Source: Daejeonella sp. (GTDB lineage: Bacteria > Bacteroidota > Bacteroidia > Sphingobacteriales > Sphingobacteriaceae). Taken from it: 64,000 nucleotides of DNA. The translations under genes and the position numbers were made by a program. The DNA lies in the NCBI RefSeq assembly GCF_030695525.1, contig NZ_JAUYSS010000032.1:1-64000 (forward strand), given 5' to 3'. How positions within the stretch are numbered: the stretch's first letter is position 1; each line of letters opens with the position of its first letter. Below the pieces are notes generated by a model, which worked only from the letters and a program-made list of their open reading frames with translations, was not told where the DNA came from and searched no databases. This document shows, piece by piece, positions 1 to 64,000 of the stretch.

Positions 1-138
1 GTAGCTAAAGATCAGGTTATTCGCCGTGTACCATATACTATTGGTGAAAGCCAGGTAAATCCGACAGGTGTTGCATCTGGTGTTACCAAACTTGGTGGTG
101 CCGATAATGAAGCTACCCGTTTATGGTGGAATAAATAA
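1..138 (+). CDS. C-terminal end of a probable RagB/SusD-family protein (partial)
   Basis: The first frame is open from base 1 and stops at TAA 136-138, giving 45 residues that end in ATRLWWNK. The start lies outside the window. The tail (RRVPYTIGESQVNP, then KLGGADNEATRLWWNK) resembles the C-terminal ends of SusD-like outer-membrane nutrient-binding lipoproteins, where a proline-rich 'IPYPxxExxxNP' stretch is usual. SusD proteins bind glycans or other ligands at the cell surface beside a SusC TonB-dependent transporter. The VCBS lipoprotein that follows is a frequent SusC/SusD neighbour, which supports the call. A perfect terminator follows 22 bp downstream, so this transcription unit ends here. 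The assignment rests on a short fragment. Confidence 0.5.
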   Translation, partial: VAKDQVIRRVPYTIGESQVNPTGVASGVTKLGGADNEATRLWWNK

Positions 139-160
139 ACATAGGATTCCCGAATCCTGG

Positions 161-193
161 AGGTCTTCCTGTTTTTCAGGAAGACCTTTTTTT
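161..193 (+). terminator. Intrinsic terminator after the SusD-like gene
   Basis: A perfect 11-bp stem (AGGTCTTCCTG at 161-171, CAGGAAGACCT at 177-187) with a TTTTT loop is followed at once by a T-run to 193. This is a textbook rho-independent terminator and separates the upstream unit from the locus starting at 834. Confidence 0.9.
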
Positions 194-833
194 GTGAATA
201 ATTCCGGTAAAAACTATCTCAATATTGTCAATTTTACCACATTCACTGAATAAAATCTGTGCTGTTTTTAGTTATAATGACAGGACTGTACATAAGCTTT
301 GGCCTAAGCACAAAATCTCCGTTAATTTTTTTTTTTTTTTCCGCCTCAGCAGGTGCGGTAGGCACAGTCCAAGCCATACCATTAAATTAATAGCATTCCC
401 GAACCTTCGGGACAGCGGCGGCATTTATTCGTTTTTGTCTATTGTTTTTAAGGTACTCATGGTCTCGTTGTTCCTCCTCGGCATGTTACTTTTCTGCTGC
501 AGGAAATTATATAGAATAATTATAAGTTAGGAATAAGATTATAATTCCTACAATTTCAATTTTCTCCGGACACAAATGAATTTATATCGCTCCAATGATC
601 ATTCAATTCATTTTATAAAATAATATAAGTCTTCAGAATATTTCCTTACAGAGCTAAAATATTTTTTTTATATTTAATGATTCACTATTAATCACGGCAC
701 TTGGGAATAAATTATTTATTGTTTCTTATCATAGCTTTTTTCATTATTCCAGAATCTTTTTATTTTAAAAAGCTAAAACCCCAAATGGATAAATTAAATT
801 TTCAATCATCCGTGTACAACAAAATATATTAAG
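194..833. other. 640-bp AT-rich intergenic region without a credible gene
   Basis: No reading frame here looks coding. A 101-codon frame at 225-530 reads through a 15-T homopolymer (326-340) and gives a low-complexity product. Visible structure is limited to that T-run, a GC-richer patch at 341-420, and a short palindrome CCCGAA-CC-TTCGGG at 398-411. The region probably carries the promoter of the VCBS gene at 834, but I could not find a convincing TTTG-N19-TAnnTTTG pair. Confidence 0.6.
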
Positions 834-3800
834 ATGCTAAAATACATTTTTGCTGCTGCTCTTTTGAGTCTTGTATTGAGTGGCTGTACTAAGAAAAACG
901 ACAAACTGTTCAGCTTAATGGATGAAGATGAAACCGGTATTGATTTTCGAAATTTGCTTCAGGAGAGTGATGATATGAATGTAATGAACTATTCATATTT
1001 CTATAACGGTGCCGGAGTTTCTGTTGGTGATATAAATAATGATGGCCTTCAGGATTTGCTTTTTACCGGTAACATGGTTAAAAACCGTCTTTACCTCAAC
1101 AAAGGAAATTTTGAATTTGAGGATATCACAGATAAAAGTGGTATTGCGAGTATGCAGGGATGGTGTACCGGTGCAACTATGGTTGATATTAATGGTGATG
1201 GGCATCTCGATATTTATATTTGCCGATCGGCAGACATAAATCCTGAACGAAGAAAGAACTTATTGTTTATCAACAATGGTGATCTGACATTTACTGAGAA
1301 GGCCGAAGAATATGGCCTTGCAGACCATGGCTATTCCACACAGGCTTCATTTTTTGATTATGATAAAGATGGTGATCTGGATATGTTCCTGATCAATCAT
1401 TCCTTACAACAATACACAACCGGTGTTCAGGAAAATGTGCAATTGAGAAAAGAACAGAATCCTGATTTTGCCAACAAATTATATAGAAATGACAATGGTA
1501 AATTCAGGGATATAAGTGCCGAAGCCGGCATTACATCCAATGTGTTGACTTTCGGTTTGGGACTTGCTGTTTCGGATATAAACAATGACAGCTGGCCTGA
1601 TATTTATGTTTCAAACGATTTTAATGAACCGGATTATCTGTTTATTAATAATGGGGATGGTACTTTTACTGATAAATTGACAGAAAGTATGTCGCAGATT
1701 TCCATGTACTCTATGGGATCGGATGTTGCTGATTATAATAATGACGGTTTACCTGATATAGTAACGCTTGACATGCTTCCTGAAAGTAATGAGACTCAAA
1801 AAATGCATTCGGGAGCTGAGAATTTCGATAAAATGCAATTTTTGTTCGACAAAGGTTTTTATTATCAGTTCAGCAGGAATATGCTTCAGAAGAATAATGG
1901 TGATGGAACTTTTTCTGAAATCGGACAAATTGCAGGAATATCCAATACTGACTGGAGTTGGGCAGCTTTATTAACAGATCTGGATAGAGATGGAAAAAAA
2001 GATCTGTTTGTGACTAACGGATATGTTAAGGATTATACCGACATGGACTTCCTGAAATATACAATGGACGAAACTATTCGTTCCAGACAACAGGGAAATG
2101 TACTAGTTGCAAAGGATTTTATTCAAAAGATGCCAACCATCGTTCAGCCAAATTATGTCTTTCAAAATGTTGGTAATGACCGCTTTGAGAAGAAAAATAA
2201 AGAGTGGGGGCTTGATCAAAAAGGTATTTCAGCCGGTGCAGTCTATGCTGATCTGGATAATGATGGCGATTTAGACCTTGTTGTGAGTAATACCAATGAT
2301 TTTGCCAGTGTCTACAGGAATAATTCTGAATTGTTGAATAAAAACACCTATCTGAGAGTTCAATTAAAGGGTGATCAACAAAATTCATTGGGTATCGGTG
2401 CAAAGGTAATTTTGTATGCCAAAGGTGTAAAATACTATCAGGAACAAATCCCGGTCAGAGGGTTTCAGTCTTCAGTAGATCCGGTATTAAACTTCGGACT
2501 CGGTGAGAATCAGCTTATTGATTCATTGTTTATTGTTTGGCCGAATGACAAGAGTCAGATCATCAAAGATGTGAAAGTTAATCAGACCCTGACACTTGAT
2601 CTTAAAAATGCTAATCTTGATTTGAAATTTATTCCGATTCCATCAGGTGATACATATTTATTAGGTTCATCTTCTGTTAATTATATTCATACGGAGAATC
2701 AATTCAATGATTTTACGGTTCAAACCTTGCTACCAAATTATCTTTCAAGACCTGGACCTGCCATGGCCAAAGGAGATTTTAATGGTGATGGAATAGAGGA
2801 TTTGTTTATCGGAGGTGCTGCAGGCCAGGCCAGCGCTTTATTTACGCAGACTACATCGGGTGATTTTATTAAAAAGAATTCCGGTTCATTGGAAACAGAT
2901 GCCCAATATGAAGATACTGCTGCAGAATTTCTTGATATAGATGGTGATGGCGATCTTGACTTGTATGTTGGAAGTGGTGGCTATGAATTTGGACCAGATA
3001 GTCCCTGGCTTCAGGATCGGGTATACATCAATGATGGCAAGGGTAATTTCACAAAGAAAGCCGACGGGCTCCCTAAAATGTTGAGCAGTACCGGCACAGT
3101 CAGATCATCTGATATCGATGGTGATGGTGATCTGGATTTGTTTATTGGAAGCCGTGTCGTGCCCGGTATGTATCCTAGTACTCCAGAGAGTAAAATTCTG
3201 ATCAATGACGGAAAGGGTAATTTTTCTGATTTAACTGATAATATTGCCCCTGAGATCAAATTTGCTGGAATGGTAACTGATGCTGTTTGGATTGATGTCA
3301 ATCAGGATAAGGTAAATGATCTGATTATAGTGGGTGAATGGATGCCTATACGCATATTCCTCAATCAAAAAGGTAAGTTAGTAGACAGATCATCCGAGTT
3401 TATAAAATTTGGATCCTCAGGCTGGTGGAATACAATTCATGTTGAAGATATGGATGCAGATGGCGATCAGGATCTGGTGATTGGAAATTTGGGACTCAAT
3501 GCACAGTTTAAAGCGAGCGAAAAGGAACCAATGAGCATTTATTACAAAGATTTCGACGAGAATGGCTCTGTAGATCCTATATTCTGCTATTATATTGATG
3601 GTGTTTCTTATCCGGCAGCCTCAAGGGATGATCTGATGGATCAACTCCCAAGCCTTAAGAATAAATTTCTTGAATATCATAAATATGCCAATGCAACAAT
3701 AAATGATTTGTTTACTCCTGACCAGTTAAAAGATGCCAAAGTGCTTAAAGCAGAGCTGCTTGAAACTGTCTATTTAGAAAATACGGGTAAAGGTTTTAAT

Positions 3801-4127
3801 TTGAAAAAGCTCCCCGTTGAGGCGCAATATGCACCGGTATATGCTATTGCTTCTGCTGATGTGGATAAAGATGGGAAGAAGGATTTGTTATTAGCCGGGA
3901 ATAATTCCTGGACCAGGATTAAATTTGGACATTTTACATCAAGCAGCGGTACACTACTTTCAGGAAATGGCAAAGGTGAATTTACCTATGTTCCTCAATG
4001 GAAAAGCGGGCTCAACATCAGAGGTAATGTGAGAAGCCTTGAAGCTTTCTCAATTGGAAAAAAATCAGGGCATCAGTTTATTTTTGGTATTAATAATGCC
4101 CCGGTTAAAACTATAAAAATTAATTAA
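834..4127 (+). CDS. VCBS/FG-GAP repeat lipoprotein with ASPIC/UnbV domain
   Basis: A 1097-residue exported lipoprotein. Residues 1-18 form a lipoprotein signal peptide with lipobox LSGC (Cys18). The rest is mostly FG-GAP/VCBS repeats with calcium-binding-type loops such as DINNDGLQD, DINGDGHLD, DYDKDGDLD and DIDGDGDLD, forming two propeller-like halves. Between them, at about residues 503-592, lies an ASPIC/UnbV (CRTAC1-like) domain with the hallmark GIGAKV and QIPVRGFQSS segments. Proteins of this size and layout are commonly found beside SusC/SusD pairs in Bacteroidota and are presumed surface-exposed binding scaffolds; no enzymatic role is established. It heads the run of exported oxidative enzymes, so a role in substrate capture is plausible but inferred. 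Confidence 0.88.
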   Translation: MLKYIFAAALLSLVLSGCTKKNDKLFSLMDEDETGIDFRNLLQESDDMNVMNYSYFYNGAGVSVGDINNDGLQDLLFTGNMVKNRLYLNKGNFEFEDITDKSGIASMQGWCTGATMVDINGDGHLDIYICRSADINPERRKNLLFINNGDLTFTEKAEEYGLADHGYSTQASFFDYDKDGDLDMFLINHSLQQYTTGVQENVQLRKEQNPDFANKLYRNDNGKFRDISAEAGITSNVLTFGLGLAVSDINNDSWPDIYVSNDFNEPDYLFINNGDGTFTDKLTESMSQISMYSMGSDVADYNNDGLPDIVTLDMLPESNETQKMHSGAENFDKMQFLFDKGFYYQFSRNMLQKNNGDGTFSEIGQIAGISNTDWSWAALLTDLDRDGKKDLFVTNGYVKDYTDMDFLKYTMDETIRSRQQGNVLVAKDFIQKMPTIVQPNYVFQNVGNDRFEKKNKEWGLDQKGISAGAVYADLDNDGDLDLVVSNTNDFASVYRNNSELLNKNTYLRVQLKGDQQNSLGIGAKVILYAKGVKYYQEQIPVRGFQSSVDPVLNFGLGENQLIDSLFIVWPNDKSQIIKDVKVNQTLTLDLKNANLDLKFIPIPSGDTYLLGSSSVNYIHTENQFNDFTVQTLLPNYLSRPGPAMAKGDFNGDGIEDLFIGGAAGQASALFTQTTSGDFIKKNSGSLETDAQYEDTAAEFLDIDGDGDLDLYVGSGGYEFGPDSPWLQDRVYINDGKGNFTKKADGLPKMLSSTGTVRSSDIDGDGDLDLFIGSRVVPGMYPSTPESKILINDGKGNFSDLTDNIAPEIKFAGMVTDAVWIDVNQDKVNDLIIVGEWMPIRIFLNQKGKLVDRSSEFIKFGSSGWWNTIHVEDMDADGDQDLVIGNLGLNAQFKASEKEPMSIYYKDFDENGSVDPIFCYYIDGVSYPAASRDDLMDQLPSLKNKFLEYHKYANATINDLFTPDQLKDAKVLKAELLETVYLENTGKGFNLKKLPVEAQYAPVYAIASADVDKDGKKDLLLAGNNSWTRIKFGHFTSSSGTLLSGNGKGEFTYVPQWKSGLNIRGNVRSLEAFSIGKKSGHQFIFGINNAPVKTIKIN

Positions 4128-4220
4128 TTTAAAACCCGGTTTATGTTGTTTCAGATGTATTAATATTCTGTCACATACTACCGGAATCCAGTATCAGCAA
4201 AACTGAAGTAAATATTAACT

Positions 4221-5762
4221 ATGAACAAAAAGGCGTTTGTTGTTTTATTATGTGGAGTAGCCACTTTGTTTTTTCTCTCTTTTAAATCCAATAGTCCTGT
4301 ACAGGAACCCTGGAAAGCACCTGATTCAGCAGATACAATTAAAAGTCCGTTCCCTTTTACACCTCAGGTAATCAGGGAAGGTGAAAAATTGTATAACACG
4401 CTATGTGTTTCCTGTCATGGAAATACCGGACTTGGTGATGGACAACCGGGCAGGTATAAAATACCTCCAGCAAACTTCCACAGTAAGCAGGTAACTGATC
4501 AAAAAGATGGCGCCTTGTTCTGGAAGCTAACAAATGGTAAAGGTAATATGCCAGGCTATGGCCTTGCCTTCGATGAAGAAAAGAGATGGCAATTAATAGC
4601 ATACATTCGGCAATTCGCAAAGCAGGATTTGAATCTTACTGTTTCAAAGCCGGTTTTACCGCTAAAAAACTATCGGTTTGATAAGAATTTCTCAACCCGA
4701 TATTTCCCACTACCTACTAAGGTAAGTAATGTATATAGTTCTGAGGAACAGCTCTTTATGGTTGATACGGTAGTAAAAAACCTGGTCAGACCCTGGAGTA
4801 TGGTTTTTATGCCTGATAATTCAGTACTGATAGCAGAGAGAAGTGGTAAATTATTGAAAGTAAAAGACGGGAAAGTTCAGGCCAATCCAATAGGCGGCAA
4901 TGTTCCAACAAGCTTACGTGATGTTAAGCTTCATCCCAACTTCGAAAAAAACAGAATTATTTATTTATCTTATTTTATAGAGCCAACAACACCCGGTACC
5001 GGATATACTGCATTGATGAGAGGAAAGCTAATTGGAGACAAGCTGGTTGAGGAAAAGATGATATACAAAGCAGGGCCTTTTAAACGTAATGGTGACTGGT
5101 TTGGAAGCAAAATCGAATTTGACGATAAGGGATTTTTATACTTTACGGTTGGAATACATAGTGACAGAATGAATTCGCAAAAACTTGATGCGCCAGATGG
5201 TAAGACCATGAGGCTCCATGAGGATGGCAGTATTCCTAAAGATAATCCATTTGTGAACACCCCCGGAGCTTTGCCTGAGATTTATACCTACGGAAATCGC
5301 ATGCATCAGGGCTTTCGAAAGGATCCTAAAACAGGGCGACTGTTTTTTGTGGAGTTTGGGGAACTTGCAGGAGATGAATTGAATATTTTAAAACGCGGAG
5401 CGAATTATGGCTGGCCTCTCGTAACATTCAGCCTTGAATATAATGGCTCAATAATTTCTGAAAGTCCGTATCGTGAAGGCATGGAACCACCGATTCATCA
5501 TTACGCTATCGCTCCATCAGATCTTGATTTTGTTTATGGAACCCGATATCCGGCATGGGATGGTAATATTTTCATTGGAGGACTCGCTACCAAGAAGCTT
5601 TATCGTGTAGTTATGAAAGATGATAAATTTGTACATGATGAAGCTATGCTGCATAATCTGGGCCGAATCAGAGATGTAAAATATGGACCTGATCAATTTT
5701 TATATGTAATGACTGAAGATACCGGTATTCTGGTCAGATTAGTACCATTGAGCAAGATTTGA
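4221..5762 (+). CDS. Cytochrome c fused to a PQQ-type glucose/sorbosone dehydrogenase
   Basis: 513 residues. An N-terminal hydrophobic segment (about 4-21) exports or anchors the protein. A class I cytochrome c domain follows, with haem motif CVSCH (Cys62, Cys65, His66) and probable axial Met110 in GKGNMPGYG. Residues from about 180 to the end form a GSDH six-bladed propeller, recognisable from ERSGKL, GIHSDRMNSQ, DGSIPKDNPF, GDELNILKRGANYGWP and the terminal DTGILVRL. The likely role is periplasmic oxidation of an aldose or similar substrate with direct electron transfer to the fused haem. One oddity: where soluble glucose dehydrogenases have GHRNPQG (PQQ-contacting Arg, Asn and Gln), this protein has GNRMHQG, keeping Arg and Gln but not Asn, so cofactor use or specificity may differ. 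A split version of the same pair lies at 11406-13362. Confidence 0.87.
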   Translation: MNKKAFVVLLCGVATLFFLSFKSNSPVQEPWKAPDSADTIKSPFPFTPQVIREGEKLYNTLCVSCHGNTGLGDGQPGRYKIPPANFHSKQVTDQKDGALFWKLTNGKGNMPGYGLAFDEEKRWQLIAYIRQFAKQDLNLTVSKPVLPLKNYRFDKNFSTRYFPLPTKVSNVYSSEEQLFMVDTVVKNLVRPWSMVFMPDNSVLIAERSGKLLKVKDGKVQANPIGGNVPTSLRDVKLHPNFEKNRIIYLSYFIEPTTPGTGYTALMRGKLIGDKLVEEKMIYKAGPFKRNGDWFGSKIEFDDKGFLYFTVGIHSDRMNSQKLDAPDGKTMRLHEDGSIPKDNPFVNTPGALPEIYTYGNRMHQGFRKDPKTGRLFFVEFGELAGDELNILKRGANYGWPLVTFSLEYNGSIISESPYREGMEPPIHHYAIAPSDLDFVYGTRYPAWDGNIFIGGLATKKLYRVVMKDDKFVHDEAMLHNLGRIRDVKYGPDQFLYVMTEDTGILVRLVPLSKI

Positions 5763-5824
5763 CTCAGATAATTATAAATTATTAAGCCGGAATCTTACCT
5801 AAATTAAAAATTCAAATTAAAGAT

Positions 5825-7495
5825 ATGAAACGTAGAAATGTAATAAAGGGATTAGCCCTGTTTCCTCTTGCTGCTGGAACAATTACCCGGGAATCTGTTT
5901 TAGCTGCTAGTCCAGGTTCAGGGCTCAGGCAATCATTTACTGTTCCATTAACTAAAGCGGAAAGTATTACTACGGAATCTTCATTTATGGCTGAAACGAA
6001 TATTTTTCGATCTATCGGTGTAGAACCCATTATTAATTGCCGGGGAGCTTATACAATTATTGGTGGATCGCTGGAACTTCCTCCCGTTAGGGAAGCTATG
6101 GAAGCAGCCTCCCAAAACTTTGTTCAGTACGATGAATTAGCCGAAGGAATAGGACAAAGGCTTGCAGACCTGACTAAGTCTGAGTGGGGTATGGTTTCGT
6201 CAGGATGTGCTGCAGGAATGAAACATGTTACTGCTGCTTGTGTAACAGGTGGCAGCCCTGAAAAGCTTATCAGAATTCCAAATCTAACCGGATTTGAAAA
6301 GAATGAGGTGATTATTCCATTATACTCCCGCAATACCTATGATCATTCTATTCGAAACATAGGCGTTACCATAATTCATGTATCAACACCTGAGGAACTC
6401 GAAAGGGCGATCAATCCAAGAACAGCAATGATTTACGTGAATGCTGTTAATGGTTCTTTTACAGGGCAAGCGTTTTCTCTTGAGGTGATTGCAGGTATAG
6501 CCAAACCTAAGAAGGTGCCGGTATTAATTGATGCAGCAGCCGAAAATCTGACAATACCTTCTGTCCATCTTGAACGAGGTGCTGATGTGGTGGCATATAG
6601 TGGAGGAAAGGCCATGCGGGGACCTCAGTGTGCGGGATTATTGCTTGGAAATAAAGAAATTTTAATGTCTGCATGGCAGGCAAGCTCACCTCATCACGGT
6701 CCCGGCCGCGATAATAAAGTTGGACGAGAAGAAATGATAGGAATGATGGCCGCAGTTGAAACCTGGATAAGGCGGGATCATGAAGCTGAGTACAAGAGCT
6801 GGCTCAGCCGACTGGATGTAATTGCCAAAAAGGCTCTGACCGTTCAAGGTGTAAAAACCAATGTTACCAATCCAACAGAGCTTTCTAACAAACACCCTAC
6901 CTTATGGATTAGCTGGGATCCTGCTAAGCTTCATGTTAGTGCATATGAAGTGGCCGAAGAAATCAGCAGTACTAAACCCAGAGTTGCTATCGGATCCCGT
7001 GATGAAAGCAATGGGGATACTACTATTGATATTGTTTCAAGTCATATGAAAGAAGGTGAGGATGTAATAGTAGCGAACAGGATATATGAAATACTTTCCA
7101 GAAAGCGAAGCCCAAGAACCGAGGCAATGACTGCTCCCGCATCAAATTTGACTGGAAAGTGGGATGTTGATGTAAGATATTTTAATAGTACTGTTAAACA
7201 TAATTTTACACTTCAGCAGGATGGTAACTGGATTAACGGAACGCATAAAGGCGATTTTGATCTACGCGATATAAACGGAACAATTGAAGGTAATCAGATC
7301 AAATTAAGTAGTGTCCTGAGACTTCCGGGTGATCAGATCACTTTTTACTTCTCAGGTACGCTAAACGGAAACTCAATTACGGGAGATATACATATGGGCG
7401 AATACCGTACAGCTACATTTACTGCAAGTAAATCGACAGATAAGCCGGCCCGGAAAAAAGTGCTGGTTCCTAAAGGGCCACCTCTGGCTACCTGA
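5825..7495 (+). CDS. Exported SelA/DgaE-like PLP-dependent enzyme with C-terminal beta domain
   Basis: 556 residues. The N-terminus MKRRNVIKGL fits a Tat signal (RRxVIK), consistent with export of a folded, PLP-loaded enzyme. Residues about 60-430 belong to the SelA-like aminotransferase-fold group, which includes selenocysteine synthase and D-glucosaminate-6-phosphate ammonia-lyase: INCRGAYT, a GCAAGM segment, IDAAAENL, and SGGKAMRGPQ with the probable Schiff-base Lys262. The last 90 or so residues (from SNLTGKWDVDV) form a small beta-rich lipocalin-like domain. Nothing in the locus suggests selenium metabolism. Beside quinoprotein dehydrogenases, a lactonase and RidA, an ammonia-lyase or dehydratase acting on an amino- or hydroxy-acid fits best. 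The exact substrate is unknown. Confidence 0.8.
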   Translation: MKRRNVIKGLALFPLAAGTITRESVLAASPGSGLRQSFTVPLTKAESITTESSFMAETNIFRSIGVEPIINCRGAYTIIGGSLELPPVREAMEAASQNFVQYDELAEGIGQRLADLTKSEWGMVSSGCAAGMKHVTAACVTGGSPEKLIRIPNLTGFEKNEVIIPLYSRNTYDHSIRNIGVTIIHVSTPEELERAINPRTAMIYVNAVNGSFTGQAFSLEVIAGIAKPKKVPVLIDAAAENLTIPSVHLERGADVVAYSGGKAMRGPQCAGLLLGNKEILMSAWQASSPHHGPGRDNKVGREEMIGMMAAVETWIRRDHEAEYKSWLSRLDVIAKKALTVQGVKTNVTNPTELSNKHPTLWISWDPAKLHVSAYEVAEEISSTKPRVAIGSRDESNGDTTIDIVSSHMKEGEDVIVANRIYEILSRKRSPRTEAMTAPASNLTGKWDVDVRYFNSTVKHNFTLQQDGNWINGTHKGDFDLRDINGTIEGNQIKLSSVLRLPGDQITFYFSGTLNGNSITGDIHMGEYRTATFTASKSTDKPARKKVLVPKGPPLAT

Positions 7496-7625
7496 TTTTA
7501 TATTTTTTATTGCATTTGGATTTTTTAATTTTACAAAACTTTCAAAGTGATATTAACCCGGAGAAAAATTATTTAAGAGTAAATAAAGAATTCTAAAGCT
7601 TTAATGGTTGAAAATTTAATTTGAA

Positions 7626-8927
7626 ATGAAAAAAATTTTATTGGCTGTAATTATTGGTTTTTTGTTTGGTAGTTGTGCAAAGAAAGCTGATTACGAAGCT
7701 GTATTTTCAAATCCGGAACAATACTCTAAAACTGTAGGATTGTTGACACAGGTCATTACTCATGATATTTTCTCTCCCCCGGTTGCAAGCAGAATTTATG
7801 CCTACAGTAGTATCGCTGCATATGAGGTTATTGCAAGCCAGTCAAAAGACTATAAGCCCCTCAGTGGTAAAATTGAAGGGCTAAATGTTTCTGCTGCAAA
7901 AAAACCTGTTAATAAAGAGCTTTCAGCGATCCTGGCTTTTATGTATGTTGGAAAGGAATTAACATTTTCAAAGGACTCGACCCAGAAAATTATCGATAAT
8001 CATATTCAACTTGCTGAAGTTAGTGGTATGCCGGAGGAGCTTTTAAATAGCTCACAGGAATATGCTCTTGAAGTAAGTAAGGCAGTTCTTGATTGGTCTA
8101 AAAAGGATAATTACAAGCAGACACGTTCAGCAGTAAAATATACTGTGAATAACAAAGAAGGAAGATGGGTTCCAACTCCGCCTGCATATATGCCTGCTAT
8201 CGAGCCTAGTTGGATGAAAATACGTCCCGTTCTGATCGATTCTGCAAGTCAGTTTTTACCTATACCACCTTCTAAATTTAGTAAGGATAAGAATAGTGAT
8301 TTCTATAAACTGGCAACCGAAGTTTACGAAACCGGTAAAAACTTAAGCGATGAACAAAAAGCAATTGCTGATTTTTGGGATTGTAACGGATTTAAAGTTA
8401 ATGTTTCAGGTCATGTGATGTTTGCAACCAAGGCTATGACTCCTGGCGGTCATTGGATGGGTATTACTGGTATAGTATGTACTGCACAGAAAGCTGATTT
8501 TGATAAAACTGTATTTGCTTACGCAGGTGTTTCTATTGCTGTAATGGATGCATTTATCGCCTGCTGGAATACAAAATTTACTTATGATCTGGTAAGGCCT
8601 GAAACCTATATTAACAATTATATGGATAATGCCTGGAAGCCCTATCTTCAAACACCTCCATTTCCTGAATATACCAGCGGACACTCCATTATTTCCAGTG
8701 CGTCGGCTACGGTTTTAACTAAAATATTTGGTGATCATACGCCATTTGTTGATACTACAGAAAGAGCATGGGGTTGGCCTGACCGGAAGTATGAAAATGT
8801 TAAACAGGCTTCGAACGAAGCAGCTTTGAGTCGTCTCTACGGTGGAATTCATTATCGCGAAGGCATGGAAGTAGGGATAATCGAAGGTGAAAAAATTGGT
8901 GAACTTGTATTCAGTAAATTAAACTAA
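7626..8927 (+). CDS. Vanadium-dependent haloperoxidase / PAP2-type lipoprotein
   Basis: 433 residues. Signal peptide with lipobox FGSC (Cys17). The C-terminal half carries the vanadium haloperoxidase / PAP2 acid phosphatase signature: K317-x6-R324-P325 (KFTYDLVRP), T350-S-G-H353 (usually PSGH) and S402-R403-x5-H409-x2-E412 (SRLYGGIHYRE). These residues bind vanadate or phosphate in the family. The Bacteroidota lipoprotein members are mostly uncharacterised, and either haloperoxidase or phosphatase activity is possible. It sits between the PLP enzyme and a lipoprotein cytochrome c, co-directional with both. The 125-bp gap upstream leaves open whether it has its own promoter. Confidence 0.88.
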   Translation: MKKILLAVIIGFLFGSCAKKADYEAVFSNPEQYSKTVGLLTQVITHDIFSPPVASRIYAYSSIAAYEVIASQSKDYKPLSGKIEGLNVSAAKKPVNKELSAILAFMYVGKELTFSKDSTQKIIDNHIQLAEVSGMPEELLNSSQEYALEVSKAVLDWSKKDNYKQTRSAVKYTVNNKEGRWVPTPPAYMPAIEPSWMKIRPVLIDSASQFLPIPPSKFSKDKNSDFYKLATEVYETGKNLSDEQKAIADFWDCNGFKVNVSGHVMFATKAMTPGGHWMGITGIVCTAQKADFDKTVFAYAGVSIAVMDAFIACWNTKFTYDLVRPETYINNYMDNAWKPYLQTPPFPEYTSGHSIISSASATVLTKIFGDHTPFVDTTERAWGWPDRKYENVKQASNEAALSRLYGGIHYREGMEVGIIEGEKIGELVFSKLN

Positions 8928-9071
8928 TAATTATCCAGACTTTTAATCTACTTTTTCCGTTAATTACTCATAATAAAATCAGATACTTATCTCGATTTCT
9001 GTTTTTTCGGGCTATCTGTCACGATTTTAAGTTTTAATTTTAAATTCGGGATTTTTTAAATAGAATTGTGC

Positions 9072-9087
9072 CATACAATGTTGTATG
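9072..9087. promoter_or_regulatory. 7-bp-arm palindrome upstream of the cytochrome lipoprotein gene
   Basis: CATACAA-TG-TTGTATG is a near-perfect palindrome 25 bp before the chosen start at 9112, in a 184-bp gap. Its position fits an operator or a 5' UTR element. Only symmetry supports it. Confidence 0.25.
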
Positions 9088-9111
9088 CTTAAGAATCACG
9101 TTACCAAAGAA

Positions 9112-9651
9112 ATGAAAAGAATTTTAGTGTTGGGTGTTTGCGCCCTTTTTGTTGCCTGTAGTAGTTCTTCTGAAAAGTCCAGCGATGCTGATACAATAGC
9201 TTCAGTAGATGTAGACACAGTTAGTATAACTTCTTCAGCTGCTGATCCAATTATTTCAGAACCCACAAGCCAGCCTGCTACTGTTAAAGTGTCTGAAACA
9301 AAAGTTACCGAGGTGAAAGCCAAAGATAAACCTGCTGCAAAAGAAGTTCAGCCTGCTGAGCCTGTTAAGCCTGTAGTTGTTACAGAAGCCAGAGACACAA
9401 AAAAGGGGGAGACCTTAATTTCAAAATCAGATTGTTTTGCCTGTCACAAAGCAAATGAAAAGCTATTGGGCCCAAGTTATAAGGAGGTAGCAAACAAGTA
9501 CGGAGATACTAAAGCTAATGTAGATTATCTTGTAACTAAGATAAAAAATGGCGGTAGCGGAGTATGGGGAGCTATACCGATGTCACCACACCCTGCATTA
9601 TCAGATGAAGATGCTGAGGCAATGGTTCATTATATTTTGAGCCTGAAATAA
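9112..9651 (+). CDS. Lipoprotein cytochrome c (c551/c552 type)
   Basis: 179 residues from ATG 9112. An in-frame ATG at 9085 would add nine residues ahead of a complete lipoprotein signal, so the later start is preferred. Lipobox FVAC puts the lipidated Cys at 16. A long Ser/Thr/Pro/Ala/Lys-rich linker (about 17-98) acts as a tether. The C-terminal 80 residues are a monohaem cytochrome with CFACH (Cys108, Cys111, His112), LLGPSY, and a likely Met ligand in AIPMSPHP. It is probably a membrane-tethered electron carrier that takes electrons from the nearby quinoproteins. A terminator follows directly. Confidence 0.88.
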   Translation: MKRILVLGVCALFVACSSSSEKSSDADTIASVDVDTVSITSSAADPIISEPTSQPATVKVSETKVTEVKAKDKPAAKEVQPAEPVKPVVVTEARDTKKGETLISKSDCFACHKANEKLLGPSYKEVANKYGDTKANVDYLVTKIKNGGSGVWGAIPMSPHPALSDEDAEAMVHYILSLK

Positions 9652-9660
9652 TTAATATTC

Positions 9661-9698
9661 AAAGGTTCTGAGAATATTGTCGATTTTCAGAACCTTTT
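9661..9698 (+). terminator. Intrinsic terminator after the lipoprotein cytochrome
   Basis: Stem AAAGGTTCTGA (9661-9671) pairs with TCAGAACCTTT (9687-9697) around a 15-nt loop and ends in T residues. It divides the locus into a 5' unit (834-9651) and a 3' unit (from 9882). Confidence 0.75.
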
Positions 9699-9881
9699 AC
9701 CACATTCGGTAAAAACTCGCTCACTGTAACATTTTTCTGTGTTATTGCACTCCTGTTAAGATAAGTTTAAATTGCACTATTAATTTAATTGTTTCATAGG
9801 GGATACCCTTTGAATTTTACTCATATTATTAATCCGATTTTAATAGTGAATGTTATGAATAAGATAGAAAATACTTCAGCA

Positions 9882-10784
9882 ATGAAACCATTGAGCCTGA
9901 CTTTTCTTTTAGTCAGTATTGTGTTTTTCACAAATGCCCAGGATTCTAAAACCCCCTTGTATAAATCTTCAGCTTTAACAGATCTAAATGGTTTTACCAG
10001 AGGAATTGAAGGTCCTGCAGTGGATAAGGCAGGTATTTTATATGTAGTTAATTTCGCTAAACAGGGTACAATCGGACAGGTAAGTCCTGATGGTTCTGCA
10101 AGCCTTTTTGTTGAACTCCCATCAGGAAGTATCGGAAATGGAATTCGATTTGATAGCAAAGGCAATATGCTTATTGCAGATTATACAAATCATAATATAC
10201 TGAAAGTCAATATGTCAACTAAAAAGATTTCAGTCTTTGCGCATAATTCCAATATGAGTCAGCCAAATGATATTGCTATAGATAATAAAGACAGGCTGTA
10301 TGCAAGTGATCCAAATTGGGCAGCAGGGACAGGTAGGATCTGGCGGATTGATACCAATGGAAAATCTACAAAACTGGATAGCATGGGGACTGCGAATGGT
10401 ATTGAGGTGAGCCCGGATAATAAATTGTTATATGTTAATGAATCAGTCCAGCGTAAAATTTGGGTTTATAATCTCTCGGATAAGGGAGAAGTAAGTAATA
10501 AACGACTTTTTCACGAATTCCCTGATTTTGGTATGGACGGTATGCGCTGCGATATAGATGGAAATTTATACGTAACCCGACATGGAAAGGGTACTATTGC
10601 CAAATTATCACCTCAAGGAAAATTGTTGTCTGAAATTACCCTGGCAGGAAAACTACCAAGTAATATCGCATTTGGAGGCAATGACGGATGCACAGCCTAT
10701 GTTACCTTACAGGATAAAGGTAATGTTGAAAGCTTTAGGGTTGATAAACCAGGCCGTGAGTGGCTGATGTCAAAAAAGAAATAA
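9882..10784 (+). CDS. Exported SMP-30/gluconolactonase-like propeller protein
   Basis: 300 residues from ATG 9882, which gives a clean Sec signal peptide (MKPLSLTFLLVSIVFFTNAQ). Upstream starts at 9855 and 9789 would only lengthen the N-region. The mature part is an SMP-30/LRE-type six-bladed propeller: GIEGPAVD with the metal-ligand Glu, PNDIAIDNKDRLYASDP, ANGIEVSPD with the conserved Asn, and DGMRCDIDGNLYVT with the catalytic Asp. Family members hydrolyse sugar lactones with a divalent metal. Beside two quinoprotein sugar dehydrogenases, whose products are lactones, periplasmic lactone hydrolysis is the natural role. The substrate is inferred from context. Confidence 0.87.
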   Translation: MKPLSLTFLLVSIVFFTNAQDSKTPLYKSSALTDLNGFTRGIEGPAVDKAGILYVVNFAKQGTIGQVSPDGSASLFVELPSGSIGNGIRFDSKGNMLIADYTNHNILKVNMSTKKISVFAHNSNMSQPNDIAIDNKDRLYASDPNWAAGTGRIWRIDTNGKSTKLDSMGTANGIEVSPDNKLLYVNESVQRKIWVYNLSDKGEVSNKRLFHEFPDFGMDGMRCDIDGNLYVTRHGKGTIAKLSPQGKLLSEITLAGKLPSNIAFGGNDGCTAYVTLQDKGNVESFRVDKPGREWLMSKKK

Positions 10785-10806
10785 ATATTAATTTAAGTAT
10801 ATAAAA

Positions 10807-11274
10807 ATGAAGACGGAAAGAAGATCAGTATTAAAAAAATTATTTGCTTCTGTAGTAGGGGTAACCGGATTAGGTGTAGTGGCGAATGCTAAAGGGATTG
10901 AATCATCACCAGAAAAAGTTGTAGGAAATATTTCATCCGTTCAAAATGTTCCAATGTTTTCCGGACACGTAATTCATAATGGATTAGTTTATATCGCAGG
11001 GAAAGGTGCCCATACTGCGCCATTTGAAATTAAAGCACATACTGAGATTGTTCTTAAAGAACTTGAGAAAGAGTTAATTAAGGCTGGTTCTTCAATGGAA
11101 AAAGTATTGAAAGTTACGGTATATCTTAATGATATTGCAGATTACCAAGGTATGAATGATGTTTACAAAGGTCGTTTTGGGAAAAAACCTCCGGTTCGTT
11201 CTACTATTGCTGTAGCTAAAGGTGGTGTTCCAGGCGACTCACTCGTGGAAATGGATGCAATCGCGTATATTTAA
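10807..11274 (+). CDS. Tat-exported RidA family (YjgF/UK114) protein
   Basis: 155 residues. The first 30 form a Tat-like signal with ERRSVLKK followed by a hydrophobic stretch and ANAKG. The rest is a single RidA domain ending in VPGDSLVEMDAIAYI. The key Arg131 is present in PPVRSTIAVA. Classical RidA is cytoplasmic and hydrolyses reactive enamine/imine intermediates released by PLP-dependent dehydratases. An exported copy is unusual, and it lies in the same locus as a Tat-exported PLP enzyme, suggesting the two act in sequence outside the cytoplasm. It is 22 bp downstream of the lactonase gene. Confidence 0.9.
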   Translation: MKTERRSVLKKLFASVVGVTGLGVVANAKGIESSPEKVVGNISSVQNVPMFSGHVIHNGLVYIAGKGAHTAPFEIKAHTEIVLKELEKELIKAGSSMEKVLKVTVYLNDIADYQGMNDVYKGRFGKKPPVRSTIAVAKGGVPGDSLVEMDAIAYI

Positions 11275-11405
11275 TCTTCTAATGATATTTGAAAGATTAA
11301 TAATTCCTGATTAATTCAAATTATTGCGGCCAATATGAGTTTTCTGAATTTGTATTGGCTGTATTATTGTCACAAATGCTCAAGATTGGTACAAATTTTA
11401 TCTCA

Positions 11406-11870
11406 ATGAAAAAGTATAAATTTTACACTCTTTTATCGTTCTGCGCTGTTAGTGTTTTCATACTATCTGCTTCCACTAATTATTATCCACTTAAAGATAG
11501 ACAGGCGGATTCAAAGTTTTTAACGGATACTGTAAAGCAGCTTGCATGGTTAGCACCGGAATCAGCTGACTCCCTCAAGAATCCTGTTGCAGTGTCACAG
11601 GAATCCATTTCTAAAGGAGAAGAATTATATAATATGTATTGCTTTTCTTGTCATGGAGATACAGGTTATGGAGATGGCCCTGCCGGTGGATCAATGGGTG
11701 TCAGACCTGCGAATTTTCATGATCAGAAGGTAATGAAGCAAAAAGACGGAGCGTTATTCTGGAAATTAACTAACGGAAAAGGCAATATGCCCCCTTTTAA
11801 GGAAGCCTTAACTGAAGAACAACGCTGGCAATTAATTGTCTTTCTTAGGGAATTAGGCAAAACAGAATAG
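11406..11870 (+). CDS. Exported class I cytochrome c
   Basis: 154 residues from ATG 11406; the frame also opens at TTG 11355, but the ATG gives a normal signal sequence (MKKYKFYTLLSFCAVSVFILSAS). Haem motif CFSCH (Cys79, Cys82, His83) and probable Met ligand in GKGNMPPF. It is strikingly similar to the cytochrome domain of the fusion at 4221: both share SCHG, PANFH, QKDGALFWKLTNGKGNMP and RWQLI. It lies 7 bp upstream of a separate GSDH gene, so the two genes reproduce the fused arrangement as separate proteins. Confidence 0.9.
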   Translation: MKKYKFYTLLSFCAVSVFILSASTNYYPLKDRQADSKFLTDTVKQLAWLAPESADSLKNPVAVSQESISKGEELYNMYCFSCHGDTGYGDGPAGGSMGVRPANFHDQKVMKQKDGALFWKLTNGKGNMPPFKEALTEEQRWQLIVFLRELGKTE

Positions 11871-11877
11871 CTAAAAA

Positions 11878-13362
11878 ATGCAAGTCAAGCAAGGCATATA
11901 CGTAATTGGACTGCTGATTACTTTAATGGCTTCCTCTGTTTTATACGCACAGAATGATTCTAAAGCGAATGAAACAAAAAATCCTTCACCAAGATTAAAC
12001 CCGGTAGTTCAATCAATTCCCGTCCCCTTGCGGCCGGATATTTTGATCGAAAAGTATGCAGACATAGAAGCCAATGCTGTTCGTCTATTAATTCATCCTA
12101 TTTCAGGCGATTTTTATTACACCACATTTGAGGGTGGTGTTTTTCAAATCACAAACAAGAATGGATTATTGATTTCAGAAAAAATTCTGACAGTAGAAGA
12201 TCACGGAATTAATAAATTACAAGGTGCTGTATTTGCTGGTTCTGATCTGTTTTTATGCGGAAATACTACCGAGAATAATAACCGGGGTACACGGGGAAGA
12301 TTGGTCCGATTTTCAATTGTACCCAATAGTAGTCCCAGAATGACAGTTGTATTTAATACCGAACCATACGGCTTGAATGCAACAACCTGGGATCATGGTT
12401 GGAATGCACTTGTACTGAGTCCTGATGAACAATATATTTTTATCACTTCCGGCTCCAGAACCGGGCATGGTGAAATTCAGGATGATAAGGGAGTATACCC
12501 AAATGCCCGTGACAATGCTTTAACTACTAAAATTTTCAGAATCCCTGTCAAAGCAGAGAATCTGTTATTGCCCAATGATATAAATAAATTAAAGGCAGAT
12601 GCTTATCTCTATGCTGAAGGAATTCGCAACGCCTATGATATGGCCTTTGATCCTGAAAATAATTTATTTGCCGTTGTTAATTCTTCAGACTATGATCATG
12701 CTGAAGATATGTTTTGGGTTAGACAAGGGCGGCATTATGGATTTCCATGGATTATGGGAGGTATAGAAAATCCACAACAATATCCTGATTTTATGCCCGA
12801 TCCTAAAAAGGACCCATTTCTCCCTGCGACATCTCATGGGATGCTAATGAAATATTTTCGGAATGATCCGGATTTTCCTAAAATACCTGAGGGATTAAAA
12901 TTTACTCCGGGGGTTCAAAACCTTGGTCCGGATGCCAATGAATACAGAGGTCATTCCGGTAAAATACTTGATGGAGATAATACCGGAGTAACTATCAGTA
13001 CGTTTACCGCTCACAGTTCTCCATTAGGTCTTGTTTTTGATACCAAAAGAGTACTTTCTAATGAATTTAGGGGTGATGGCTTCGTGCTTAGAAACACTCT
13101 TGGAGCTAAATCGAGTTTGATGAAACCGTTTACAGAGCAGGGTAGAGACCTGCTTCATCTCGACATGACATACGATAAGGGAAGTGATAATTATTTTGTA
13201 AAAACAACCCGGATTGTGGATTCATTCAATAATCCGACAGATGCTGTTTTGCTGGGAAACTCCTTGTATATTATTGAATATGATGCCAGGGCTGGAAGTA
13301 TCTGGAAAGTCACTTTGCCTGCAGGTTCTAAAAAGGTCAAAAGAGTAAAAAAGAAAATATGA
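11878..13362 (+). CDS. Exported PQQ-type glucose/sorbosone dehydrogenase-like protein
   Basis: 494 residues with a Sec signal ending LYAQ (about residue 25). The GSDH propeller is recognised from EGIRNAYDMAFDPENNLF, NSSDYDHAEDMFWVRQGRHYGFPW, SPLGLVFD and the closing blade SLYIIEYDARAGSIWKV. The Arg-Asn pair of the PQQ site (GIRNAYD) is present, unlike in the fused paralogue. It probably oxidises a sugar or alcohol and passes electrons to the cytochrome encoded just upstream (7-bp gap). Substrate unknown. Confidence 0.83.
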   Translation: MQVKQGIYVIGLLITLMASSVLYAQNDSKANETKNPSPRLNPVVQSIPVPLRPDILIEKYADIEANAVRLLIHPISGDFYYTTFEGGVFQITNKNGLLISEKILTVEDHGINKLQGAVFAGSDLFLCGNTTENNNRGTRGRLVRFSIVPNSSPRMTVVFNTEPYGLNATTWDHGWNALVLSPDEQYIFITSGSRTGHGEIQDDKGVYPNARDNALTTKIFRIPVKAENLLLPNDINKLKADAYLYAEGIRNAYDMAFDPENNLFAVVNSSDYDHAEDMFWVRQGRHYGFPWIMGGIENPQQYPDFMPDPKKDPFLPATSHGMLMKYFRNDPDFPKIPEGLKFTPGVQNLGPDANEYRGHSGKILDGDNTGVTISTFTAHSSPLGLVFDTKRVLSNEFRGDGFVLRNTLGAKSSLMKPFTEQGRDLLHLDMTYDKGSDNYFVKTTRIVDSFNNPTDAVLLGNSLYIIEYDARAGSIWKVTLPAGSKKVKRVKKKI

Positions 13363-13451
13363 GCAGGAAAATTCCGGGCAAAATCAAAGAAAACAGCTAA
13401 TCTGATTATTTTTTAAATAATTTTTGTTTATTTATAAATTAAATTAAAACT

Positions 13452-14375
13452 ATGAGAGTTAAATTATTATTATCATTTGTATTTGCTTGTGTTACTTCTC
13501 AAGCTTATTTATTTGCACAAACAATTCCAAAGGAAGAACTTATATTTTTAACCTCCGAATGGAAGGGCGAACGTTTTCCTGATGGCCGTCCCAAAATTGC
13601 CGACAATCTTCTGGAAAGGGCAAAAAATATAGGCCTGGATGATGCCTGGCAAGTATTGAAAGTATCTGGTTATCTCAATCAGTTTGAGCATGGATGGAAA
13701 ACCCTGAACGATGAAGTTATGACCGGAAGGGCAGTAACTGCTATGTATATGCCAAATCGTCCTGACCTGGAAAAAAACATTAAAGAAAGAGGTGTAAAGC
13801 AGGGACGTGTTGGTAATACAAATACCTGGCCAATTGCAGTATTAAAAAAGGGAGATATTTATGTTGCTGATGCTTTTGGAAAAATTAATGGAGGTACGCT
13901 AATTGGAAGTACTCTTGGGACATCAATTTTTGCTAATTCAGGCAATGGGGTAATACTTAATGGTGCAGCGAGAGATGTACCGGGATTGGAAGAGATAAAA
14001 GGATTCAATGCTTTTGTGAGGGACTTCCATCCTAGTTTTATGGAGGAAATGCTGTTGATGGGCTTAAATACCCCAATTCGTATCGGTAATGCGGTTGTTA
14101 TGCCTGGTGATTTAGTAATTGCGGCTAAAATTGGCGTTTTGTTTATTCCTGCACATTTAGCAGAGCAAGTGGTATCGACTGCTGAATTTGTAGTTAGAAG
14201 AGATAAATATGCCTTTGAAGTTATCAAATCAGGAAAATATTCAGGTGGTCAGTTGGACGCTGAATGGACTGAAGAAATGAAGCTGGATTTCCTGAAATGG
14301 ATGGAAAGACATCCTGAAGAAGGAAAAATGACTAAAGCAGAACTTGATGTAATCATGAGCAAAAGAACCTGGTAA
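13452..14375 (+). CDS. Exported RraA-like (HMG/CHA aldolase superfamily) protein
   Basis: 307 residues. A signal peptide (MRVKLLLSFVFACVTSQAYLFAQ) precedes an RraA-type domain with VADAFGKINGGTLIGST, LNGAARD (Arg174-Asp175) and IRIGNAVVMPGDLVIA. The superfamily includes cytoplasmic RraA and class II pyruvate aldolases that cleave 4-hydroxy-4-methyl-2-oxoglutarate; the G-x-x-R-D motif contributes to substrate and Mg2+ binding in the aldolases. Export argues against an RNase E role and for a metabolic lyase. In this locus it could cleave a 2-keto acid into pyruvate and an aldehyde. The C-terminal 60 residues (KLDFLKWMERHPEEG) are charged and helical. Confidence 0.83.
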   Translation: MRVKLLLSFVFACVTSQAYLFAQTIPKEELIFLTSEWKGERFPDGRPKIADNLLERAKNIGLDDAWQVLKVSGYLNQFEHGWKTLNDEVMTGRAVTAMYMPNRPDLEKNIKERGVKQGRVGNTNTWPIAVLKKGDIYVADAFGKINGGTLIGSTLGTSIFANSGNGVILNGAARDVPGLEEIKGFNAFVRDFHPSFMEEMLLMGLNTPIRIGNAVVMPGDLVIAAKIGVLFIPAHLAEQVVSTAEFVVRRDKYAFEVIKSGKYSGGQLDAEWTEEMKLDFLKWMERHPEEGKMTKAELDVIMSKRTW

Positions 14376-14419
14376 TTTTACGATTAAACATTATTCACTT
14401 AAACTAAATATTTCAAACA

Positions 14420-15541
14420 TTGAAACAGCTAAACCTCCACTCAGCAGCTTTAGGTATTGCCGCTCTGTTATTATTGATTTCTCTGGGTCTTATTTTTACG
14501 GGTAATATAGAAAGCGCCGGACCCATAATAATATTTTTCTTCCTGGCCATGGCTCTGGGTTTTAGAGGTTTTGAGGCACTGAAAGGTTTATCCTATACCA
14601 CTTTAATATTTGCAGCTGTGGTAATGGCATTATATTATCCGGTCTATTTTATAACAGTTGGAGATTTTAAGCTAACGGGTTTAATTACTCCTCTTATCCA
14701 GATTATTATGTTTGGTATGGGTACTTCAATGAGCGCAAAGGACTTTGTAGCCGTATTTAAGACACCTAAAGGGGTTTTCGTAGGAATCATAGCTCAATTT
14801 TTAATTATGCCGGGAATGGGTTATTTCCTTGCTACAATGTCAAATTTTCCACCCGAAATAGCTGCCGGTATTGTATTAATTGGTTGTTCGCCAAGTGGTC
14901 TGGCATCCAATGTAATGGCCTATTTAGCTAAAGCCAACCTTGCCCTTTCGTTAACAATAACATCAATTGCAACTCTATTAGCACCGATTTTTACTCCATT
15001 ACTGATGAAGTTATTGGCAGGTCAATTTATTGAAATAGATATGATGGGAATGATGTGGGATATTGCAAAAATGATCATTATTCCGATTGGAGCAGGTTTA
15101 TTGTTTAATAAACTCTTTGCAGGTAAAGCAAAATGGCTGGACGACGCATTGCCAATTGTTTCTATGACAGGGATTGCATTAATTATTGTGGTTATCACAG
15201 CTGCAGGCCGTGATAGTTTGCTGGACATAGGTGCATTATTGATTCTGATTGTGTTGATTCATAATATATTTGGATATACTTTAGGATTTTGGTTCGCACG
15301 TCTATTCAAGATGCCTGAACGTGATGCACGTACAGTTGCACTTGAGGTGGGAATGCAAAACGGTGGACTTGCTTCGGGTATTGCGAATAGTTTAGGTAAA
15401 ATCGCAACTATGGGACTAGCACCTGCAGTATTTGGACCATTGATGAATATCACGGGCTCTATGCTGGCTTCTTACTGGCACAGAAGAACTCCTGAAGGGT
15501 ATGTTGAACCGGAAATTGAAGGAGAGGTTAGATCTCATTAA
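14420..15541 (+). CDS. Bile acid:sodium symporter (BASS/SBF) family transporter
   Basis: 373 residues from a TTG start; no closer ATG keeps the first membrane helix. About ten hydrophobic segments fit the BASS fold. Family hallmarks are present: GMGTSMSAKDF, GCSPSGLASNVMAYLAKAN and EVGMQNGGLASG. BASS proteins couple Na+ entry to uptake of organic anions, including bile acids, pyruvate (plant BASS2) and 2-keto acids. It is the only obvious inner-membrane importer in the locus and probably brings in the end product of the exported pathway. Confidence 0.92.
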   Translation: MKQLNLHSAALGIAALLLLISLGLIFTGNIESAGPIIIFFFLAMALGFRGFEALKGLSYTTLIFAAVVMALYYPVYFITVGDFKLTGLITPLIQIIMFGMGTSMSAKDFVAVFKTPKGVFVGIIAQFLIMPGMGYFLATMSNFPPEIAAGIVLIGCSPSGLASNVMAYLAKANLALSLTITSIATLLAPIFTPLLMKLLAGQFIEIDMMGMMWDIAKMIIIPIGAGLLFNKLFAGKAKWLDDALPIVSMTGIALIIVVITAAGRDSLLDIGALLILIVLIHNIFGYTLGFWFARLFKMPERDARTVALEVGMQNGGLASGIANSLGKIATMGLAPAVFGPLMNITGSMLASYWHRRTPEGYVEPEIEGEVRSH

Positions 15542-15553
15542 AATCGTATAGAT

Positions 15554-15982
15554 ATGAAGAAAATTGGATTATTTTTTGCTTTAATGATGTTTGTTGTAAC
15601 AAACATTTATTCACAGTCAAAGTCTGAACAAGCTGTTGCAACTGCAGTCACTGCGCTACATAGTAATGTAGTAAATCCTGAGCGGATAGCTTTAGACTTG
15701 TTGGTCTCTGATGCATTGTCCTATGGTCATTCAGCTGGAAAGGTTGAGAATAAAGAACAGTTTATTGACTTTTTATTTAACGGCCCGTTTAAGTTTACTT
15801 CGATCAACACCACCGATCAAACAATTCGGGTTAGTGGAAAAAATGCTGTTGTAAGACATGTATTTATTGGAAAAGCCACAAATGCAGGTGTTCCTACTGA
15901 CATCAGATTAGGTAATCTGATGGTATGGAGAAAAGAGGGCGGGAAATGGAAATTACTGGCAAGACAGGCATTCAGACTATAA
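15554..15982 (+). CDS. Exported NTF2-like (SnoaL/DUF4440-type) protein
   Basis: 142 residues with a Sec signal ending YSQ (about residue 21). The mature part fits the NTF2-like fold: helix QAVATAVTALHSNVV, LLVSDALSYGHSAG, KEQFIDFL, and strands ending in WRKEGGKWKLLARQAFRL. Members may be isomerases, dehydratases or ligand-binding proteins; no catalytic residues can be assigned here. It is 12 bp behind the BASS transporter and is the last gene of the unit, followed by a strong terminator. Confidence 0.82.
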   Translation: MKKIGLFFALMMFVVTNIYSQSKSEQAVATAVTALHSNVVNPERIALDLLVSDALSYGHSAGKVENKEQFIDFLFNGPFKFTSINTTDQTIRVSGKNAVVRHVFIGKATNAGVPTDIRLGNLMVWRKEGGKWKLLARQAFRL

Positions 15983-16014
15983 TCATACCGGGATTGTTAT
16001 CCCATAAATTTTTT

Positions 16015-16048
16015 AAAAGTGCGCATTTTTCCATAGCGCACTTTTTTT
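16015..16048 (+). terminator. Intrinsic terminator closing the exported-pathway locus
   Basis: Stem AAAAGTGCGC (16015-16024) pairs with GCGCACTTTT around an 11-nt loop and runs into T residues to 16048. Confidence 0.88.
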
Positions 16049-16081
16049 ATTTTTTCAAAATTTCAAAATCTAATTTTCAAA

Positions 16082-16720
16082 ATGTTAAAACCTGATAGCT
16101 TAATATTTGATCTCGATGGCACCTTATGGGATGCCCTTGATACCTACCTTGAATCGTGGAATGAAGGTGCCAAAATTGAAAACCTGAACCGGGTTTTTAC
16201 ACGGGATGACTTGCATTATGTAATGGGTTGGGAACGATCTAAAGTGTTGAGCCATTTGTTCCCTGAGATGGATGAGGAGGGTCGAGAGCGGGTTTATAAG
16301 ACTATAAACGATTGCAGGCTTAGACTGATGCCTGAACGGGGAGGAGTGATGTATGAAGGCGTACGGGACGGACTCATTAAGCTCAGCAGAAAGTATAAGT
16401 TATTCATTGTGAGTAATTGTCCTGAGAACCTGATCGTTGAATTTTTGAAGTGGGCCAATCTTGAGGAATATGTGACAGATGAAATGGCACACGGCGTAAA
16501 TTCTATGCCTAAGCACTATAATATTAAATTGCTTGTTGATAAACATAATTTAAAATCACCGGTTTATATCGGAGATACATTGGGAGATGAATTAGAGACC
16601 AGAAAGGCCGGACTGCCTTTTGTTCTGCTTACATATGGTTTTGGCACTACTGAGGATTTTGATCTTAAATTTGATGATTTTATCACATTTACTGAGTATT
16701 TTATGAATCTGGAAGATTAA
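16082..16720 (+). CDS. HAD-superfamily phosphatase (phosphoglycolate phosphatase-like)
   Basis: 212 residues, no signal peptide. Motif I FDLDGTLWD supplies the nucleophile Asp10 and acid/base Asp12; motif II is IVSNC; motifs III and IV lie in the KHYNIKLLV and YIGDTLGDELETRKAG regions. A helical cap occupies about residues 20-85. The layout fits a soluble HAD subfamily IA phosphatase on a small phosphometabolite. It stands alone between terminators, so context adds nothing about the substrate. Confidence 0.87.
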   Translation: MLKPDSLIFDLDGTLWDALDTYLESWNEGAKIENLNRVFTRDDLHYVMGWERSKVLSHLFPEMDEEGRERVYKTINDCRLRLMPERGGVMYEGVRDGLIKLSRKYKLFIVSNCPENLIVEFLKWANLEEYVTDEMAHGVNSMPKHYNIKLLVDKHNLKSPVYIGDTLGDELETRKAGLPFVLLTYGFGTTEDFDLKFDDFITFTEYFMNLED

Positions 16721-16806
16721 TAAGCTGTATTTTAATCATTATCTTTCTAAATGATCATTTTATTAATCTAAATATGGTTTAAACAATAGTACAAAATCAA
16801 AAAGCT

Positions 16807-17961
16807 ATGAAAAAGGCATTTAAAATCATTATGCTTGTACTTGTTTTGCTTGCCCTGCTATTTTTTTTATTTGTCCCTCAATACATTGACCGTTCAAAAA
16901 ATAAATCCACTATAAATGGGCCATTTGAAAAGATTTCCTGGTATGATTCCATTCCATTTGTAGCAGATCTTCATTGTGATGCTTTATTATGGAACCGAAA
17001 TTTACTCAAAGAGCATACTTTCGGTCATGTTGATCTTCCACGTATGCAAAAGAGCAATATGGCTTTCCAGGTTTTTACTATTGTGAGTAAGGTCCCGGCA
17101 GGTATTAATATTGAACAGAATGATGATCGTTCAGATCAGATCGGCCTGCTTAGTTTTGCCCAATTGCAGTCACCTGCAAATTGGTTCAGTGTTAAAAAAA
17201 GATCCCTTTATCAGGCCAATGCATTACATGACTTTGCCGAAAGATCTGAAGGAAAATTCAGAGTAATACAGAGCAAAGCAGATATGAAAGCTTTTCTTTT
17301 TGACCGGGCTGTTGACCGGACATTAAGTTCAGGCATGCTCGGTCTTGAAGGAGCACATTGTCTCGAAAATGATCTTTCCAATCTGGATGAGTTTTATAAT
17401 GCCGGAATCCGTTATATCGGACTGACGCACTTTTTTGACAATGAATGGGCAGGTTCAGCTCATGGGATGAAGAAGGGAGGATTGACTCCCAAAGGGCATT
17501 CTTTGCTCAAGAGAATGGAAGAGTTGGGTATTGCCGTTGATCTCGCTCATTCCTCCCAAAATACAATTGAGGATGTGTTTAAAAATTTCAGGGGAGCCAT
17601 ATTAGTCTCACACACTGGTGTCAGAGGGATGTGTGATAATCAGCGCAACTTATCTGATGAACAACTGATAAAAATAGGAGAGCGGAACGGCCTGGTCGGG
17701 ATTGGGTTATGGGAAACAGCAGTTTGTGGTACTGATGCAGCTTCAACAGCAAAAACGATCAAATATGTTGCTGATAAGATTGGTGTAGATAAGGTGGCTT
17801 TAGGATCAGATTGGGATGGGGCTTTTGAAATGCATTTTGATGTTACCGGTACTCCCTTAATTGTCAAAGAACTTCTGAAGCTTGGTTTTTCAAGGGATGA
17901 TATTGAAAAAATTGTGGGTGGAAATATCAGGGATTTCTTTTTAAAGAATTTACCGGAATAG
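16807..17961 (+). CDS. Membrane dipeptidase (peptidase family M19)
   Basis: 384 residues. An N-terminal hydrophobic helix (about 6-23) anchors or exports it. The M19 zinc site is recognisable: HxD in DLHCDALLW (His56, Asp58), the bridging Glu in GLEGAH (Glu181), DLAHSS and SHTGVRG histidines, and GSDWDG near the C-terminus. M19 enzymes hydrolyse dipeptides, including those with C-terminal D-residues, in the periplasm. It appears monocistronic. Confidence 0.93.
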   Translation: MKKAFKIIMLVLVLLALLFFLFVPQYIDRSKNKSTINGPFEKISWYDSIPFVADLHCDALLWNRNLLKEHTFGHVDLPRMQKSNMAFQVFTIVSKVPAGINIEQNDDRSDQIGLLSFAQLQSPANWFSVKKRSLYQANALHDFAERSEGKFRVIQSKADMKAFLFDRAVDRTLSSGMLGLEGAHCLENDLSNLDEFYNAGIRYIGLTHFFDNEWAGSAHGMKKGGLTPKGHSLLKRMEELGIAVDLAHSSQNTIEDVFKNFRGAILVSHTGVRGMCDNQRNLSDEQLIKIGERNGLVGIGLWETAVCGTDAASTAKTIKYVADKIGVDKVALGSDWDGAFEMHFDVTGTPLIVKELLKLGFSRDDIEKIVGGNIRDFFLKNLPE

Positions 17962-18026
17962 TGCTCAATTTAATTTAACCTTTTAATATTAGCATTGACT
18001 TTTTTCTGTTATTTTATTTCCCGTTT

Positions 18027-18419
18027 ATGAAAAGCTATAATGTTATTTATACCAGTCTATTTATCTTTTTCGCTTCCTGTTCCGGCTCTATCGAGCAAAA
18101 TGATCTGTATGGCAGATGGAATTATGTAAAGGTAGTGAATGCAGATCCTGAGGATATCACCAGTGATGAAGAGATAAAACAACAATCGCCTGCAATAATT
18201 TTCACTGCCAGCAATGAGCTGATCATTGAATGGGGCGGTAAACAGTTGTCTCATGGGAAATACAGGCTGGATGGGAAGATGATCAGGTATACCGAATCAC
18301 TGGAAGGAGGCCGGACAAGGGAATTTCCATTTTTGATCACTAAACTTTCGGAAACTGAATTAATGTTTCAAACTATGGAAAAGAATTTTACCAGGGTTAC
18401 AGCAATCAGAAAACGCTGA
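18027..18419 (+). CDS. Small lipocalin-like lipoprotein of unknown function
   Basis: 130 residues. Lipoprotein signal with FASC (Cys18). The remainder is beta-rich with LYGRWNYVKV near the start and a regular alternation of short strands, similar to small lipocalin-like domains of Bacteroidota lipoproteins. No catalytic motif. Its last codons and stop lie inside the first unit of the tandem palindromic repeat at 18412-18507. Confidence 0.75.
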   Translation: MKSYNVIYTSLFIFFASCSGSIEQNDLYGRWNYVKVVNADPEDITSDEEIKQQSPAIIFTASNELIIEWGGKQLSHGKYRLDGKMIRYTESLEGGRTREFPFLITKLSETELMFQTMEKNFTRVTAIRKR

Positions 18420-18507
18420 CAGGGTTCTGAATCAACGCTGGCAGGGTTCAAACAACGCTGACTGGGTTCAAATTAACGCTGACAGGGTTCAAAACCCTGT
18501 CAGCGTT
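18412..18507. repeat. Tandem 20-22-bp repeat ending in a perfect terminator hairpin
   Basis: Four copies of AACGCTGACAGGGTTC-like units begin at 18412, 18434, 18454 and 18475. The last continues into its exact reverse complement: AACGCTGACAGGGTT (18475-18489), CAA loop, AACCCTGTCAGCGTT (18493-18507). It lies between convergent genes and would terminate in both directions. A related palindrome sits at the convergent junction 62428-62478. Confidence 0.85.
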
Positions 18508-18513
18508 AACTAA

Positions 18514-20391
18514 TTATTTTTTTAATTTCTTTTTGGATCCTTTATCCTCAACAGCACCCTTGGTTTTAGCGGCTTGCTGTTGCCTCATATAATCCTCCAT
18601 TCTTTTCTGAAACCCTGAGGTCTTCTTTTCTGAAGCTGGCTTCTTTTTGTTCTCCTGAATCTGAGCATGTATTTTGTTATCATCAACAAACATTCTGATG
18701 ATATATTGCTGCGCAAAGGTCATCAGGTTGGCAAGGAAATAATAATAATTCAAACCCGCAGGGAAACTGTTCAGTACTCCAAAGAAAATGATTGGTGTGA
18801 TATAACCAATGTATTTCATTTGACCTGTTGCTCCCGAAACCTGGTTATTAAAATAAGTATAAATTAATGTGGAAATAGTCATTAAAATACACATCAAACT
18901 AATATGGTCCCCTAGAAATGGCACTACAAATCCTAAATTAAAGAATGCATCATAAGTTGAAAGATCTTCCATCCAGAGGAAACTGCGCTGGCGCAGTTCA
19001 AACAGATTCGGGAAGAAGAAGAAAAAAGCCATGATAATCGGAAGCTGCAAGAGCATTGGCAGACAGCCACCAAGTGGATTTACACCAGCTTTTTTATACA
19101 ATTTTAAATATTCCTGTTGTAACAGGGTAGGGTTGTCTTCGCCAACTTTGCCTTTGATTTCATCCATCTCCGGTTTCAGTATACGCATCTTTGCCATAGA
19201 CAGGTAAGACTTATACGTAAGCGGTAACAGAACCATTTTAAGAAGAATGGTGAGAACAAGAATAATAAGTCCGTAGCCCCATCCAAACCCTTCAAGGAAA
19301 TTGAAAACAGGTAAAACAACCCATCTGTTAATATACTTCAATGGCCAGTAACCAAGATCTATTTGTTTTTCAATATCAAAGCCTTGTTTTTCGAGGATAT
19401 TTAACTGATTAGGACCAAAATAGAACTCCATTGGAAAGGAGCTGCTTTCCTGTCTCTGGAAAGGTATCTGCATCTTAGCTGCAAAGCTTTTTACAGTCCC
19501 GGCATCAGGACTTGTATTAACGCTTAATTCACCCTTATCAAAGCTGTTCTTCGCTATCAGGACATTGGAGAAGAAATGCTGTTTGAAGGAGAACCATTTG
19601 ATCTTTCCCTCATTCAGCTCTTTTGTTTCCGATTCAGAAAGGCTTAAATAATCAACACTTTCATCACCCTGTTTAAAATAAGCACTTGAATATTTTTGCT
19701 CACCAGGCAGATCTTTTTCCTTTTGCTTTAAAACAGCTTCCCAATTCAGGATAACATATTGCTGGGTAGGAGCTACCACATCCTGCATTCCAGTAGTCTG
19801 GATTGTAAGGCCAACGTTATAACTTTCACCTTTAAGGCTATAGATATAGTCGATGTATTTTCCTTCAGAATGGGTTAACCGCATCGTCAATGATGAGGAA
19901 TCTGATTTTGTAACGCTAAATGATTTGCCTGAAGGAACAAAATAAAGATCGTTTGTATTAACATTCTGTCCTGCAGAGCCAAAGATCAATCCGAACTTAT
20001 TCCCTTCACCTTCAAACATAATCAAAGGCTCCTGGGAATAGGTTTTGAAATCCTTTAATTGAACTGAGGCAATTCTTCCTCCTCTCGGACTGATTCTTAC
20101 CTTAAGGAACTCATTTTCAAGGATAACAGGTTCATTGCTACCTGATTGCGCTGCTCCGAATGGTCCTGATTTTATTAGAGTGGAATCAATTGCAGGTGAT
20201 ATAACAGCTTTGGCCGTATCGGGCATAGCGGCAGCGGGTGCCGCTTCACTTTTTGTTACTCTTATTAATGAATCTTGTGTTTGTTTTGCTTTTTCTCTTT
20301 TGATATCTTCATCAGAGGGTTGCATCAGGTAGGTTGACCCAACTAATATGATTAATATCAAAAAGAGTCCTGTGAAAGTATTTCTATCCAT
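18514..20391 (-). CDS. yidC: Membrane protein insertase YidC
   Basis: 625 residues. N-terminal membrane segment FTGLFLILIILVGSTYLMQPSD, then a large periplasmic beta domain (about 55-350), then the Oxa1-type core with WGYGLIILVLTILLKMVLLPLTYKSYLSMAKMR split over several helices, PLGGCLPMLLQLPI, and a Lys-rich C-terminal tail that can contact ribosomes. The length and two-domain layout are usual for bacterial YidC. It inserts and folds inner-membrane proteins alone or with SecYEG. It is 28 bp downstream of pyrG on the same strand. Confidence 0.97.
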   Translation of the reverse strand: MDRNTFTGLFLILIILVGSTYLMQPSDEDIKREKAKQTQDSLIRVTKSEAAPAAAMPDTAKAVISPAIDSTLIKSGPFGAAQSGSNEPVILENEFLKVRISPRGGRIASVQLKDFKTYSQEPLIMFEGEGNKFGLIFGSAGQNVNTNDLYFVPSGKSFSVTKSDSSSLTMRLTHSEGKYIDYIYSLKGESYNVGLTIQTTGMQDVVAPTQQYVILNWEAVLKQKEKDLPGEQKYSSAYFKQGDESVDYLSLSESETKELNEGKIKWFSFKQHFFSNVLIAKNSFDKGELSVNTSPDAGTVKSFAAKMQIPFQRQESSSFPMEFYFGPNQLNILEKQGFDIEKQIDLGYWPLKYINRWVVLPVFNFLEGFGWGYGLIILVLTILLKMVLLPLTYKSYLSMAKMRILKPEMDEIKGKVGEDNPTLLQQEYLKLYKKAGVNPLGGCLPMLLQLPIIMAFFFFFPNLFELRQRSFLWMEDLSTYDAFFNLGFVVPFLGDHISLMCILMTISTLIYTYFNNQVSGATGQMKYIGYITPIIFFGVLNSFPAGLNYYYFLANLMTFAQQYIIRMFVDDNKIHAQIQENKKKPASEKKTSGFQKRMEDYMRQQQAAKTKGAVEDKGSKKKLKK

Positions 20392-20419
20392 TATTTTTTA
20401 GTCTTTTTTGCTAAAAAGC

Positions 20420-22030
20420 TTACTTCTTTTTAGAATAGCTTAATGCGGCGGCGACAAAGTTAACAAAAAGTGGATGAGGATTATCAACTGTTGATTTTAA
20501 TTCAGGGTGAAATTGCCCTCCTATAAAAAATGGATGATCCTTTAATTCTACTATTTCAACGAGATTATTCTCAGGATTAATTCCAGATGCGATCATTCCG
20601 GCCTTTTCAAACTGCTCTAAATAGGAATTATTGAACTCATAGCGATGACGATGACGTTCAGTAATGCGGCTCTTCCCGTAAATTGCTGCAGCTTTGCTTC
20701 CTTTTTTTAGATCACAGGTATATGAACCTAATCGCATTGTCCCGCCCTTATTTTTAATCTTTTTCTGTTCCTCCATCATCGAGATGACCGGATCTTTGGT
20801 ATCCTCATTCATCTCAATACTATGCGCCTCCTTAAGTCCCAGAACATTGCGGGCAAATTCAATGACAGCACATTGCATGCCCAGGCAAATCCCGAAGAAA
20901 GGCATTTGTTGCTCTCTGACATATTTTATGGCTTCAATTTTGCCTTCAATTCCCCGGCTTCCAAATCCGGGAGCAACCAGAACTCCATCAAGCCCCTTTA
21001 GCTTTTCAGCTACGTTTTCAGCACTGATATTTTCAGAATGAATGCATTTTACTTTGACTTTACATTCATTTTTTGCACCAGCATGAATAAATGCCTCCGT
21101 TATCGATTTATAGGCATCAGGAAGTTCTACATATTTACCTACGAGCCCGATATTGATTTCTGCTGTAGGATTTTTCAGTCGGCCCAGAAAATCTTTCCAG
21201 TTCTCCAGATCTGGTTCATTTTTATTTGGCAGTTTTAATTTGCTTAGAACCGTTTTGTCAAGTTGCTCTTTCAGCATCAGCAAGGGAACATCATAAATCG
21301 TTGATGCATCGATTGATTCGATAACTGCATTGATATTCACATTGCAAAAAAGTGCAATTTTCTTTCTTAATTCCTGGGGAAGATGGTGTTCGGTGCGGCA
21401 AACTAATATATCCGGTTGAATACCATATTCAAGAAGCATTTTAACAGAGTGCTGGGTAGGTTTCGTTTTTAACTCACCTGCAGCTGCCAGATAAGGAACA
21501 AGGGTAAGGTGAATAACCAATGAATTACCAGAACCTAATTCCCATCTTAACTGACGCACAGCTTCAATGAACGGGAGTGACTCGATATCCCCAACAGTTC
21601 CTCCCAGTTCCGTAATTATAATATCATAATCACCTGTTTCACCCAATATTTTCATATTGCGTTTGATCTCGTCGGTGATGTGGGGTACTACCTGAACAGT
21701 TTTGCCCAAATAAGCTCCTTCACGCTCTTTATTGATAACATTCTGATAAATCCTGCCGGTGGTTATGTTATTGGCCTTTGATGTTGGAACATTCAGAAAA
21801 CGCTCATAATGACCCAGATCCAGATCTGTTTCAGCTCCATCTTCAGTTACATAACATTCACCATGTTCATAGGGGTTTAAAGTTCCCGGATCGATATTAA
21901 TATAAGGATCGAACTTTTGGATAGTTACCCGGTACCCTCTTGATTGAAGAAGTTTAGCCAGGGAAGCGGAAATAATACCTTTTCCTAACGACGAAGTAAC
22001 GCCGCCCGTAACAAAAATGTATTTGGTCAT
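20420..22030 (-). CDS. pyrG: CTP synthase
   Basis: 536 residues from ATG 22030. The frame extends to 22123, but [18 protein letters not shown] is the invariant family start. The synthetase half carries that P-loop and [21 protein letters not shown]; the class I glutaminase half has the nucleophile Cys in [10 protein letters not shown] and the closing FHPE. It makes CTP from UTP, ATP and glutamine in the cytoplasm. It precedes yidC in what looks like an operon, with a TAnnTTTG box about 90 bp upstream. Confidence 0.97.
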
Positions 22031-22120
22031 GATATCTGTAGGATTTGCTAAGAATGCTTTATTATCTGATGGCTTATTACCGAGTCTCAGACAATAAAAA
22101 ACATTGTTTTGTACGGGATT

Positions 22121-22128
22121 CAAAAGTA
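22121..22128 (-). promoter_or_regulatory. Probable -7 box of pyrG
   Basis: Read on the minus strand this is TACTTTTG, a perfect TAnnTTTG Bacteroidota -7 element. It would give a leader of about 85 nt. No TTTG -33 box is seen at the usual spacing. Confidence 0.4.
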
Positions 22129-22194
22129 GTATATTTTTTGATAATTGTATTATTTGTTGAGAAATTGGGTGGTGTTAATAAATGCATTTAATTC

Positions 22195-22292
22195 AAAATT
22201 GAGAGTGGAGAGTGGAGAATGAACAAAATTTCTTTTAATTGTGATATTGTTTTTTTAACTCTCAACTCTCCATTCTCCACTCTCAATTCTTT
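22195..22292. repeat. Inverted pair of 7-bp-period repeat arrays
   Basis: The left arm has TTGAGAG, TGGAGAG, TGGAGAA, TGAACAA (22199-22226). The right arm has ACTCTCA, ACTCTCC, ATTCTCC, ACTCTCA, ATTCTTT (22258-22292). The arms are near-complementary and could form a hairpin. The right arm ends 4 bp before the -7 box of the helicase gene and shares units with the array at 55893-55927. Confidence 0.8.
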
Positions 22293-22296
22293 TCCC

Positions 22297-22304
22297 TATT
22301 TTTG
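22297..22304 (+). promoter_or_regulatory. Probable -7 box of the DEAD-box helicase gene
   Basis: TATTTTTG matches TAnnTTTG exactly. It is 28 bp before the TTG start and immediately follows a heptad array that occupies the -33 region. Confidence 0.45.
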
Positions 22305-22331
22305 CTTTTATTTAATTATTAATATTTCAAT

Positions 22332-23561
22332 TTGACTTTCAGCGATTTCAATTTTGATCCTCAGTTACTTGAAGGACTTCAAAGTATGGGTTACGTTAAA
22401 CCCACCCCAATTCAATCCCAGGCAATTCCACTAATTCTTGAACATAAAGATCTGATTGCTTGTGCCCAAACTGGCACAGGTAAGACTGCATCCTATCTTT
22501 TACCAGTCCTGCAGCACATCAGTATTTCTGAAAAGAAATATACAAAGGCGCTGATTCTGGCACCTACAAGGGAATTGGCACAGCAAATCGATCAGCAGGT
22601 TGAAGGTTTGGCCTATTTTGCAGGAATCAGTTCAATAGCCGTTTATGGTGGTGGGGATGGTATGATTTACGAACAACAACGCCGGGCAATGATGGACGGT
22701 GTTGATATTGTAATTGCCACCCCCGGACGATTAATTGCCCACCTCGCATCTGGTGTGATTAAACTTGACCATCTTCAATATCTGGTTTTGGATGAAGCCG
22801 ATCGAATGCTTGATATGGGATTTTATGAAGATATTTTAAGGATTATCAGTAATCTTCCTAAAGAAAGACAAACCCTGCTTTTCTCGGCTACGATGCCTCC
22901 AAAGATCAGAACACTTGCAAATACCATATTAAAGAACCCTGAACAGATTAATATTGCACTTTCACAACCTGCTGCTGGTATTTCCCAGCAGGTTTATATG
23001 GTTCATGATAACCAAAAGATTAAATTGATCAGCACCTTGCTGAAAGGCGGGGAATACAAAAGTGTCCTTATTTTTTGTTCGAGAAAGGAAACCGTAAAAG
23101 ACCTTAACAGAACACTCCGAAAAGAGGGGATAAAATCGGAAGCTTTCCACTCTGATCTGGAGCAGGAACAACGTGAAACAGTCTTGAGAGCCTTTAAAAG
23201 CCGTACCTTGCCTGTGATTATTGGTACAGATGTATTAAGTCGTGGAATAGATGTAGAAGGAATCAGTCTTGTAATTAATTTTGACGTACCGCCCGATCCT
23301 GAAGATTATATCCACCGGATTGGCAGAACGGCCAGAGCAGAAACAACGGGCACTGCCATAACTTTTGTGAACGAAAAAGACCAGCGTAAATTTTCTTTCA
23401 TTGAAAACCTTATCGGTAAAGAGATACCAAGAATGACTTTGCCTGAAGAATTAGGGGAAGGACCTGTTTATAGCCCGGGAATGAGGAGACCTTCAACCAG
23501 TGGAAATCAGAGGAATGGGCGGAATAAGAAAAAAGTCTGGGTAAACAGGAAGCAGGCCTAG
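22332..23561 (+). CDS. DEAD-box RNA helicase (RhlE-like)
   Basis: 409 residues from a TTG start, chosen because it gives the Q-motif region FSDFNFDPQLLEGLQSMG directly; no nearby ATG does. All helicase motifs are intact: AQTGTGKT (45-52), PTRELAQQ, TPGRL, DEAD, SAT, and HRIGRTAR. A basic tail (GNQRNGRNKKKVWVNRK) probably binds RNA. It unwinds RNA, as in ribosome assembly or mRNA turnover. Compare the degenerate paralogue at 31506. Confidence 0.93.
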   Translation: MTFSDFNFDPQLLEGLQSMGYVKPTPIQSQAIPLILEHKDLIACAQTGTGKTASYLLPVLQHISISEKKYTKALILAPTRELAQQIDQQVEGLAYFAGISSIAVYGGGDGMIYEQQRRAMMDGVDIVIATPGRLIAHLASGVIKLDHLQYLVLDEADRMLDMGFYEDILRIISNLPKERQTLLFSATMPPKIRTLANTILKNPEQINIALSQPAAGISQQVYMVHDNQKIKLISTLLKGGEYKSVLIFCSRKETVKDLNRTLRKEGIKSEAFHSDLEQEQRETVLRAFKSRTLPVIIGTDVLSRGIDVEGISLVINFDVPPDPEDYIHRIGRTARAETTGTAITFVNEKDQRKFSFIENLIGKEIPRMTLPEELGEGPVYSPGMRRPSTSGNQRNGRNKKKVWVNRKQA

Positions 23562-23630
23562 TTCAGATTTTTCCTAAATTTGTCATTTTCAAAATCATTC
23601 TGCTTATTTTTATATTAATTAGTACCTGTC

Positions 23631-24500
23631 ATGCATGTTCTGGAAAACGAATTCCTGTCGGTAGGTATCCTGAATAAAGGAGCTGAGTTATGTTCCATTT
23701 CCAATAAAATTAATGGTCTGGAATACTTGTGGCAGGCTGAACCTTCGGTTTGGGCATTCCATGCACCAAACCTGTTTCCGGTGGTGGGAAACTGTATGAA
23801 TAATCAGATTCAGATTGAAGGAATAAAATATCCAATGCAGAGACATGGTTTTGCACGGCATTCAAATTTTATTTTAACTGAAAGTTCAGCTAAACATGCA
23901 GTTTTTACCCTTGATTATTCTGAGCAAACTCTAGCAGTTTATCCCTTTAAATTTTTATTACAGGTAGCTTATCACTTGCAGGATACCGAGATTACTATGG
24001 ATTATATAGTGATAAATAAGGATGATAAACCTATCTTCTTTTCTATTGGTGCACATCCTGCATTCAATATTCCCTTTTCTAAAGATGGGACATACGATGA
24101 TTATTATATTGAATTTGATCAGGATGAAGTATTAGTCAAACACCTGTTTAATGATGCTGGTTTTTTTACAGGTGAAACTACACAAGTGTTTCTGGATAGC
24201 AGGAGACTAAACCTTAGTAAAGATTTATTCAGGGATGGTGCGCTCGTATTTAAGGACTTACTTTCTAAAGAAGTACTGATCAGAAATCATCAAACACCCA
24301 ATTTTGTATCTGTTTCTTATGAAGATTTCCCATCATTGGGGATTTGGGCAGCTCCCGATGCAGCATTTGTTTGCATCGAACCCTGGCTTGGTTATGCGGA
24401 TAGTACCGGTGAACTGAAAGAGTTTTCAGAAAAGGATGGAATTCAAAAATTGGAAACTTCTAAAGTTTTTGAATGCAGTTTTACGATTGGGATAAATTAG
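23631..24500 (+). CDS. Aldose 1-epimerase family protein (LacX/YeaD-like)
   Basis: 289 residues, no signal peptide. The fold is recognised from LENEFLSVGILNKGAELCSI, NLFPVVGN, HGFARHSNF, GAHPAFNIPF and CIEPWLGYAD. The conserved His of HGFAR and the Glu of EPW are the usual catalytic pair of mutarotases. It probably interconverts anomers of a hexose or hexose phosphate in the cytoplasm. It stands alone. Confidence 0.88.
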   Translation: MHVLENEFLSVGILNKGAELCSISNKINGLEYLWQAEPSVWAFHAPNLFPVVGNCMNNQIQIEGIKYPMQRHGFARHSNFILTESSAKHAVFTLDYSEQTLAVYPFKFLLQVAYHLQDTEITMDYIVINKDDKPIFFSIGAHPAFNIPFSKDGTYDDYYIEFDQDEVLVKHLFNDAGFFTGETTQVFLDSRRLNLSKDLFRDGALVFKDLLSKEVLIRNHQTPNFVSVSYEDFPSLGIWAAPDAAFVCIEPWLGYADSTGELKEFSEKDGIQKLETSKVFECSFTIGIN

Positions 24501-24507
24501 GTGTTAG

Positions 24508-24752
24508 TGGAGGTTCTCGCTTTCGCGAGAATGACAAGTATTGTTTGGGGAGTAAGGAGATTCCAGCCTTCGCTGGAATCGAAATGCTGAAACCTTTAAT
24601 AAATACTGTGGTGCTTTAAATGTTTTTTGTCTATTTAAATGCCGGGCAAGGGTACTGAAAAAATAAGTAGATAACTTAACCCGATTCCAGCGCAGGCTGG
24701 AATCTCCTTAATAACCAAAAATTTTGTCATTCCAGCGCAAGCTGGAACCTCC
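24508..24752. repeat. Four REP-like palindromes in inverted orientation
   Basis: Each copy is a short hairpin flanked by GGAG and GAC. Copies 1 and 2 read GGAGGTTCTCGC-TTTC-GCGAGAA (from 24511) and GGAGATTCCAGC-CTTC-GCTGGAATC (24556-24580). Copies 3 (24682-24707) and 4 (24726-24752) are in reverse, for example GTCATTCCAGC-GCAA-GCTGGAACCTCC split at the loop. Stem changes are compensated (CTCGC/GCGAG versus CCAGC/GCTGG). Confidence 0.8.
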
Positions 24753-25098
24753 AGACTCTTAAATAATGACATAGTGCGCACTCGTGTCGCCTGTGTTTGT
24801 TCATTTAATTCATGAAACGCAGGGCACATGCGCAACAGCAGCTCCGGGTTGCCCATCCCTATGAAACACAGCTCCGGGTAAAATAAACCTTGCCGGAGGA
24901 GGTAGCTTCCGGCTATTCGTAATTTGAAATAGTACGTGATTTTTTGCCGGAACTACCCCGGAGGAAAGGACTGAACTAGCCTATATTATACAGGTATTGC
25001 TTTCCAAAATCCAATTATATCGCTCCAAAGCTTTATCTGAATAATTTTAACACTGCCTTTTAATCTTCCTTAAATCAAAATCAAGATAATTTCCCTGT

Positions 25099-25157
25099 GG
25101 TTGGTGTTATCACCGACCAATGATATGATCGTGCTTGGTACGGTGAGAACACCGACC
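25099..25157. repeat. Inverted pair of GGTCGGTG hairpins
   Basis: GGTTGGTG-TTAT-CACCGACC (25099-25118) and CGGTG-AGAA-CACCG (from 25141) are each hairpins with 4-nt loops, and the second is a reverse-orientation copy of the first. They lie between REP-like repeats and the end of the phosphoesterase gene. Confidence 0.65.
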
Positions 25158-25229
25158 AGAGGGGAATCCTAAATACCTAAAACCCCTCAAGATATTCCGC
25201 TACTTATGAAACTAATTATCCTAATACTC

Positions 25230-28070
25230 TTATTCCTTTTTCGATAACCTTTGCCTGTCCTGTTTTCTGCTTTCACGGATCATATCCTTCATATCATCCA
25301 TTTCAGGACCTTCCTTAAGGGCTTTCCAGTCAAATTTCTCATCATAGGGATCAAGGGCCTTTTGAGGATCGAAAAATCTGCTGTCTGCAGGTATAGCCTT
25401 GTATGGTGTAAAATCAGGAACTTCAGTAAACATATCTGCAAGGTCGCTGGCACCTGCATCATATTGGTTTAGGTAAGGAATACCTAAAATATTCCAAAAA
25501 GTTTTAAATATGCTTCCAAAGCTTGTATGGGTATGGCTTGAATAGTTCCTTTTAGTATAAGGCGAAATTGCCATTAAAATACTCCGGTGAGCATCAATAT
25601 GATCAACGCCATTTTGGGCATCATCCTCGGTTATGATGATAAGCATATTTTTCCAGTAGGGTGTATTGGATAGAAATTCAACAATCCGGCCTACTGCAAG
25701 GTCATTGTCTGCCATGTAACTCTCCCTGAAAGGATAACCCGCTTCCGGACGATCAGCAGCACCATGATCATTTGGAAGGATAACTGTCAAAACAGATGGC
25801 ATTATTTCCTTTCCCAATCCCCATTTTTCATTAAATTCCTTTTCGAAAACACTTACCCTGAATTGATCAGGAATAGCCATATTGTAGGTAGGATAGGTAT
25901 AAGATGTGCGCGAAAACAAAGGTTTGGGCATAGGATAATTAGCAAGGTGTTTAATTCCCCCGTATTTATAATGATCCTTATAATCGCCGGGTTCAAACAT
26001 AACCCCAAAACCGAAATTAAAATAGCCAACCTTATTTCTTTCCATATGCTCCCACATTGAACCCGCTTCATTATAATCTTCAGGATAAATTGCACCCGCC
26101 GAACCATTAATTCCAAGGTTTCCCGGGGCATTCGAATCACTGCGATAGGATCTGTTTGAGCCATATCCTGCAGCCGTTGTAGCCTCCACCCACTGGTTCG
26201 GATAGGTATTCACCAACCAGCGATGCCCATCTGCAGACACATCTGCATCCACATAGAAGTTATCACTGAATGAAAATGTTCTGGCAAGTTTCAGGTGATT
26301 AGGCATGACAGTAGCCGATTCAACCCTTGCAGTTCCTTTACTGTTGCTGAAGGAGACATCTTCCCCATATCTGGCGATTGAAGGATCACCCTTTCCATTT
26401 TTTAGCTGACCAAAAACTTCATCATAGGTACGGTTCTCCTTAGAAATGAACACAATATGTTTAATTGGTGATTCTTTTTGTCCGGGGAAAAGAGGAATTG
26501 GATTGTTATTTCTCCATGAAAAGGAAGTATCGGATGCCTTTCTGAATATAAAATTGTTCTCAATCACCTGCCTGGTCAAATCTCCCAAATCCTTATCATC
26601 AGGAATGTCGCAAACCTGTACTGAGCCAAACATCAGACTACCGATATAGGAACCTGCGGGACCACTTTTAAACGACTCTCCTCCATTCGGGCCACTTCCG
26701 AATCCTTTAGCATTAGAAATGATCAGTTTTTTGTTATCAGGTGATACTTTTAATTTTGCAGGAAACCAGCCTGCAGGAATGTGGCCGATCACTTTTAAGG
26801 TTGGGACATCAATAACTGCAACAGCATTAATGCCGGATTCAGCAACATAAACCCGTTTTTCATCCGGAGAAACTGCTAATCCGAAAGGAATAATCCCTCT
26901 TAGTTTACTTAATCGTTCTTCCGGCGCCAGTTTTATATGAGTTACAATCTTTTGTTTCCGGCTATCGAGTACCGTGATATTATCATTATTTCCATTACTA
27001 ATGAATACATAATTCCCTGCTGAAACTATTGAATTAGGACTTGAGCCACCAACTGCCGGAATCCCATCAACCATTTGTCCCACCATGTTTCCGGTCTTGA
27101 TCTTCGCAATTACAACAGGTTTAAGCGGGTCTTTGACCTGTAAAGCCCATACAGAAAATGCTTTCTCCGACTGCACCGGACCAAGTCCGGGGATCTGAAC
27201 AGTATCAGTCTCAATGCCTTTTTCAGCTTCCGGAGTATCATAGGCAAAACCCGGAGCAGCTATTGACCCTCTTTTCCACTCTCCATTTACTTTCTTTTTG
27301 ATATAACTGTATTCAAACATGCCCACATTGGCCACATAAACTGTTTTTTCATCTTTTGAAAGGCTTATTCCAAAAGGATATCGCCCAACAGGGCTTGAGG
27401 AAATCATTTTTTCCTGCAGCAGGTCGATCGTGATCATTCTGAATCCGATCTGATCTACTGCATAAAGGTAGCGCCCATCTTTCGAGCCGACCATATCCCC
27501 GATATATCCATGTGAATAATCAAATTTGCTGTTTTTAAAACTGCAATTGATTGCTCCGAGAGGTTTTCCGCTTGCAATATCAAATTTGTAGACTTTATTA
27601 CTTTGCCCGCCTGCTACATAGACTGTTTTATTATCCGGCGAGATCACCAGACCCATAAATGCAGATTCAAGTATTCCTGTGTCTCCTTTGGGATTTTCAG
27701 GTACCTGGGTGATTTCTGGGTTTTCTGATAGGATATTTTTAAGGATATTGATTGAGATGGGGTTTGTTCCCGAATTTGCTGTGATTGCAATATTCCCATC
27801 GCTGCTTATCGCCAAGCCGTAGGGGTGAGGAGCGACCATATGAGCTCTGCCCAGGGGACTAATATAGCGTCCATTAGGGATAACTGTCTTGCCATCTTTT
27901 TTGATAGTCACATATTCTTCCCCGGCAGGAGCAGAGATTACGTAATTCGGGAGCTGGGCGAAAAGTGTTCCTGATAATAGTACCTGAACTATCAAAGTAA
28001 AATATGCTTTCAAATTTATCTTAAAACAGTTTGTTAGAGATTTTAAAATCATAAAATTCAGTTTGGACAT
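25230..28070 (-). CDS. YVTN beta-propeller protein fused to an alkaline phosphatase-fold phosphoesterase
   Basis: 946 residues. An exported N-terminus (signal ending LFAQ; a second ATG at 28052 gives a shorter signal) is followed by a YVTN/surface-layer-type propeller with repeated blades such as ISPDNKTVYVAGG, LSKDEKTVYVANVG, VSPDEKRVYVAESG and VSPDNKKLIISNA (about 80-480). Residues from about 540 form a phosphoesterase domain (PF04185 type): HIVFISKENRTYDEVFGQ, then ILPNDHGAADRPEAG and ITEDDAQNGVDHIDAHR with likely metal ligands. The family includes phospholipase C-like and acid phosphatase enzymes. Substrate unknown. Confidence 0.92.
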   Translation of the reverse strand: MSKLNFMILKSLTNCFKINLKAYFTLIVQVLLSGTLFAQLPNYVISAPAGEEYVTIKKDGKTVIPNGRYISPLGRAHMVAPHPYGLAISSDGNIAITANSGTNPISINILKNILSENPEITQVPENPKGDTGILESAFMGLVISPDNKTVYVAGGQSNKVYKFDIASGKPLGAINCSFKNSKFDYSHGYIGDMVGSKDGRYLYAVDQIGFRMITIDLLQEKMISSSPVGRYPFGISLSKDEKTVYVANVGMFEYSYIKKKVNGEWKRGSIAAPGFAYDTPEAEKGIETDTVQIPGLGPVQSEKAFSVWALQVKDPLKPVVIAKIKTGNMVGQMVDGIPAVGGSSPNSIVSAGNYVFISNGNNDNITVLDSRKQKIVTHIKLAPEERLSKLRGIIPFGLAVSPDEKRVYVAESGINAVAVIDVPTLKVIGHIPAGWFPAKLKVSPDNKKLIISNAKGFGSGPNGGESFKSGPAGSYIGSLMFGSVQVCDIPDDKDLGDLTRQVIENNFIFRKASDTSFSWRNNNPIPLFPGQKESPIKHIVFISKENRTYDEVFGQLKNGKGDPSIARYGEDVSFSNSKGTARVESATVMPNHLKLARTFSFSDNFYVDADVSADGHRWLVNTYPNQWVEATTAAGYGSNRSYRSDSNAPGNLGINGSAGAIYPEDYNEAGSMWEHMERNKVGYFNFGFGVMFEPGDYKDHYKYGGIKHLANYPMPKPLFSRTSYTYPTYNMAIPDQFRVSVFEKEFNEKWGLGKEIMPSVLTVILPNDHGAADRPEAGYPFRESYMADNDLAVGRIVEFLSNTPYWKNMLIIITEDDAQNGVDHIDAHRSILMAISPYTKRNYSSHTHTSFGSIFKTFWNILGIPYLNQYDAGASDLADMFTEVPDFTPYKAIPADSRFFDPQKALDPYDEKFDWKALKEGPEMDDMKDMIRESRKQDRQRLSKKE

Positions 28071-28329
28071 TAAAATATAAAACTATGCTATTAACTCTAG
28101 TTTGAGATTAAATGAGTGTGAAGATAATCTTAATTTTTGGTACAAAAGTCCTGTACGATCAGCTATACAGGGAACTATATTTTAAGAGTAGATTTCATTA
28201 ATTTAATTATGATTATTTGGATTATGTAGCCTTAGTTTATTAATTCTGTCGATGAAATACTGCATTATTTAACTCCTGTCATTTGCATTTAAAAATGGGA
28301 TAGCTAAGCAAACTAAATATATAACCCTA

Positions 28330-29037
28330 TCATTTGTTTTCATTGATCTCTTTAAGCAGAACCATCCTTACAAGATACTGATCCATATCGTCTTCATAGA
28401 TCATCTCACACTCCCATCCGGCTTTTTCAGCTATTACCTTTAAGGTGTCGAAATCAACATATAACCACTTAAACCAATTTCCCTTAATCTTTTGATATTC
28501 ATATTGATATGATATTTCACCGTAATAATTACTGGATATGAATTCATCGGGTTTATACAGATAGGCAATATCGGATGAATCGAATATTAGCTGTCCTGTT
28601 GGCAATAATAGATTCTTTATGTAGTCAAGAAAATAGCGCAGACCAGAGATGTCTTCACAGAGCCCGATACCATTCATAAGCAGTAATATGGTATCATATT
28701 TTTCAGAATCGTATTTAAGTATATCTGCATTAACAACCTTTTTAACGCCCCGGTGCTTCATTATTTCACAGGCTTTTGAAGAGATTTCAAGAGCAGTGAC
28801 ATCAATGCCTTTAGACTGCAGAATCAGGGCATGACTGCCAACCCCTGCCCCAATATCCAGAGTTTTTCCCCTGCATAGATCCATAGCGATAATTTCCATT
28901 TCGGGCATGTCAGCTTCGGGTCTGAAGAAAATATCAACAGGCATATCTTCAGGGTGCCCGTAGCTGTTATACAGCCAGAGTTTACTTTTTAGTTTACCCC
29001 GGTATTGATCCAGTAATGCCTGTCCGTAGATATCCAT
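28330..29037 (-). CDS. Class I SAM-dependent methyltransferase
   Basis: 235 residues. The SAM-binding motif I is LDIGAGVGSHALIL (Asp61-Gly67 region), followed by the acidic end of strand 2 (VTALEISSKA) and motif II around YDTILLLMNGIGL. This is a Rossmann-fold methyltransferase with no substrate clue. The single-gene setting adds nothing. It is cytoplasmic. Confidence 0.85.
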   Translation of the reverse strand: MDIYGQALLDQYRGKLKSKLWLYNSYGHPEDMPVDIFFRPEADMPEMEIIAMDLCRGKTLDIGAGVGSHALILQSKGIDVTALEISSKACEIMKHRGVKKVVNADILKYDSEKYDTILLLMNGIGLCEDISGLRYFLDYIKNLLLPTGQLIFDSSDIAYLYKPDEFISSNYYGEISYQYEYQKIKGNWFKWLYVDFDTLKVIAEKAGWECEMIYEDDMDQYLVRMVLLKEINENK

Positions 29038-29283
29038 GTATATTTTGTCACAGAATCAATCCTGTACAAATTGATTCTTAATCCCGACTTCGTCAAATTT
29101 TTCTAATATTGGATAAAAATACTCCTTATGAATTGTTCTAAATTAAATTTCTGAAAATTCATAAGATTATTTTTGTGTTAATTATTTTGAATATCAATCA
29201 TGGATTTACTAAAAATGTTAGTAAATTAGAAAATAAAATATAAGAGTATTAAAATGATACATCGGATTGTTTAAGCTGAATAT

Positions 29284-30525
29284 ATGTCAACAGAAGTAAA
29301 ATGTCCATCCTGCGGTCACTCGTTCCCACTCGAGGAGGCCATTGGTAAGGAATATGAGCAGGAATTGCGCGATAAGATGATTGCCTGGCAGAAGAAGAAG
29401 GATGAAGAATTTCTTAAAAAGGAAGAGGATTTTAAGGTTCAGCAAAAAGCACTTTCTCTTAAATATGAGCAGCAGCTGGCACAGGAAAAGATCAATCTTG
29501 AGGAAGCGGTTCGTAAAAGTATTGCTGTAGATTTTGAGAATAAACTGAATTTTTTAGAGAATGCCAATAAAGAGAACCAGGAAAAGTTAAAACTGGCAGG
29601 GCAGAAGGAACTGGAATTTTTAAAGAAGGAGCAGGAACTTAAGACCAGGGCAGAAGAAATGGAGATCGAGATTCAGCGAAAAATGCAGACAGAGCGGAAT
29701 CAGATCGTTGAACAGATCAAGAAGCAGGAGCTTGAAAAAAATCAGTTGAAAGAAACTGAACATCAATTGCGTATCAAAGAATTTGAGAAGCAATTGGAAG
29801 ACCAGAAGAAGCTGGTAGATGAAATGCGCCGCAAAGCCGAACAGGGTTCGATGCAGCTGCAGGGTGAGGTTCAGGAATTGATTCTGGAGGAAGTGTTGAG
29901 GGTTACATTCCCATTTGATCAGATTGGTGAAGTTGGAAAAGGCGTTCGCGGTGCCGACTGTATCCAGGTCGTGAGGAATAAATTTGGCCAGGATTGCGGT
30001 AAGATCATTTATGAAAGTAAACGGACCAAGGATTTTGCGAACGACTGGATAGATAAACTTAAAAAGGATATGCGTAAGGAGGGGGTGGATATTGCAGTAA
30101 TTGTAACCCAAACTTACCCTAAAGGAATGAACTGTTTTGGAGAGCGGGATGGTGTATGGATCTGTTCTTTTGAGGAAGTTAAGGCTGTAGCCTACGTTTT
30201 ACGGGATGGCATCCTGAGACTTTATAATTCCTCCAAATCCCAGGAGAACAGGGGCGATAAAATGCATATGCTTTATGATTATCTGACAGGGACTGAGTTT
30301 TCAGAGCAATGGAAGGCCATTCGTGAAGGGTATATGAGTATGCGCTTATCCATTCATCGGGAACGGGATGCGATGGAGAAAATGTGGAAAATGCGTGAAA
30401 AGCAATTGGATAAGGTCTTGCTGAATGCTTCAAGTATTAAAGGTTCTATTGAAGGGATTGCAGGTGCAGATACGATTTCGCTGAGCCTTTCGGATGATGA
30501 AGATGATACTCTGTTGCTTGAATAA
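29284..30525 (+). CDS. DUF2130 family coiled-coil protein with PD-(D/E)XK-like core
   Basis: 413 residues. The start carries a CPSCGHSF knuckle (only one CxxC pair). Residues about 25-195 form a long, highly charged coiled coil. The C-terminal half has the DUF2130 signature: LRVTFPFDQIGEVGKGVRGADCIQ in parts, GKIIYESKRTKDFANDWIDKLK, and VIVTQTYPKGM. The pattern GADCIQV...IIYESKRTK fits the D...(D/E)xK nuclease-like core. Function is not established; DNA binding or degradation is a reasonable guess from the fold. Confidence 0.85.
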   Translation: MSTEVKCPSCGHSFPLEEAIGKEYEQELRDKMIAWQKKKDEEFLKKEEDFKVQQKALSLKYEQQLAQEKINLEEAVRKSIAVDFENKLNFLENANKENQEKLKLAGQKELEFLKKEQELKTRAEEMEIEIQRKMQTERNQIVEQIKKQELEKNQLKETEHQLRIKEFEKQLEDQKKLVDEMRRKAEQGSMQLQGEVQELILEEVLRVTFPFDQIGEVGKGVRGADCIQVVRNKFGQDCGKIIYESKRTKDFANDWIDKLKKDMRKEGVDIAVIVTQTYPKGMNCFGERDGVWICSFEEVKAVAYVLRDGILRLYNSSKSQENRGDKMHMLYDYLTGTEFSEQWKAIREGYMSMRLSIHRERDAMEKMWKMREKQLDKVLLNASSIKGSIEGIAGADTISLSLSDDEDDTLLLE

Positions 30526-30596
30526 TATTTTCAGGGATGCTTATAAAAATGGGAAGGCTTCAGAGTTGTTTGACTCCTCAAATCACTAGCCTAAGA

Positions 30597-31223
30597 TTAT
30601 AAAACCCAAAACTCCCCCAAATACACACTTTCCGATTGCCTGCTCCGGTCGGCAGCGATAAATGCCAGGTAAACATGATAGGGTTTGGACGAAGGATGAA
30701 CCGGTATAAGCACTTCACCGACAGTTCTGTCACTACCATAAATGACACCATAAGGACTATGTTTCTGGTCATAAGCCATTACCATGGCCTGATCCGAAAG
30801 TAGGCCTTGTTTCCATACCGGAGTCCAGCTGATGTGAAAAGTGTTCGGTTCCTGCAGACTGCATTGTATATTTTCAGGAAGCGGTAAATTGCCTGAACTG
30901 ATTTTTACAAGTGAAGGATCAATAATGATTTCACCATCAATAACCTGAATGCAATTTTTCATAAGCCATGATTTGGCTGCTGTAAAACCTTGAAATCGTT
31001 CATTATACCCCTTAAATCCAACTCTTACAAAATCTGTTACAGGATGTAGCCAGGCTTGCGCTGCCGCAAATTTTTTGCGGTTAAGAACTTCGCCTTCTTT
31101 TGGCTTTTTGGTTCTTTTTTTATAGAGCCCCTTCATATATGCTACACCATTTACAGTATAACCAATCACAGAGCCTACCTTTCCTACAAAAGGGCCATTG
31201 ATACCGTTGATTAATCTTGCCAT
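30597..31223 (-). CDS. DUF6266 family protein
   Basis: 208 residues from ATG 31223; the longer frame to 31286 adds residues ahead of the usual family start MARLINGINGPFVGKVG. The N-terminal half (GSVIGYTVNGVAYMKG, KKRTKKPKEGE, NRKKFAAAQAW) is typical of DUF6266, found mainly in Sphingobacteriaceae, often in several copies. The C-terminal half is beta-rich and resembles an Ig-like domain. Function unknown. There is no signal peptide. Confidence 0.82.
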   Translation of the reverse strand: MARLINGINGPFVGKVGSVIGYTVNGVAYMKGLYKKRTKKPKEGEVLNRKKFAAAQAWLHPVTDFVRVGFKGYNERFQGFTAAKSWLMKNCIQVIDGEIIIDPSLVKISSGNLPLPENIQCSLQEPNTFHISWTPVWKQGLLSDQAMVMAYDQKHSPYGVIYGSDRTVGEVLIPVHPSSKPYHVYLAFIAADRSRQSESVYLGEFWVL

Positions 31224-31298
31224 AATTGTTCGGTTTATGTCTATACTGAATATAGGAAAAGTTCCGGATAAATCCAAATTAAACATTTGATAACCAGG

Positions 31299-31383
31299 GA
31301 CTAAACCTGTAGTAAACGCGAATATATTTTTGTTTTATTCGTGTTTTGTCCGCGTTTAGTCCGCGTTTACTCTGTGTTTTTTT
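31299..31383. repeat. 11-bp repeat array, two inverted plus four direct units
   Basis: Units GACTAAACCTG (31299-31309) and TAGTAAACGCG (31310-31320) are reverse complements in type of the direct units CGTGTTTTGTC (31340-31350), CGCGTTTAGTC (31351-31361), CGCGTTTACTC (31362-31372) and TGTGTTTTTTT (31373-31383). AGTAAACGCG and CGCGTTTACT form a perfect 10-bp inverted repeat. The array lies in the divergent spacer between the DUF6266 gene and the degenerate helicase. Confidence 0.75.
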
Positions 31384-31433
31384 ATAATCAGGTACCCATA
31401 TGTCTCTAACATGTCTCATCCAATTAACTTAAT

Positions 31434-31468
31434 ATCTCAATACTCAATACTCTATACTCAATACTATT
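31434..31468. repeat. 7-bp-period repeat array
   Basis: Five units: ATCTCAA, TACTCAA, TACTCTA, TACTCAA, TACTATT. It ends 4 bp before a TAnnTTTG box. Confidence 0.8.
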
Positions 31469-31472
31469 CTGC

Positions 31473-31480
31473 TACCTTTG
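31473..31480 (+). promoter_or_regulatory. Probable -7 box of the degenerate helicase gene
   Basis: TACCTTTG followed by CA is a perfect TAnnTTTG element, 25 bp before the ATG at 31506. The -33 position is occupied by heptad repeats rather than TTTG. Confidence 0.5.
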
Positions 31481-31505
31481 CATTTCAAAATAAAAATCTG
31501 TTTGC

Positions 31506-32804
31506 ATGGTCTTGTTAGAGAAATTAAAGCTGAGTAAGCCCTTAGTCAGAGCAATGACTGATGCGGGTTATTTAGGTCCCAAAGAAATTCAGCTTAAAAC
31601 AATGTCACGCATTCTGGGTGGTCAGGATGTGATCTCAGTAGCACCTGAAGGTTCGGGGAAGACAACAGCTTATGTTTTGGGATCGCTGATGCGCTTAAAA
31701 TATGGCCTGGAAGAAGCGCCACGCGCTTTGGTTCTGGTTCCGGATAAAGATCATGTGTTAGCTGTTATTGAGCGGTTTGAATTATTGAACAGAAATCAGA
31801 CGATACGCATAGTGGGATTATATCCTGAAGCCGGGATGGAGTCGCAGATGGATGCATTAGCCGATGGTGCTGATATTGTGGTTGCAACTCCCGACAGGGC
31901 AAGGGCGATCTATCTCAAGCTCGGTTTGAACCTGAATAAAATCATCATTTTCATTGTGGATGATGCCGCAGAGATCGTTAAACGCGGGATGCAATTACCT
32001 GTTGCAGAACTGGCCAGAAGCATTGTTAAATGTCAGCATCTGGTATTTACTGAGGTTCTGCATGATAAACTGCATCTTTTGATCGATCAGTTTATGATTC
32101 AGCCGGCTTTGATTGAAGTAAATGATCTGGGCGAACCCAAACTGGAAACTATTGATCAGTTGCTTTATAAAGTTCCTGATTTCAAGACAAAAGTAAATTT
32201 GCTCAATCTTCTCCTTCGTGACAAGGATGTATTCAGTAAAGTTGTTGTGTTCGTCAATACCAGACTTACAGCAGAAAAAGTATTCAAGAGCCTTTTTAAA
32301 TACCTTGATAAGGATATTGCGATTTACAAACCATTATTCTTTGATCACCCCGGCTTTGATCTGATTGATGATTTTAAACAAACAGATGATACAAGAGTAT
32401 TGCTTATCGCAGATGATCTGAAAGAATCAATTCAGCTTGATGGAATTCCCTTTATTTTTCATCTGGAAATTCCTGCAGAGGTTGAGACTTTTGTCGGCAG
32501 GATAGTGAAGAGTAAGCCAAATGCTGAAATCGAACAAATGGCAATCAGCTTTTCAACGGATATTGAGCTTGCTTTGATCAAGAAAATTGAGCTTGCTATC
32601 GGTAAGATCCTTCCAATTGCAGAGCTGCCTGAAGATCTTGTGATTGAAAAGGATAAACCCAAAAAGGCTATCAAAACCACAAAAATTAGTCAGGATACCG
32701 AAACATTGAGCGGAGCAGCCTTTCATCCCAAAAAGGAAAGTAATGCTAAAGATTATAATTACAGTTCAAGGGAAAAGGCAAAAATGAAATTTAAGAACAG
32801 ATAA
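31506..32804 (+). CDS. Degenerate DEAD-box helicase paralogue
   Basis: 432 residues with the two-RecA-domain layout of DEAD-box helicases but decayed motifs. The Walker A is APEGSGKT (46-53), so ATP binding may persist. Motif II is DDAA (Asp152-Ala155) instead of DEAD, motif III is TEV instead of SAT, and the HRxGRxxR region reads TFVGRIVK, losing the His and two of three Arg. The frame is intact and long, which argues for selection rather than a pseudogene. The C-terminal tail is basic (KPKKAIKTTK, SSREKAKMKFKNR). It may bind RNA or a partner without unwinding. It has its own TAnnTTTG promoter. Confidence 0.8.
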   Translation: MVLLEKLKLSKPLVRAMTDAGYLGPKEIQLKTMSRILGGQDVISVAPEGSGKTTAYVLGSLMRLKYGLEEAPRALVLVPDKDHVLAVIERFELLNRNQTIRIVGLYPEAGMESQMDALADGADIVVATPDRARAIYLKLGLNLNKIIIFIVDDAAEIVKRGMQLPVAELARSIVKCQHLVFTEVLHDKLHLLIDQFMIQPALIEVNDLGEPKLETIDQLLYKVPDFKTKVNLLNLLLRDKDVFSKVVVFVNTRLTAEKVFKSLFKYLDKDIAIYKPLFFDHPGFDLIDDFKQTDDTRVLLIADDLKESIQLDGIPFIFHLEIPAEVETFVGRIVKSKPNAEIEQMAISFSTDIELALIKKIELAIGKILPIAELPEDLVIEKDKPKKAIKTTKISQDTETLSGAAFHPKKESNAKDYNYSSREKAKMKFKNR

Positions 32805-32956
32805 TCACCTTAATCAGCAAATTCCAAAATCACTTTTGTCCGGGGAAAGTTTTTATTAAGGTTTAGCCCGGCAGCAGAATTGAAACTCTTGCCATATTTA
32901 GGAAAGAGGGTATTTTATTAACAATTGAGCTATTTTAATCTCGGGTATAGGCGTAT

Positions 32957-33186
32957 CGCTCAATAGGGCCCGCCTTTAGGCGGGTTGTAATCGGCGTGAT
33001 TCAATTCGGGCTTCAGCCCCGCATATAGCAGGTTAGAAAATAACGTAAACCGGTGCTTCAGCGCCGACAACATTTAATCGGGCTGAAGCCCGATGCGGGT
33101 GTTCCAGTATAAACGGATTATTTGGGGCTGAAGCCTGGAATATCCTCCTTGTTTACCCCGCTTAAAAGCGGGGCCTATTGAGCGAG
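32957..33186. repeat. 230-bp nested palindromic (MITE-like) element
   Basis: Part of a 502-bp gene-free gap (32805-33306). The outer ends are imperfect inverted repeats of about 28 bp starting CTCAATAGG (32959; reverse CCTATTGAG at 33174-33182). Each end is itself a hairpin: CCCGCC-TTTA-GGCGGG (32969-32984) and CCCCGCTT-AA-AAGCGGGG (33156-33173), with stem changes compensated between them. Four inner hairpins share GCTTCAGC/GCTGAAGC cores, at 33007-33021, 33052-33065, 33077-33094 and 33124-33136, arranged symmetrically. No ORF lies within it. The flanks of the gap are featureless. Confidence 0.75.
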
Positions 33187-33306
33187 TGTGCTAACAGCGG
33201 GGCTTGTTTTTTGAAATCAGGAAATAAAATCGTTCACGATACTTTTTAAAAGCATATTTTTAAACTTTTTATTTTTACCGGACAACAGTGATTCCAAAAT
33301 CAATTT

Positions 33307-34038
33307 ATGAATAAAATTACCCTTATGTTTTTACTGGTATTCACTTGCATCTTTGCCTCTGATCTCAAAGCACAAAAACATCCCAAAAAGATCCTGCTAT
33401 TTTACAAAACAGCCGCTTACAAACATGCTTCCATTCCCGCAGGTATTGCTGCTATAGTAAAACTCGGACAGGAATTTAAATTTCAGACCGACACCAGTAA
33501 TGATTCAAACTTATTTACGATTAATAATCTTAAAAGTTATGATGCTGTGGTGTTTTTAAGCACTTCCGGGGATATGCTGGATAGTTTGCAGCAAAGAGCC
33601 TTCGAATCTTATATTCGAAATGGTGGAGGCTATATGGGTATTCATGGCGCCTCGGCCGGGGGCTATAACTGGCCATGGTACGGTAAACTCGTAGGAGCAA
33701 TTTTTAACGGCCACCCCGTACAACAATTTGCTACTTTCAATGTAATTGACAGAAAGAACAGAGCCACAAGACACCTTCCTGAAAGCTGGAATATCAAGGA
33801 GGAACTCTATAATTTTAAGAATATCAGCAATGATATAAAAGTATTGATTACTGTTGATGAAAGTACCTATAAAGGAGGAACCAATGGTTCTTTTCATCCT
33901 ATGGCATGGTATCGAAAATTTGAAGGAGGAAGGTCATTTTACACTGCACTCGGTCATGCTGATGAAAAATATACGAATCCTTTATTTCTGAAGCATATAC
34001 TGGAAGGAATACGTTATGCGATGGGAGGAGAGAGATAG
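33307..34038 (+). CDS. Exported ThuA-domain protein
   Basis: 243 residues with a Sec signal (to about residue 22, LKAQ). The ThuA-like class I glutamine amidotransferase-related fold is seen in KILLFYKTAAYKHASIPAG, YDAVVFLSTSG, GGGYMGIHGASAG, and HPMAWYRKFEGGRSFYTALGH. Family members occur in carbohydrate loci; their enzymatic activity is not settled, and the Cys nucleophile of amidotransferases is replaced by the GIHGASA segment here. Location: periplasm. Confidence 0.9.
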   Translation: MNKITLMFLLVFTCIFASDLKAQKHPKKILLFYKTAAYKHASIPAGIAAIVKLGQEFKFQTDTSNDSNLFTINNLKSYDAVVFLSTSGDMLDSLQQRAFESYIRNGGGYMGIHGASAGGYNWPWYGKLVGAIFNGHPVQQFATFNVIDRKNRATRHLPESWNIKEELYNFKNISNDIKVLITVDESTYKGGTNGSFHPMAWYRKFEGGRSFYTALGHADEKYTNPLFLKHILEGIRYAMGGER

Positions 34039-34040
34039 GG

Positions 34041-34075
34041 AAGCTTAAAGCTTAAAGTATAAAGCTGAAAGCAAA
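34041..34075. repeat. 7-bp-period repeat array at a convergent junction
   Basis: Five units: AAGCTTA, AAGCTTA, AAGTATA, AAGCTGA, AAGCAAA. It starts 3 bp after the ThuA stop and ends 8 bp before the LytTR regulator stop. Confidence 0.75.
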
Positions 34076-34082
34076 AAATATA

Positions 34083-34802
34083 TCAATATTGATTCAAGCG
34101 TCTTTGGCAATCGTTTTTATAATTTCTGCCAATGGGCAACTCCTTGCTACCAATCTCAATTTTACTTGAGTTAAAACTTTCAATCTTATTCACTGAAATG
34201 ATAAAGGAACGGTGTATTCTCAGGAACTCCTCCTCCGGGAGTAATTCCTCTAAGATGCTGATCTTTTGTTTGGAGATTAATTCTCTGTCTGTGAGTACTA
34301 CTTTTATATAATCTTTCTGGCTCTCTATCCACAAAATATCCTTCACATCTACTTTGACCATTTTTCTTTCAACCTTGAGATACAGAAATATATCCTGGTT
34401 TCTTGCAGGCATAATCCCGGTTTGAATATTCTGCCTTGAAGTAAAACCGAAATGTTCATAAACTTTCTCCATGGCTTTCAGGAAGCGGTCAAATGACACA
34501 GGTTTAAGCAAATAATCCAATGCATTCAGTTCGAACCCTTCAACTGCATAGTCGTGGTAAGCAGTAGTAAAAATTACTTTTGGTGGGTTTTTAAGACTTT
34601 TTAAAAGTTCAGTACCATTGAGTCCGGGCATTTTTACGTCAAGAAACATCAGATCAGCCTTTTTTTGTTGTAAAACATTGAATGCCTGTATACCATCCCC
34701 GCATTTTGCAATGATTTCAATATCACTAAAATTTTTGAGATAGGTTTCAATGACCTCTATGGCAAGAGGCTCATCATCAACAATCACTGTTCTTATTTTC
34801 AT
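34083..34802 (-). CDS. LytTR-family response regulator
   Basis: 239 residues. Receiver domain (1-120) with acidic pocket VDDEP, phosphoacceptor Asp55 in FLDVKMPG, Thr in TTAYHDYA and Lys in LLKPVSF. A LytTR DNA-binding domain follows (about 138-236): YLKVERKMVKVDVKDILWIES, FLRIHRSFIISVNKIESF, LPIGRNYK. It is translationally coupled to the kinase gene by a 4-nt ATGA overlap. Targets cannot be read from the sequence. Confidence 0.95.
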   Translation of the reverse strand: MKIRTVIVDDEPLAIEVIETYLKNFSDIEIIAKCGDGIQAFNVLQQKKADLMFLDVKMPGLNGTELLKSLKNPPKVIFTTAYHDYAVEGFELNALDYLLKPVSFDRFLKAMEKVYEHFGFTSRQNIQTGIMPARNQDIFLYLKVERKMVKVDVKDILWIESQKDYIKVVLTDRELISKQKISILEELLPEEEFLRIHRSFIISVNKIESFNSSKIEIGSKELPIGRNYKNDCQRRLNQY

Positions 34803-35902
34803 CGTAAAAAAACAATATGCTTATCCGTCTGAATCTCTAAAACTGCAAGGAACATATCCTGTTCGTCAAATAATTTCAAATCATAAGCATTAGGATATAA
34901 AATTTCGAGCCTCTTTTTTAAATTAGCAAGACCAATATTGCCTTTATTCTTTTCACTGCTTTCAGAAAAAGTTTCCGGTTTACTATTAGATATTTTAAGT
35001 TTCAAAATGTTACTTTTTATTGTCAGATCAATATTGACCCAGGCATCCCCCAGCTTTTCACCAACTCCATGTTTAAATGCATTCTCCACTAGCGGTAGCA
35101 TCAGCAGCGGGGCAATTTCAATATTATCAACATTGCCGCTTATGCTCAGGTTTAATTCAAGTCGGTTATCATACCTGATCTTTTCGAGCGCGATATAACT
35201 TTCAATTAGTTCTATTTCGCGTTTTAAAGCAATTGAATCTGTATTACATTCATAAAGCATGTAGCGTAGAATATCAGATAATCCCATTACTATAAATGGA
35301 GATTTGGGCGACATTTGGATAGTCAGAGAATACAGGTTATTGAGCGTATTGAATAGAAAATGAGGATGGATTTGCCCCTTTAGAAAGTTTAGTTCGGCTT
35401 CCATTGCTGCCTGCCTGCGTTCATACCACATTTTAAAAAACTTAATACTCAATGCAATCCAAATTATCAGGTTTGAGCCTTTGATTGCATTGACATAGTA
35501 ATAAGGTTTTTGAAGCTTATCAAAAAAATCACCTTCCATTTTATCCCAGATGAATTTGATATTCATTTCTTTCTGAATCCTGTATAAGTATGGATCCACA
35601 AAGAAAATATCAATCAGACGTGTAAAAAATCCGGTGACAAGAATAAGACCGATGAGTGATACGAAAAACCTGAGATATTTCCGGGTGTATAAATATTTAG
35701 GGATTAAATAATAGGCAAGAAAATAGAAATAGCCAATATGTACAGGCAGGTAAAAGAGATTGTTTCTTAATGGGATCAGATAATTGGGTTTATCCGCACC
35801 AAAATAGAAGGTAAGCAAGGCCAGTGCAATGATCCAGAATATGAGATGCTCAATAAGCCGCTTGAGTTTTGGTTTTGTTAAAAGTCTGTGATTGAGATTC
35901 AT
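34799..35902 (-). CDS. LytS-like sensor histidine kinase
   Basis: 367 residues from ATG 35902; an upstream TTG at 35968 would add 22 residues and is less likely. Four to five membrane helices occupy the first 160 residues. The HisKA_7TM/PF06580-type core has the phosphoacceptor His in QIHPHFLFNTLNNLYSL (His179), followed by an ATPase region with LPLVENAFKHGV and GNIGLANLKKRLEILYP. It partners the LytTR regulator encoded immediately downstream. No extracellular sensor domain is visible, so it probably senses a membrane signal. Confidence 0.93.
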   Translation of the reverse strand: MNLNHRLLTKPKLKRLIEHLIFWIIALALLTFYFGADKPNYLIPLRNNLFYLPVHIGYFYFLAYYLIPKYLYTRKYLRFFVSLIGLILVTGFFTRLIDIFFVDPYLYRIQKEMNIKFIWDKMEGDFFDKLQKPYYYVNAIKGSNLIIWIALSIKFFKMWYERRQAAMEAELNFLKGQIHPHFLFNTLNNLYSLTIQMSPKSPFIVMGLSDILRYMLYECNTDSIALKREIELIESYIALEKIRYDNRLELNLSISGNVDNIEIAPLLMLPLVENAFKHGVGEKLGDAWVNIDLTIKSNILKLKISNSKPETFSESSEKNKGNIGLANLKKRLEILYPNAYDLKLFDEQDMFLAVLEIQTDKHIVFLR

Positions 35903-36131
35903 ACCCAAAAATACTTTTTTATTAAATGTTGCAGAATGAGATAGGATGATTATCGATGTAAAGCTCAATTCTGTCGATAAACGACCTCCAGCACTGGTAT
36001 TTGGACCGTTTTTTTTGATAAACGGCTTTTAACCATCATATCAGGTTATTTAAATGGCTTCATTATGTCTGTGTCTGTATTTCTTTTTTTGAGATCGCAC
36101 AGAATACAATTTTGAATAAAATTTAATAAAG

Positions 36132-36458
36132 ATGAAAGCAAAAACAATAATTACAACAGCAGTACTGTTCTGTTCCATTCAGGTTGCAATAGCTCAGGAA
36201 ATTAAAAACGACAAGTCAAAGGGAACCTGGGTGGTTGAAAGCAATGTCATGAGTCCGAAGGATCAGGTGATTAAATTCTATAATTCCAGACAGGAATTGA
36301 TCTATCAGGAAGAAGTTAAAAATAAAAGAGTCCGGATAGAGAAAGAGAGGGTAAGACGTTCTCTTGACAAAGCTCTCAATTATGCACTGGTAAATGAGAA
36401 AGTACTTGAACGAGATAGTCTAACGGCATCATTAAGGCAGCTTAAAAGAGATAATTGA
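36132..36458 (+). CDS. Small exported protein of unknown function
   Basis: 108 residues. Sec signal ending AIAQ (residue 21). The mature part contains GTWVVESNVMSPKDQVIKFYN, QELIYQEEV and a charged helical region KRVRIEKERVRRSLDKAL. Similar short exported proteins are common in Sphingobacteriaceae. No function can be proposed. It starts about 230 bp upstream of and divergent from the kinase gene. Confidence 0.72.
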   Translation: MKAKTIITTAVLFCSIQVAIAQEIKNDKSKGTWVVESNVMSPKDQVIKFYNSRQELIYQEEVKNKRVRIEKERVRRSLDKALNYALVNEKVLERDSLTASLRQLKRDN

Positions 36459-36646
36459 AAATTGATTGTTTTTTTACCTCCTTATGGCAGAACCGGGGCA
36501 TTGAATCTTGTGTCTCATAGTATTTTACGGCTAAATTGATTGATATTTGTCTGGATATTTGATAATTGGAGTAAAGAAATACTTTCTCCGGAAAAGTGCA
36601 AATTGATCGGACACCTTTATTGGTGTGATTTATCTTAAAAATACCA

Positions 36647-37210
36647 ATGAATAAGAAGAAGATTGTCGTTGCAGTAACAGGAGCAAGTGGTTCAATTTAT
36701 GCAAAAGTTCTATTTGATAAATTAAAAGATCTGCAGGATCAGATTTCTGAAATTGGCATCATCATGTCTGATAATGCCAAAGATGTCTGGTTGCATGAAC
36801 TTGGGAATAAGGACTATTCATCCTATAATTTCAGGTTTTATGATAAACGTGATTTCATGGCTCCTTTTGCTTCGGGATCTGCCGGGTTTGATACAATGAT
36901 TGTCTGTCCATGCTCTATGGGGACATTGGGCCGTGTGGCAAGCGGTGTTTCGGATGATCTGATTACCCGTTCTGCAGATGTTATTCTTAAGGAAAGACGA
37001 AAATTGATCCTGCTGGTCAGGGAAACGCCATACAGCCTGATCCACATCAATAATATGAAAACGGTTACCGAAGCCGGTGGGATAATTTGTCCGGCAACTC
37101 CATCTTTTTACAGTCTCCCCAAAACTATTGAAGAAGTTGCCGCAACTGTGATTAACAGGGTGATCGATTTAGTGGGTTTTGATCATGATTCTTATCAGTG
37201 GGGAAAATAA
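36647..37210 (+). CDS. ubiX: UbiX-type flavin prenyltransferase
   Basis: 187 residues. Flavin-binding N-terminus KIVVAVTGASGSIYAKVL, the ASGSAGFDTMIVCPCSMGTLGRVASGVSDDLITR region (in parts) that binds FMN and dimethylallyl phosphate, and ERRKLILLVRETPYSLIH with the conserved RETP. These enzymes make prenylated FMN for UbiD-type decarboxylases. No ubiD gene is in the window. The length is normal. Confidence 0.92.
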   Translation: MNKKKIVVAVTGASGSIYAKVLFDKLKDLQDQISEIGIIMSDNAKDVWLHELGNKDYSSYNFRFYDKRDFMAPFASGSAGFDTMIVCPCSMGTLGRVASGVSDDLITRSADVILKERRKLILLVRETPYSLIHINNMKTVTEAGGIICPATPSFYSLPKTIEEVAATVINRVIDLVGFDHDSYQWGK

Positions 37211-37307
37211 ACTCTTTATTATAGCAGGTGACTTGCGAATTTATTGTGCATGACGCCTGGGTAAATTCGCAAGTCTAAATTCTGCTAATTACACAATCAC
37301 CGGTACT

Positions 37308-37342
37308 TTCAATTCTCAATTCTCAATTTTCAATTCTCTAAT
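37308..37342. repeat. 7-bp-period repeat array
   Basis: Five units: TTCAATT, CTCAATT, CTCAATT, TTCAATT, CTCTAAT. It ends 3 bp before the TAnnTTTG box of mtaB. Confidence 0.82.
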
Positions 37343-37345
37343 CCT

Positions 37346-37353
37346 TATCTTTG
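37346..37353 (+). promoter_or_regulatory. Probable -7 box of mtaB
   Basis: TATCTTTG followed by CA is a perfect TAnnTTTG element only 9 bp before the ATG at 37363, implying a nearly leaderless mRNA. It overlaps the alternative TTG start at 37351, which argues against that start. Confidence 0.5.
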
Positions 37354-37362
37354 CACCTCAAT

Positions 37363-38682
37363 ATGAATAAAAAGGTTGCATTTTATACACTGGGTTGTAA
37401 GCTGAACTTTTCAGAAAGTTCAGCAATCGGGCGTCAGTTTAATGATGCCGGTTTTGATACTGTATCTTTTACAGACAAGGCAGATGTATACCTGATCAAC
37501 ACTTGTTCAGTAACAGATCATGCTGATAAAAAATGCCGCAAAGTTGTTAAAGAGGCTTTAAAACATTCCCCAAATGCCTATATCGCCATTGTGGGTTGTT
37601 ATGCTCAGCTAAAACCACAGGAAATTTCTGAAATCCCGGGTGTTGATATTGTGCTCGGTGCTGCCGAAAAATTCAGAATTATTGAATACATCAGCGATTT
37701 AACCAAGCAGGAGAAAACGCAGGTATACAATCAGGATATTAGCGAAACAAGAGATTTTATTCCTTCATATTCAATAGGAGACAGGACCCGTACCTTTCTT
37801 AAGGTTCAGGATGGCTGCGATTATACCTGTTCATTCTGTACCATTCCTCTTGCCCGCGGATCGAGCAGAAGTGAAACAATTGAAAATGTCTTTCAGCAGG
37901 CGAATGAAATTGCCAGCTCGGGTGTGAAGGAAATTGTACTTACCGGTGTGAATCTTGGAGATTTTGGGATTCGAAATGGTCAGAGAGTGGATAAGTTTTT
38001 TGATCTGGTCAAGGCTCTTGATCAGGTTGAGGGAATTGATAGAATACGGATTTCTTCGATTGAACCCAATCTGTTGAGTAATGAGATCATCAAATTTGTT
38101 TCTTCATCAGGTAAATTTGTTCCACACTTTCATATACCTCTTCAATCAGGCAGTAATAAAATTTTGGGTTTGATGCGCAGACGATACAAACGCGAATTAT
38201 ATGCCGACCGGATTCAGGAAATAAAAAGACTAATGCCCGATTGTTGTATCGGGGTTGATGTTATTGTCGGATTTCCCGGTGAAACCAGAGATGATTTTAT
38301 TGAAACCTATAACTTTCTTAACGGGCTTGATGTTTCCTATTTACACGTATTTACTTATTCAGAACGTGAAAATACAGATGCAGTTAAGATGAGGGGTTCT
38401 GTTCCCGGTTCACAAAGAGCCGACAGGAGTAAAATGCTGCATATCCTTTCCGAGAAAAAACGCCGGGCGTTCTATGAAAGCCAGTTAGGAAAAATGGCAG
38501 AGGTGCTTTTTGAGGCGGATCATAAAAATGGTTTCATGCATGGATTTAGCCGTAATTATGTAAAAGTGAAAGCGCCATACGATCCTTTGATGATCAATGA
38601 AATGCGCTGGGTAAGATTGGAAAGTATTGCCGCTGATGGTGATATGGAAATTTCTGAACTGGCAGAATCCTTTGTTCATTGA
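37363..38682 (+). CDS. mtaB: tRNA ms2t6A methylthiotransferase MtaB
   Basis: 439 residues from ATG 37363. The N-terminal UPF0004 domain has cluster cysteines in TLGCKLN, INTCSVT and VGCYAQ. The radical SAM core has CDYTCSFCTIPLARG (CxxxCxxC), and TRAM-like residues close the C-terminus. VTDHADKKCRK and the short TRAM region place it in the MtaB rather than the MiaB or RimO branch. It methylthiolates t6A37 of ANN-decoding tRNAs. Confidence 0.92.
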   Translation: MNKKVAFYTLGCKLNFSESSAIGRQFNDAGFDTVSFTDKADVYLINTCSVTDHADKKCRKVVKEALKHSPNAYIAIVGCYAQLKPQEISEIPGVDIVLGAAEKFRIIEYISDLTKQEKTQVYNQDISETRDFIPSYSIGDRTRTFLKVQDGCDYTCSFCTIPLARGSSRSETIENVFQQANEIASSGVKEIVLTGVNLGDFGIRNGQRVDKFFDLVKALDQVEGIDRIRISSIEPNLLSNEIIKFVSSSGKFVPHFHIPLQSGSNKILGLMRRRYKRELYADRIQEIKRLMPDCCIGVDVIVGFPGETRDDFIETYNFLNGLDVSYLHVFTYSERENTDAVKMRGSVPGSQRADRSKMLHILSEKKRRAFYESQLGKMAEVLFEADHKNGFMHGFSRNYVKVKAPYDPLMINEMRWVRLESIAADGDMEISELAESFVH

Positions 38683-38778
38683 ACACTCGGTCTTTCTGGC
38701 CTTGTTTTCTTATTCCTGTATTAATTCTTTAGCTTTTTATTAACATTGTAAATTCTAACAAGATTGTATATTTAGCCT

Positions 38779-39948
38779 ATGTTTCCAACCATAACCCACC
38801 TCATTGAATATTTAACAGGTATCAATATACCGCTACCAATTCAAACTTTCGGATTTTTTGTTGCTATTGCTTTTGCAGCGGGTTACTGGGCGCTTTCTCA
38901 GGAGTTTAAAAGAAAGGAAAAACTCGGACTTGTACTGCCTTTTACCCGTGAAGTCAGGGTAGGAGAGCCTGCAAGTACTCAGGAACTGGTATTCAACGGA
39001 ATATTTGGGTTTTTAGTAGGTTATAAACTTCTGGATGGATTATTAAACTATTCCGCCTTTGTTGCCAATCCTCAGAGTTTTATTTTATCATCCAGAGGAA
39101 GTTTTCTTGGAGGATTGTTATTGGCTGGTTTATTCATCTACTGGGCTTATACAGAAAAGAAAAAGGAGCAGCTGACTCAGCCAAAAATTGTCAAAGAACT
39201 GGTTCATCCATATCAGATCATGGGTACATTGCTGATGTGGGCAGCCATATGGGGTTTCCTTGGCGCTAAAATATTCCATAATCTGGAGTACTGGGATGAT
39301 TTTATTCAGGATCCGATCGGCGGACTATTGTCCTTTAGTGGTTTAACCTTTTATGGAGGTTTGATTATGGGCGGGGCTGCGGTGATTTATCATGCCAATA
39401 AGTATGGTATCAAATGGATTCACATGCTGGATATCGCCGGTCCGGGAATGATGCTAGCCTATGCGGTTGGGCGTATTGGATGTCATCTGTCGGGTGATGG
39501 CGATTGGGGGATAGAAAACCTTGCCCCAAAACCATCCTGGTTAAGCTGGGCTCCTGATTGGGTTTGGGCCTTTAAATATCCTCATAATGTGGTTAACAGC
39601 GGTGTTCCAATACCCGGTTGTACCGGCCCTTTTTGTAATGAACTTCCTTTTCCAGTCTTCCCTACACCATTCTATGAAGTAGTTATGGGTCTGTTCATAT
39701 TTGCACTTTTATGGGGATTCAGGCATAAAATTAAAATAGCTGGGCTCATGTGGTCATTTTACCTGATATTTAACGGACTGGAACGTTTCCTTATTGAAAC
39801 TATACGTGTAAATTCTGAATACCATGCCTTTGGTCTTGCTTTTACTCAGGCCGAGATGATATCTACCATTCTGATTTTGTTGGGTATTGCCGGTATATTC
39901 TGGTCCTTAAAGAATGCTGACAAATATTCATTGCCAATAAAATCCTGA
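38779..39948 (+). CDS. lgt: Prolipoprotein diacylglyceryl transferase
   Basis: 389 residues, polytopic. Family motifs are present: [32 protein letters not shown], the Lgt signature [18 protein letters not shown], and [14 protein letters not shown] near the end. It is longer than the roughly 290-residue enterobacterial enzyme because of insertions in periplasmic loops (for example residues 250-300). It transfers diacylglycerol to the lipobox Cys of prolipoproteins, of which this window encodes several. Confidence 0.93.
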
Positions 39949-39951
39949 CCC

Positions 39952-40758
39952 ATGGATCTTCCAAAACTCACAGCTGGTGTAATAGCCTTATCCAAAGAAG
40001 TTGGTGAATTTATCAGAAGGGAGGCTCTGGTCTTCGAGCTTGAACGTGTCGAGTACAAGGGCCTTCATGATATGGTTTCCTATGTTGATAAAACCGCAGA
40101 AATAAGTATTGTTAAAGGCCTGAAGGCTTTGCTTCCTGAAGCCGGATTTGTAACGGAAGAAAAAACCGCCACCATTACCGGTGAGAAATACGATTGGATT
40201 ATTGACCCACTCGACGGAACAACAAACTTTATACACGGGCTTCCTACTTATTCAATCAGTATTGCCCTGCAATGTAATAATGAACTCATTCTGGGAGTGG
40301 TTTATGAGATAAACAGAGACGAATGTTTTTCAGCCTGGAAAAATGGGGGTGCGTACCTCAATAATAAACGAATCAGGGTATCAAAAGCTTCCCCGATTGA
40401 AAATACATTGCTTGCAACCGGTTTTCCTTATTATGAATTTGGAAAACTTGATGCCTATCTTGCTGTTTTAAAGGAACTAATGCAACGATGCCATGGGGTC
40501 AGAAGAATTGGTTCTGCTGCCATCGACCTTGCCTATGTAGCCTGTGGAAGGTTTGATGGTTATTTTGAATTTAATCTTAATTCGTATGATGTAGCTGCAG
40601 GGATGGTTTTGGTTAGGGAGGCAGGTGGTGAAATATTTGATTTTTCAGGTGGAAATGATAGTATTGAAAAAAGAGAAATGGTGGCAACCAATGGATTGAT
40701 CTCTGCTGAATTACTTTTTATATTAGAGGATAAATTTACTTCGTTTGATATAGATTAA
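39952..40758 (+). CDS. Inositol monophosphatase family protein
   Basis: 268 residues. Metal-binding motifs: EEKTA (Glu near 65), IIDPLDGTTNFIHGLPTYSI, and the C-terminal SYDVAAGMVLVREAGG. This is the SuhB/inositol-1-phosphatase layout of normal length. It dephosphorylates inositol-1-phosphate or similar sugar phosphates with Mg2+. It starts 3 bp after lgt, so the two are probably co-transcribed. Confidence 0.93.
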   Translation: MDLPKLTAGVIALSKEVGEFIRREALVFELERVEYKGLHDMVSYVDKTAEISIVKGLKALLPEAGFVTEEKTATITGEKYDWIIDPLDGTTNFIHGLPTYSISIALQCNNELILGVVYEINRDECFSAWKNGGAYLNNKRIRVSKASPIENTLLATGFPYYEFGKLDAYLAVLKELMQRCHGVRRIGSAAIDLAYVACGRFDGYFEFNLNSYDVAAGMVLVREAGGEIFDFSGGNDSIEKREMVATNGLISAELLFILEDKFTSFDID

Positions 40759-40825
40759 AACGATCCTTAGTATTTAATAATGGAGTTATCCCATTCACAT
40801 TGTCACAATTAATAAATTAATCATC

Positions 40826-41293
40826 ATGTCAACGACAAAAAAAATCCTGATTGTCCTTTTAGCGATATTTATAATTATTCAATTCTTCAGGCCTGAAAAG
40901 AATCAGTCGATTGCCGAAAGTCCAAATGATATTTTTGCTCATTATCAGGCATCTGAGAATACGAAACAACTCATTCATACTTCGTGCTATGATTGTCATT
41001 CCAACAATACGGTATATCCCTGGTATGCCGAAATACAGCCGGTGGCCTGGTGGCTTGCTGATCACGTTAATGAAGGTAAATCTGAATTGAATTTTTCTGA
41101 ATTTGCGAGCTATTCCCCTAAAAAAGGAGACCATAAGTTGGAGGAACTTGTTGAAATGATTAAAGAAGAGGAGATGCCACTTAAGTCTTATACTCTGATA
41201 CATGGTGATGCCAGATTATCTGATGTGCAGCGTGATGAATTATCCAAATGGGCAGAAGAAGTTAGAGCCCTGATTCAGCCCAACATCAAGTGA
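40826..41293 (+). CDS. Membrane-anchored haem-binding domain protein
   Basis: 155 residues. One N-terminal membrane helix (about 6-20) followed by a haem-binding domain (Haem_bd, PF14376 type) with CYDCH (Cys54, Cys57, His58), NNTVYPWYAEIQPVAWWLADHV, and the characteristic MPLKSYTLIHGDARLSDVQR. It is probably a periplasm-facing cytochrome-like protein. Function is not known beyond haem binding. Confidence 0.9.
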   Translation: MSTTKKILIVLLAIFIIIQFFRPEKNQSIAESPNDIFAHYQASENTKQLIHTSCYDCHSNNTVYPWYAEIQPVAWWLADHVNEGKSELNFSEFASYSPKKGDHKLEELVEMIKEEEMPLKSYTLIHGDARLSDVQRDELSKWAEEVRALIQPNIK

Positions 41294-41300
41294 TTTAGAT

Positions 41301-41335
41301 ATCAGACCTCAGACCTCAGACAACAGAAAACTGAA
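41301..41335. repeat. 7-bp-period repeat array at a convergent junction
   Basis: Units ATCAGAC, CTCAGAC, CTCAGAC, AACAGAA, AACTGAA run from just after the haem-protein stop into the terminator. CTCAGAC is the reverse complement of GTCTGAG, a unit of the array at 43430-43541. Confidence 0.78.
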
Positions 41336-41370
41336 AATCCCCTCTTCAGATCATATCCGAAGAGGGGATT
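41336..41370. terminator. Bidirectional intrinsic terminator
   Basis: Perfect 12-bp stem AATCCCCTCTTC (41336-41347) and GAAGAGGGGATT (41359-41370) with an 11-nt loop between convergent genes. Confidence 0.88.
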
Positions 41371-41391
41371 TCATTTAGGAAATATTATTAT

Positions 41392-41961
41392 TTATAGAGC
41401 TTCCGAAACTACCTCAGTTACTTCAGGAACCATACGTTTTAAAAGGTTCTCAATACCTGATTTAAGTGTAATTGTTGATGAAGGGCATCCACTGCACGAA
41501 CCACGTAACTCAACAGTAACTATACCTTCTTTAAATGATCTGTAACTGATTGCACCGCCATCCTGCTCAACTGCCGGACGAACATAATCATGTAATATCT
41601 GTTGTATTTTTATTTCAGTTTCTGAACCTTCAAAACTCGCAAGAGCTTCTTCCTTCTCAACGATATTAAGTTCAGATTCAACGGCTCCTTTTACAAATTC
41701 TTTTAATATTGGCTCAATATCCTGCCAGTCGGCAGTTTCAGCTTTAGTGATCGTTACGAAATTACTAGCAAAAAATACACCCGTAACGAAATTGAATTTA
41801 AAAAGCTCGCGTGCAAAATGTGATTTCTCTGCACTTTCCCTATTTGGAAAGTCAATACTATTATTGGTAAGTAATTTATTAACCAGAAACTTACGGGTAG
41901 CAGGATTTGGAGTAATTTCAGTATATACGTTTGTTGTTGAAGTTGCAGTGCTCATATTCAT
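41392..41961 (-). CDS. NifU-family iron-sulfur carrier (Nfu type)
   Basis: 189 residues. An Nfu N-terminal domain (EITPNPATRKFLVNKLL to about residue 85) and a NifU C-terminal domain with the cluster-binding CSGCPSST motif near residue 160 and GIENLLKRMVPEV. Proteins of this layout receive Fe-S clusters and pass them to target apoproteins in the cytoplasm. A perfect TAAATTTG box lies 12 bp upstream. Confidence 0.94.
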   Translation of the reverse strand: MNMSTATSTTNVYTEITPNPATRKFLVNKLLTNNSIDFPNRESAEKSHFARELFKFNFVTGVFFASNFVTITKAETADWQDIEPILKEFVKGAVESELNIVEKEEALASFEGSETEIKIQQILHDYVRPAVEQDGGAISYRSFKEGIVTVELRGSCSGCPSSTITLKSGIENLLKRMVPEVTEVVSEAL

Positions 41962-41972
41962 GTATTTATATA

Positions 41973-41980
41973 CAAATTTA
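41973..41980 (-). promoter_or_regulatory. Probable -7 box of the NifU-family gene
   Basis: Minus-strand TAAATTTG matches TAnnTTTG exactly, 12 bp before the ATG, implying a very short leader. No -33 TTTG is visible. Confidence 0.4.
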
Positions 41981-42014
41981 CTAATTTTTAAATTACTGAA
42001 CTTCTGAATTGAAG

Positions 42015-43379
42015 TTATGACACATGAATGACTGCTTGTATTCCAGTATAATTAGAGGGAGAAATAGCCTTCAATTCTTGTTTAACTTCATCTGATATGT
42101 CAAGTTTGTCAACAAATTCAGCAATGGTGTCTTTATTAATTTGCTGATTGGTCCGGGTAAGGTCTTTTAAGGCCTCATATGGATTAGGATAAGCTTCGCG
42201 ACGCAAAATGGTTTGTATTGCTTCAGCAACGACTGCCCAGTTTGATTCGAGATCAGCCTGAATACTAGCTTCATTGAGTAATAACTTTTTAAATCCTCTC
42301 AGGGTTGATTTTATTGCAATCAGGGTATGCGCGACTGGTACTCCAATATTTCTGAGAACGGTAGAGTCAGTTAGATCCCGCTGAAGCCTGGAAACAGGGA
42401 GTTTTGCTGCTAAATGCTCAAATACTGCATTTGCCAGCCCCAGGTTACCTTCAGAATTTTCAAAATCGATAGGATTTACCTTATGGGGCATTGCAGATGA
42501 ACCTACTTCTCCTGCTTTGATCTGTTGCTTAAAGTAATTCATTGAAATATAAGACCAGATGTCTCTGTTCAGATCTATCAAAATACTGTTTATTCGCTTA
42601 AGGGCATCACAATGCGCCGCAAAATTATCGTAATGCTCGATTTGCGTTGTATACTGAGAACGGTTTAATTTCAAGCGATCATTCACAAACTTATTTGCAA
42701 AATCTGTCCAGTCAATATCAGGGTAGGCGACATGGTGCGCATTAAAATTTCCAGTTGCTCCACCGAATTTAGCGGAAAATGGGATCGATTTCAATTGCTC
42801 TACCTGGGTTTCAATCCGCTCAACGAAGACCTGCAGTTCCTTTCCCAGAAGGGTTGGAGATGCCGGCTGACCATGGGTATGAGCAAGCATAGGTATGTCA
42901 GACCACTCTGAAACTCTAGCCTTTAAATGATCCAATAACTCGTTTAGTGCAGGGAGATAGGATGATTGCACAGAAAGTTTAAATGAATGAGGTATTGCGG
43001 TATTATTAATATCCTGAGAAGTCAGGCCGAAATGAATAAATTCTTTAAACTCATTTAAACCTGTTTCATTAAACTTGTCTTTTATGAAATATTCCACCGC
43101 TTTTACATCATGGTTGGTTGTTTTTTCTATTTCTTTAACCGCCCTGGCATCGGCTTCAGTAAAATTTAAATAAACAGATCTCAACACTTCGAACTTACTT
43201 TTATCGAATTTTTTTAATTGTGGTAAGGGCAACTCGCACAATGAGATAAAATACTCCACTTCTACATAAACCCTAAACTTGATTAAAGCAGCTTCAGAAA
43301 AGAAATCAGATAATTCTTTAGTAGAATTATGATAGCGTCCATCTATCGGAGAAATGGTAGATAATGGAGAAAAGTTCAT
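42015..43379 (-). CDS. purB: Adenylosuccinate lyase
   Basis: 454 residues. Fumarase/aspartase superfamily signatures: HFGLTSQDINNTA, AHTHGQPASPTLLGKEL, and the flexible catalytic loop GSSAMPHKVNPIDFENSEGN. Length and N-terminal SPIDGRY are as in PurB. It acts twice in purine synthesis, on SAICAR and adenylosuccinate. It is not next to purE or purK here. Confidence 0.97.
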   Translation of the reverse strand: MNFSPLSTISPIDGRYHNSTKELSDFFSEAALIKFRVYVEVEYFISLCELPLPQLKKFDKSKFEVLRSVYLNFTEADARAVKEIEKTTNHDVKAVEYFIKDKFNETGLNEFKEFIHFGLTSQDINNTAIPHSFKLSVQSSYLPALNELLDHLKARVSEWSDIPMLAHTHGQPASPTLLGKELQVFVERIETQVEQLKSIPFSAKFGGATGNFNAHHVAYPDIDWTDFANKFVNDRLKLNRSQYTTQIEHYDNFAAHCDALKRINSILIDLNRDIWSYISMNYFKQQIKAGEVGSSAMPHKVNPIDFENSEGNLGLANAVFEHLAAKLPVSRLQRDLTDSTVLRNIGVPVAHTLIAIKSTLRGFKKLLLNEASIQADLESNWAVVAEAIQTILRREAYPNPYEALKDLTRTNQQINKDTIAEFVDKLDISDEVKQELKAISPSNYTGIQAVIHVS

Positions 43380-43429
43380 ATCGAGATTTTTTGCGAAGTT
43401 ACGATTTTTATTTATTGTCTGAGGTTAGC

Positions 43430-43541
43430 GTATGAGGTCTGAGGTCTGTGGTATGAGATCTGAGGTATGAGATCTGAGGTATGAGGTATGAGGTATGACT
43501 TCCGACCTCAGGCTTCCGACTTCCGACCTCCGATCTCATTA
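43430..43541. repeat. Sixteen-unit 7-bp-period repeat array upstream of tetR
   Basis: In register from 43430: GTATGAG, GTCTGAG, GTCTGTG, GTATGAG, ATCTGAG, GTATGAG, ATCTGAG, three GTATGA(G/C), then TTCCGAC, CTCAGGC, TTCCGAC, TTCCGAC, CTCCGAT, CTCATTA. The first ten units are purine-rich and the last six pyrimidine-rich, so the array has an internal strand switch. It is the largest of the heptad arrays here. Confidence 0.85.
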
Positions 43542-43557
43542 AATTTAAATATTTTTT

Positions 43558-43596
43558 ATGGAAACTTTGGAATTTATAAATGTTTCCATAGTTTTA
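43558..43596 (+). promoter_or_regulatory. Promoter and putative TetR operator
   Basis: TTTG (43566-43569), a 19-bp spacer and TAGTTTTA (43589-43596) fit TTTG-N19-TAnnTTTG with one mismatch. The same stretch carries an 8-bp inverted repeat, ATGGAAAC (43558-43565) and GTTTCCAT (43582-43589), bracketing the spacer as an autoregulatory TetR operator would. An ATG at 43558 is in frame with tetR, but this reading makes it part of the operator. Confidence 0.5.
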
Positions 43597-43614
43597 CCGC
43601 CGAATCAAAAAAGG

Positions 43615-44238
43615 ATGGGATTGGAAGTAAGAGAGTATATCATTTCTGAGTCGGATAAGCTTTTCTGCCAGTATGGTTTTAAAAGTGTTACGATGGATGA
43701 TATTGCCAGGCATCTGGGAATGTCAAAAAAGACTATTTACACTCATTTTTGTGATAAAAATGAGATTGTAAATATAGTTATAGATATCAAACTGAATTGT
43801 CAGAAATGTCTGATCAAAGAGAATATCGATGCTGCAGAAAATGCTGTTCATGAGGTGTTTTTTGCTGTAACAAATATGAAGGAAGTCTTATCTAATATCA
43901 ACCCGACTTTGTTCTATGATCTTCAAAAATATCATCCTAAGGCTTGGTTATATTTTAAAGAGTTCAGGGAAAAGCATCTTTATACAACCATTTATGATAA
44001 TTTGTTACGTGGGATTAAGGAGGGTTATTACCGGGAAGATATCAAACCGGATATTCTGACACAGATGAGATTAGAACAAATCGATCTGATCTTCAGTGGG
44101 AATTCTGCTTATACCAATGGTAAATATGGACTTGTTCAGGTAATGTCAGAATTGACAGAGCACTTTTTATATGGGATATGCACCTTAAAAGGACATAAAC
44201 TAATTAATAAATACAAAGAAATAATTGAAGAAGAATAA
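43615..44238 (+). CDS. TetR/AcrR-family transcriptional regulator
   Basis: 207 residues from ATG 43615; the frame also opens at ATG 43558, which would add 19 residues and overlap the promoter. The N-terminal helix-turn-helix is typical: REYIISESDKLFCQYGFKSVTMDDIARHLGMSKKTIYTHFCDKNEI (read in parts). The C-terminal ligand domain is diverged. It lies 7 bp upstream of the TolC-like gene and heads the efflux operon, so it probably represses it and itself until a ligand binds. Confidence 0.9.
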   Translation: MGLEVREYIISESDKLFCQYGFKSVTMDDIARHLGMSKKTIYTHFCDKNEIVNIVIDIKLNCQKCLIKENIDAAENAVHEVFFAVTNMKEVLSNINPTLFYDLQKYHPKAWLYFKEFREKHLYTTIYDNLLRGIKEGYYREDIKPDILTQMRLEQIDLIFSGNSAYTNGKYGLVQVMSELTEHFLYGICTLKGHKLINKYKEIIEEE

Positions 44239-44245
44239 ACTAACT

Positions 44246-45583
44246 ATGAAGTACAAATACTTAACCCTAATCCTTTTTCTGTTTAGCGCTTTACATGCCA
44301 GGGCACAATTAACAGATACTGTAGCTCATTTTAATCTGCAGGAGGCTATAGAATATGCACAGAGAAATCAGAGCGCTATTCAGAACGCTAAAATTGATGA
44401 AGAAATTGCTGCAAATACGGTAAAGCAGACCATCGGAATTGGTTTGCCTCAGGTGAGCGGAAATTTAAATTTTAATGATTTCCTTAAAGTGCCTACCAAT
44501 TTATTACCAGGTGAGTTTTTCGGCCAGCCAGGCACACAGGTTCCGGTTCAGTTTGGTGTTAAATATCAATCGGCATTCGGACTTGAAGTCAATCAGTTAT
44601 TGTTCGACGGAACCTATCTTGTAGGCTTACAGGCCTCTAAGACTTATAGGGAATTGTCTAACAAGAGCCTGACAAGGAGCCGCATTGAAACAGCAGTTGC
44701 GGTAAGCAAAGCCTATTACTCAGTACTGGTAAGTAATGAGCAACTGAGTCTTCTGGATGCCAATTTACTTCGTTTAAAAAAATCATTGAATGACACAAAA
44801 GCCCTGTATGCCAATGGTTTTGTCGAGAAAATTGATGTTGATCGCCTAACCGTACTTAACAACAACCTTGAAACTGAACGTGAAAATGTAATCAGGCTTC
44901 TGGAGTTTAATGTAAATCTGTTGAAGTTTCAGATGGGGATGAGTATCCAAAGTAAGTTGACTTTAAAAGATTCAATAGCGGGTCTTCAGGTGGTTCAATC
45001 TATGGACGTTTATGATGAAGACGCATACAAAAACAGAATAGAATACTCCTTGCTCGAAACACAGAAAAAATTGAATGAACTTGATTTAAAGCGATACAAA
45101 AGTCAGTTCTTGCCATCACTTTCGGCATTTGGAAGTACTTCACAAAGTTTGCAGTCCAATAATTTTAACACTTTGTTCGACAGAAGCTTCCCAACAACGG
45201 TTATTGGTTTTCGTCTGGCTGTTCCTATCCTTTCAGGAGGGATTAAACTATATCAGGTTCGTAATGCAAAGCTGGAAATCCTGAAAACTCAGAACAATCT
45301 CATCAACCTCAGAAATGGGATCAGTCTTGAGGTTGAACAGGCTCAGACTACTTACCGGAATGGTCTTAAGTCCCTTGAAAATCAAAACCGTAATATGGAA
45401 CTCGCTCAGGAAGTATTAAGGGTTACAAAAATTAAATACGAACAGGGGGTTGGTTCAAGTATTGAAGTTACATCAGCTGAAACTTCTCTTAAGGAAGCAC
45501 AAAACAATTATATCAATGCACTTTATGATCTTTTGATCAACAAGGTAAATATGGATAAGGCATTAGGGAAGATAGTTTATTAA
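44246..45583 (+). CDS. TolC-family outer-membrane efflux protein
   Basis: 445 residues from ATG 44246 with signal peptide MKYKYLTLILFLFSALHARAQ; the frame's TTG at 44225 overlaps tetR and is less likely. Two repeated OEP halves are visible, each with long helices (LQEAIEYAQRNQ; ETAVAVSKAYYSVLVSNEQL; SLEVEQAQTTYRNGLKSLENQ; VTSAETSLKEAQNNYINALYDLL). It forms the outer-membrane channel of the RND pump encoded downstream. Confidence 0.94.
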   Translation: MKYKYLTLILFLFSALHARAQLTDTVAHFNLQEAIEYAQRNQSAIQNAKIDEEIAANTVKQTIGIGLPQVSGNLNFNDFLKVPTNLLPGEFFGQPGTQVPVQFGVKYQSAFGLEVNQLLFDGTYLVGLQASKTYRELSNKSLTRSRIETAVAVSKAYYSVLVSNEQLSLLDANLLRLKKSLNDTKALYANGFVEKIDVDRLTVLNNNLETERENVIRLLEFNVNLLKFQMGMSIQSKLTLKDSIAGLQVVQSMDVYDEDAYKNRIEYSLLETQKKLNELDLKRYKSQFLPSLSAFGSTSQSLQSNNFNTLFDRSFPTTVIGFRLAVPILSGGIKLYQVRNAKLEILKTQNNLINLRNGISLEVEQAQTTYRNGLKSLENQNRNMELAQEVLRVTKIKYEQGVGSSIEVTSAETSLKEAQNNYINALYDLLINKVNMDKALGKIVY

Positions 45584-45676
45584 AAGATTAAAAACATTAC
45601 CGGCCAGCTTATTGGCATAAAAAACTAAAAACTATCCGCTCAGAGCGGAACATTAAAAAACTCAAAAATAACACAA

Positions 45677-46771
45677 ATGAAAAGGATAATATTGATCTCT
45701 ACTGTTATTTTTCTCGCGTCATGCGGAGGAAAACCTACTGATAAAAAATCTGAGCTTGAGGCCTTGAAGAAGGAGCGTGCAGTATTAAATTCAAAAATCG
45801 AGAAGCTTGAAGCTGAAGTTGGAAGTGTTTCTACTGCCGGGGACGTGAAAGATGTTTCTGTTTTGGAATTGAAAGAAACTTCATTCAAAAACTATTTGGA
45901 AGTTCAGGGCAAAATTGATGCAGAAGAGAATGTTCAGGTAAACCCACAGGCTCAGGGTATTGTAACTGCGGTTTATGCAGTTATAGGACAAAATGTGAAA
46001 ACAGGGCAGGTACTGGCCCAAATAGATGATCAGGTTTTGCGCCAGAATATTTCTGAACTTGAAACCCAACTCGACCTTGCAACAACTCTTTATGAGCGTC
46101 AAAAGAGTCTCTGGGATCAGAAAATTGGCACAGAAGTCCAGTTTTTAAATGCAAAAACACAGCGGGATGCAGCTCAGCGCCGAATAGAAACCCTAAAGAC
46201 ACAAGTTTCTATGTTTAAAATCAAATCTCCTATTTCAGGAACTATCGATGCGATGGATTTAAAAGTGGGACAAGCAGTTTCACCGGGAATGTCAGGAATC
46301 CGGGTAGTAAATGCCAGCAAATTAAAGGCAAAGGCTTTGGTTGCAGAATCTTATGCCAGCCGGGTTAATCAGGGAGATAATGTTCAGGTAATATTGCCTG
46401 ATGTCCCGGATACAGTTTCAACAAAAATCTCTTTCGCATCCAAGACTATTGATCCGGTGTCGAGGAGTTTTACCGTTGAAATCAATCTGCCCTCAAATAG
46501 TAGATATCGACCTAATATGCTTTCCATTCTCAAAATAATTGATTACCAAAACCTTAAGGCCTTAGTAATCCCGGTAAATGCTGTCCAGAAGGCCGAGAAT
46601 GGTGATTATGTCTTTGTTGAAGAAGGTGGTAAAGCAAAGCGCGTAAATGTACAGGCAGGTAAAATTTCTGAAGGACAGGCTGAAATTATTTCCGGTCTTA
46701 AAGTAGGAGACAAGGTTATCATTGCAGGTACCAATGGTTTAAGTCCGGGAGATATAGTTAAAGCAAATTAA
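45677..46771 (+). CDS. RND efflux periplasmic adaptor (membrane fusion) lipoprotein
   Basis: 364 residues. Lipobox LASC (Cys16), then a short coiled coil, a lipoyl-like hairpin (VQVNPQAQGIVTAVYAVIGQNVKTGQVLAQIDD in parts), an alpha-hairpin, the second lipoyl half (FKIKSPISGTIDAMDLKVGQ) and beta-barrel domains. It bridges the inner-membrane pump and TolC. The 93-bp gap behind tolC holds a small CCGCT/AGCGG hairpin. Confidence 0.94.
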   Translation: MKRIILISTVIFLASCGGKPTDKKSELEALKKERAVLNSKIEKLEAEVGSVSTAGDVKDVSVLELKETSFKNYLEVQGKIDAEENVQVNPQAQGIVTAVYAVIGQNVKTGQVLAQIDDQVLRQNISELETQLDLATTLYERQKSLWDQKIGTEVQFLNAKTQRDAAQRRIETLKTQVSMFKIKSPISGTIDAMDLKVGQAVSPGMSGIRVVNASKLKAKALVAESYASRVNQGDNVQVILPDVPDTVSTKISFASKTIDPVSRSFTVEINLPSNSRYRPNMLSILKIIDYQNLKALVIPVNAVQKAENGDYVFVEEGGKAKRVNVQAGKISEGQAEIISGLKVGDKVIIAGTNGLSPGDIVKAN

Positions 46772-46813
46772 TTGTATTCACCTGATAGAGACAACATCAT
46801 AATTTAAAATAAG

Positions 46814-49800
46814 ATGGAAGACATTAACAAAGAATTTAAACCATCCAGTTGGGCAATTGAAAACAGGACAGCCATTTATGTGCTTACCGTTATCATTTCT
46901 GTAATTGGATATTTTTCATATTTAGGATTGCCAAAGGAGAATTTTCCTGAAGTAGTAATACCTAAAATATTTATTCAAACTGTTTATCCGGGAACATCTC
47001 CTGCCAATATGGAGAATCTGGTGACCAAACAGATAGAAAAGCAGTTGAAGTCTGCTTCAGGATTAAAGAGGATCACTTCCAATTCCTATCAGGATTTTTC
47101 TATAATTACAGCCGAGTTTAATACCAATGTTGAAACCAAAGATGCCAAGCAAAGGGTTAAGGATGCTGTAGATAAGGCGAGACAGGATCTTCCGTCCGAC
47201 CTGCCGAATGAACCTAATGTAATGGATATTAATCTTTCGGATTTGCCGATCATGTATCTGAATATTTCTGGTGACTATGACCTGAAGAGTCTTAAAAAAT
47301 ACGCCGAGGAAGTTCAGGATCAGGTTGAAAGCCTTAAAGAAATTTCCGGTGTCGACATTGTCGGAGCCCTTGAACAGGAAGTACAGATTAATGCAGACCT
47401 GAATAAGATGGCCGCGACTCAGATTTCATTTGGAGATATTGAACGTGCTGTGGGTTATGAGAACCTTACTATTTCTGGCGGAACCATAAAAATGGATGGG
47501 GTTCGCAGGACGCTGAATGTAAAAAAGGAGTTTGTAAGTGCTCAGGAATTATCTAATCTGATTATTAAAACTCCGACAGGCTCGTCGGTCTATCTTAGAG
47601 ATATTGCTGAAGTAAAAGATTCATTTAAGGAACAGGAAAGTTATGCCCGATTATACGGAAAGAATGTTATTACTTTAAATGTTAAGAAAAGGAGTGGTGA
47701 AAATCTGATCGATGCATCTGATAAAATTAATGCCCTCATTTTAGAAATGAAGGCCAAATCATTGCCTAAAAACCTTGATGTAAGAATAACTGGTGACCAA
47801 TCAGACAGAACCCGTATCACTTTACATGACCTGATCAATACCATTATTATAGGCTTTATTCTGGTTACGGTAATCCTGATGTTTTTTATGGGTATAACCA
47901 ACGCTTTGTTCGTCGCTTTGTCGGTACCCTTATCCATGTTTATCGCATTTATGGCTATGCCAGCCCTTGGAAGTATAATGGGTTTCAGTTTTACGATGAA
48001 TATGATGGTTTTGTTCTCTTTCCTTTTGGGGCTTGGAATTGTTGTTGATGATGCCATTGTAGTGATTGAAAATACCCACCGGATCTTTGATAATGGAAAG
48101 GTTCCTATTAAAAAAGCAGCTAAAATTGCTGCTGCAGAAGTGTTCTTGCCGGTACTTTCGGGTACTCTGACTACCCTGGCGCCATTTGTTCCATTACTAT
48201 TCTGGCCAGGTGTGATAGGTGAATTCATGTTTTTTCTGCCGATGACACTTATTATTACCTTACTTGCCTCACTGGTGGTTGCCTATATAATTAACCCGGT
48301 GTTTGCAGTAGATTTTATGGTGCCTGAAGATCATACGGCAAAAAAGCCAGTGTTTGATAAAAGCGTCAGAAAGATTCTCCTGATATTCCTGGGACTTGCT
48401 ATTCTGGGCTATTTAATAAATTTTGGAATTGGAAACCTGGTGGTTTTCATTGCTTTACTCTATCTTCTGAACCATTTTTATGTGAGTAATGTTATCCGGA
48501 ATTTTCAAACTAATGTTTGGCCGCGTGCACAGAATAAATATGTAACAGTACTTAAATGGGCTTTATCATGGCCCCGAGCCATGATGTGGGGTACCGTTGG
48601 ATTGTTTTTCCTGACCCTTGTACTGGTCTCGGTGGTGTCTCCTAAAATTGTATTTTTTCCGAAATCGGATCCCAATTTCGTCTATGTCTATATTCAATTG
48701 CCGGTGGGCACAGATCAGGCGTATACCAATGAAGTGGTTAAGAAAGTAGAAGAAAATGTAACTAAAGTCGTAGGTAGGGATAATAAGGATGTATCCTCTA
48801 TACTTTCCAATGTTACAATAGGGGTGACAGACCCTCAGAGTGAAGATCAGGGACAGTATACCAATATGGGTAAAGTAACTGTTGCTTTTGTGAGTTACGG
48901 TAAACGAACAGGTGAAAGTACCTCTGTCTATCTGGATAGGATCAGGGAGGCAGTAAAAGGAATTCCCGGGGCTGAAATCACTGTGGCCCAGGAGCAATCA
49001 GGTCCGCCAACAGCTAAACCGATTAGTATTGAGATAAGGGGAGATAATCTGGATTCACTTGTAAAAGTATCCGAAAATCTTAAACAATACCTCGATAGTC
49101 GTCAGATTGCTGGTGTTGAGGAGTTAAAATCAGATTTTCAAAATAACAAACCTGAAATTATATTCGATATTAATCGTGAGCGTGCTAACCGTGAGGGTAT
49201 TTCAACAGGACAAATTGGTATGGATCTCCGTACCGCTATTTTTGGAAAGGAAGTTTCCAAGTTCCGTGATGCTAATGAAGATTATGAGATTAACCTACGG
49301 GCAAACGAAAGCCAGAGAAACAATCTGGATGCTTTGCGGAATATGAAAGTGACTTACCGGGATATGGGTATGGGCGGAATTATCCGTCAGGTGCCACTTT
49401 CTTCTTTTGCTTCTATTGATTACGTGAATACCTATGGAGGAATAAAACGTAAACAAGATAAAAGAATCATTATTCTTTCATCAAATGTACTGAGTGAATA
49501 CAATCCAAATGAGGTAGTGGCTAATATTCAACGGGAGATTGATCAGTTTAAGTCTCCGGCAGGTGTTGAAGTTAATATGGCTGGTGAGCAGGAAGAGCAA
49601 CAGGAAACGATGCTCTTTCTCGGCACAGCATTATTGATTTCATTAGGCCTTATACTAATTATTCTGGTTACTCAGTTCAATTCAATTACAAAACCACTGA
49701 TCATTCTGAGTGAGATCTTATTCAGTATTATTGGAGTCTTACTTGGTGTCACAATATTCGGAATGGAAATGTCAATTGTGATGTCCGGAGTTGGTATAAT

Positions 49801-50200
49801 TGCTCTTGCAGGTATTGTAGTCAGAAATGGTATTCTGCTTGTTGAATTTACCGATTTAATGATTGAACAGGGGATGGATGTAAAAGATGCGATCATTGAA
49901 GCAGGGAGAACCAGGATGACTCCGGTATTACTTACCGCTACGGCAACCATGTTAGGTTTAATTCCCCTTGCTGTAGGTTTAAATATGGACTTTGTAACCC
50001 TGTTCACCGAATTTGATGCGAACCTTTACTTTGGTGGAGATAACGTTGCTTTCTGGGGACCTTTATCATGGACCATGATATTCGGTTTGGGTTTTGCAAC
50101 CTTCCTGACCCTGATTCTGGTGCCTTGTATGTTATTAATAGGTGATTCAAACTCTAAACGCATCAAAGCATGGTTTAAGAAGAAACCCGAAACAATTTAG
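46814..50200 (+). CDS. RND-family efflux pump permease (AcrB-like)
   Basis: 1128 residues, about twelve membrane helices with two large periplasmic loops. The proton-relay region is GIVVDDAIVVIENTHRIF with the conserved Asp pair; the second half has GIIALAGIVVRNGILLVEF and RMTPVLLTATATMLGLIPLA. The slightly larger size than AcrB is accounted for by an extra hydrophobic region around residues 515-570. It exports drugs or other amphiphiles using proton motive force. It is the last gene of the operon and is followed by a terminator. Confidence 0.95.
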   Translation: MEDINKEFKPSSWAIENRTAIYVLTVIISVIGYFSYLGLPKENFPEVVIPKIFIQTVYPGTSPANMENLVTKQIEKQLKSASGLKRITSNSYQDFSIITAEFNTNVETKDAKQRVKDAVDKARQDLPSDLPNEPNVMDINLSDLPIMYLNISGDYDLKSLKKYAEEVQDQVESLKEISGVDIVGALEQEVQINADLNKMAATQISFGDIERAVGYENLTISGGTIKMDGVRRTLNVKKEFVSAQELSNLIIKTPTGSSVYLRDIAEVKDSFKEQESYARLYGKNVITLNVKKRSGENLIDASDKINALILEMKAKSLPKNLDVRITGDQSDRTRITLHDLINTIIIGFILVTVILMFFMGITNALFVALSVPLSMFIAFMAMPALGSIMGFSFTMNMMVLFSFLLGLGIVVDDAIVVIENTHRIFDNGKVPIKKAAKIAAAEVFLPVLSGTLTTLAPFVPLLFWPGVIGEFMFFLPMTLIITLLASLVVAYIINPVFAVDFMVPEDHTAKKPVFDKSVRKILLIFLGLAILGYLINFGIGNLVVFIALLYLLNHFYVSNVIRNFQTNVWPRAQNKYVTVLKWALSWPRAMMWGTVGLFFLTLVLVSVVSPKIVFFPKSDPNFVYVYIQLPVGTDQAYTNEVVKKVEENVTKVVGRDNKDVSSILSNVTIGVTDPQSEDQGQYTNMGKVTVAFVSYGKRTGESTSVYLDRIREAVKGIPGAEITVAQEQSGPPTAKPISIEIRGDNLDSLVKVSENLKQYLDSRQIAGVEELKSDFQNNKPEIIFDINRERANREGISTGQIGMDLRTAIFGKEVSKFRDANEDYEINLRANESQRNNLDALRNMKVTYRDMGMGGIIRQVPLSSFASIDYVNTYGGIKRKQDKRIIILSSNVLSEYNPNEVVANIQREIDQFKSPAGVEVNMAGEQEEQQETMLFLGTALLISLGLILIILVTQFNSITKPLIILSEILFSIIGVLLGVTIFGMEMSIVMSGVGIIALAGIVVRNGILLVEFTDLMIEQGMDVKDAIIEAGRTRMTPVLLTATATMLGLIPLAVGLNMDFVTLFTEFDANLYFGGDNVAFWGPLSWTMIFGLGFATFLTLILVPCMLLIGDSNSKRIKAWFKKKPETI

Positions 50201-50222
50201 TTCTGAATTCATAATAGTGATG

Positions 50223-50254
50223 AAGCGGGTCATTTTAAGTATGGCCCGCTTTTT
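50223..50254 (+). terminator. Intrinsic terminator after the RND operon
   Basis: AAGCGGG (50223-50229) pairs with CCCGCTT (50245-50251), followed by a T-run. Confidence 0.8.
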
Positions 50255-50310
50255 GGTTTAAACTATTTAGTGTTTTGGCCTTTTTTAATATTAATTCTAA
50301 TAAATTCCAA

Positions 50311-50607
50311 ATGAGCAAAAAACCAAACAAACTAAATCCCGATTCTAATCAGGGAAAGGATGAACTTCCGGGCTATCCGGCTTATCCAACTGAAGAAGAT
50401 ATATTTCAGAAAGAAAAGAAAGTAGCTTTCGACGAGTCTGAAATTACAGGTCAAAAAAAACAATCATCCGATACCAGGCTGGATGAAGACCTTGATGTTC
50501 CCGGAGCCGAGCTGGATGATGCCAGTGAACTGATAGGCGGGGAGGATGAGGAAAATAATTATTATAGTCTGGGAGGGGATGATCATAGCGATCTTGATGA
50601 AAACTAG
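50311..50607 (+). CDS. Small acidic cytoplasmic protein of unknown function
   Basis: 98 residues from ATG 50311; the frame opens earlier at TTG 50275 but MSKKPNKLN is the likely start. The protein is very hydrophilic and acidic, with LPGYPAYPTEEDIFQKEKK in the middle and a disordered Asp/Glu-rich tail (GGEDEENNYYSLGGDDHSDLDEN). Similar acidic proteins occur in Sphingobacteriaceae. No function is known. Confidence 0.72.
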   Translation: MSKKPNKLNPDSNQGKDELPGYPAYPTEEDIFQKEKKVAFDESEITGQKKQSSDTRLDEDLDVPGAELDDASELIGGEDEENNYYSLGGDDHSDLDEN

Positions 50608-50686
50608 TTATTCTCTTGAGATCCCGGAAATTGGCAAATAGCTTTAAATCAGGTTTCTGATAAAATTTAACCGAGACCATAGAAAT

Positions 50687-50720
50687 AAAAAAAGCCATCC
50701 TGGATTTATTCCGGGATGGC
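50687..50720 (-). terminator. Intrinsic terminator of the small lipoprotein gene
   Basis: Read on the minus strand, GCCATCC/GGATGGC (50714-50720 and 50694-50700) form the stem and the A-run at 50687-50693 gives the U-tail. It starts 20 bp after the stop at 50741. Confidence 0.78.
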
Positions 50721-50740
50721 CAATTGTAATTTTAGGTTAA

Positions 50741-50905
50741 TTATTGAATAGCAGCTGAATCAACAGCAACTGAATCAACTACAATAGTTGTGTCCATAAC
50801 AGCAACAGAATCAGTAGCAACTTCTTCAGTTTTGTTTGAGTTACAAGCAGCAACTGATAAAGAGATAGCTAAAGCTAAAAAACCGAATTTGAATGAATTT
50901 TTCAT
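50741..50905 (-). CDS. 54-residue lipoprotein, Val/Asp/Ser-rich
   Basis: Too short for most gene calls but convincing: ATG at 50905, a lipoprotein signal MKNSFKFGFLALAISLSVAAC with lipobox VAAC (Cys21), then a 33-residue low-complexity tail (TDSVAVMDTTIVVDSVAVDS and a few more) and stop at 50743-50741, followed by a perfect terminator. Codon use is regular and the third positions vary as in real genes. Such short lipoproteins may be abundant envelope components. Function unknown. Confidence 0.82.
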   Translation of the reverse strand: MKNSFKFGFLALAISLSVAACNSNKTEEVATDSVAVMDTTIVVDSVAVDSAAIQ

Positions 50906-50961
50906 TGTTTTTGTTTTAATTTATTTATAAATAATTACTCTTAATACTTGTTTGCGAAAAA

Positions 50962-51020
50962 GGTAACCCTGGTTAATCAAAAAAAAAATAAAAAAATAAT
51001 TTCCTATCATTGGGTTACAA
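50962..51020. promoter_or_regulatory. Inverted GTAACCC pair between divergent genes
   Basis: GGTAACCC (50962-50969) and GGGTTAC (51012-51018) face away from each other across an A-rich spacer between the small lipoprotein gene and the sigma-factor gene. GTAACC resembles -35 elements of some ECF sigma factors, which suggests autoregulation, but no matching -10 element was recognised. Confidence 0.25.
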
Positions 51021-51042
51021 TTCCTGATAAATAGTATTAATA

Positions 51043-51609
51043 GTGAAAAAAGAGGTAAAAAGTTCAGTTCCAGCAGATAGTGAGATTGTATTAGGGATAC
51101 TGAATGATTCTAAGGAAACCCTTAGCCGATTATACACTTCCTATTTCCCTATGGTACTACAGTTGGTACTTAAGAATAATGGAAATGAAGATGATGCTAA
51201 AGATGTATTTCAGGAATCGGTTATCGTTCTTTACAATAAAGTTAAAGGGGGAAACTTTGAGTTAAACAGTAAACTCAATACTTTTTTGTATTCTGTTTGC
51301 CGAAGGTTATGGCTCAAGCGATTAAATGAGCAAAGCAAGACTATCAGAAATTTTCAGGACTTTTCTGAGATTGTTGCAGTTGAAGTGGACCTAGAGAAGC
51401 ATGAAGAGAAGGACAAACAGTTTGCAATAATGGAATCGGCCCTAATGCAATTAGGAGAACCTTGTAAAACTATTATAGAAGATTATTACATACAAAACAG
51501 ATCGATGCAGGAGATCTGTGAGAAATTTGGTTATACCAACGCGGATAATGCCAAAACTCAAAAATATAAATGCCTGCAGCGTTTGAAAAAATTATTTTTT
51601 CAAACCTAA
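51043..51609 (+). CDS. ECF-type RNA polymerase sigma factor
   Basis: 188 residues from a GTG start. Region 2 covers about residues 25-95 (LYTSYFPMVLQLVLKNNGNEDDAKDVFQESVIVLYNKV in parts; NTFLYSVCRRLWLKRL). Region 4 is a helix-turn-helix near the end (GEPCKTIIEDYYIQNRSMQEICEKFGY). It is 10 bp upstream of a membrane protein with an anti-sigma-like N-terminus, so its activity is probably held by that partner. Confidence 0.92.
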   Translation: MKKEVKSSVPADSEIVLGILNDSKETLSRLYTSYFPMVLQLVLKNNGNEDDAKDVFQESVIVLYNKVKGGNFELNSKLNTFLYSVCRRLWLKRLNEQSKTIRNFQDFSEIVAVEVDLEKHEEKDKQFAIMESALMQLGEPCKTIIEDYYIQNRSMQEICEKFGYTNADNAKTQKYKCLQRLKKLFFQT

Positions 51610-51619
51610 ACAGAAGAAG

Positions 51620-52711
51620 ATGAAAAGTGATTTGGAATTGACAAATTTTATTGATGCTTATTTTAGGGGAGAACTGGAAGGATCTGCCCTGTCTGATTTT
51701 GAGCAATTGAGAAAAAGTGATCCATCCTTTGATATGAAGGTCGTGGAGCATCAAAACTTCTTATTGAATTTATCGGAATATGGAAGCCGGGTAAAGCTTT
51801 CATCTGACATGAATACAATTCACGAATCATTGGATATTCAGGCAATTAGGGATAAGGTTGCTCCTGAAGCACCCAAAGTGATGCGCTTATGGAAAAAGTA
51901 TCGGATTAATACCGCTATTGCAGCCTCTGTTGCTTTTATAGCAGTCTCCGCGACCTTGATTTCAACCGGTTATTTTTCGAAGTCCCTCTCTACTAATGTT
52001 AATCTCTTGCGTCGGGAAATTAACAGTATCAAACGTTCCCAGAATGCCTTGATTAAAAACATTAATGATAAACCTGCTAAAGGTCCTGCAGATCCGGGAG
52101 TATTTGGAGGTACAGGTTTTGCATTATCATCCAATGGCTATTTAGTTACAAATTTCCATGTTGTTAAAGGGGCCGACTCAGTATATGTTCAAAATTCTGA
52201 TGGTGAATCCTTTAAGGTGAAATTAATCTATATTGATCCGGCTTATGATCTGGCAGTACTCCAAATAACAGATCCAGGTTTTGAGAAGCTGGCAAGCTTG
52301 CCTTATGCCTTTAAAAAGGCTGCTTCAGATGTTGGAGAAGATGTATTTACCATTGGATTCCCAAGAGATGAGCAGGTTTTAGGAAAAGGATATGTCAGTG
52401 CAAAAAATGGTTATGCAGGTGATACAGTTGCTTATCAGGTTTCAATTCCGGTAAATCCGGGGAACAGCGGTGGCCCTTTACTCGATAATCGTGGAAATGT
52501 CATTGGGATTATAAATGGAAAGCAAGCATTATTGGATGGTGCAGCATTCGCAATAAAATCCTCTTTTATTCTTAAATCTATAGAAGCAATTCCACAGGAT
52601 TCTTTGAACGAAAAACTTGTTGTAAATAAACGGAATACATTGGCCGGTTTAAGCCGTAAAGATCAGTTCAAAAAACTGGAACCATATATCTATATGGTTA
52701 AGGTTTACTAA
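51620..52711 (+). CDS. Membrane-anchored trypsin-like protease with anti-sigma-like N-terminus
   Basis: 363 residues. Cytoplasmic part 1-95 begins ELTNFIDAYFRGELEGSALSDFEQL, which resembles N-termini of Bacteroidota anti-sigma proteins but lacks the zinc-finger Cys/His set. One membrane helix (about 97-118) follows. The periplasmic part is a trypsin/HtrA-type protease with triad His180 (NFHVV), Asp210 (DLAVL) and Ser283 (GNSGGP); no PDZ domain is present. The gene is 10 bp behind the ECF sigma gene. The arrangement suggests an anti-sigma factor that carries its own protease, sensing or acting on envelope proteins. The triad is intact, so activity is expected; the anti-sigma role is inferred. 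Confidence 0.88.
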   Translation: MKSDLELTNFIDAYFRGELEGSALSDFEQLRKSDPSFDMKVVEHQNFLLNLSEYGSRVKLSSDMNTIHESLDIQAIRDKVAPEAPKVMRLWKKYRINTAIAASVAFIAVSATLISTGYFSKSLSTNVNLLRREINSIKRSQNALIKNINDKPAKGPADPGVFGGTGFALSSNGYLVTNFHVVKGADSVYVQNSDGESFKVKLIYIDPAYDLAVLQITDPGFEKLASLPYAFKKAASDVGEDVFTIGFPRDEQVLGKGYVSAKNGYAGDTVAYQVSIPVNPGNSGGPLLDNRGNVIGIINGKQALLDGAAFAIKSSFILKSIEAIPQDSLNEKLVVNKRNTLAGLSRKDQFKKLEPYIYMVKVY

Positions 52712-52730
52712 ATATTTTGTTTTGTGTTTA

Positions 52731-52766
52731 TAAAGGCTGATTGAATTATGATTCTTTCAGCCTTTT
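52731..52766. terminator. Bidirectional intrinsic terminator
   Basis: AAAGGCTGA (52732-52740) and TCAGCCTTT (52757-52765) form the stem between the convergent protease and nuoD genes, with A and T residues outside. Confidence 0.78.
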
Positions 52767-52771
52767 ATAGT

Positions 52772-53953
52772 TTAGCGGTCTACCTCACCAAGTACAATAT
52801 CAATTGATCCGAGTATAGCGACCAGATCGGCAATTAATACGCCTCTGGATATCTCTGGGAGGACAGATAGGTTATTAAAACTGGGTGCTCTTGCTTTGAC
52901 CCGTTTTGGGATTTCAGTTTTCCCATCGCATATAAAATAATATCCCAGTTCACCTTTTGGATTTTCAGCGCGAATATAAAAATCCTGCTCTTTGGGTATT
53001 ATCTTTTTTGGAAGTTTGGCTCTGGGGTCAAATTCAGGACTTCGCTTTAATTCTTTTTGTAATCTGTCAAGGCATTGTTCAATAATGCGAATAGACTCTG
53101 CAATCTCATCTGTCCGTATTTTATACCGGTCCCAGCAATCACCGGTCTTGCCCATTTCACCACTCCCGACAGGAATTTCAAACTCAAGTTCAGGATAGAC
53201 AGAATATTCATCTACACGCCTTAGATCCCATTTCAATCCTGAACCCCTGAGCATAGGACCTGAGCAACCATAATTAATGGCTACATCAAGTGGAAGTACC
53301 CCAATCCCTGCCGTTCTTCCAATAAATATTTGATTGTCTGTAAGTAACTGATTTAGTTCAGTCAGTTTTGGCTTGAAATACCCAATAAATTCACGGCAAC
53401 GTTCTTCGAATCCAACAGGCAGATCATAGAAAAGTCCGCCGACCCAAATATAATTATATAGCATTCTAGAACCGGAAGCCCATTCCAGCATATTCATGAT
53501 ATGCTCACGATCACGAAAACACCACAGAAATGGAGTATAGGCGCCAATATCAATTCCATAGGTTCCGATGGCTATGAGATGTGAACTAATGCGGTTCAAC
53601 TCACAAACCAGAACCCGGATATATTCGATTCTTTTTGGAATATCCTTGTCAATACCCATCATACGTTCAACACCCATAACAAATGCATGATCGTTATTCA
53701 TGGAAGCCAGATAGTCCATACGATCTACAAAAGGGATGATCTGCTGATAAGTAAGGTTTTCGCAATGCTTTTCAAAACACCTGTGCAAATAACCCATATG
53801 AGGGATCACTTCGTTTACAATCTCCCCATCGGTGATGAGTTCAAGCCTTAATACACCATGTGTGGAAGGATGCTGTGGACCCATATTGATCAGCATCTCT
53901 TCAGGCTTTAGGCCTTCAGTCAATTGGGCATATCTGGTTTTACTAACCTGCAT
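52772..53953 (-). CDS. nuoD: NADH-quinone oxidoreductase subunit D
   Basis: 393 residues. The 49-kDa subunit signature is clear: [43 protein letters not shown], and the C-terminal [14 protein letters not shown] and [10 protein letters not shown]. It forms part of the peripheral arm of complex I and the quinone site. It is the last gene of a pdxH-nuoC-nuoD run and is followed by a terminator, so nuoE and later subunits are elsewhere. Confidence 0.97.
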
Positions 53954-53978
53954 GATGCAATTTTATGATCTTATGAGT

Positions 53979-54476
53979 TCAGTTTATTTTGATCCCTTTA
54001 TATTCTTCGGCTGCAATATAATCCTTACGCAGTGGATAACCCTCCCAGTCGTCAGGAAGCAGGATTCTTCTCAGATCAGGATTCCCTTCGAAATAAATTC
54101 CAAACAGATCAAATGCTTCACGCTCATGCCATTCGGCGGTACGCCAAACTTCTGAAACGCTGTGAAAATTTGGCAGAGTGCCGATATTTCTGTCGTGATA
54201 CTTTGTTGTTTTAAGAACAAGTTGTTTTTTATGGGGTATTGAGGCCAGATGATAAACTACTTCAAATTGGTTCTTTTCAAGCCCATGGTCAACTGCACTC
54301 AGGCAGGATAGAAAATCAAACCAGGTGTTATTATTATCTCTGAGTTCTTCACAAACCTGCACAATAAGTTCCGGATCGATTTGTAAAGCAGGTTGCAAGC
54401 CATTGGTTTCAACATTGGTAATTACAGCCGGCCCGAATTTATCTGTTAGGAGATCCTTTATTTCATTAAAGTCCAT
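53979..54476 (-). CDS. nuoC: NADH-quinone oxidoreductase subunit C
   Basis: 165 residues. The 30-kDa subunit signature is ERE...DLFGIYFEGNPDLRRILLPDDWEGYPLRKDY (read in parts: WHEREAFDLFGI and GYPLRKDY). It sits in the peripheral arm of complex I. It lies 9 bp after pdxH and 25 bp before nuoD, all on the minus strand. Confidence 0.96.
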   Translation of the reverse strand: MDFNEIKDLLTDKFGPAVITNVETNGLQPALQIDPELIVQVCEELRDNNNTWFDFLSCLSAVDHGLEKNQFEVVYHLASIPHKKQLVLKTTKYHDRNIGTLPNFHSVSEVWRTAEWHEREAFDLFGIYFEGNPDLRRILLPDDWEGYPLRKDYIAAEEYKGIKIN

Positions 54477-54485
54477 AGGAATAGT

Positions 54486-55139
54486 TCAGGGTGCAAGCCT
54501 TACGATTTTCCAGCTATGTTTATCTGCTTTTTTATAAACAATCCTGTCGTGGAGCCGGCTGGGACGACCCTGCCAGAATTCGATGACCTGGGGCTTTACC
54601 AGATATCCGCCCCAATGCGCCGGCTTGGGAATCGTTTTGTTCTCATATCTTATCTCAGCTTCTTTCCAATCCCTTTCAAGATCTTCTTTGTCTTCAATTA
54701 CCTGGCTTTGCGGAGAAACCAGAGCACCGATCTGACTTTGTTTTGGGCGGCTCTGAAAATAACGATCAGATTCTTCTTTACTGAGTTTTTCTACTGTTCC
54801 TTCAATTCTTACTTGCCTTGCCAGCTCAGCCCAGTGGAAAACAATCGCTACAACGGGATTTTTCGACATTTCCTTTCCCTTTGCACTCAGATAATTGGAA
54901 TAAAACGTGAAACCCCTTTCCTCATATCCTTTTAATAATACAATTCTTGCACTTGGTTTACGGTCAATGCTGGTGGTAGCAAGAGTCATCGAGTTCGGCT
55001 CATGAATGCCCGCATCCATAGCCTCTTTAAACCATTTGCCAAATTGTTTGATAGGGTCTTTATCTACTTCCCTTTTAGAGAGTTTTTCAGAAATATATTC
55101 CTGTCGAAGATTTTCAAGTGTTTCTTTATCTACTGCCAT
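54486..55139 (-). CDS. pdxH: Pyridoxamine 5'-phosphate oxidase
   Basis: 217 residues. FMN- and substrate-binding motifs: PSARIVLLKGYEERGFTFYSNY, EMSKNPVVAIVFHW, the QSQVIEDKEDLE region and the C-terminal signature EFWQGRPSRLHDRIVY with RLHDR. It makes PLP from PNP or PMP with O2. Its position ahead of nuoC is unusual and makes it the first gene of the nuoCD unit. Confidence 0.96.
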   Translation of the reverse strand: MAVDKETLENLRQEYISEKLSKREVDKDPIKQFGKWFKEAMDAGIHEPNSMTLATTSIDRKPSARIVLLKGYEERGFTFYSNYLSAKGKEMSKNPVVAIVFHWAELARQVRIEGTVEKLSKEESDRYFQSRPKQSQIGALVSPQSQVIEDKEDLERDWKEAEIRYENKTIPKPAHWGGYLVKPQVIEFWQGRPSRLHDRIVYKKADKHSWKIVRLAP

Positions 55140-55284
55140 TTTAAATGTTTTTCGCCCACTTGGTATAGGGTAGGTGTCTTATATTACAAACTTAACAATT
55201 GCGGATTGCATTCTATCATTTCAATGATTTTTAGATATATATTGTAAATTTATATACTTTAATGGTTGTTTAATTATTTTTTTT

Positions 55285-55848
55285 ATGCTTAGTCCCCTTA
55301 AACCAAACAACGGAAGTCTGATCGTTTCAGAGCCATTCATGTCTGATCCTAATTTTAAAAGGTCAGTTGTGCTACTTACAGAATGTGAAGAGGCAGGGGC
55401 GGTAGGCTTTATTTTAAATCAGCGAAGTGATCTGCTGCTGAATGATCTGTTTCCTGATTTAAAGGGAGCCGGTTTTCCGGTTTATTTCGGAGGCCCGGTG
55501 GCCCCTGATACCCTTCATTTTATTCACTCTTGTTATGATAAACTGAATAGCGGAATTAAGATTAGAGAAGGGGTATATTGGGGAGGTAATTTCGAGACAA
55601 TTAATATCCTTTTAAATAATAATGAGCTTAATCATACTGAGATCAAATTTTTCGTTGGTTATTCGGGATGGGGAGCGGGTCAGTTAAATGAAGAACTCAA
55701 TCAGAATTCATGGTTGGTAACCGATAAATACAGTTCTGAGGTTATTTTTGTTGAAGATGAAGAAAACTTATGGAGGGAGGTGGTGATAGGCCTGGGGCCG
55801 AAGTATGCACACATTGCTAATTTCCCTGAAAATCCACAGTGGAATTAA
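55285..55848 (+). CDS. YqgE/AlgH family protein
   Basis: 187 residues. Family motifs: GSLIVSEPFMSDPNFKRSVVLLTE, GAVGFILNQRS, FGGPVAPDTLHFIHS and FVGYSGWGAGQLNEELNQNSW. The function is unsettled; members were once linked to alginate regulation in Pseudomonas. It is the only plus-strand gene in the 52.8-58.8 kb stretch. Confidence 0.93.
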   Translation: MLSPLKPNNGSLIVSEPFMSDPNFKRSVVLLTECEEAGAVGFILNQRSDLLLNDLFPDLKGAGFPVYFGGPVAPDTLHFIHSCYDKLNSGIKIREGVYWGGNFETINILLNNNELNHTEIKFFVGYSGWGAGQLNEELNQNSWLVTDKYSSEVIFVEDEENLWREVVIGLGPKYAHIANFPENPQWN

Positions 55849-55853
55849 AGTAA

Positions 55854-55927
55854 TCGGTTGTCAGTTGCCGGTTATCAGTCAGATCGTTGCCTATTCTCAA
55901 CTCTCCATTCTCCATTCTCAATTCTCT
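55854..55927. repeat. 7-bp-period repeats at the yqgE-purE convergent junction
   Basis: First group TCGGTTG, TCAGTTG, CCGGTTA, TCAGTCA (55854-55881); second group ATTCTCA, ACTCTCC, ATTCTCC, ATTCTCA, ATTCTCT (55893-55927). The second group runs into the last codons of purE and shares its units with the array at 22258-22292. Confidence 0.8.
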
Positions 55928-56418
55928 TCCATTTCCCTCGCACTTTCCTCCACCTTGCGCTTTAGTTCTTCCTTATAATCAATAAGTCTCTGTGAAAGTG
56001 CCGAATCGGATGTTCCTAAGATTTGTGCAGCAAGTATTCCGGCATTTTTGGCAGCATTTAATGCTACAGTAGCAACAGGAACACCATTAGGCATTTGAAG
56101 TATTGACAGGATTGAATCCCAGCCATCAATAGAATTACTTGATTTGACCGGAACTCCGATTACCGGAAGATGTGTAATGGAAGCAACCATTCCGGGTAGG
56201 TGTGCTGCACCTCCGGCACCTGCAATGATCACCTTTAAGCCTCTTTCAGCTGCTCTTCTTGCATATTCAAACATTCGTTCAGGTGTGCGATGAGCTGAAA
56301 CAACGGTAATTTCAAAGTGAACTCCAAGTTCTTTTAATACATCTGCTGCCTCTTGCATAATGCCAAGGTCAGACTTGCTGCCCATTATTATGCCGACTTT
56401 AATCGCTTCAGTTGCCAT
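55918..56418 (-). CDS. purE: N5-carboxyaminoimidazole ribonucleotide mutase
   Basis: 166 residues. Class I PurE motifs: [30 protein letters not shown] with the catalytic His, [12 protein letters not shown], and LPVIGVPV. It converts N5-CAIR to CAIR. It follows purK with a 50-bp gap. Its last three codons (EEN) and stop fall inside a heptad-repeat array, so the extreme C-terminus is partly repeat-derived. Confidence 0.97.
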
Positions 56419-56468
56419 ATAATTTAATATAGATATGATATTGTAAACTAATAGTTTATAAAATTTAC

Positions 56469-57608
56469 TTAAACCTTAACTTTAATCTTATTTTGCACAA
56501 ATTTTGCTTTTTCAATAGCTTTCTGACGGTCATCATCCATTATGGTGACATGCCCCATTTTACGGAAGGGCTTAGTAAATTTCTTTCCATATAAATGAAT
56601 GTAGACACCTTCCATTTCTAATACTTCATGCAATCCTTCATATTCTGCTGCTCCTTCATAACCTTTTTCGCCAAGCAAATTGATCATTACTGAATTGCTG
56701 ATTGCGCTGGTATCTCCTGGAGGAAGGTTAAATATAGCCCTCAATAATTGATCATATTGCGAGGTGAAATTTCCCTCAATGCTCTGATGCCCACTATTGT
56801 GAGGGCGCGGGGCAATTTCATTAACCAGAAGATCGCCATCTTTTGTAAGGAATAGTTCAACTGCCAGAATTCCTACAATCTTCAGATCATTAGCAATCTT
56901 CATGGCCAGCTGATCCGCCCTTTGAAGTATTTCAAAATCTAAAGTTGAAGGGGAGATCAGAAATTCAACCAGATTTGCTTCTGCATTGAACTCCATTTCT
57001 ACACAGGGAAATGTCTTTATAACCCCGTCTTCGTTTCTGGAAACAATTACAGATAGTTCCTTTTCAAAATCAATTAGTTCTTCGATAAGACTTGGTTCAT
57101 CGAAGGCTTTTTCAAGGTCTGAAGCTGATTTTATCATTTTTACACCCCTGCCATCATACCCATCCCTGCGGAGCTTTTGTATGTACGGAAATGGAACATT
57201 CGCAGAGATTAGTTCATTTTTATTACCGAAAATTTTAAATGGTGCGGAAGGAATATCATTTTCCTGAAAGAACTGCTTTTGAACCCCTTTATCCTGAATG
57301 AGTCTGATTACCCTTGATTGAGGATAAACAGTTAAACCCTCTTTTTCGAGCTTATCAAGTGCATCAACATTTACTTTTTCAATTTCGATGGTTAAAATAT
57401 CAACCTCTTTCCCAAAATTATAAACAGTATCAAAATCAGTTAATGAACCCTGAACAAATTTCCTGCAGAGATCCTTGCATGGAGCCTCTTTATCAGGATC
57501 CATTACGTAGGTGGTAATGTTATAATTTATTGATTCCTGAATGAGCATACGGCCAAGTTGTCCGCCACCAAGTATTCCAAGCTTAAGGTCACCGTAAAAT
57601 GATTTCAT
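56469..57608 (-). CDS. purK: N5-carboxyaminoimidazole ribonucleotide synthase
   Basis: 379 residues, ATP-grasp fold. [14 protein letters not shown] at the N-terminus, then [14 protein letters not shown], and the metal-binding [16 protein letters not shown]. It uses ATP and bicarbonate to make N5-CAIR for PurE. The purK-purE pair sits between nuoB and pdxH-nuoCD. Confidence 0.97.
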
Positions 57609-57713
57609 ATTGTTGCAAGTTTATGCCAAATCTGTGAGATTATCCAATTTTTGGTAGCTTTCCTTTCCTGACAGGAGAAATAAAACATCCGGACTAGTGC
57701 TCATAAGTAGGAT

Positions 57714-58196
57714 TTAGCTGTTTAAAAGGCTCTCCTGCTCAATCTTCTTTTGCAGCTCTAGTATTGCCCCTATAAGTGCTTCGGGCCTTGGCGGGCAGCC
57801 CTGTACGTATACATCAACAGGAATTATTCTGTCAACACCTTTTACCACATGGTATCCATGCTGCCAGTATGGGCCTCCGCAGTTGGAACATGATCCCATA
57901 GAAATCACATATTTTGGTTCAGGCATTTGTTCATACAGACGTTTGATGCGTTCAGCCATTTTAAATGTTACGGTACCTGCAATAATAATGACATCTGACT
58001 GTCTTGGCGATGGACGGGGAAATACTCCAAAACGATCCAGATCGTAGGTAGATGCCATGGATCCCATCATTTCGATCGCACAACAGGCAATACCAAAACT
58101 CATTGGCCAAAGTGACGATAATCTCGCCCAGTTAAGTAAATCGTCAACCTTAACGACCATTACTGAACCACTATCGTTTTTCATTTCTAAACTCAC
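57714..58196 (-). CDS. nuoB: NADH-quinone oxidoreductase subunit B
   Basis: 160 residues from a GTG that overlaps the nuoA stop (GTGA); an ATG at 58184 is an alternative. N2 cluster ligands are all present: [22 protein letters not shown] and [12 protein letters not shown]. It carries the terminal Fe-S cluster of complex I. The next gene on the strand is purK, not nuoC. Confidence 0.97.
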
Positions 58197-58786
58197 AAGG
58201 CAGGTCTTTTAAATTTGGGTGTAAATCCAGGTTTTCCGGATGAAACCGGTGTTTCAGTGATTACTTTTTCAGCTATTGGAATCTCAGAATTTAGAGTAAA
58301 CGACTTTGTTTGATAGGTTTCAGTATTCAAAGCCAGATAGGCAGAAAGAGGAATCTTTGAAGGTGAAACAGGTAAATATTGTTCAGGCCTGATCCAGTTC
58401 AGGTCACCTTTTTTCCAAACATATACCAATCCAATCAATAAAATGCCGACAAAGATGAACATTTCAAACAGGCTTAACCAACCCCAGTAAGAATCTGCAT
58501 TTATCAGCTCCTGTTGACTGAAAACTGTTGCCCATGGAAAGATAAAGGCTAATTCAACGTCAAAAAGTAGAAAAACCAATGCTATGACATAGAAACGTGA
58601 ATTAAATTGTATCCAGGAATTTCCTTGTGGTTCTTCCCCGCACTCGTAGGAAGTCAATTTTTCGGGATTTGGTTTTTTAGGTGCGACCAGTTTCCCTATG
58701 AAAAATGTAAAGAGCACGAATAAAACACCCATGATCAGGTAGATAAATATCTTACCAAACTCGCTTAACTGAGAAGTTTCATCCAT
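58193..58786 (-). CDS. nuoA: NADH-quinone oxidoreductase subunit A, C-terminally extended
   Basis: 197 residues. Three membrane helices and the signature ELTSYECG-like [13 protein letters not shown] plus [14 protein letters not shown]. NuoA is usually about 120-150 residues; here about 60 extra polar residues (from ILP... [14 protein letters not shown] to [10 protein letters not shown]-like end) follow the third helix. It belongs to the membrane arm of complex I and is coupled to nuoB by a 4-nt overlap. Confidence 0.94.
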
Positions 58787-58923
58787 TAATCAAAATTAAG
58801 AATAATTGAATTAAAGTATTCAAACGGTTCGTTATTTCTCAATTAATTATCATTAATTGTGGATAAGCTTTTTTTGAAATGAAAATAGATAGCATCAAAT
58901 TCGCATGGAATATCTGATTGAAT

Positions 58924-61188
58924 ATGACTTTGAATAAATATAAAAAGATTGCTGATGAACTATCAGTAACAGAGAAGCAGGTGAAAGTAACCGTTGAGCT
59001 GCTTGATGAGGGTGGAACGGTGCCTTTTATCGCTAGGTACCGCAAAGAAGCAACAGGGAGCCTTGACGAGGTTCAGATTGCGGCTATTCGCGATAGAAAG
59101 CAGCAGCTTGAGGAGCTTGATAAGCGAAGGGAAGCGATTCTAAAATCGATGAAAGAACTAGAGAAGCTGACTCCCGAGCTCGAAAAGCAAATCATGGAAG
59201 CTGAAACCATGACTATCCTGGAGGATATTTATCTTCCATTTAAGCCTAAACGTAAGACCAAAGCATCTGTTGCGAGAGAAAAGGGTTTGCAAGGTTTGGC
59301 AGATTTCATAATGAACCAAAGTAGCACAGACCTGGATACAGAAGCCTCAAAATACATCAATGAGGAGCTGGGAGTATTGAATATTGAGGACGCTCTGAGC
59401 GGGGCAAGGGATATTCTGGCTGAGTTTATGGCAGAGCAGCCTGAACTTCGTAGCAAAATACGTGAGCTGTTCATTCAGTCGGGGACTTTTCATTCTAAAT
59501 TGATTAAAGGGAAGGAAATTGAGGGGCAGAAATACAAAGACTATTTCGATTGGACAGAACCTGTAAAAACCGCACCTTCCCATCGGGTATTAGCTTTAAG
59601 AAGGGCTGAGAAGGAAATTATTCTCACACTTGATATTGAAGTACCTGAAGACCATGCGATCAGAATCCTTGAAGACTTATTTGTAAATGGGGCTAACCCT
59701 TCGTCAGAGCAGGTTAGTTTGGCTGCTGCAGATGCATATAAACGTCTGATTAAGCCTTCTATGGAAACAGAAATCCGTTTAATGACCAAAAAACAGGCAG
59801 ATACTGAAGCAATACGGGTTTTTGCAGAGAATGCCCGCCAACTATTATTAGCTGCCCCCGTTGGCCAGAAACGTATCATGGCTATTGATCCCGGGTTCAG
59901 GACAGGTTGCAAGCTTGTTTGCCTTGATGATCAGGGTCAGCTAATTGAGAATACCAATATTTATCCCCACAATGGAGCAGAAGCCTCTAAGGAAGCTGCT
60001 AAAACCATAAAGTTTCTGGTCGAAAAGTATAGAATTGAGGCCATTGCTATAGGAAACGGTACTGCCGGAAGGGAAACTGAAACTTTTGTTAAAACACTAC
60101 AATTAACTGATATTGTTATAGTTATGGTTAATGAAAGTGGTGCTTCGATCTATTCAGCATCCGATGTTGCAAGGGAGGAATTTCCGGATAAAGATATTAC
60201 AGTAAGAGGGGCTGTTTCCATTGGCCGTCGTTTAATGGATCCTTTGGCAGAGCTGGTAAAGATTGATCCAAAATCAATCGGGGTCGGACAATATCAGCAT
60301 GATGTAGATCAGAATCAATTACAGACCTCATTGGATGATACGGTGATCAGTTGTGTAAATTCAATCGGGGTGGAATTGAATACTGCTTCAAAGCAGATTC
60401 TGGCATATATTTCAGGGCTTGGTCCGCAACTGGCACAAAATATTGTCGAATACCGCAATAAAAATGGTGCGTTTAAAAGAAGATCTGAACTCAGGCAAAT
60501 CCCTCGTCTTGGAGATAAAGCATTTGAGCAGGCAGCAGGATTTTTACGCATTCGAAATGCCGAACATCCACTTGATAGCAGTGCGGTACATCCTGAGCGT
60601 TATGCACTGGTAGAGCAAATGGCCAAAGATCTGAACTGCAAAGTTAAAGATCTGATGAAAGATGAACAGCTGCGTCAAAAGATCAAATTGCAGAATTATG
60701 TCAGTGAAAGTGTTGGTTTGCCTACCCTGAATGATATATTAAAGGAACTGGCAAAGCCGGGTCTTGACCCAAGGGAGCAATTTGAAGCATTTAGTTTTTC
60801 TGATGGTATCAATGCAATTACCGACCTTCATGTTGGAATGACTTTGCCTGGAATTATCACCAATATCACTGCTTTTGGAGCTTTTGTTGATATTGGTGTT
60901 CACCAGGATGGGCTCGTTCACCTGAGTCAGATGGCTGATAAATTCATTAAAGATCCAAATGAAGTGGTCAAGGTAAGCCAGAAAGTGATGGTTAGGGTAA
61001 CTGAAGTTGATGTGAATAGAAAGCGTATCGCGCTTTCAATGAAATCAGAGAACAGACCTGAACCAAAGCCAAAACCTAATCCGAAGCCTGCGACAGTAAA
61101 TATTATAAGAAAACCAAGAGAGAAAGAAGCTGCTCCGGAAACTGACATTGCAATTAAACTGGCTGCTTTAAAGAATAAATTTTCCTGA
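58924..61188 (+). CDS. tex: Tex-family RNA-binding transcriptional accessory protein
   Basis: 754 residues from ATG 58924 (a TTG two codons earlier is less likely). Tex N-terminal helical part with EGGTVPFIARYRKEATGSLDE-like DEGGTVPFIARYRKEATG, the YqgF/RNase H-like core (MAIDPGFRTGCKLVCLD), HhH segment (NIVEYRNKNGAFKRRSEL) and a C-terminal S1 domain (about 636-705, GIITNITAFGAFVDIGVHQDG). Tex proteins bind nucleic acid and affect transcription. A short basic tail follows S1. Confidence 0.95.
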   Translation: MTLNKYKKIADELSVTEKQVKVTVELLDEGGTVPFIARYRKEATGSLDEVQIAAIRDRKQQLEELDKRREAILKSMKELEKLTPELEKQIMEAETMTILEDIYLPFKPKRKTKASVAREKGLQGLADFIMNQSSTDLDTEASKYINEELGVLNIEDALSGARDILAEFMAEQPELRSKIRELFIQSGTFHSKLIKGKEIEGQKYKDYFDWTEPVKTAPSHRVLALRRAEKEIILTLDIEVPEDHAIRILEDLFVNGANPSSEQVSLAAADAYKRLIKPSMETEIRLMTKKQADTEAIRVFAENARQLLLAAPVGQKRIMAIDPGFRTGCKLVCLDDQGQLIENTNIYPHNGAEASKEAAKTIKFLVEKYRIEAIAIGNGTAGRETETFVKTLQLTDIVIVMVNESGASIYSASDVAREEFPDKDITVRGAVSIGRRLMDPLAELVKIDPKSIGVGQYQHDVDQNQLQTSLDDTVISCVNSIGVELNTASKQILAYISGLGPQLAQNIVEYRNKNGAFKRRSELRQIPRLGDKAFEQAAGFLRIRNAEHPLDSSAVHPERYALVEQMAKDLNCKVKDLMKDEQLRQKIKLQNYVSESVGLPTLNDILKELAKPGLDPREQFEAFSFSDGINAITDLHVGMTLPGIITNITAFGAFVDIGVHQDGLVHLSQMADKFIKDPNEVVKVSQKVMVRVTEVDVNRKRIALSMKSENRPEPKPKPNPKPATVNIIRKPREKEAAPETDIAIKLAALKNKFS

Positions 61189-61215
61189 GGATATCCGTTT
61201 ATATTTACCACCTGA

Positions 61216-62421
61216 ATGAGTATGGAAGATAATTTTGATGCTGTAATTATTGGGGGTGGTGCCTGCGGACTCATGTGTGCTGTTCAGGCTGGATATCTTG
61301 GGAAAAGAACCCTGATTCTTGAGAAGAATGATAAAATTGGGGCTAAGATTCTTATTTCGGGTGGTGGACGCTGTAATTATACCAATTTATATTCGGCAGA
61401 ATCCAACTTTATATCCGAAAACCCGCATTTCTGTAAATCTGCATTTTCGCAGTTTACAGTGGAAGATACCATCGCTTTTTTTGAGGCAAATGGCATTTTA
61501 GGAAAAGAAAAAACATTAGGACAGTTATTCCCTGTTACAAATAATGCAAAAGATATTGTGCAGGTTTTTGAATCGCTTTGTGCTGATCTTGGGCAGCAAA
61601 TAATTTGCAATGCAGAGGTAAAGGAAGTTTTGAAGATGGAAGATGGGGATTTTATAATCAGTTATTCAAGGGCAGGGAAATTAAAAGAAATCAGGGTGCC
61701 AAAGGTTGTGATTGCAGCAGGCGGACTTCCCATTCAAAAAATGGGGGCAAGTGATTTCGGCCTCAAGGTAGCAAGGCAATTCGGACTAAAGGTCACTGAA
61801 ACAGCGCCTGCACTCGTGCCGCTTACAATTACCGGTAGAGATGCTGAATGGTATGCTCAGCTTTCGGGTAATTCGATATTCAGCAGGGTTTCCAATGACA
61901 GGATTAGTTTTGAGGAAAATATATTGTTTACTCACTGGGGGCTAAGTGGTCCGGCTATCCTTCAAATTTCATCATATTGGCGACCCGGGGAACATATTTC
62001 TATTGATTTGTTACCTCATGATAAGATTATTGAACTTATTCAGGCTCAGAAGATGGTGAATGGACGTAAAACGCTCTCTGGATTATTATCTGATTTGTTC
62101 ACAAAGAAATTTGCTGATGCCTTAGCAAAATTTTTACCTGTTGAAAAAAATCTGGCTTCCTTAACTAAGGAAGATATTCAGAAAATTGATCAATACATTC
62201 ATCATTTTGATGTGAAACCTGCAGGTGACAAGGGCTATGATAAAGCTGAAGTAATGAGAGGAGGGGTAGCTACTGATGAACTATCCTCAAAAACGCTTGA
62301 GGCTAAAAAAGTGCCTGGTTTGTTTTTTGGTGGTGAATGTGTTGATGTAACCGGATGGCTGGGTGGTTATAACTTTCAATGGGCATGGTCGGCTGGTTTT
62401 GTTATTGCGCAGAATATTTAA
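61216..62421 (+). CDS. BaiN/RdsA-type NAD(P)/FAD-dependent oxidoreductase (HI0933-like)
   Basis: 401 residues. N-terminal FAD site VIIGGGACGLMCAVQAG and LEKNDKIGAKILISGGGRCNYTN, the HI0933-family middle domain, and the closing GGVATDELSSKTLEAKKVPGLFFGGECVDVTGWLGGYNFQWAWSAG in parts. The family reduces steroid-like or other substrates in a few characterised cases; most members are unassigned. It follows tex by 27 bp and ends at a convergent terminator. Confidence 0.92.
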   Translation: MSMEDNFDAVIIGGGACGLMCAVQAGYLGKRTLILEKNDKIGAKILISGGGRCNYTNLYSAESNFISENPHFCKSAFSQFTVEDTIAFFEANGILGKEKTLGQLFPVTNNAKDIVQVFESLCADLGQQIICNAEVKEVLKMEDGDFIISYSRAGKLKEIRVPKVVIAAGGLPIQKMGASDFGLKVARQFGLKVTETAPALVPLTITGRDAEWYAQLSGNSIFSRVSNDRISFEENILFTHWGLSGPAILQISSYWRPGEHISIDLLPHDKIIELIQAQKMVNGRKTLSGLLSDLFTKKFADALAKFLPVEKNLASLTKEDIQKIDQYIHHFDVKPAGDKGYDKAEVMRGGVATDELSSKTLEAKKVPGLFFGGECVDVTGWLGGYNFQWAWSAGFVIAQNI

Positions 62422-62427
62422 TTTGAT

Positions 62428-62478
62428 AACGCAGACAGGGTTTAAAACCCTGTCTGCGTTTAAAACCCTGTCAGCTTT
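62428..62478. terminator. Bidirectional palindromic terminator, related to 18475-18507
   Basis: AACGCAGACAGGGTTT (62428-62443) and AAACCCTGTCTGCGTT (62445-62460) are exact reverse complements; a second half-copy AAAACCCTGTCAGC follows (62462-62475). The core ACAGGGTT...AACCCTGT is shared with the tandem repeat at 18412-18507, and both lie between convergent genes. Confidence 0.82.
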
Positions 62479-64000
62479 TTAATCACATTCCGGATGTGTG
62501 AAAGTATAAGTCTCAACATTACCCTGTGGGATTGTATAGCTTTCTGATCTGCTCATCTGCCACCAGAATAAATTTCGTGCTTTTTCACGACTAATAGTTT
62601 CATTCATTGTTTCGGTATCATACACACGACCATTTATGATCACATACTTGATTTTTTCGGTATTTCGGATGTCATCAAGAGGATTTGCATCCAGAATAAG
62701 CATATCTGCCAGTTTTCCGGTCTCCAGTGAGCCTATTTCCTTAGCCATACCTAAATGCTCAGCACCATTTAATGTGGCGCTCCTGATAGCCTGCAGTGAC
62801 GACATACCTCCCTGGGCGAACATCCATAACTCCCAGTGTGCCCCAAGTCCCTGCAACTGCCCATGTGCTCCCAGGTTTACGTTAGTCCCGCCATCTGAAA
62901 GTTCCTTCGCAGCCCTTGCAACTTTAATATGGCCATAATCTGCAAATGCTGAAGTTGTTCTTCTTCTCGATCTTGAGTCGATTATATAGCGAGGGGTGTA
63001 ACTTAAAAGCCGCTCATTTTCCCATACATTGGTACGGTCATACCAGTAGTTTTCGCCTGACTGAGATCCATAACTAACAATCAGAGTCGGAGTATAAGAT
63101 GTGGTACTTTTATTCCAAAGTGCCTTAACATCTTTAAACAAGGGAACCTGAGGGATGTTATGTTCCAGACTGGTATGACCATCCTGGATATGAGTCAGGT
63201 TATGAAAGAAGGTAGATCCGCCTTCAGGAACAACCTCTAATTGTAATTCCCTGGCAGCCTGTATAATCTGCTGCCGCTGATCCCTCCTTGGCTGATTGTA
63301 TGATTTTACGGAAAAAGCTCCAACAGCTTTCATCCTTCTCAAAGCAGATCTTGCATCATCCAGACTATTCACAACAGCTTTAAAATCTCCGTCAGCACCA
63401 TACAGAATGGTTCCTGTCGAGTAGACTCTTGGCCCAACCATATGGCCAGCCCTGACCATTTCTGCCTGGCTGAATACCATTTCAGTATTGGCAGAAGGAT
63501 CATGTGATGTAGTTACCCCAAAAGCAAGGTTGGCATAATAACTCCAATCCTGCTGCGGACTAACCCCATCAGAACTGGCTCTAAGATGACTATGTACATC
63601 AATAATACCTGGCATAATCGTTTTTCCGCTTGCATTAATGACCCTTGCACCTTCAGGAATACTTATGTTAGTACCAATGGCTGTGATTTTGTTTTGGTCG
63701 ATCACAATTGTACCATTTTCAATCACTTCATCACCTTTCATCGTGATAATCCGCGCATTCGTTATCGCGATTTTGCCTTCTGGCAGATCTGATTTTAATC
63801 GCAAATCAATATCTAATCCCAAAGTGTCAGATTTGGCTACTTTTTCGGAGCTACCCAGAAAGCTAAAAGTACTGTGGATATCCCTTGAAAAATACTTAGG
63901 GCCCAATGTCCAGTTTAACCGCTTTGAGTCTTTACTCCAATGGATATAGGTCCCGGCATCTTTACTAACTTTTGTAAGAGGCAGGGATTTGTTATTAGAA
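62479..64000 (-). CDS. Amidohydrolase with N-terminal TolB-like propeller (5' end outside window)
   Basis: The frame stays open to base 64000, so the start is missing; an internal TTG at 63906 is not the start. The upstream part (THLGP-type context with YIHWSKDSKRLNWTLGPKYF) is a TolB/WD40-like blade. The amidohydrolase domain begins near IAITNARIITMKGDEVIENGTI and has the metal motif MPGIIDVHSHLRAS (HSH), later histidines in EVVPEGGSTFFHNLTHIQDG and NLGAHGQLQGLGAHWELWM (in parts), and the closing ADMLILDANPLDDI. Such fusions are exported or periplasmic hydrolases acting on cyclic amides or peptides; the substrate is unknown. Confidence 0.9.
   Translation of the reverse strand, partial: SNNKSLPLTKVSKDAGTYIHWSKDSKRLNWTLGPKYFSRDIHSTFSFLGSSEKVAKSDTLGLDIDLRLKSDLPEGKIAITNARIITMKGDEVIENGTIVIDQNKITAIGTNISIPEGARVINASGKTIMPGIIDVHSHLRASSDGVSPQQDWSYYANLAFGVTTSHDPSANTEMVFSQAEMVRAGHMVGPRVYSTGTILYGADGDFKAVVNSLDDARSALRRMKAVGAFSVKSYNQPRRDQRQQIIQAARELQLEVVPEGGSTFFHNLTHIQDGHTSLEHNIPQVPLFKDVKALWNKSTTSYTPTLIVSYGSQSGENYWYDRTNVWENERLLSYTPRYIIDSRSRRRTTSAFADYGHIKVARAAKELSDGGTNVNLGAHGQLQGLGAHWELWMFAQGGMSSLQAIRSATLNGAEHLGMAKEIGSLETGKLADMLILDANPLDDIRNTEKIKYVIINGRVYDTETMNETISREKARNLFWWQMSRSESYTIPQGNVETYTFTHPECD

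Follow-up and report, generated by a model that had tools for sequence, protein, structure and literature searches.

Gene content and organisation of the locus

In the window analysed here, which spans 64,000 nucleotides, the co-directional locus of exported enzymes that a sequence-only reading had placed at positions 834–15982 was confirmed, and consists of 12 plus-strand genes, all of which were subjected to Pfam searches (Table 1). Intergenic gaps within the locus ranged from 7 to 221 bases with the start sites assumed here; later starts were picked by eye for the open reading frames at 9085, 9789 and 11355. Three CXXCH motifs were found across the locus. Daejeonella (Sphingobacteriaceae) is the nearest genus to the genome that carries it. 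The product of the gene at 14420 scored 233.7 bits against the NCBIfam bass model, under its cut-off of 326.

Table 1 Features of the locus and its flanks
Feature	Position	Strand	Evidence and remarks
SusD homologue, C-terminal end	1..135	+	Rest past contig edge
Terminator-like hairpin after SusD	159..189	+	13-pair stem, 6 G-C, then T run
FG-GAP/UnbV_ASPIC lipoprotein	834..4127	+	Pfam; lipobox-like LSGC
Cytochrome c fused to GSDH-type protein (GSDH1)	4221..5762	+	GSDH 317.9 bits; CVSCH
Exported SelA/DgaE-like PLP enzyme	5825..7495	+	Aminotran_5 36.7 bits; K262 in SGGK; twin-Arg start
Vanadium-haloperoxidase-type lipoprotein (PAP2; VHPO)	7626..8927	+	PDB 4cit, E 5e-134
Cytochrome c lipoprotein	9112..9651	+	Pfam; start picked by eye
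SMP-30/SGL-type lactonase, exported	9855..10784	+	145.9 bits; start uncertain
Twin-arginine RidA	10807..11274	+	Pfam 72.3 bits
Cytochrome c, exported	11406..11870	+	Start picked by eye; 7 bases ahead of next gene
Second GSDH-like protein (GSDH2)	11878..13362	+	Weak GSDH, 27.6 bits vs cut-off 25
Exported RraA-like protein	13452..14375	+	57.6 bits; R174-D175
BASS-family transporter	14420..15541	+	Pfam SBF 133, over cut-off
Exported DUF4440 protein	15554..15982	+	Pfam 54 bits
HAD hydrolase without signal	16082..16720	+	3' of locus in 7 relatives; membership doubtful

The window starts at the start of the contig, inside the gene for a SusD homologue, which had gone unnoticed in the sequence-only reading. 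The remaining tail was 89% identical over 45 aa to the SusD protein of L007, a locus in a relative (E = 6e-24, tblastn). Fourteen terminator-like hairpins were listed against 13.5 expected from shuffles, and the same chance expectation of 13.5 sites applies to an 18-pair hairpin at 11325–11363 within the locus. A promoter scan was uninformative (54 sites vs 61 expected).

Predicted export of the encoded proteins

Signals were called by a home-made rule, requiring a hydrophobic segment of 11 residues that follows a positively charged n-region, by which 11 of the 12 locus genes had an export-type N-terminus, the twelfth being the BASS membrane protein; the earlier claim of export signals in nearly all members was thus borne out at the level of predicted starts. 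Among cytoplasmic controls from the same window, 2/14 contained a marginal stretch. Across the loci compared, and after dropping open reading frames truncated at a locus boundary as well as matches spanning less than 70% of the reference (for SelA, fewer than 350 residues), predicted export-type starts were seen in 65/69 amidohydrolases, 34/35 RraA, 18/18 SGL and 33/35 RidA proteins; KDPG aldolases (0/6) and HAD proteins (0/7) had none by the same rule.

The rule missed 15 of 72 SelA-like starts, though 71 of these 72 have twin arginines, as well as 8/25 SusC proteins, all four M19 dipeptidases (whose starts are MKRR or carry KRRE) and two of seven enolase-type proteins, those of L029 and L050, whose starts resemble twin-arginine signals. 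The SelA-like protein without twin arginines begins inside a cut gene (L028); with the window protein substituted for it, twin arginines were present in 72/72 aligned PLP enzymes. TatC was also present. Tat export would take the PLP cofactor along with the protein, which fits this uniform set of putative Tat signals.

Conservation of the locus in relatives

Conserved co-occurrence in relatives, proposed earlier as a check, was examined and borne out. The window gene order was repeated in L007, L010, L011, L012 and L024 and, GSDH1 apart, in L013; the truncated pieces L008, L009 and L027 follow it too. SusC/SusD genes lie upstream of the locus in relatives: the pair in L007 was recognised by Pfam as TonB-plug and SusD-like (the latter with 404.6 bits), and pairs alike by BLAST were found in L008, L011 and L013. 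The SusC/SusD pair of Sus-like polysaccharide utilisation loci is represented; no glycoside hydrolase or lyase was detected among the 12 locus genes.

Linkage was counted for 71 SelA matches plus 4 more from the window's own genome, excluding BASS rows below 49% identity and, where a match was split, its second piece. A SelA-like gene lay within 10 kb of at least 15 of 21 RidA matches (0.8 expected), 64 of the 87 amidohydrolase matches listed (5.3 expected) and 16 of 40 RraA matches (1.5 expected, an expectation covering only the 14 genomes that carry the trio described below); these are lower bounds, as at most 14 SelA-like and 17 amidohydrolase candidates per genome were scored, and the expectations treat relatives as independent, which overstates the surprise. 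Neighbourhoods were picked because they held matches, and are not a random sample. Chance clustering was rejected, on the recurrence of gene order in relatives together with linkage counts above expectation.

Some assignments of the sequence-only reading fared less well. The syntenic loci L053 and L054 keep RidA and are without the PLP gene (L053 is additionally without VCBS, GSDH1 and VHPO); the nearest SelA-like matches lie ~18 kb off on the same contigs. RraA can be placed as last external aldolase only tentatively, as it also sits beside an unsignalled enolase-type protein, often with BASS or DUF4440, in loci free of SelA (L050, L051, L057, L058, L059 and L060).

A trio of PLP enzyme, RidA and exported amidohydrolase

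A tighter and more widely distributed unit is a trio in which an exported PRK09237-type amidohydrolase joins the SelA/DgaE-like PLP enzyme and RidA, both of these with twin-arginine starts. At the thresholds used (E-values of our own choice), all three were found in an identical set of 14/101 family genomes, and the PLP enzyme and RidA in an identical set of 8/395 phylum genomes from five families. The trio lay within ~20 kb in every one of the 16 such genomes that fall outside the window's genus (in G037 judging by match coordinates). Frequent partners were SMP-30, RraA, BASS and GSDH/cytochrome c genes; in the seven such phylum genomes other than the window's own, RraA was near in 4 and BASS in 5. 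No amidohydrolase is encoded among the 12 genes of the window locus, and a PRK09237-type protein is encoded elsewhere in the same genome.

The most consistent partner was thus invisible to the sequence-only reading, because the window copy is without it.

Sister loci contained genes for PIG-L de-N-acetylase, KDPG/KHG aldolase and glycerate kinase as well as GSDH-cytochrome c fusions, and eight of the nine fusion proteins scanned exceeded the cut-offs of both Pfam models; this gene content points to (amino)sugar-acid chemistry. Sister-locus amidohydrolases exceeded the NF006689 cut-off in 4/4 cases scanned and fell under that of TIGR03583 (EF_0837).

Properties of the PLP enzyme and other enzymes

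The PLP lysine (K262) was conserved in 72/72 aligned sequences. Foldseek placed Cap15 (8t7j) on top, with a TM of 0.87–0.88 by target length, and DgaE, D-glucosaminate-6-phosphate ammonia-lyase (PDB 7lc0), at 0.84; SelA completed the nearest folds. Sequence search reversed this ranking (DgaE, E = 2e-27; Cap15, E = 3e-24). Fold and PLP lysine are common to DgaE and the window protein, but the latter is just 24% identical, scored 150.4 and 126.6 bits against the selA_rel and DgaE models (TIGR01437, cut-off 385.3; NF047797, cut-off 600), starts with a twin-arginine signal and has an additional 8-stranded beta domain (residues 437–556). Foldseek on this C-terminal domain alone returned no match at E ≤ 0.001, with fatty-acid-binding-type barrels just above. 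A true SelA (tRNA-Sec enzyme) was rejected, the Pfam SelA score being 19 bits against a cut-off of 22.8. The earlier assignment of ammonia or water elimination is not upheld in its original form: the nearest folds include an ammonia lyase as well as an O2-dependent decarboxylase. Cap15 itself belongs to antibiotic biosynthesis, and we know of no RidA partner for it.

The quinoprotein assignment is likewise not upheld in its original form for the first of the two proteins: GSDH1 has Trp at the position of the His that we take to be catalytic in solved PQQ aldose dehydrogenases, and 8/8 aligned orthologues have Trp or Tyr there (Tyr in one). GSDH2 keeps D172-H173 and R250-N251, with the Asp-His pair invariant in 10/10. 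A PqqC search gave no matches in the window's own genome, nor in 14 control genomes. Active-site residues were conserved in RidA (R131 and E148, 36/36), SMP-30/SGL (E, N, N and D of four motifs, 19/19), RraA (R174-D175, 34/36) and VHPO (SGH and GGIHYR, presumably the vanadate site, 11/11).

Proposed pathway and alternative explanations

Our best reading is a conserved extracytoplasmic deaminating pathway. From the genes present, their export-type starts, the conservation of active-site residues and the pattern of co-occurrence we infer the substrate class, the reactions and their order as follows. The outer-membrane pair would import a small saccharide. Its oxidation from aldose to lactone would fall to a quinoprotein, namely GSDH2 together with its own cytochrome c and perhaps GSDH1, with cytochrome c as electron acceptor. 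Lactone opening by the SMP-30 protein would give an aldonic or aminoaldonic acid, and, where the substrate is acylated, the exported PRK09237-type amidohydrolase would take off the acyl group. The putatively Tat-exported PLP enzyme may then catalyse elimination of ammonia or water on the 2-amino acid, and RidA, probably exported by the same route, would convert the resulting enamine/imine to a 2-keto-3-deoxy acid; this acid, or pyruvate derived from it by RraA, would be imported through BASS. To a SusC/SusD-linked catabolic unit active chiefly in the periplasm or on the cell surface, with its steps in this order, we give about an even chance (probability roughly 0.5). The exported oxidation-deamination pathway of the sequence-only reading finds support in export-type starts and co-occurrence, and its order of steps is supported only in part.

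Counted against this proposal are the amidohydrolase-free window locus, the missing PLP gene of L053 and L054, the replaced His of GSDH1, the lack of a PqqC match (in a search equally silent on its controls), the presence of RraA and BASS near the trio in some of the phylum genomes but not all, the lack of a glycoside hydrolase among the 12 genes, the hairpin inside the locus (of a kind expected by chance), the position of the PLP enzyme far under the DgaE cut-offs, and the 18 SelA-like matches in the window's own genome (two interrupted by contig ends), each of which may have its own substrate.

The trio might instead act not on sugars but on N-acyl D-amino acids, dipeptides or peptides of the peptidoglycan type: the amidohydrolase would take off the acyl group, the PLP enzyme and RidA would convert beta-hydroxy-D-amino acids to keto acids by deamination, and BASS would import these, with GSDH and the lactonase as accessories. 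M19 dipeptidases occur in L015 and L016 (by Pfam), in L018 and L031 (by BLAST) and at window position 16807, L028 has a weak MlrC match far under cut-off, there are many amidohydrolases per locus, and OngC, the PLP deaminase of the ong pathway, also deaminates D-serine and D-threonine according to the available text of PMC9537276. We nevertheless consider this rather unlikely, given that 10 of 50 SelA-bearing loci (some incomplete) contain CBM9-like genes and 15 contain SGL, and given the PIG-L, aldolase, glycerate kinase and GSDH-cytochrome c fusion genes of the sister loci. It is improbable that the locus is a mosaic, with several short modules of exported proteins (haloperoxidase; cytochrome/GSDH; SGL-RidA; RraA-BASS-DUF4440) placed under a common promoter region or regulon without forming a single pathway: the RraA and enolase-type pairs without SelA, the detection of VHPO in the 10 window-type loci only, internal gaps of 130–221 bases and the gene losses in L053 and L054 would suit such an arrangement, but the shared gene order and the linkage of SelA-like genes to RidA, amidohydrolase and RraA argue for one unit.

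Also improbable, in our judgement, is a Cap15-like O2-dependent oxidative decarboxylase which would shorten an amino (sugar) acid extracellularly; the amide of the resulting carboxamide would be left to the amidohydrolases and the peroxide by-product to the haloperoxidase. Cap15 leads the Foldseek ranking and is described, in the available part of PMC6384614, as a PLP monooxygenase-decarboxylase whose substrate is the alpha-amino acid nucleoside GlyU; against it, DgaE outranks Cap15 in sequence search, and the presence of RidA in each PLP-enzyme genome examined is in keeping with enamine release, a step for which Cap15 chemistry would presumably have no use.

Returning to the deaminating pathway, a wider version of it is conceivable, though we put it well below even odds: an undescribed, phylum-wide feeding mode of Bacteroidota in which the whole (amino)sugar-acid deaminating catabolism is extracytoplasmic, PLP/RidA chemistry is Tat-exported, quinoproteins and cytochromes c capture respiratory electrons, only a small keto acid crosses the inner membrane, and duplication has produced many substrate-specific loci, as the number of PLP-enzyme matches in one genome may indicate. 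Central-type steps on amino-sugar acids, namely deacylation, PLP deamination and enamine hydrolysis, would then take place extracytoplasmically and with no phosphorylation, so that no ATP would be spent on activation and only the keto acid imported. Functions would also follow for exported 'SelA', 'RidA', 'RraA' and amidohydrolase groups in Bacteroidota, now named after cytoplasmic homologues; the trio is a directly testable gene set.

Relation to known systems

No description of an exported SelA/RidA/RraA pathway was found in the open-access literature (most subscription papers lay outside the search). PRK09237/EF_0837-type amidohydrolases presumably cluster with selA_rel and KDPG-aldolase genes, an arrangement of SelA-like and KDPG/KHG aldolase genes shared by the sister loci; the loci described here differ in exporting both the amidohydrolase and the SelA-like protein and in their link to SusC/SusD and BASS.

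A close parallel is the ong cluster of the oxidative chitin/N-acetylglucosaminate pathway. According to the available text of PMC9537276, it combines TonB-dependent receptors with a D-aminoacylase-type deacetylase, a PLP deaminase and RidA; growth on N-acetylglucosaminate requires all three genes, and KDG is the product. The trio resembles this chemistry. Such an amidohydrolase, PLP enzyme and RidA set is the one seen in 14/101 genomes, the window locus being without the amidohydrolase. In the same text, OngB and OngC are predicted to be cytoplasmic and the PLP enzyme is of fold type III, whereas the PLP enzyme described here starts with twin arginines and has a fold near those of Cap15, DgaE and SelA; in the ong pathway KDG undergoes phosphorylation and an SSS transporter serves the inner membrane, and quinoprotein, lactonase, RraA and BASS are not named in that available text.

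PQQ aldose dehydrogenases (7cdy, 2g8s) share the GSDH family with the locus, where a cytochrome c partner is encoded; GSDH1 differs in being without their His, and the oxidation genes of the locus are joined to exported deamination genes.

Gene content and order of the locus

Twelve genes, all on the plus strand, occupy the locus, and the basic observation of the sequence-only reading, an exported gene cluster at this place, stands. Family scans matched the gene list of that reading and refined it at two points. The product of the haloperoxidase-like gene closely resembles the vanadium haloperoxidase of structure 4cit (E = 5e-134), the Zobellia enzyme, and the second dehydrogenase (GSDH2) gave a weak GSDH match only (27.6 bits). 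The window starts where contig C6 of the draft genome (4.2 Mb, 98% complete) starts, within a SusD gene; complete SusC and SusD genes were present at the corresponding place in relatives. By sequence, the named records closest to it are from Daejeonella and further Sphingobacteriaceae.

Coordinates of features in the window and in fetched neighbourhoods
Feature	Position	Strand	Remarks
SusD gene end	1-135		
Locus	834-15982	+	
VCBS (FG-GAP/UnbV_ASPIC lipoprotein)	834-4127	+	
GSDH1	4221-5762	+	
SelA-like PLP enzyme	5825-7495	+	
VHPO (vanadium-haloperoxidase-type lipoprotein)	7626-8927	+	
Terminator-like hairpin	11325-11363	+	18 pairs, between RidA and next cytochrome gene; possible transcript break or attenuator
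GSDH2	11878-13362	+	
M19 dipeptidase	16807-17961	+	shortly after locus, hydrophobic N-terminus; M19 genes also in sister loci
Large protein	25230-28070	-	Pfam Phosphoesterase and weak beta-propeller matches
ThuA-family protein	33307-34038	+	Pfam 243.5 bits, signal-like start
Second RidA-like type (PF14588)	L028:14995-15540; L061:12515-13048; L067:10190-10750		signal-like start; repeatedly beside SelA-like genes
Neighbourhood L036	own genome C40:34001-54000		

The gene order (VCBS, GSDH1, SelA, VHPO, cytochrome, SMP-30-type lactonase (SGL), RidA, cytochrome, GSDH2, RraA, BASS, DUF4440) was repeated in neighbourhoods L007, L011, L012 and L024, and in L010, whose VCBS gene is cut by a contig end. 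L013 kept it without GSDH1, and the cut pieces L008, L009 and L027 showed it unchanged. BASS proteins of L010, L011, L012 and L024 were longer (433-437 aa), with an identity of only 46-56%.

Of the two proposed quinoprotein dehydrogenases, GSDH2 keeps an Asp-His pair and Arg-Asn in 10/10 sequences. In GSDH1, the stretch that lines up with the one bearing His in 7cdy/2g8s has Trp in seven orthologues, and in L054 it has Tyr. On these residues, GSDH2 could plausibly oxidise an aldose, whereas the same role is doubtful for GSDH1. PqqC gave no match in the own genome, in a search where controls were equally silent.

Export signals and the PLP enzyme

Export of the locus members, as originally claimed, is supported by a simple rule for N-terminal segments, which gave an export-type start in 11/12 genes, the twelfth being BASS; the same rule returned marginal values in 2/14 cytoplasmic controls. 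Among the proteins of the fetched neighbourhoods, the rule gave such a start in 65/69 amidohydrolases, 34/35 RraA, 18/18 SGL and 33/35 RidA proteins, and in 0/6 KDPG aldolases, 0/7 HAD proteins and 0/7 enolase-type proteins, two of the last (L029, L050) appearing twin-arginine-like by eye. All 72 aligned SelA-like proteins have a twin-arginine start, the PLP lysine, R295, K298 and E303, and TatC was found in the own genome.

The own genome holds 18 SelA-like matches, two cut by contig ends, on contigs C3, C6, C19, C27, C34, C37, C40, C43, C54 and C56, making this a strongly expanded PLP family. The predicted structure of the window enzyme (mean pLDDT 78) is most similar to Cap15 (8t7j, TM 0.87-0.88) and DgaE (7lc0, TM 0.84); its additional C-terminal domain, built of eight strands (pLDDT 88), gave weak PDB matches only. 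SelA-like proteins of at least 520 residues (n = 42), the length of those bearing this domain, formed a single group in a midpoint-rooted FastTree phylogeny (support 0.999), and the window enzyme clustered with its positional counterparts (nine sequences, support 0.98).

The exported trio and its partners

Conserved co-occurrence, named earlier as a check, was seen both in the recurring order and in the trio of SelA-like protein, twin-arginine RidA and exported PRK09237-type amidohydrolase, present in exactly the same 14 of 101 family genomes (own included; five genera; E cut-offs 1e-30, 1e-15 and 1e-60, RidA proteins of other kinds scoring below those used). The window locus has no amidohydrolase. 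The four sister-locus amidohydrolases scanned all scored above the NF006689 cut-off and below that of TIGR03583. Reported substrates of EF_0837-type (cog3964) enzymes include N-acetyl-D-serine and acetyl-(R)-hydroxy acids. RraA occurred in all 14 trio genomes and five more, GSDH2 in 7/101 (one without the trio) and BASS in 33/101. In the phylum set, a compact SelA-like protein and RidA shared the same 8/395 genomes (seven genera, five families).

The trio lay within about 20 kb in the 16 such genomes outside the window's genus, the distance in G037 being taken from match coordinates, as its SelA gene lies just beyond the fetched stretch. Near the trio in the seven phylum genomes other than the own were SGL (six), BASS (five) and RraA (four). 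In L045 and L046, examples of compact loci, the genes run SusC, SusD, amidohydrolase, RidA, RraA, BASS, SelA (SusC/SusD of L046 identified by Pfam). GSDH-cytochrome c fusions adjoin SelA-like genes; 8/9 scanned passed both Pfam cut-offs, and the ninth (L036) scored 24.4 for GSDH against a cut-off of 25.

Clues to the chemistry and alternative readings

The sister locus L031/L032 of the own genome encodes a KDPG/KHG aldolase (above the Pfam cut-off), a glycerate kinase (above cut-off), an epimerase-type TIM barrel (below cut-off) and a 2-hydroxyacid dehydrogenase (below equivalog cut-offs), all without signal; they could plausibly finish the breakdown of an imported keto acid in the cytoplasm. 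The L016 aldolase copy fell below NCBIfam cut-offs. L037 encodes a PIG-L de-N-acetylase whose start is of twin-arginine type. L036 combines glucosamine-6-phosphate isomerase/6-phosphogluconolactonase-type (NagB/6PGL-type), GlcNAc 2-epimerase-type and pectate-lyase-type genes with SelA-like, amidohydrolase and aldo-keto reductase genes.

The locus is best read as encoding a conserved deaminating pathway outside the cytoplasm, at a probability of about one half; no description of such an exported pathway was found in an open-access library that lacks most subscription papers. The ong pathway makes KDG from N-acetylglucosaminate through two enzymes, a deacetylase of the D-aminoacylase type and a PLP deaminase; growth also requires RidA, in an unknown role (PMC9537276). 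These three kinds of enzyme recur in the exported trio, with a PLP enzyme from another fold group; the trio would work like the ong pathway without being a member of it.

The trio could instead degrade D-amino acids or peptides. A Cap15-like reading of the PLP enzyme competes as well. Finally, the locus, for all its recurring order, may be a mosaic. It is retained without the PLP gene in L054 (G092), and without VCBS, GSDH1, PLP gene and VHPO in L053 (G042), which weakens the view that the PLP step is essential, unless a copy elsewhere serves; the nearest SelA-like match on the same contig lies 18.6 kb (G092) and 17.7 kb (G042) from RidA.

RraA beside enolase-family genes

RraA also accompanies an enolase-family gene in the SelA-free loci L050, L051, L057, L058, L059 and L060 (RraA of L058 placed by similarity search, not gene calling), perhaps a parallel sugar-acid route; enolase-family sugar-acid dehydratases can yield the same 2-keto-3-deoxy acids. 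The enolase-family protein is twin-arginine-like in L050 and unsignalled in the other five. Since an exported RraA cannot follow an unsignalled enzyme, RraA may act earlier in the route or on something else. These loci often carry BASS or DUF4440, and SusC/SusD.
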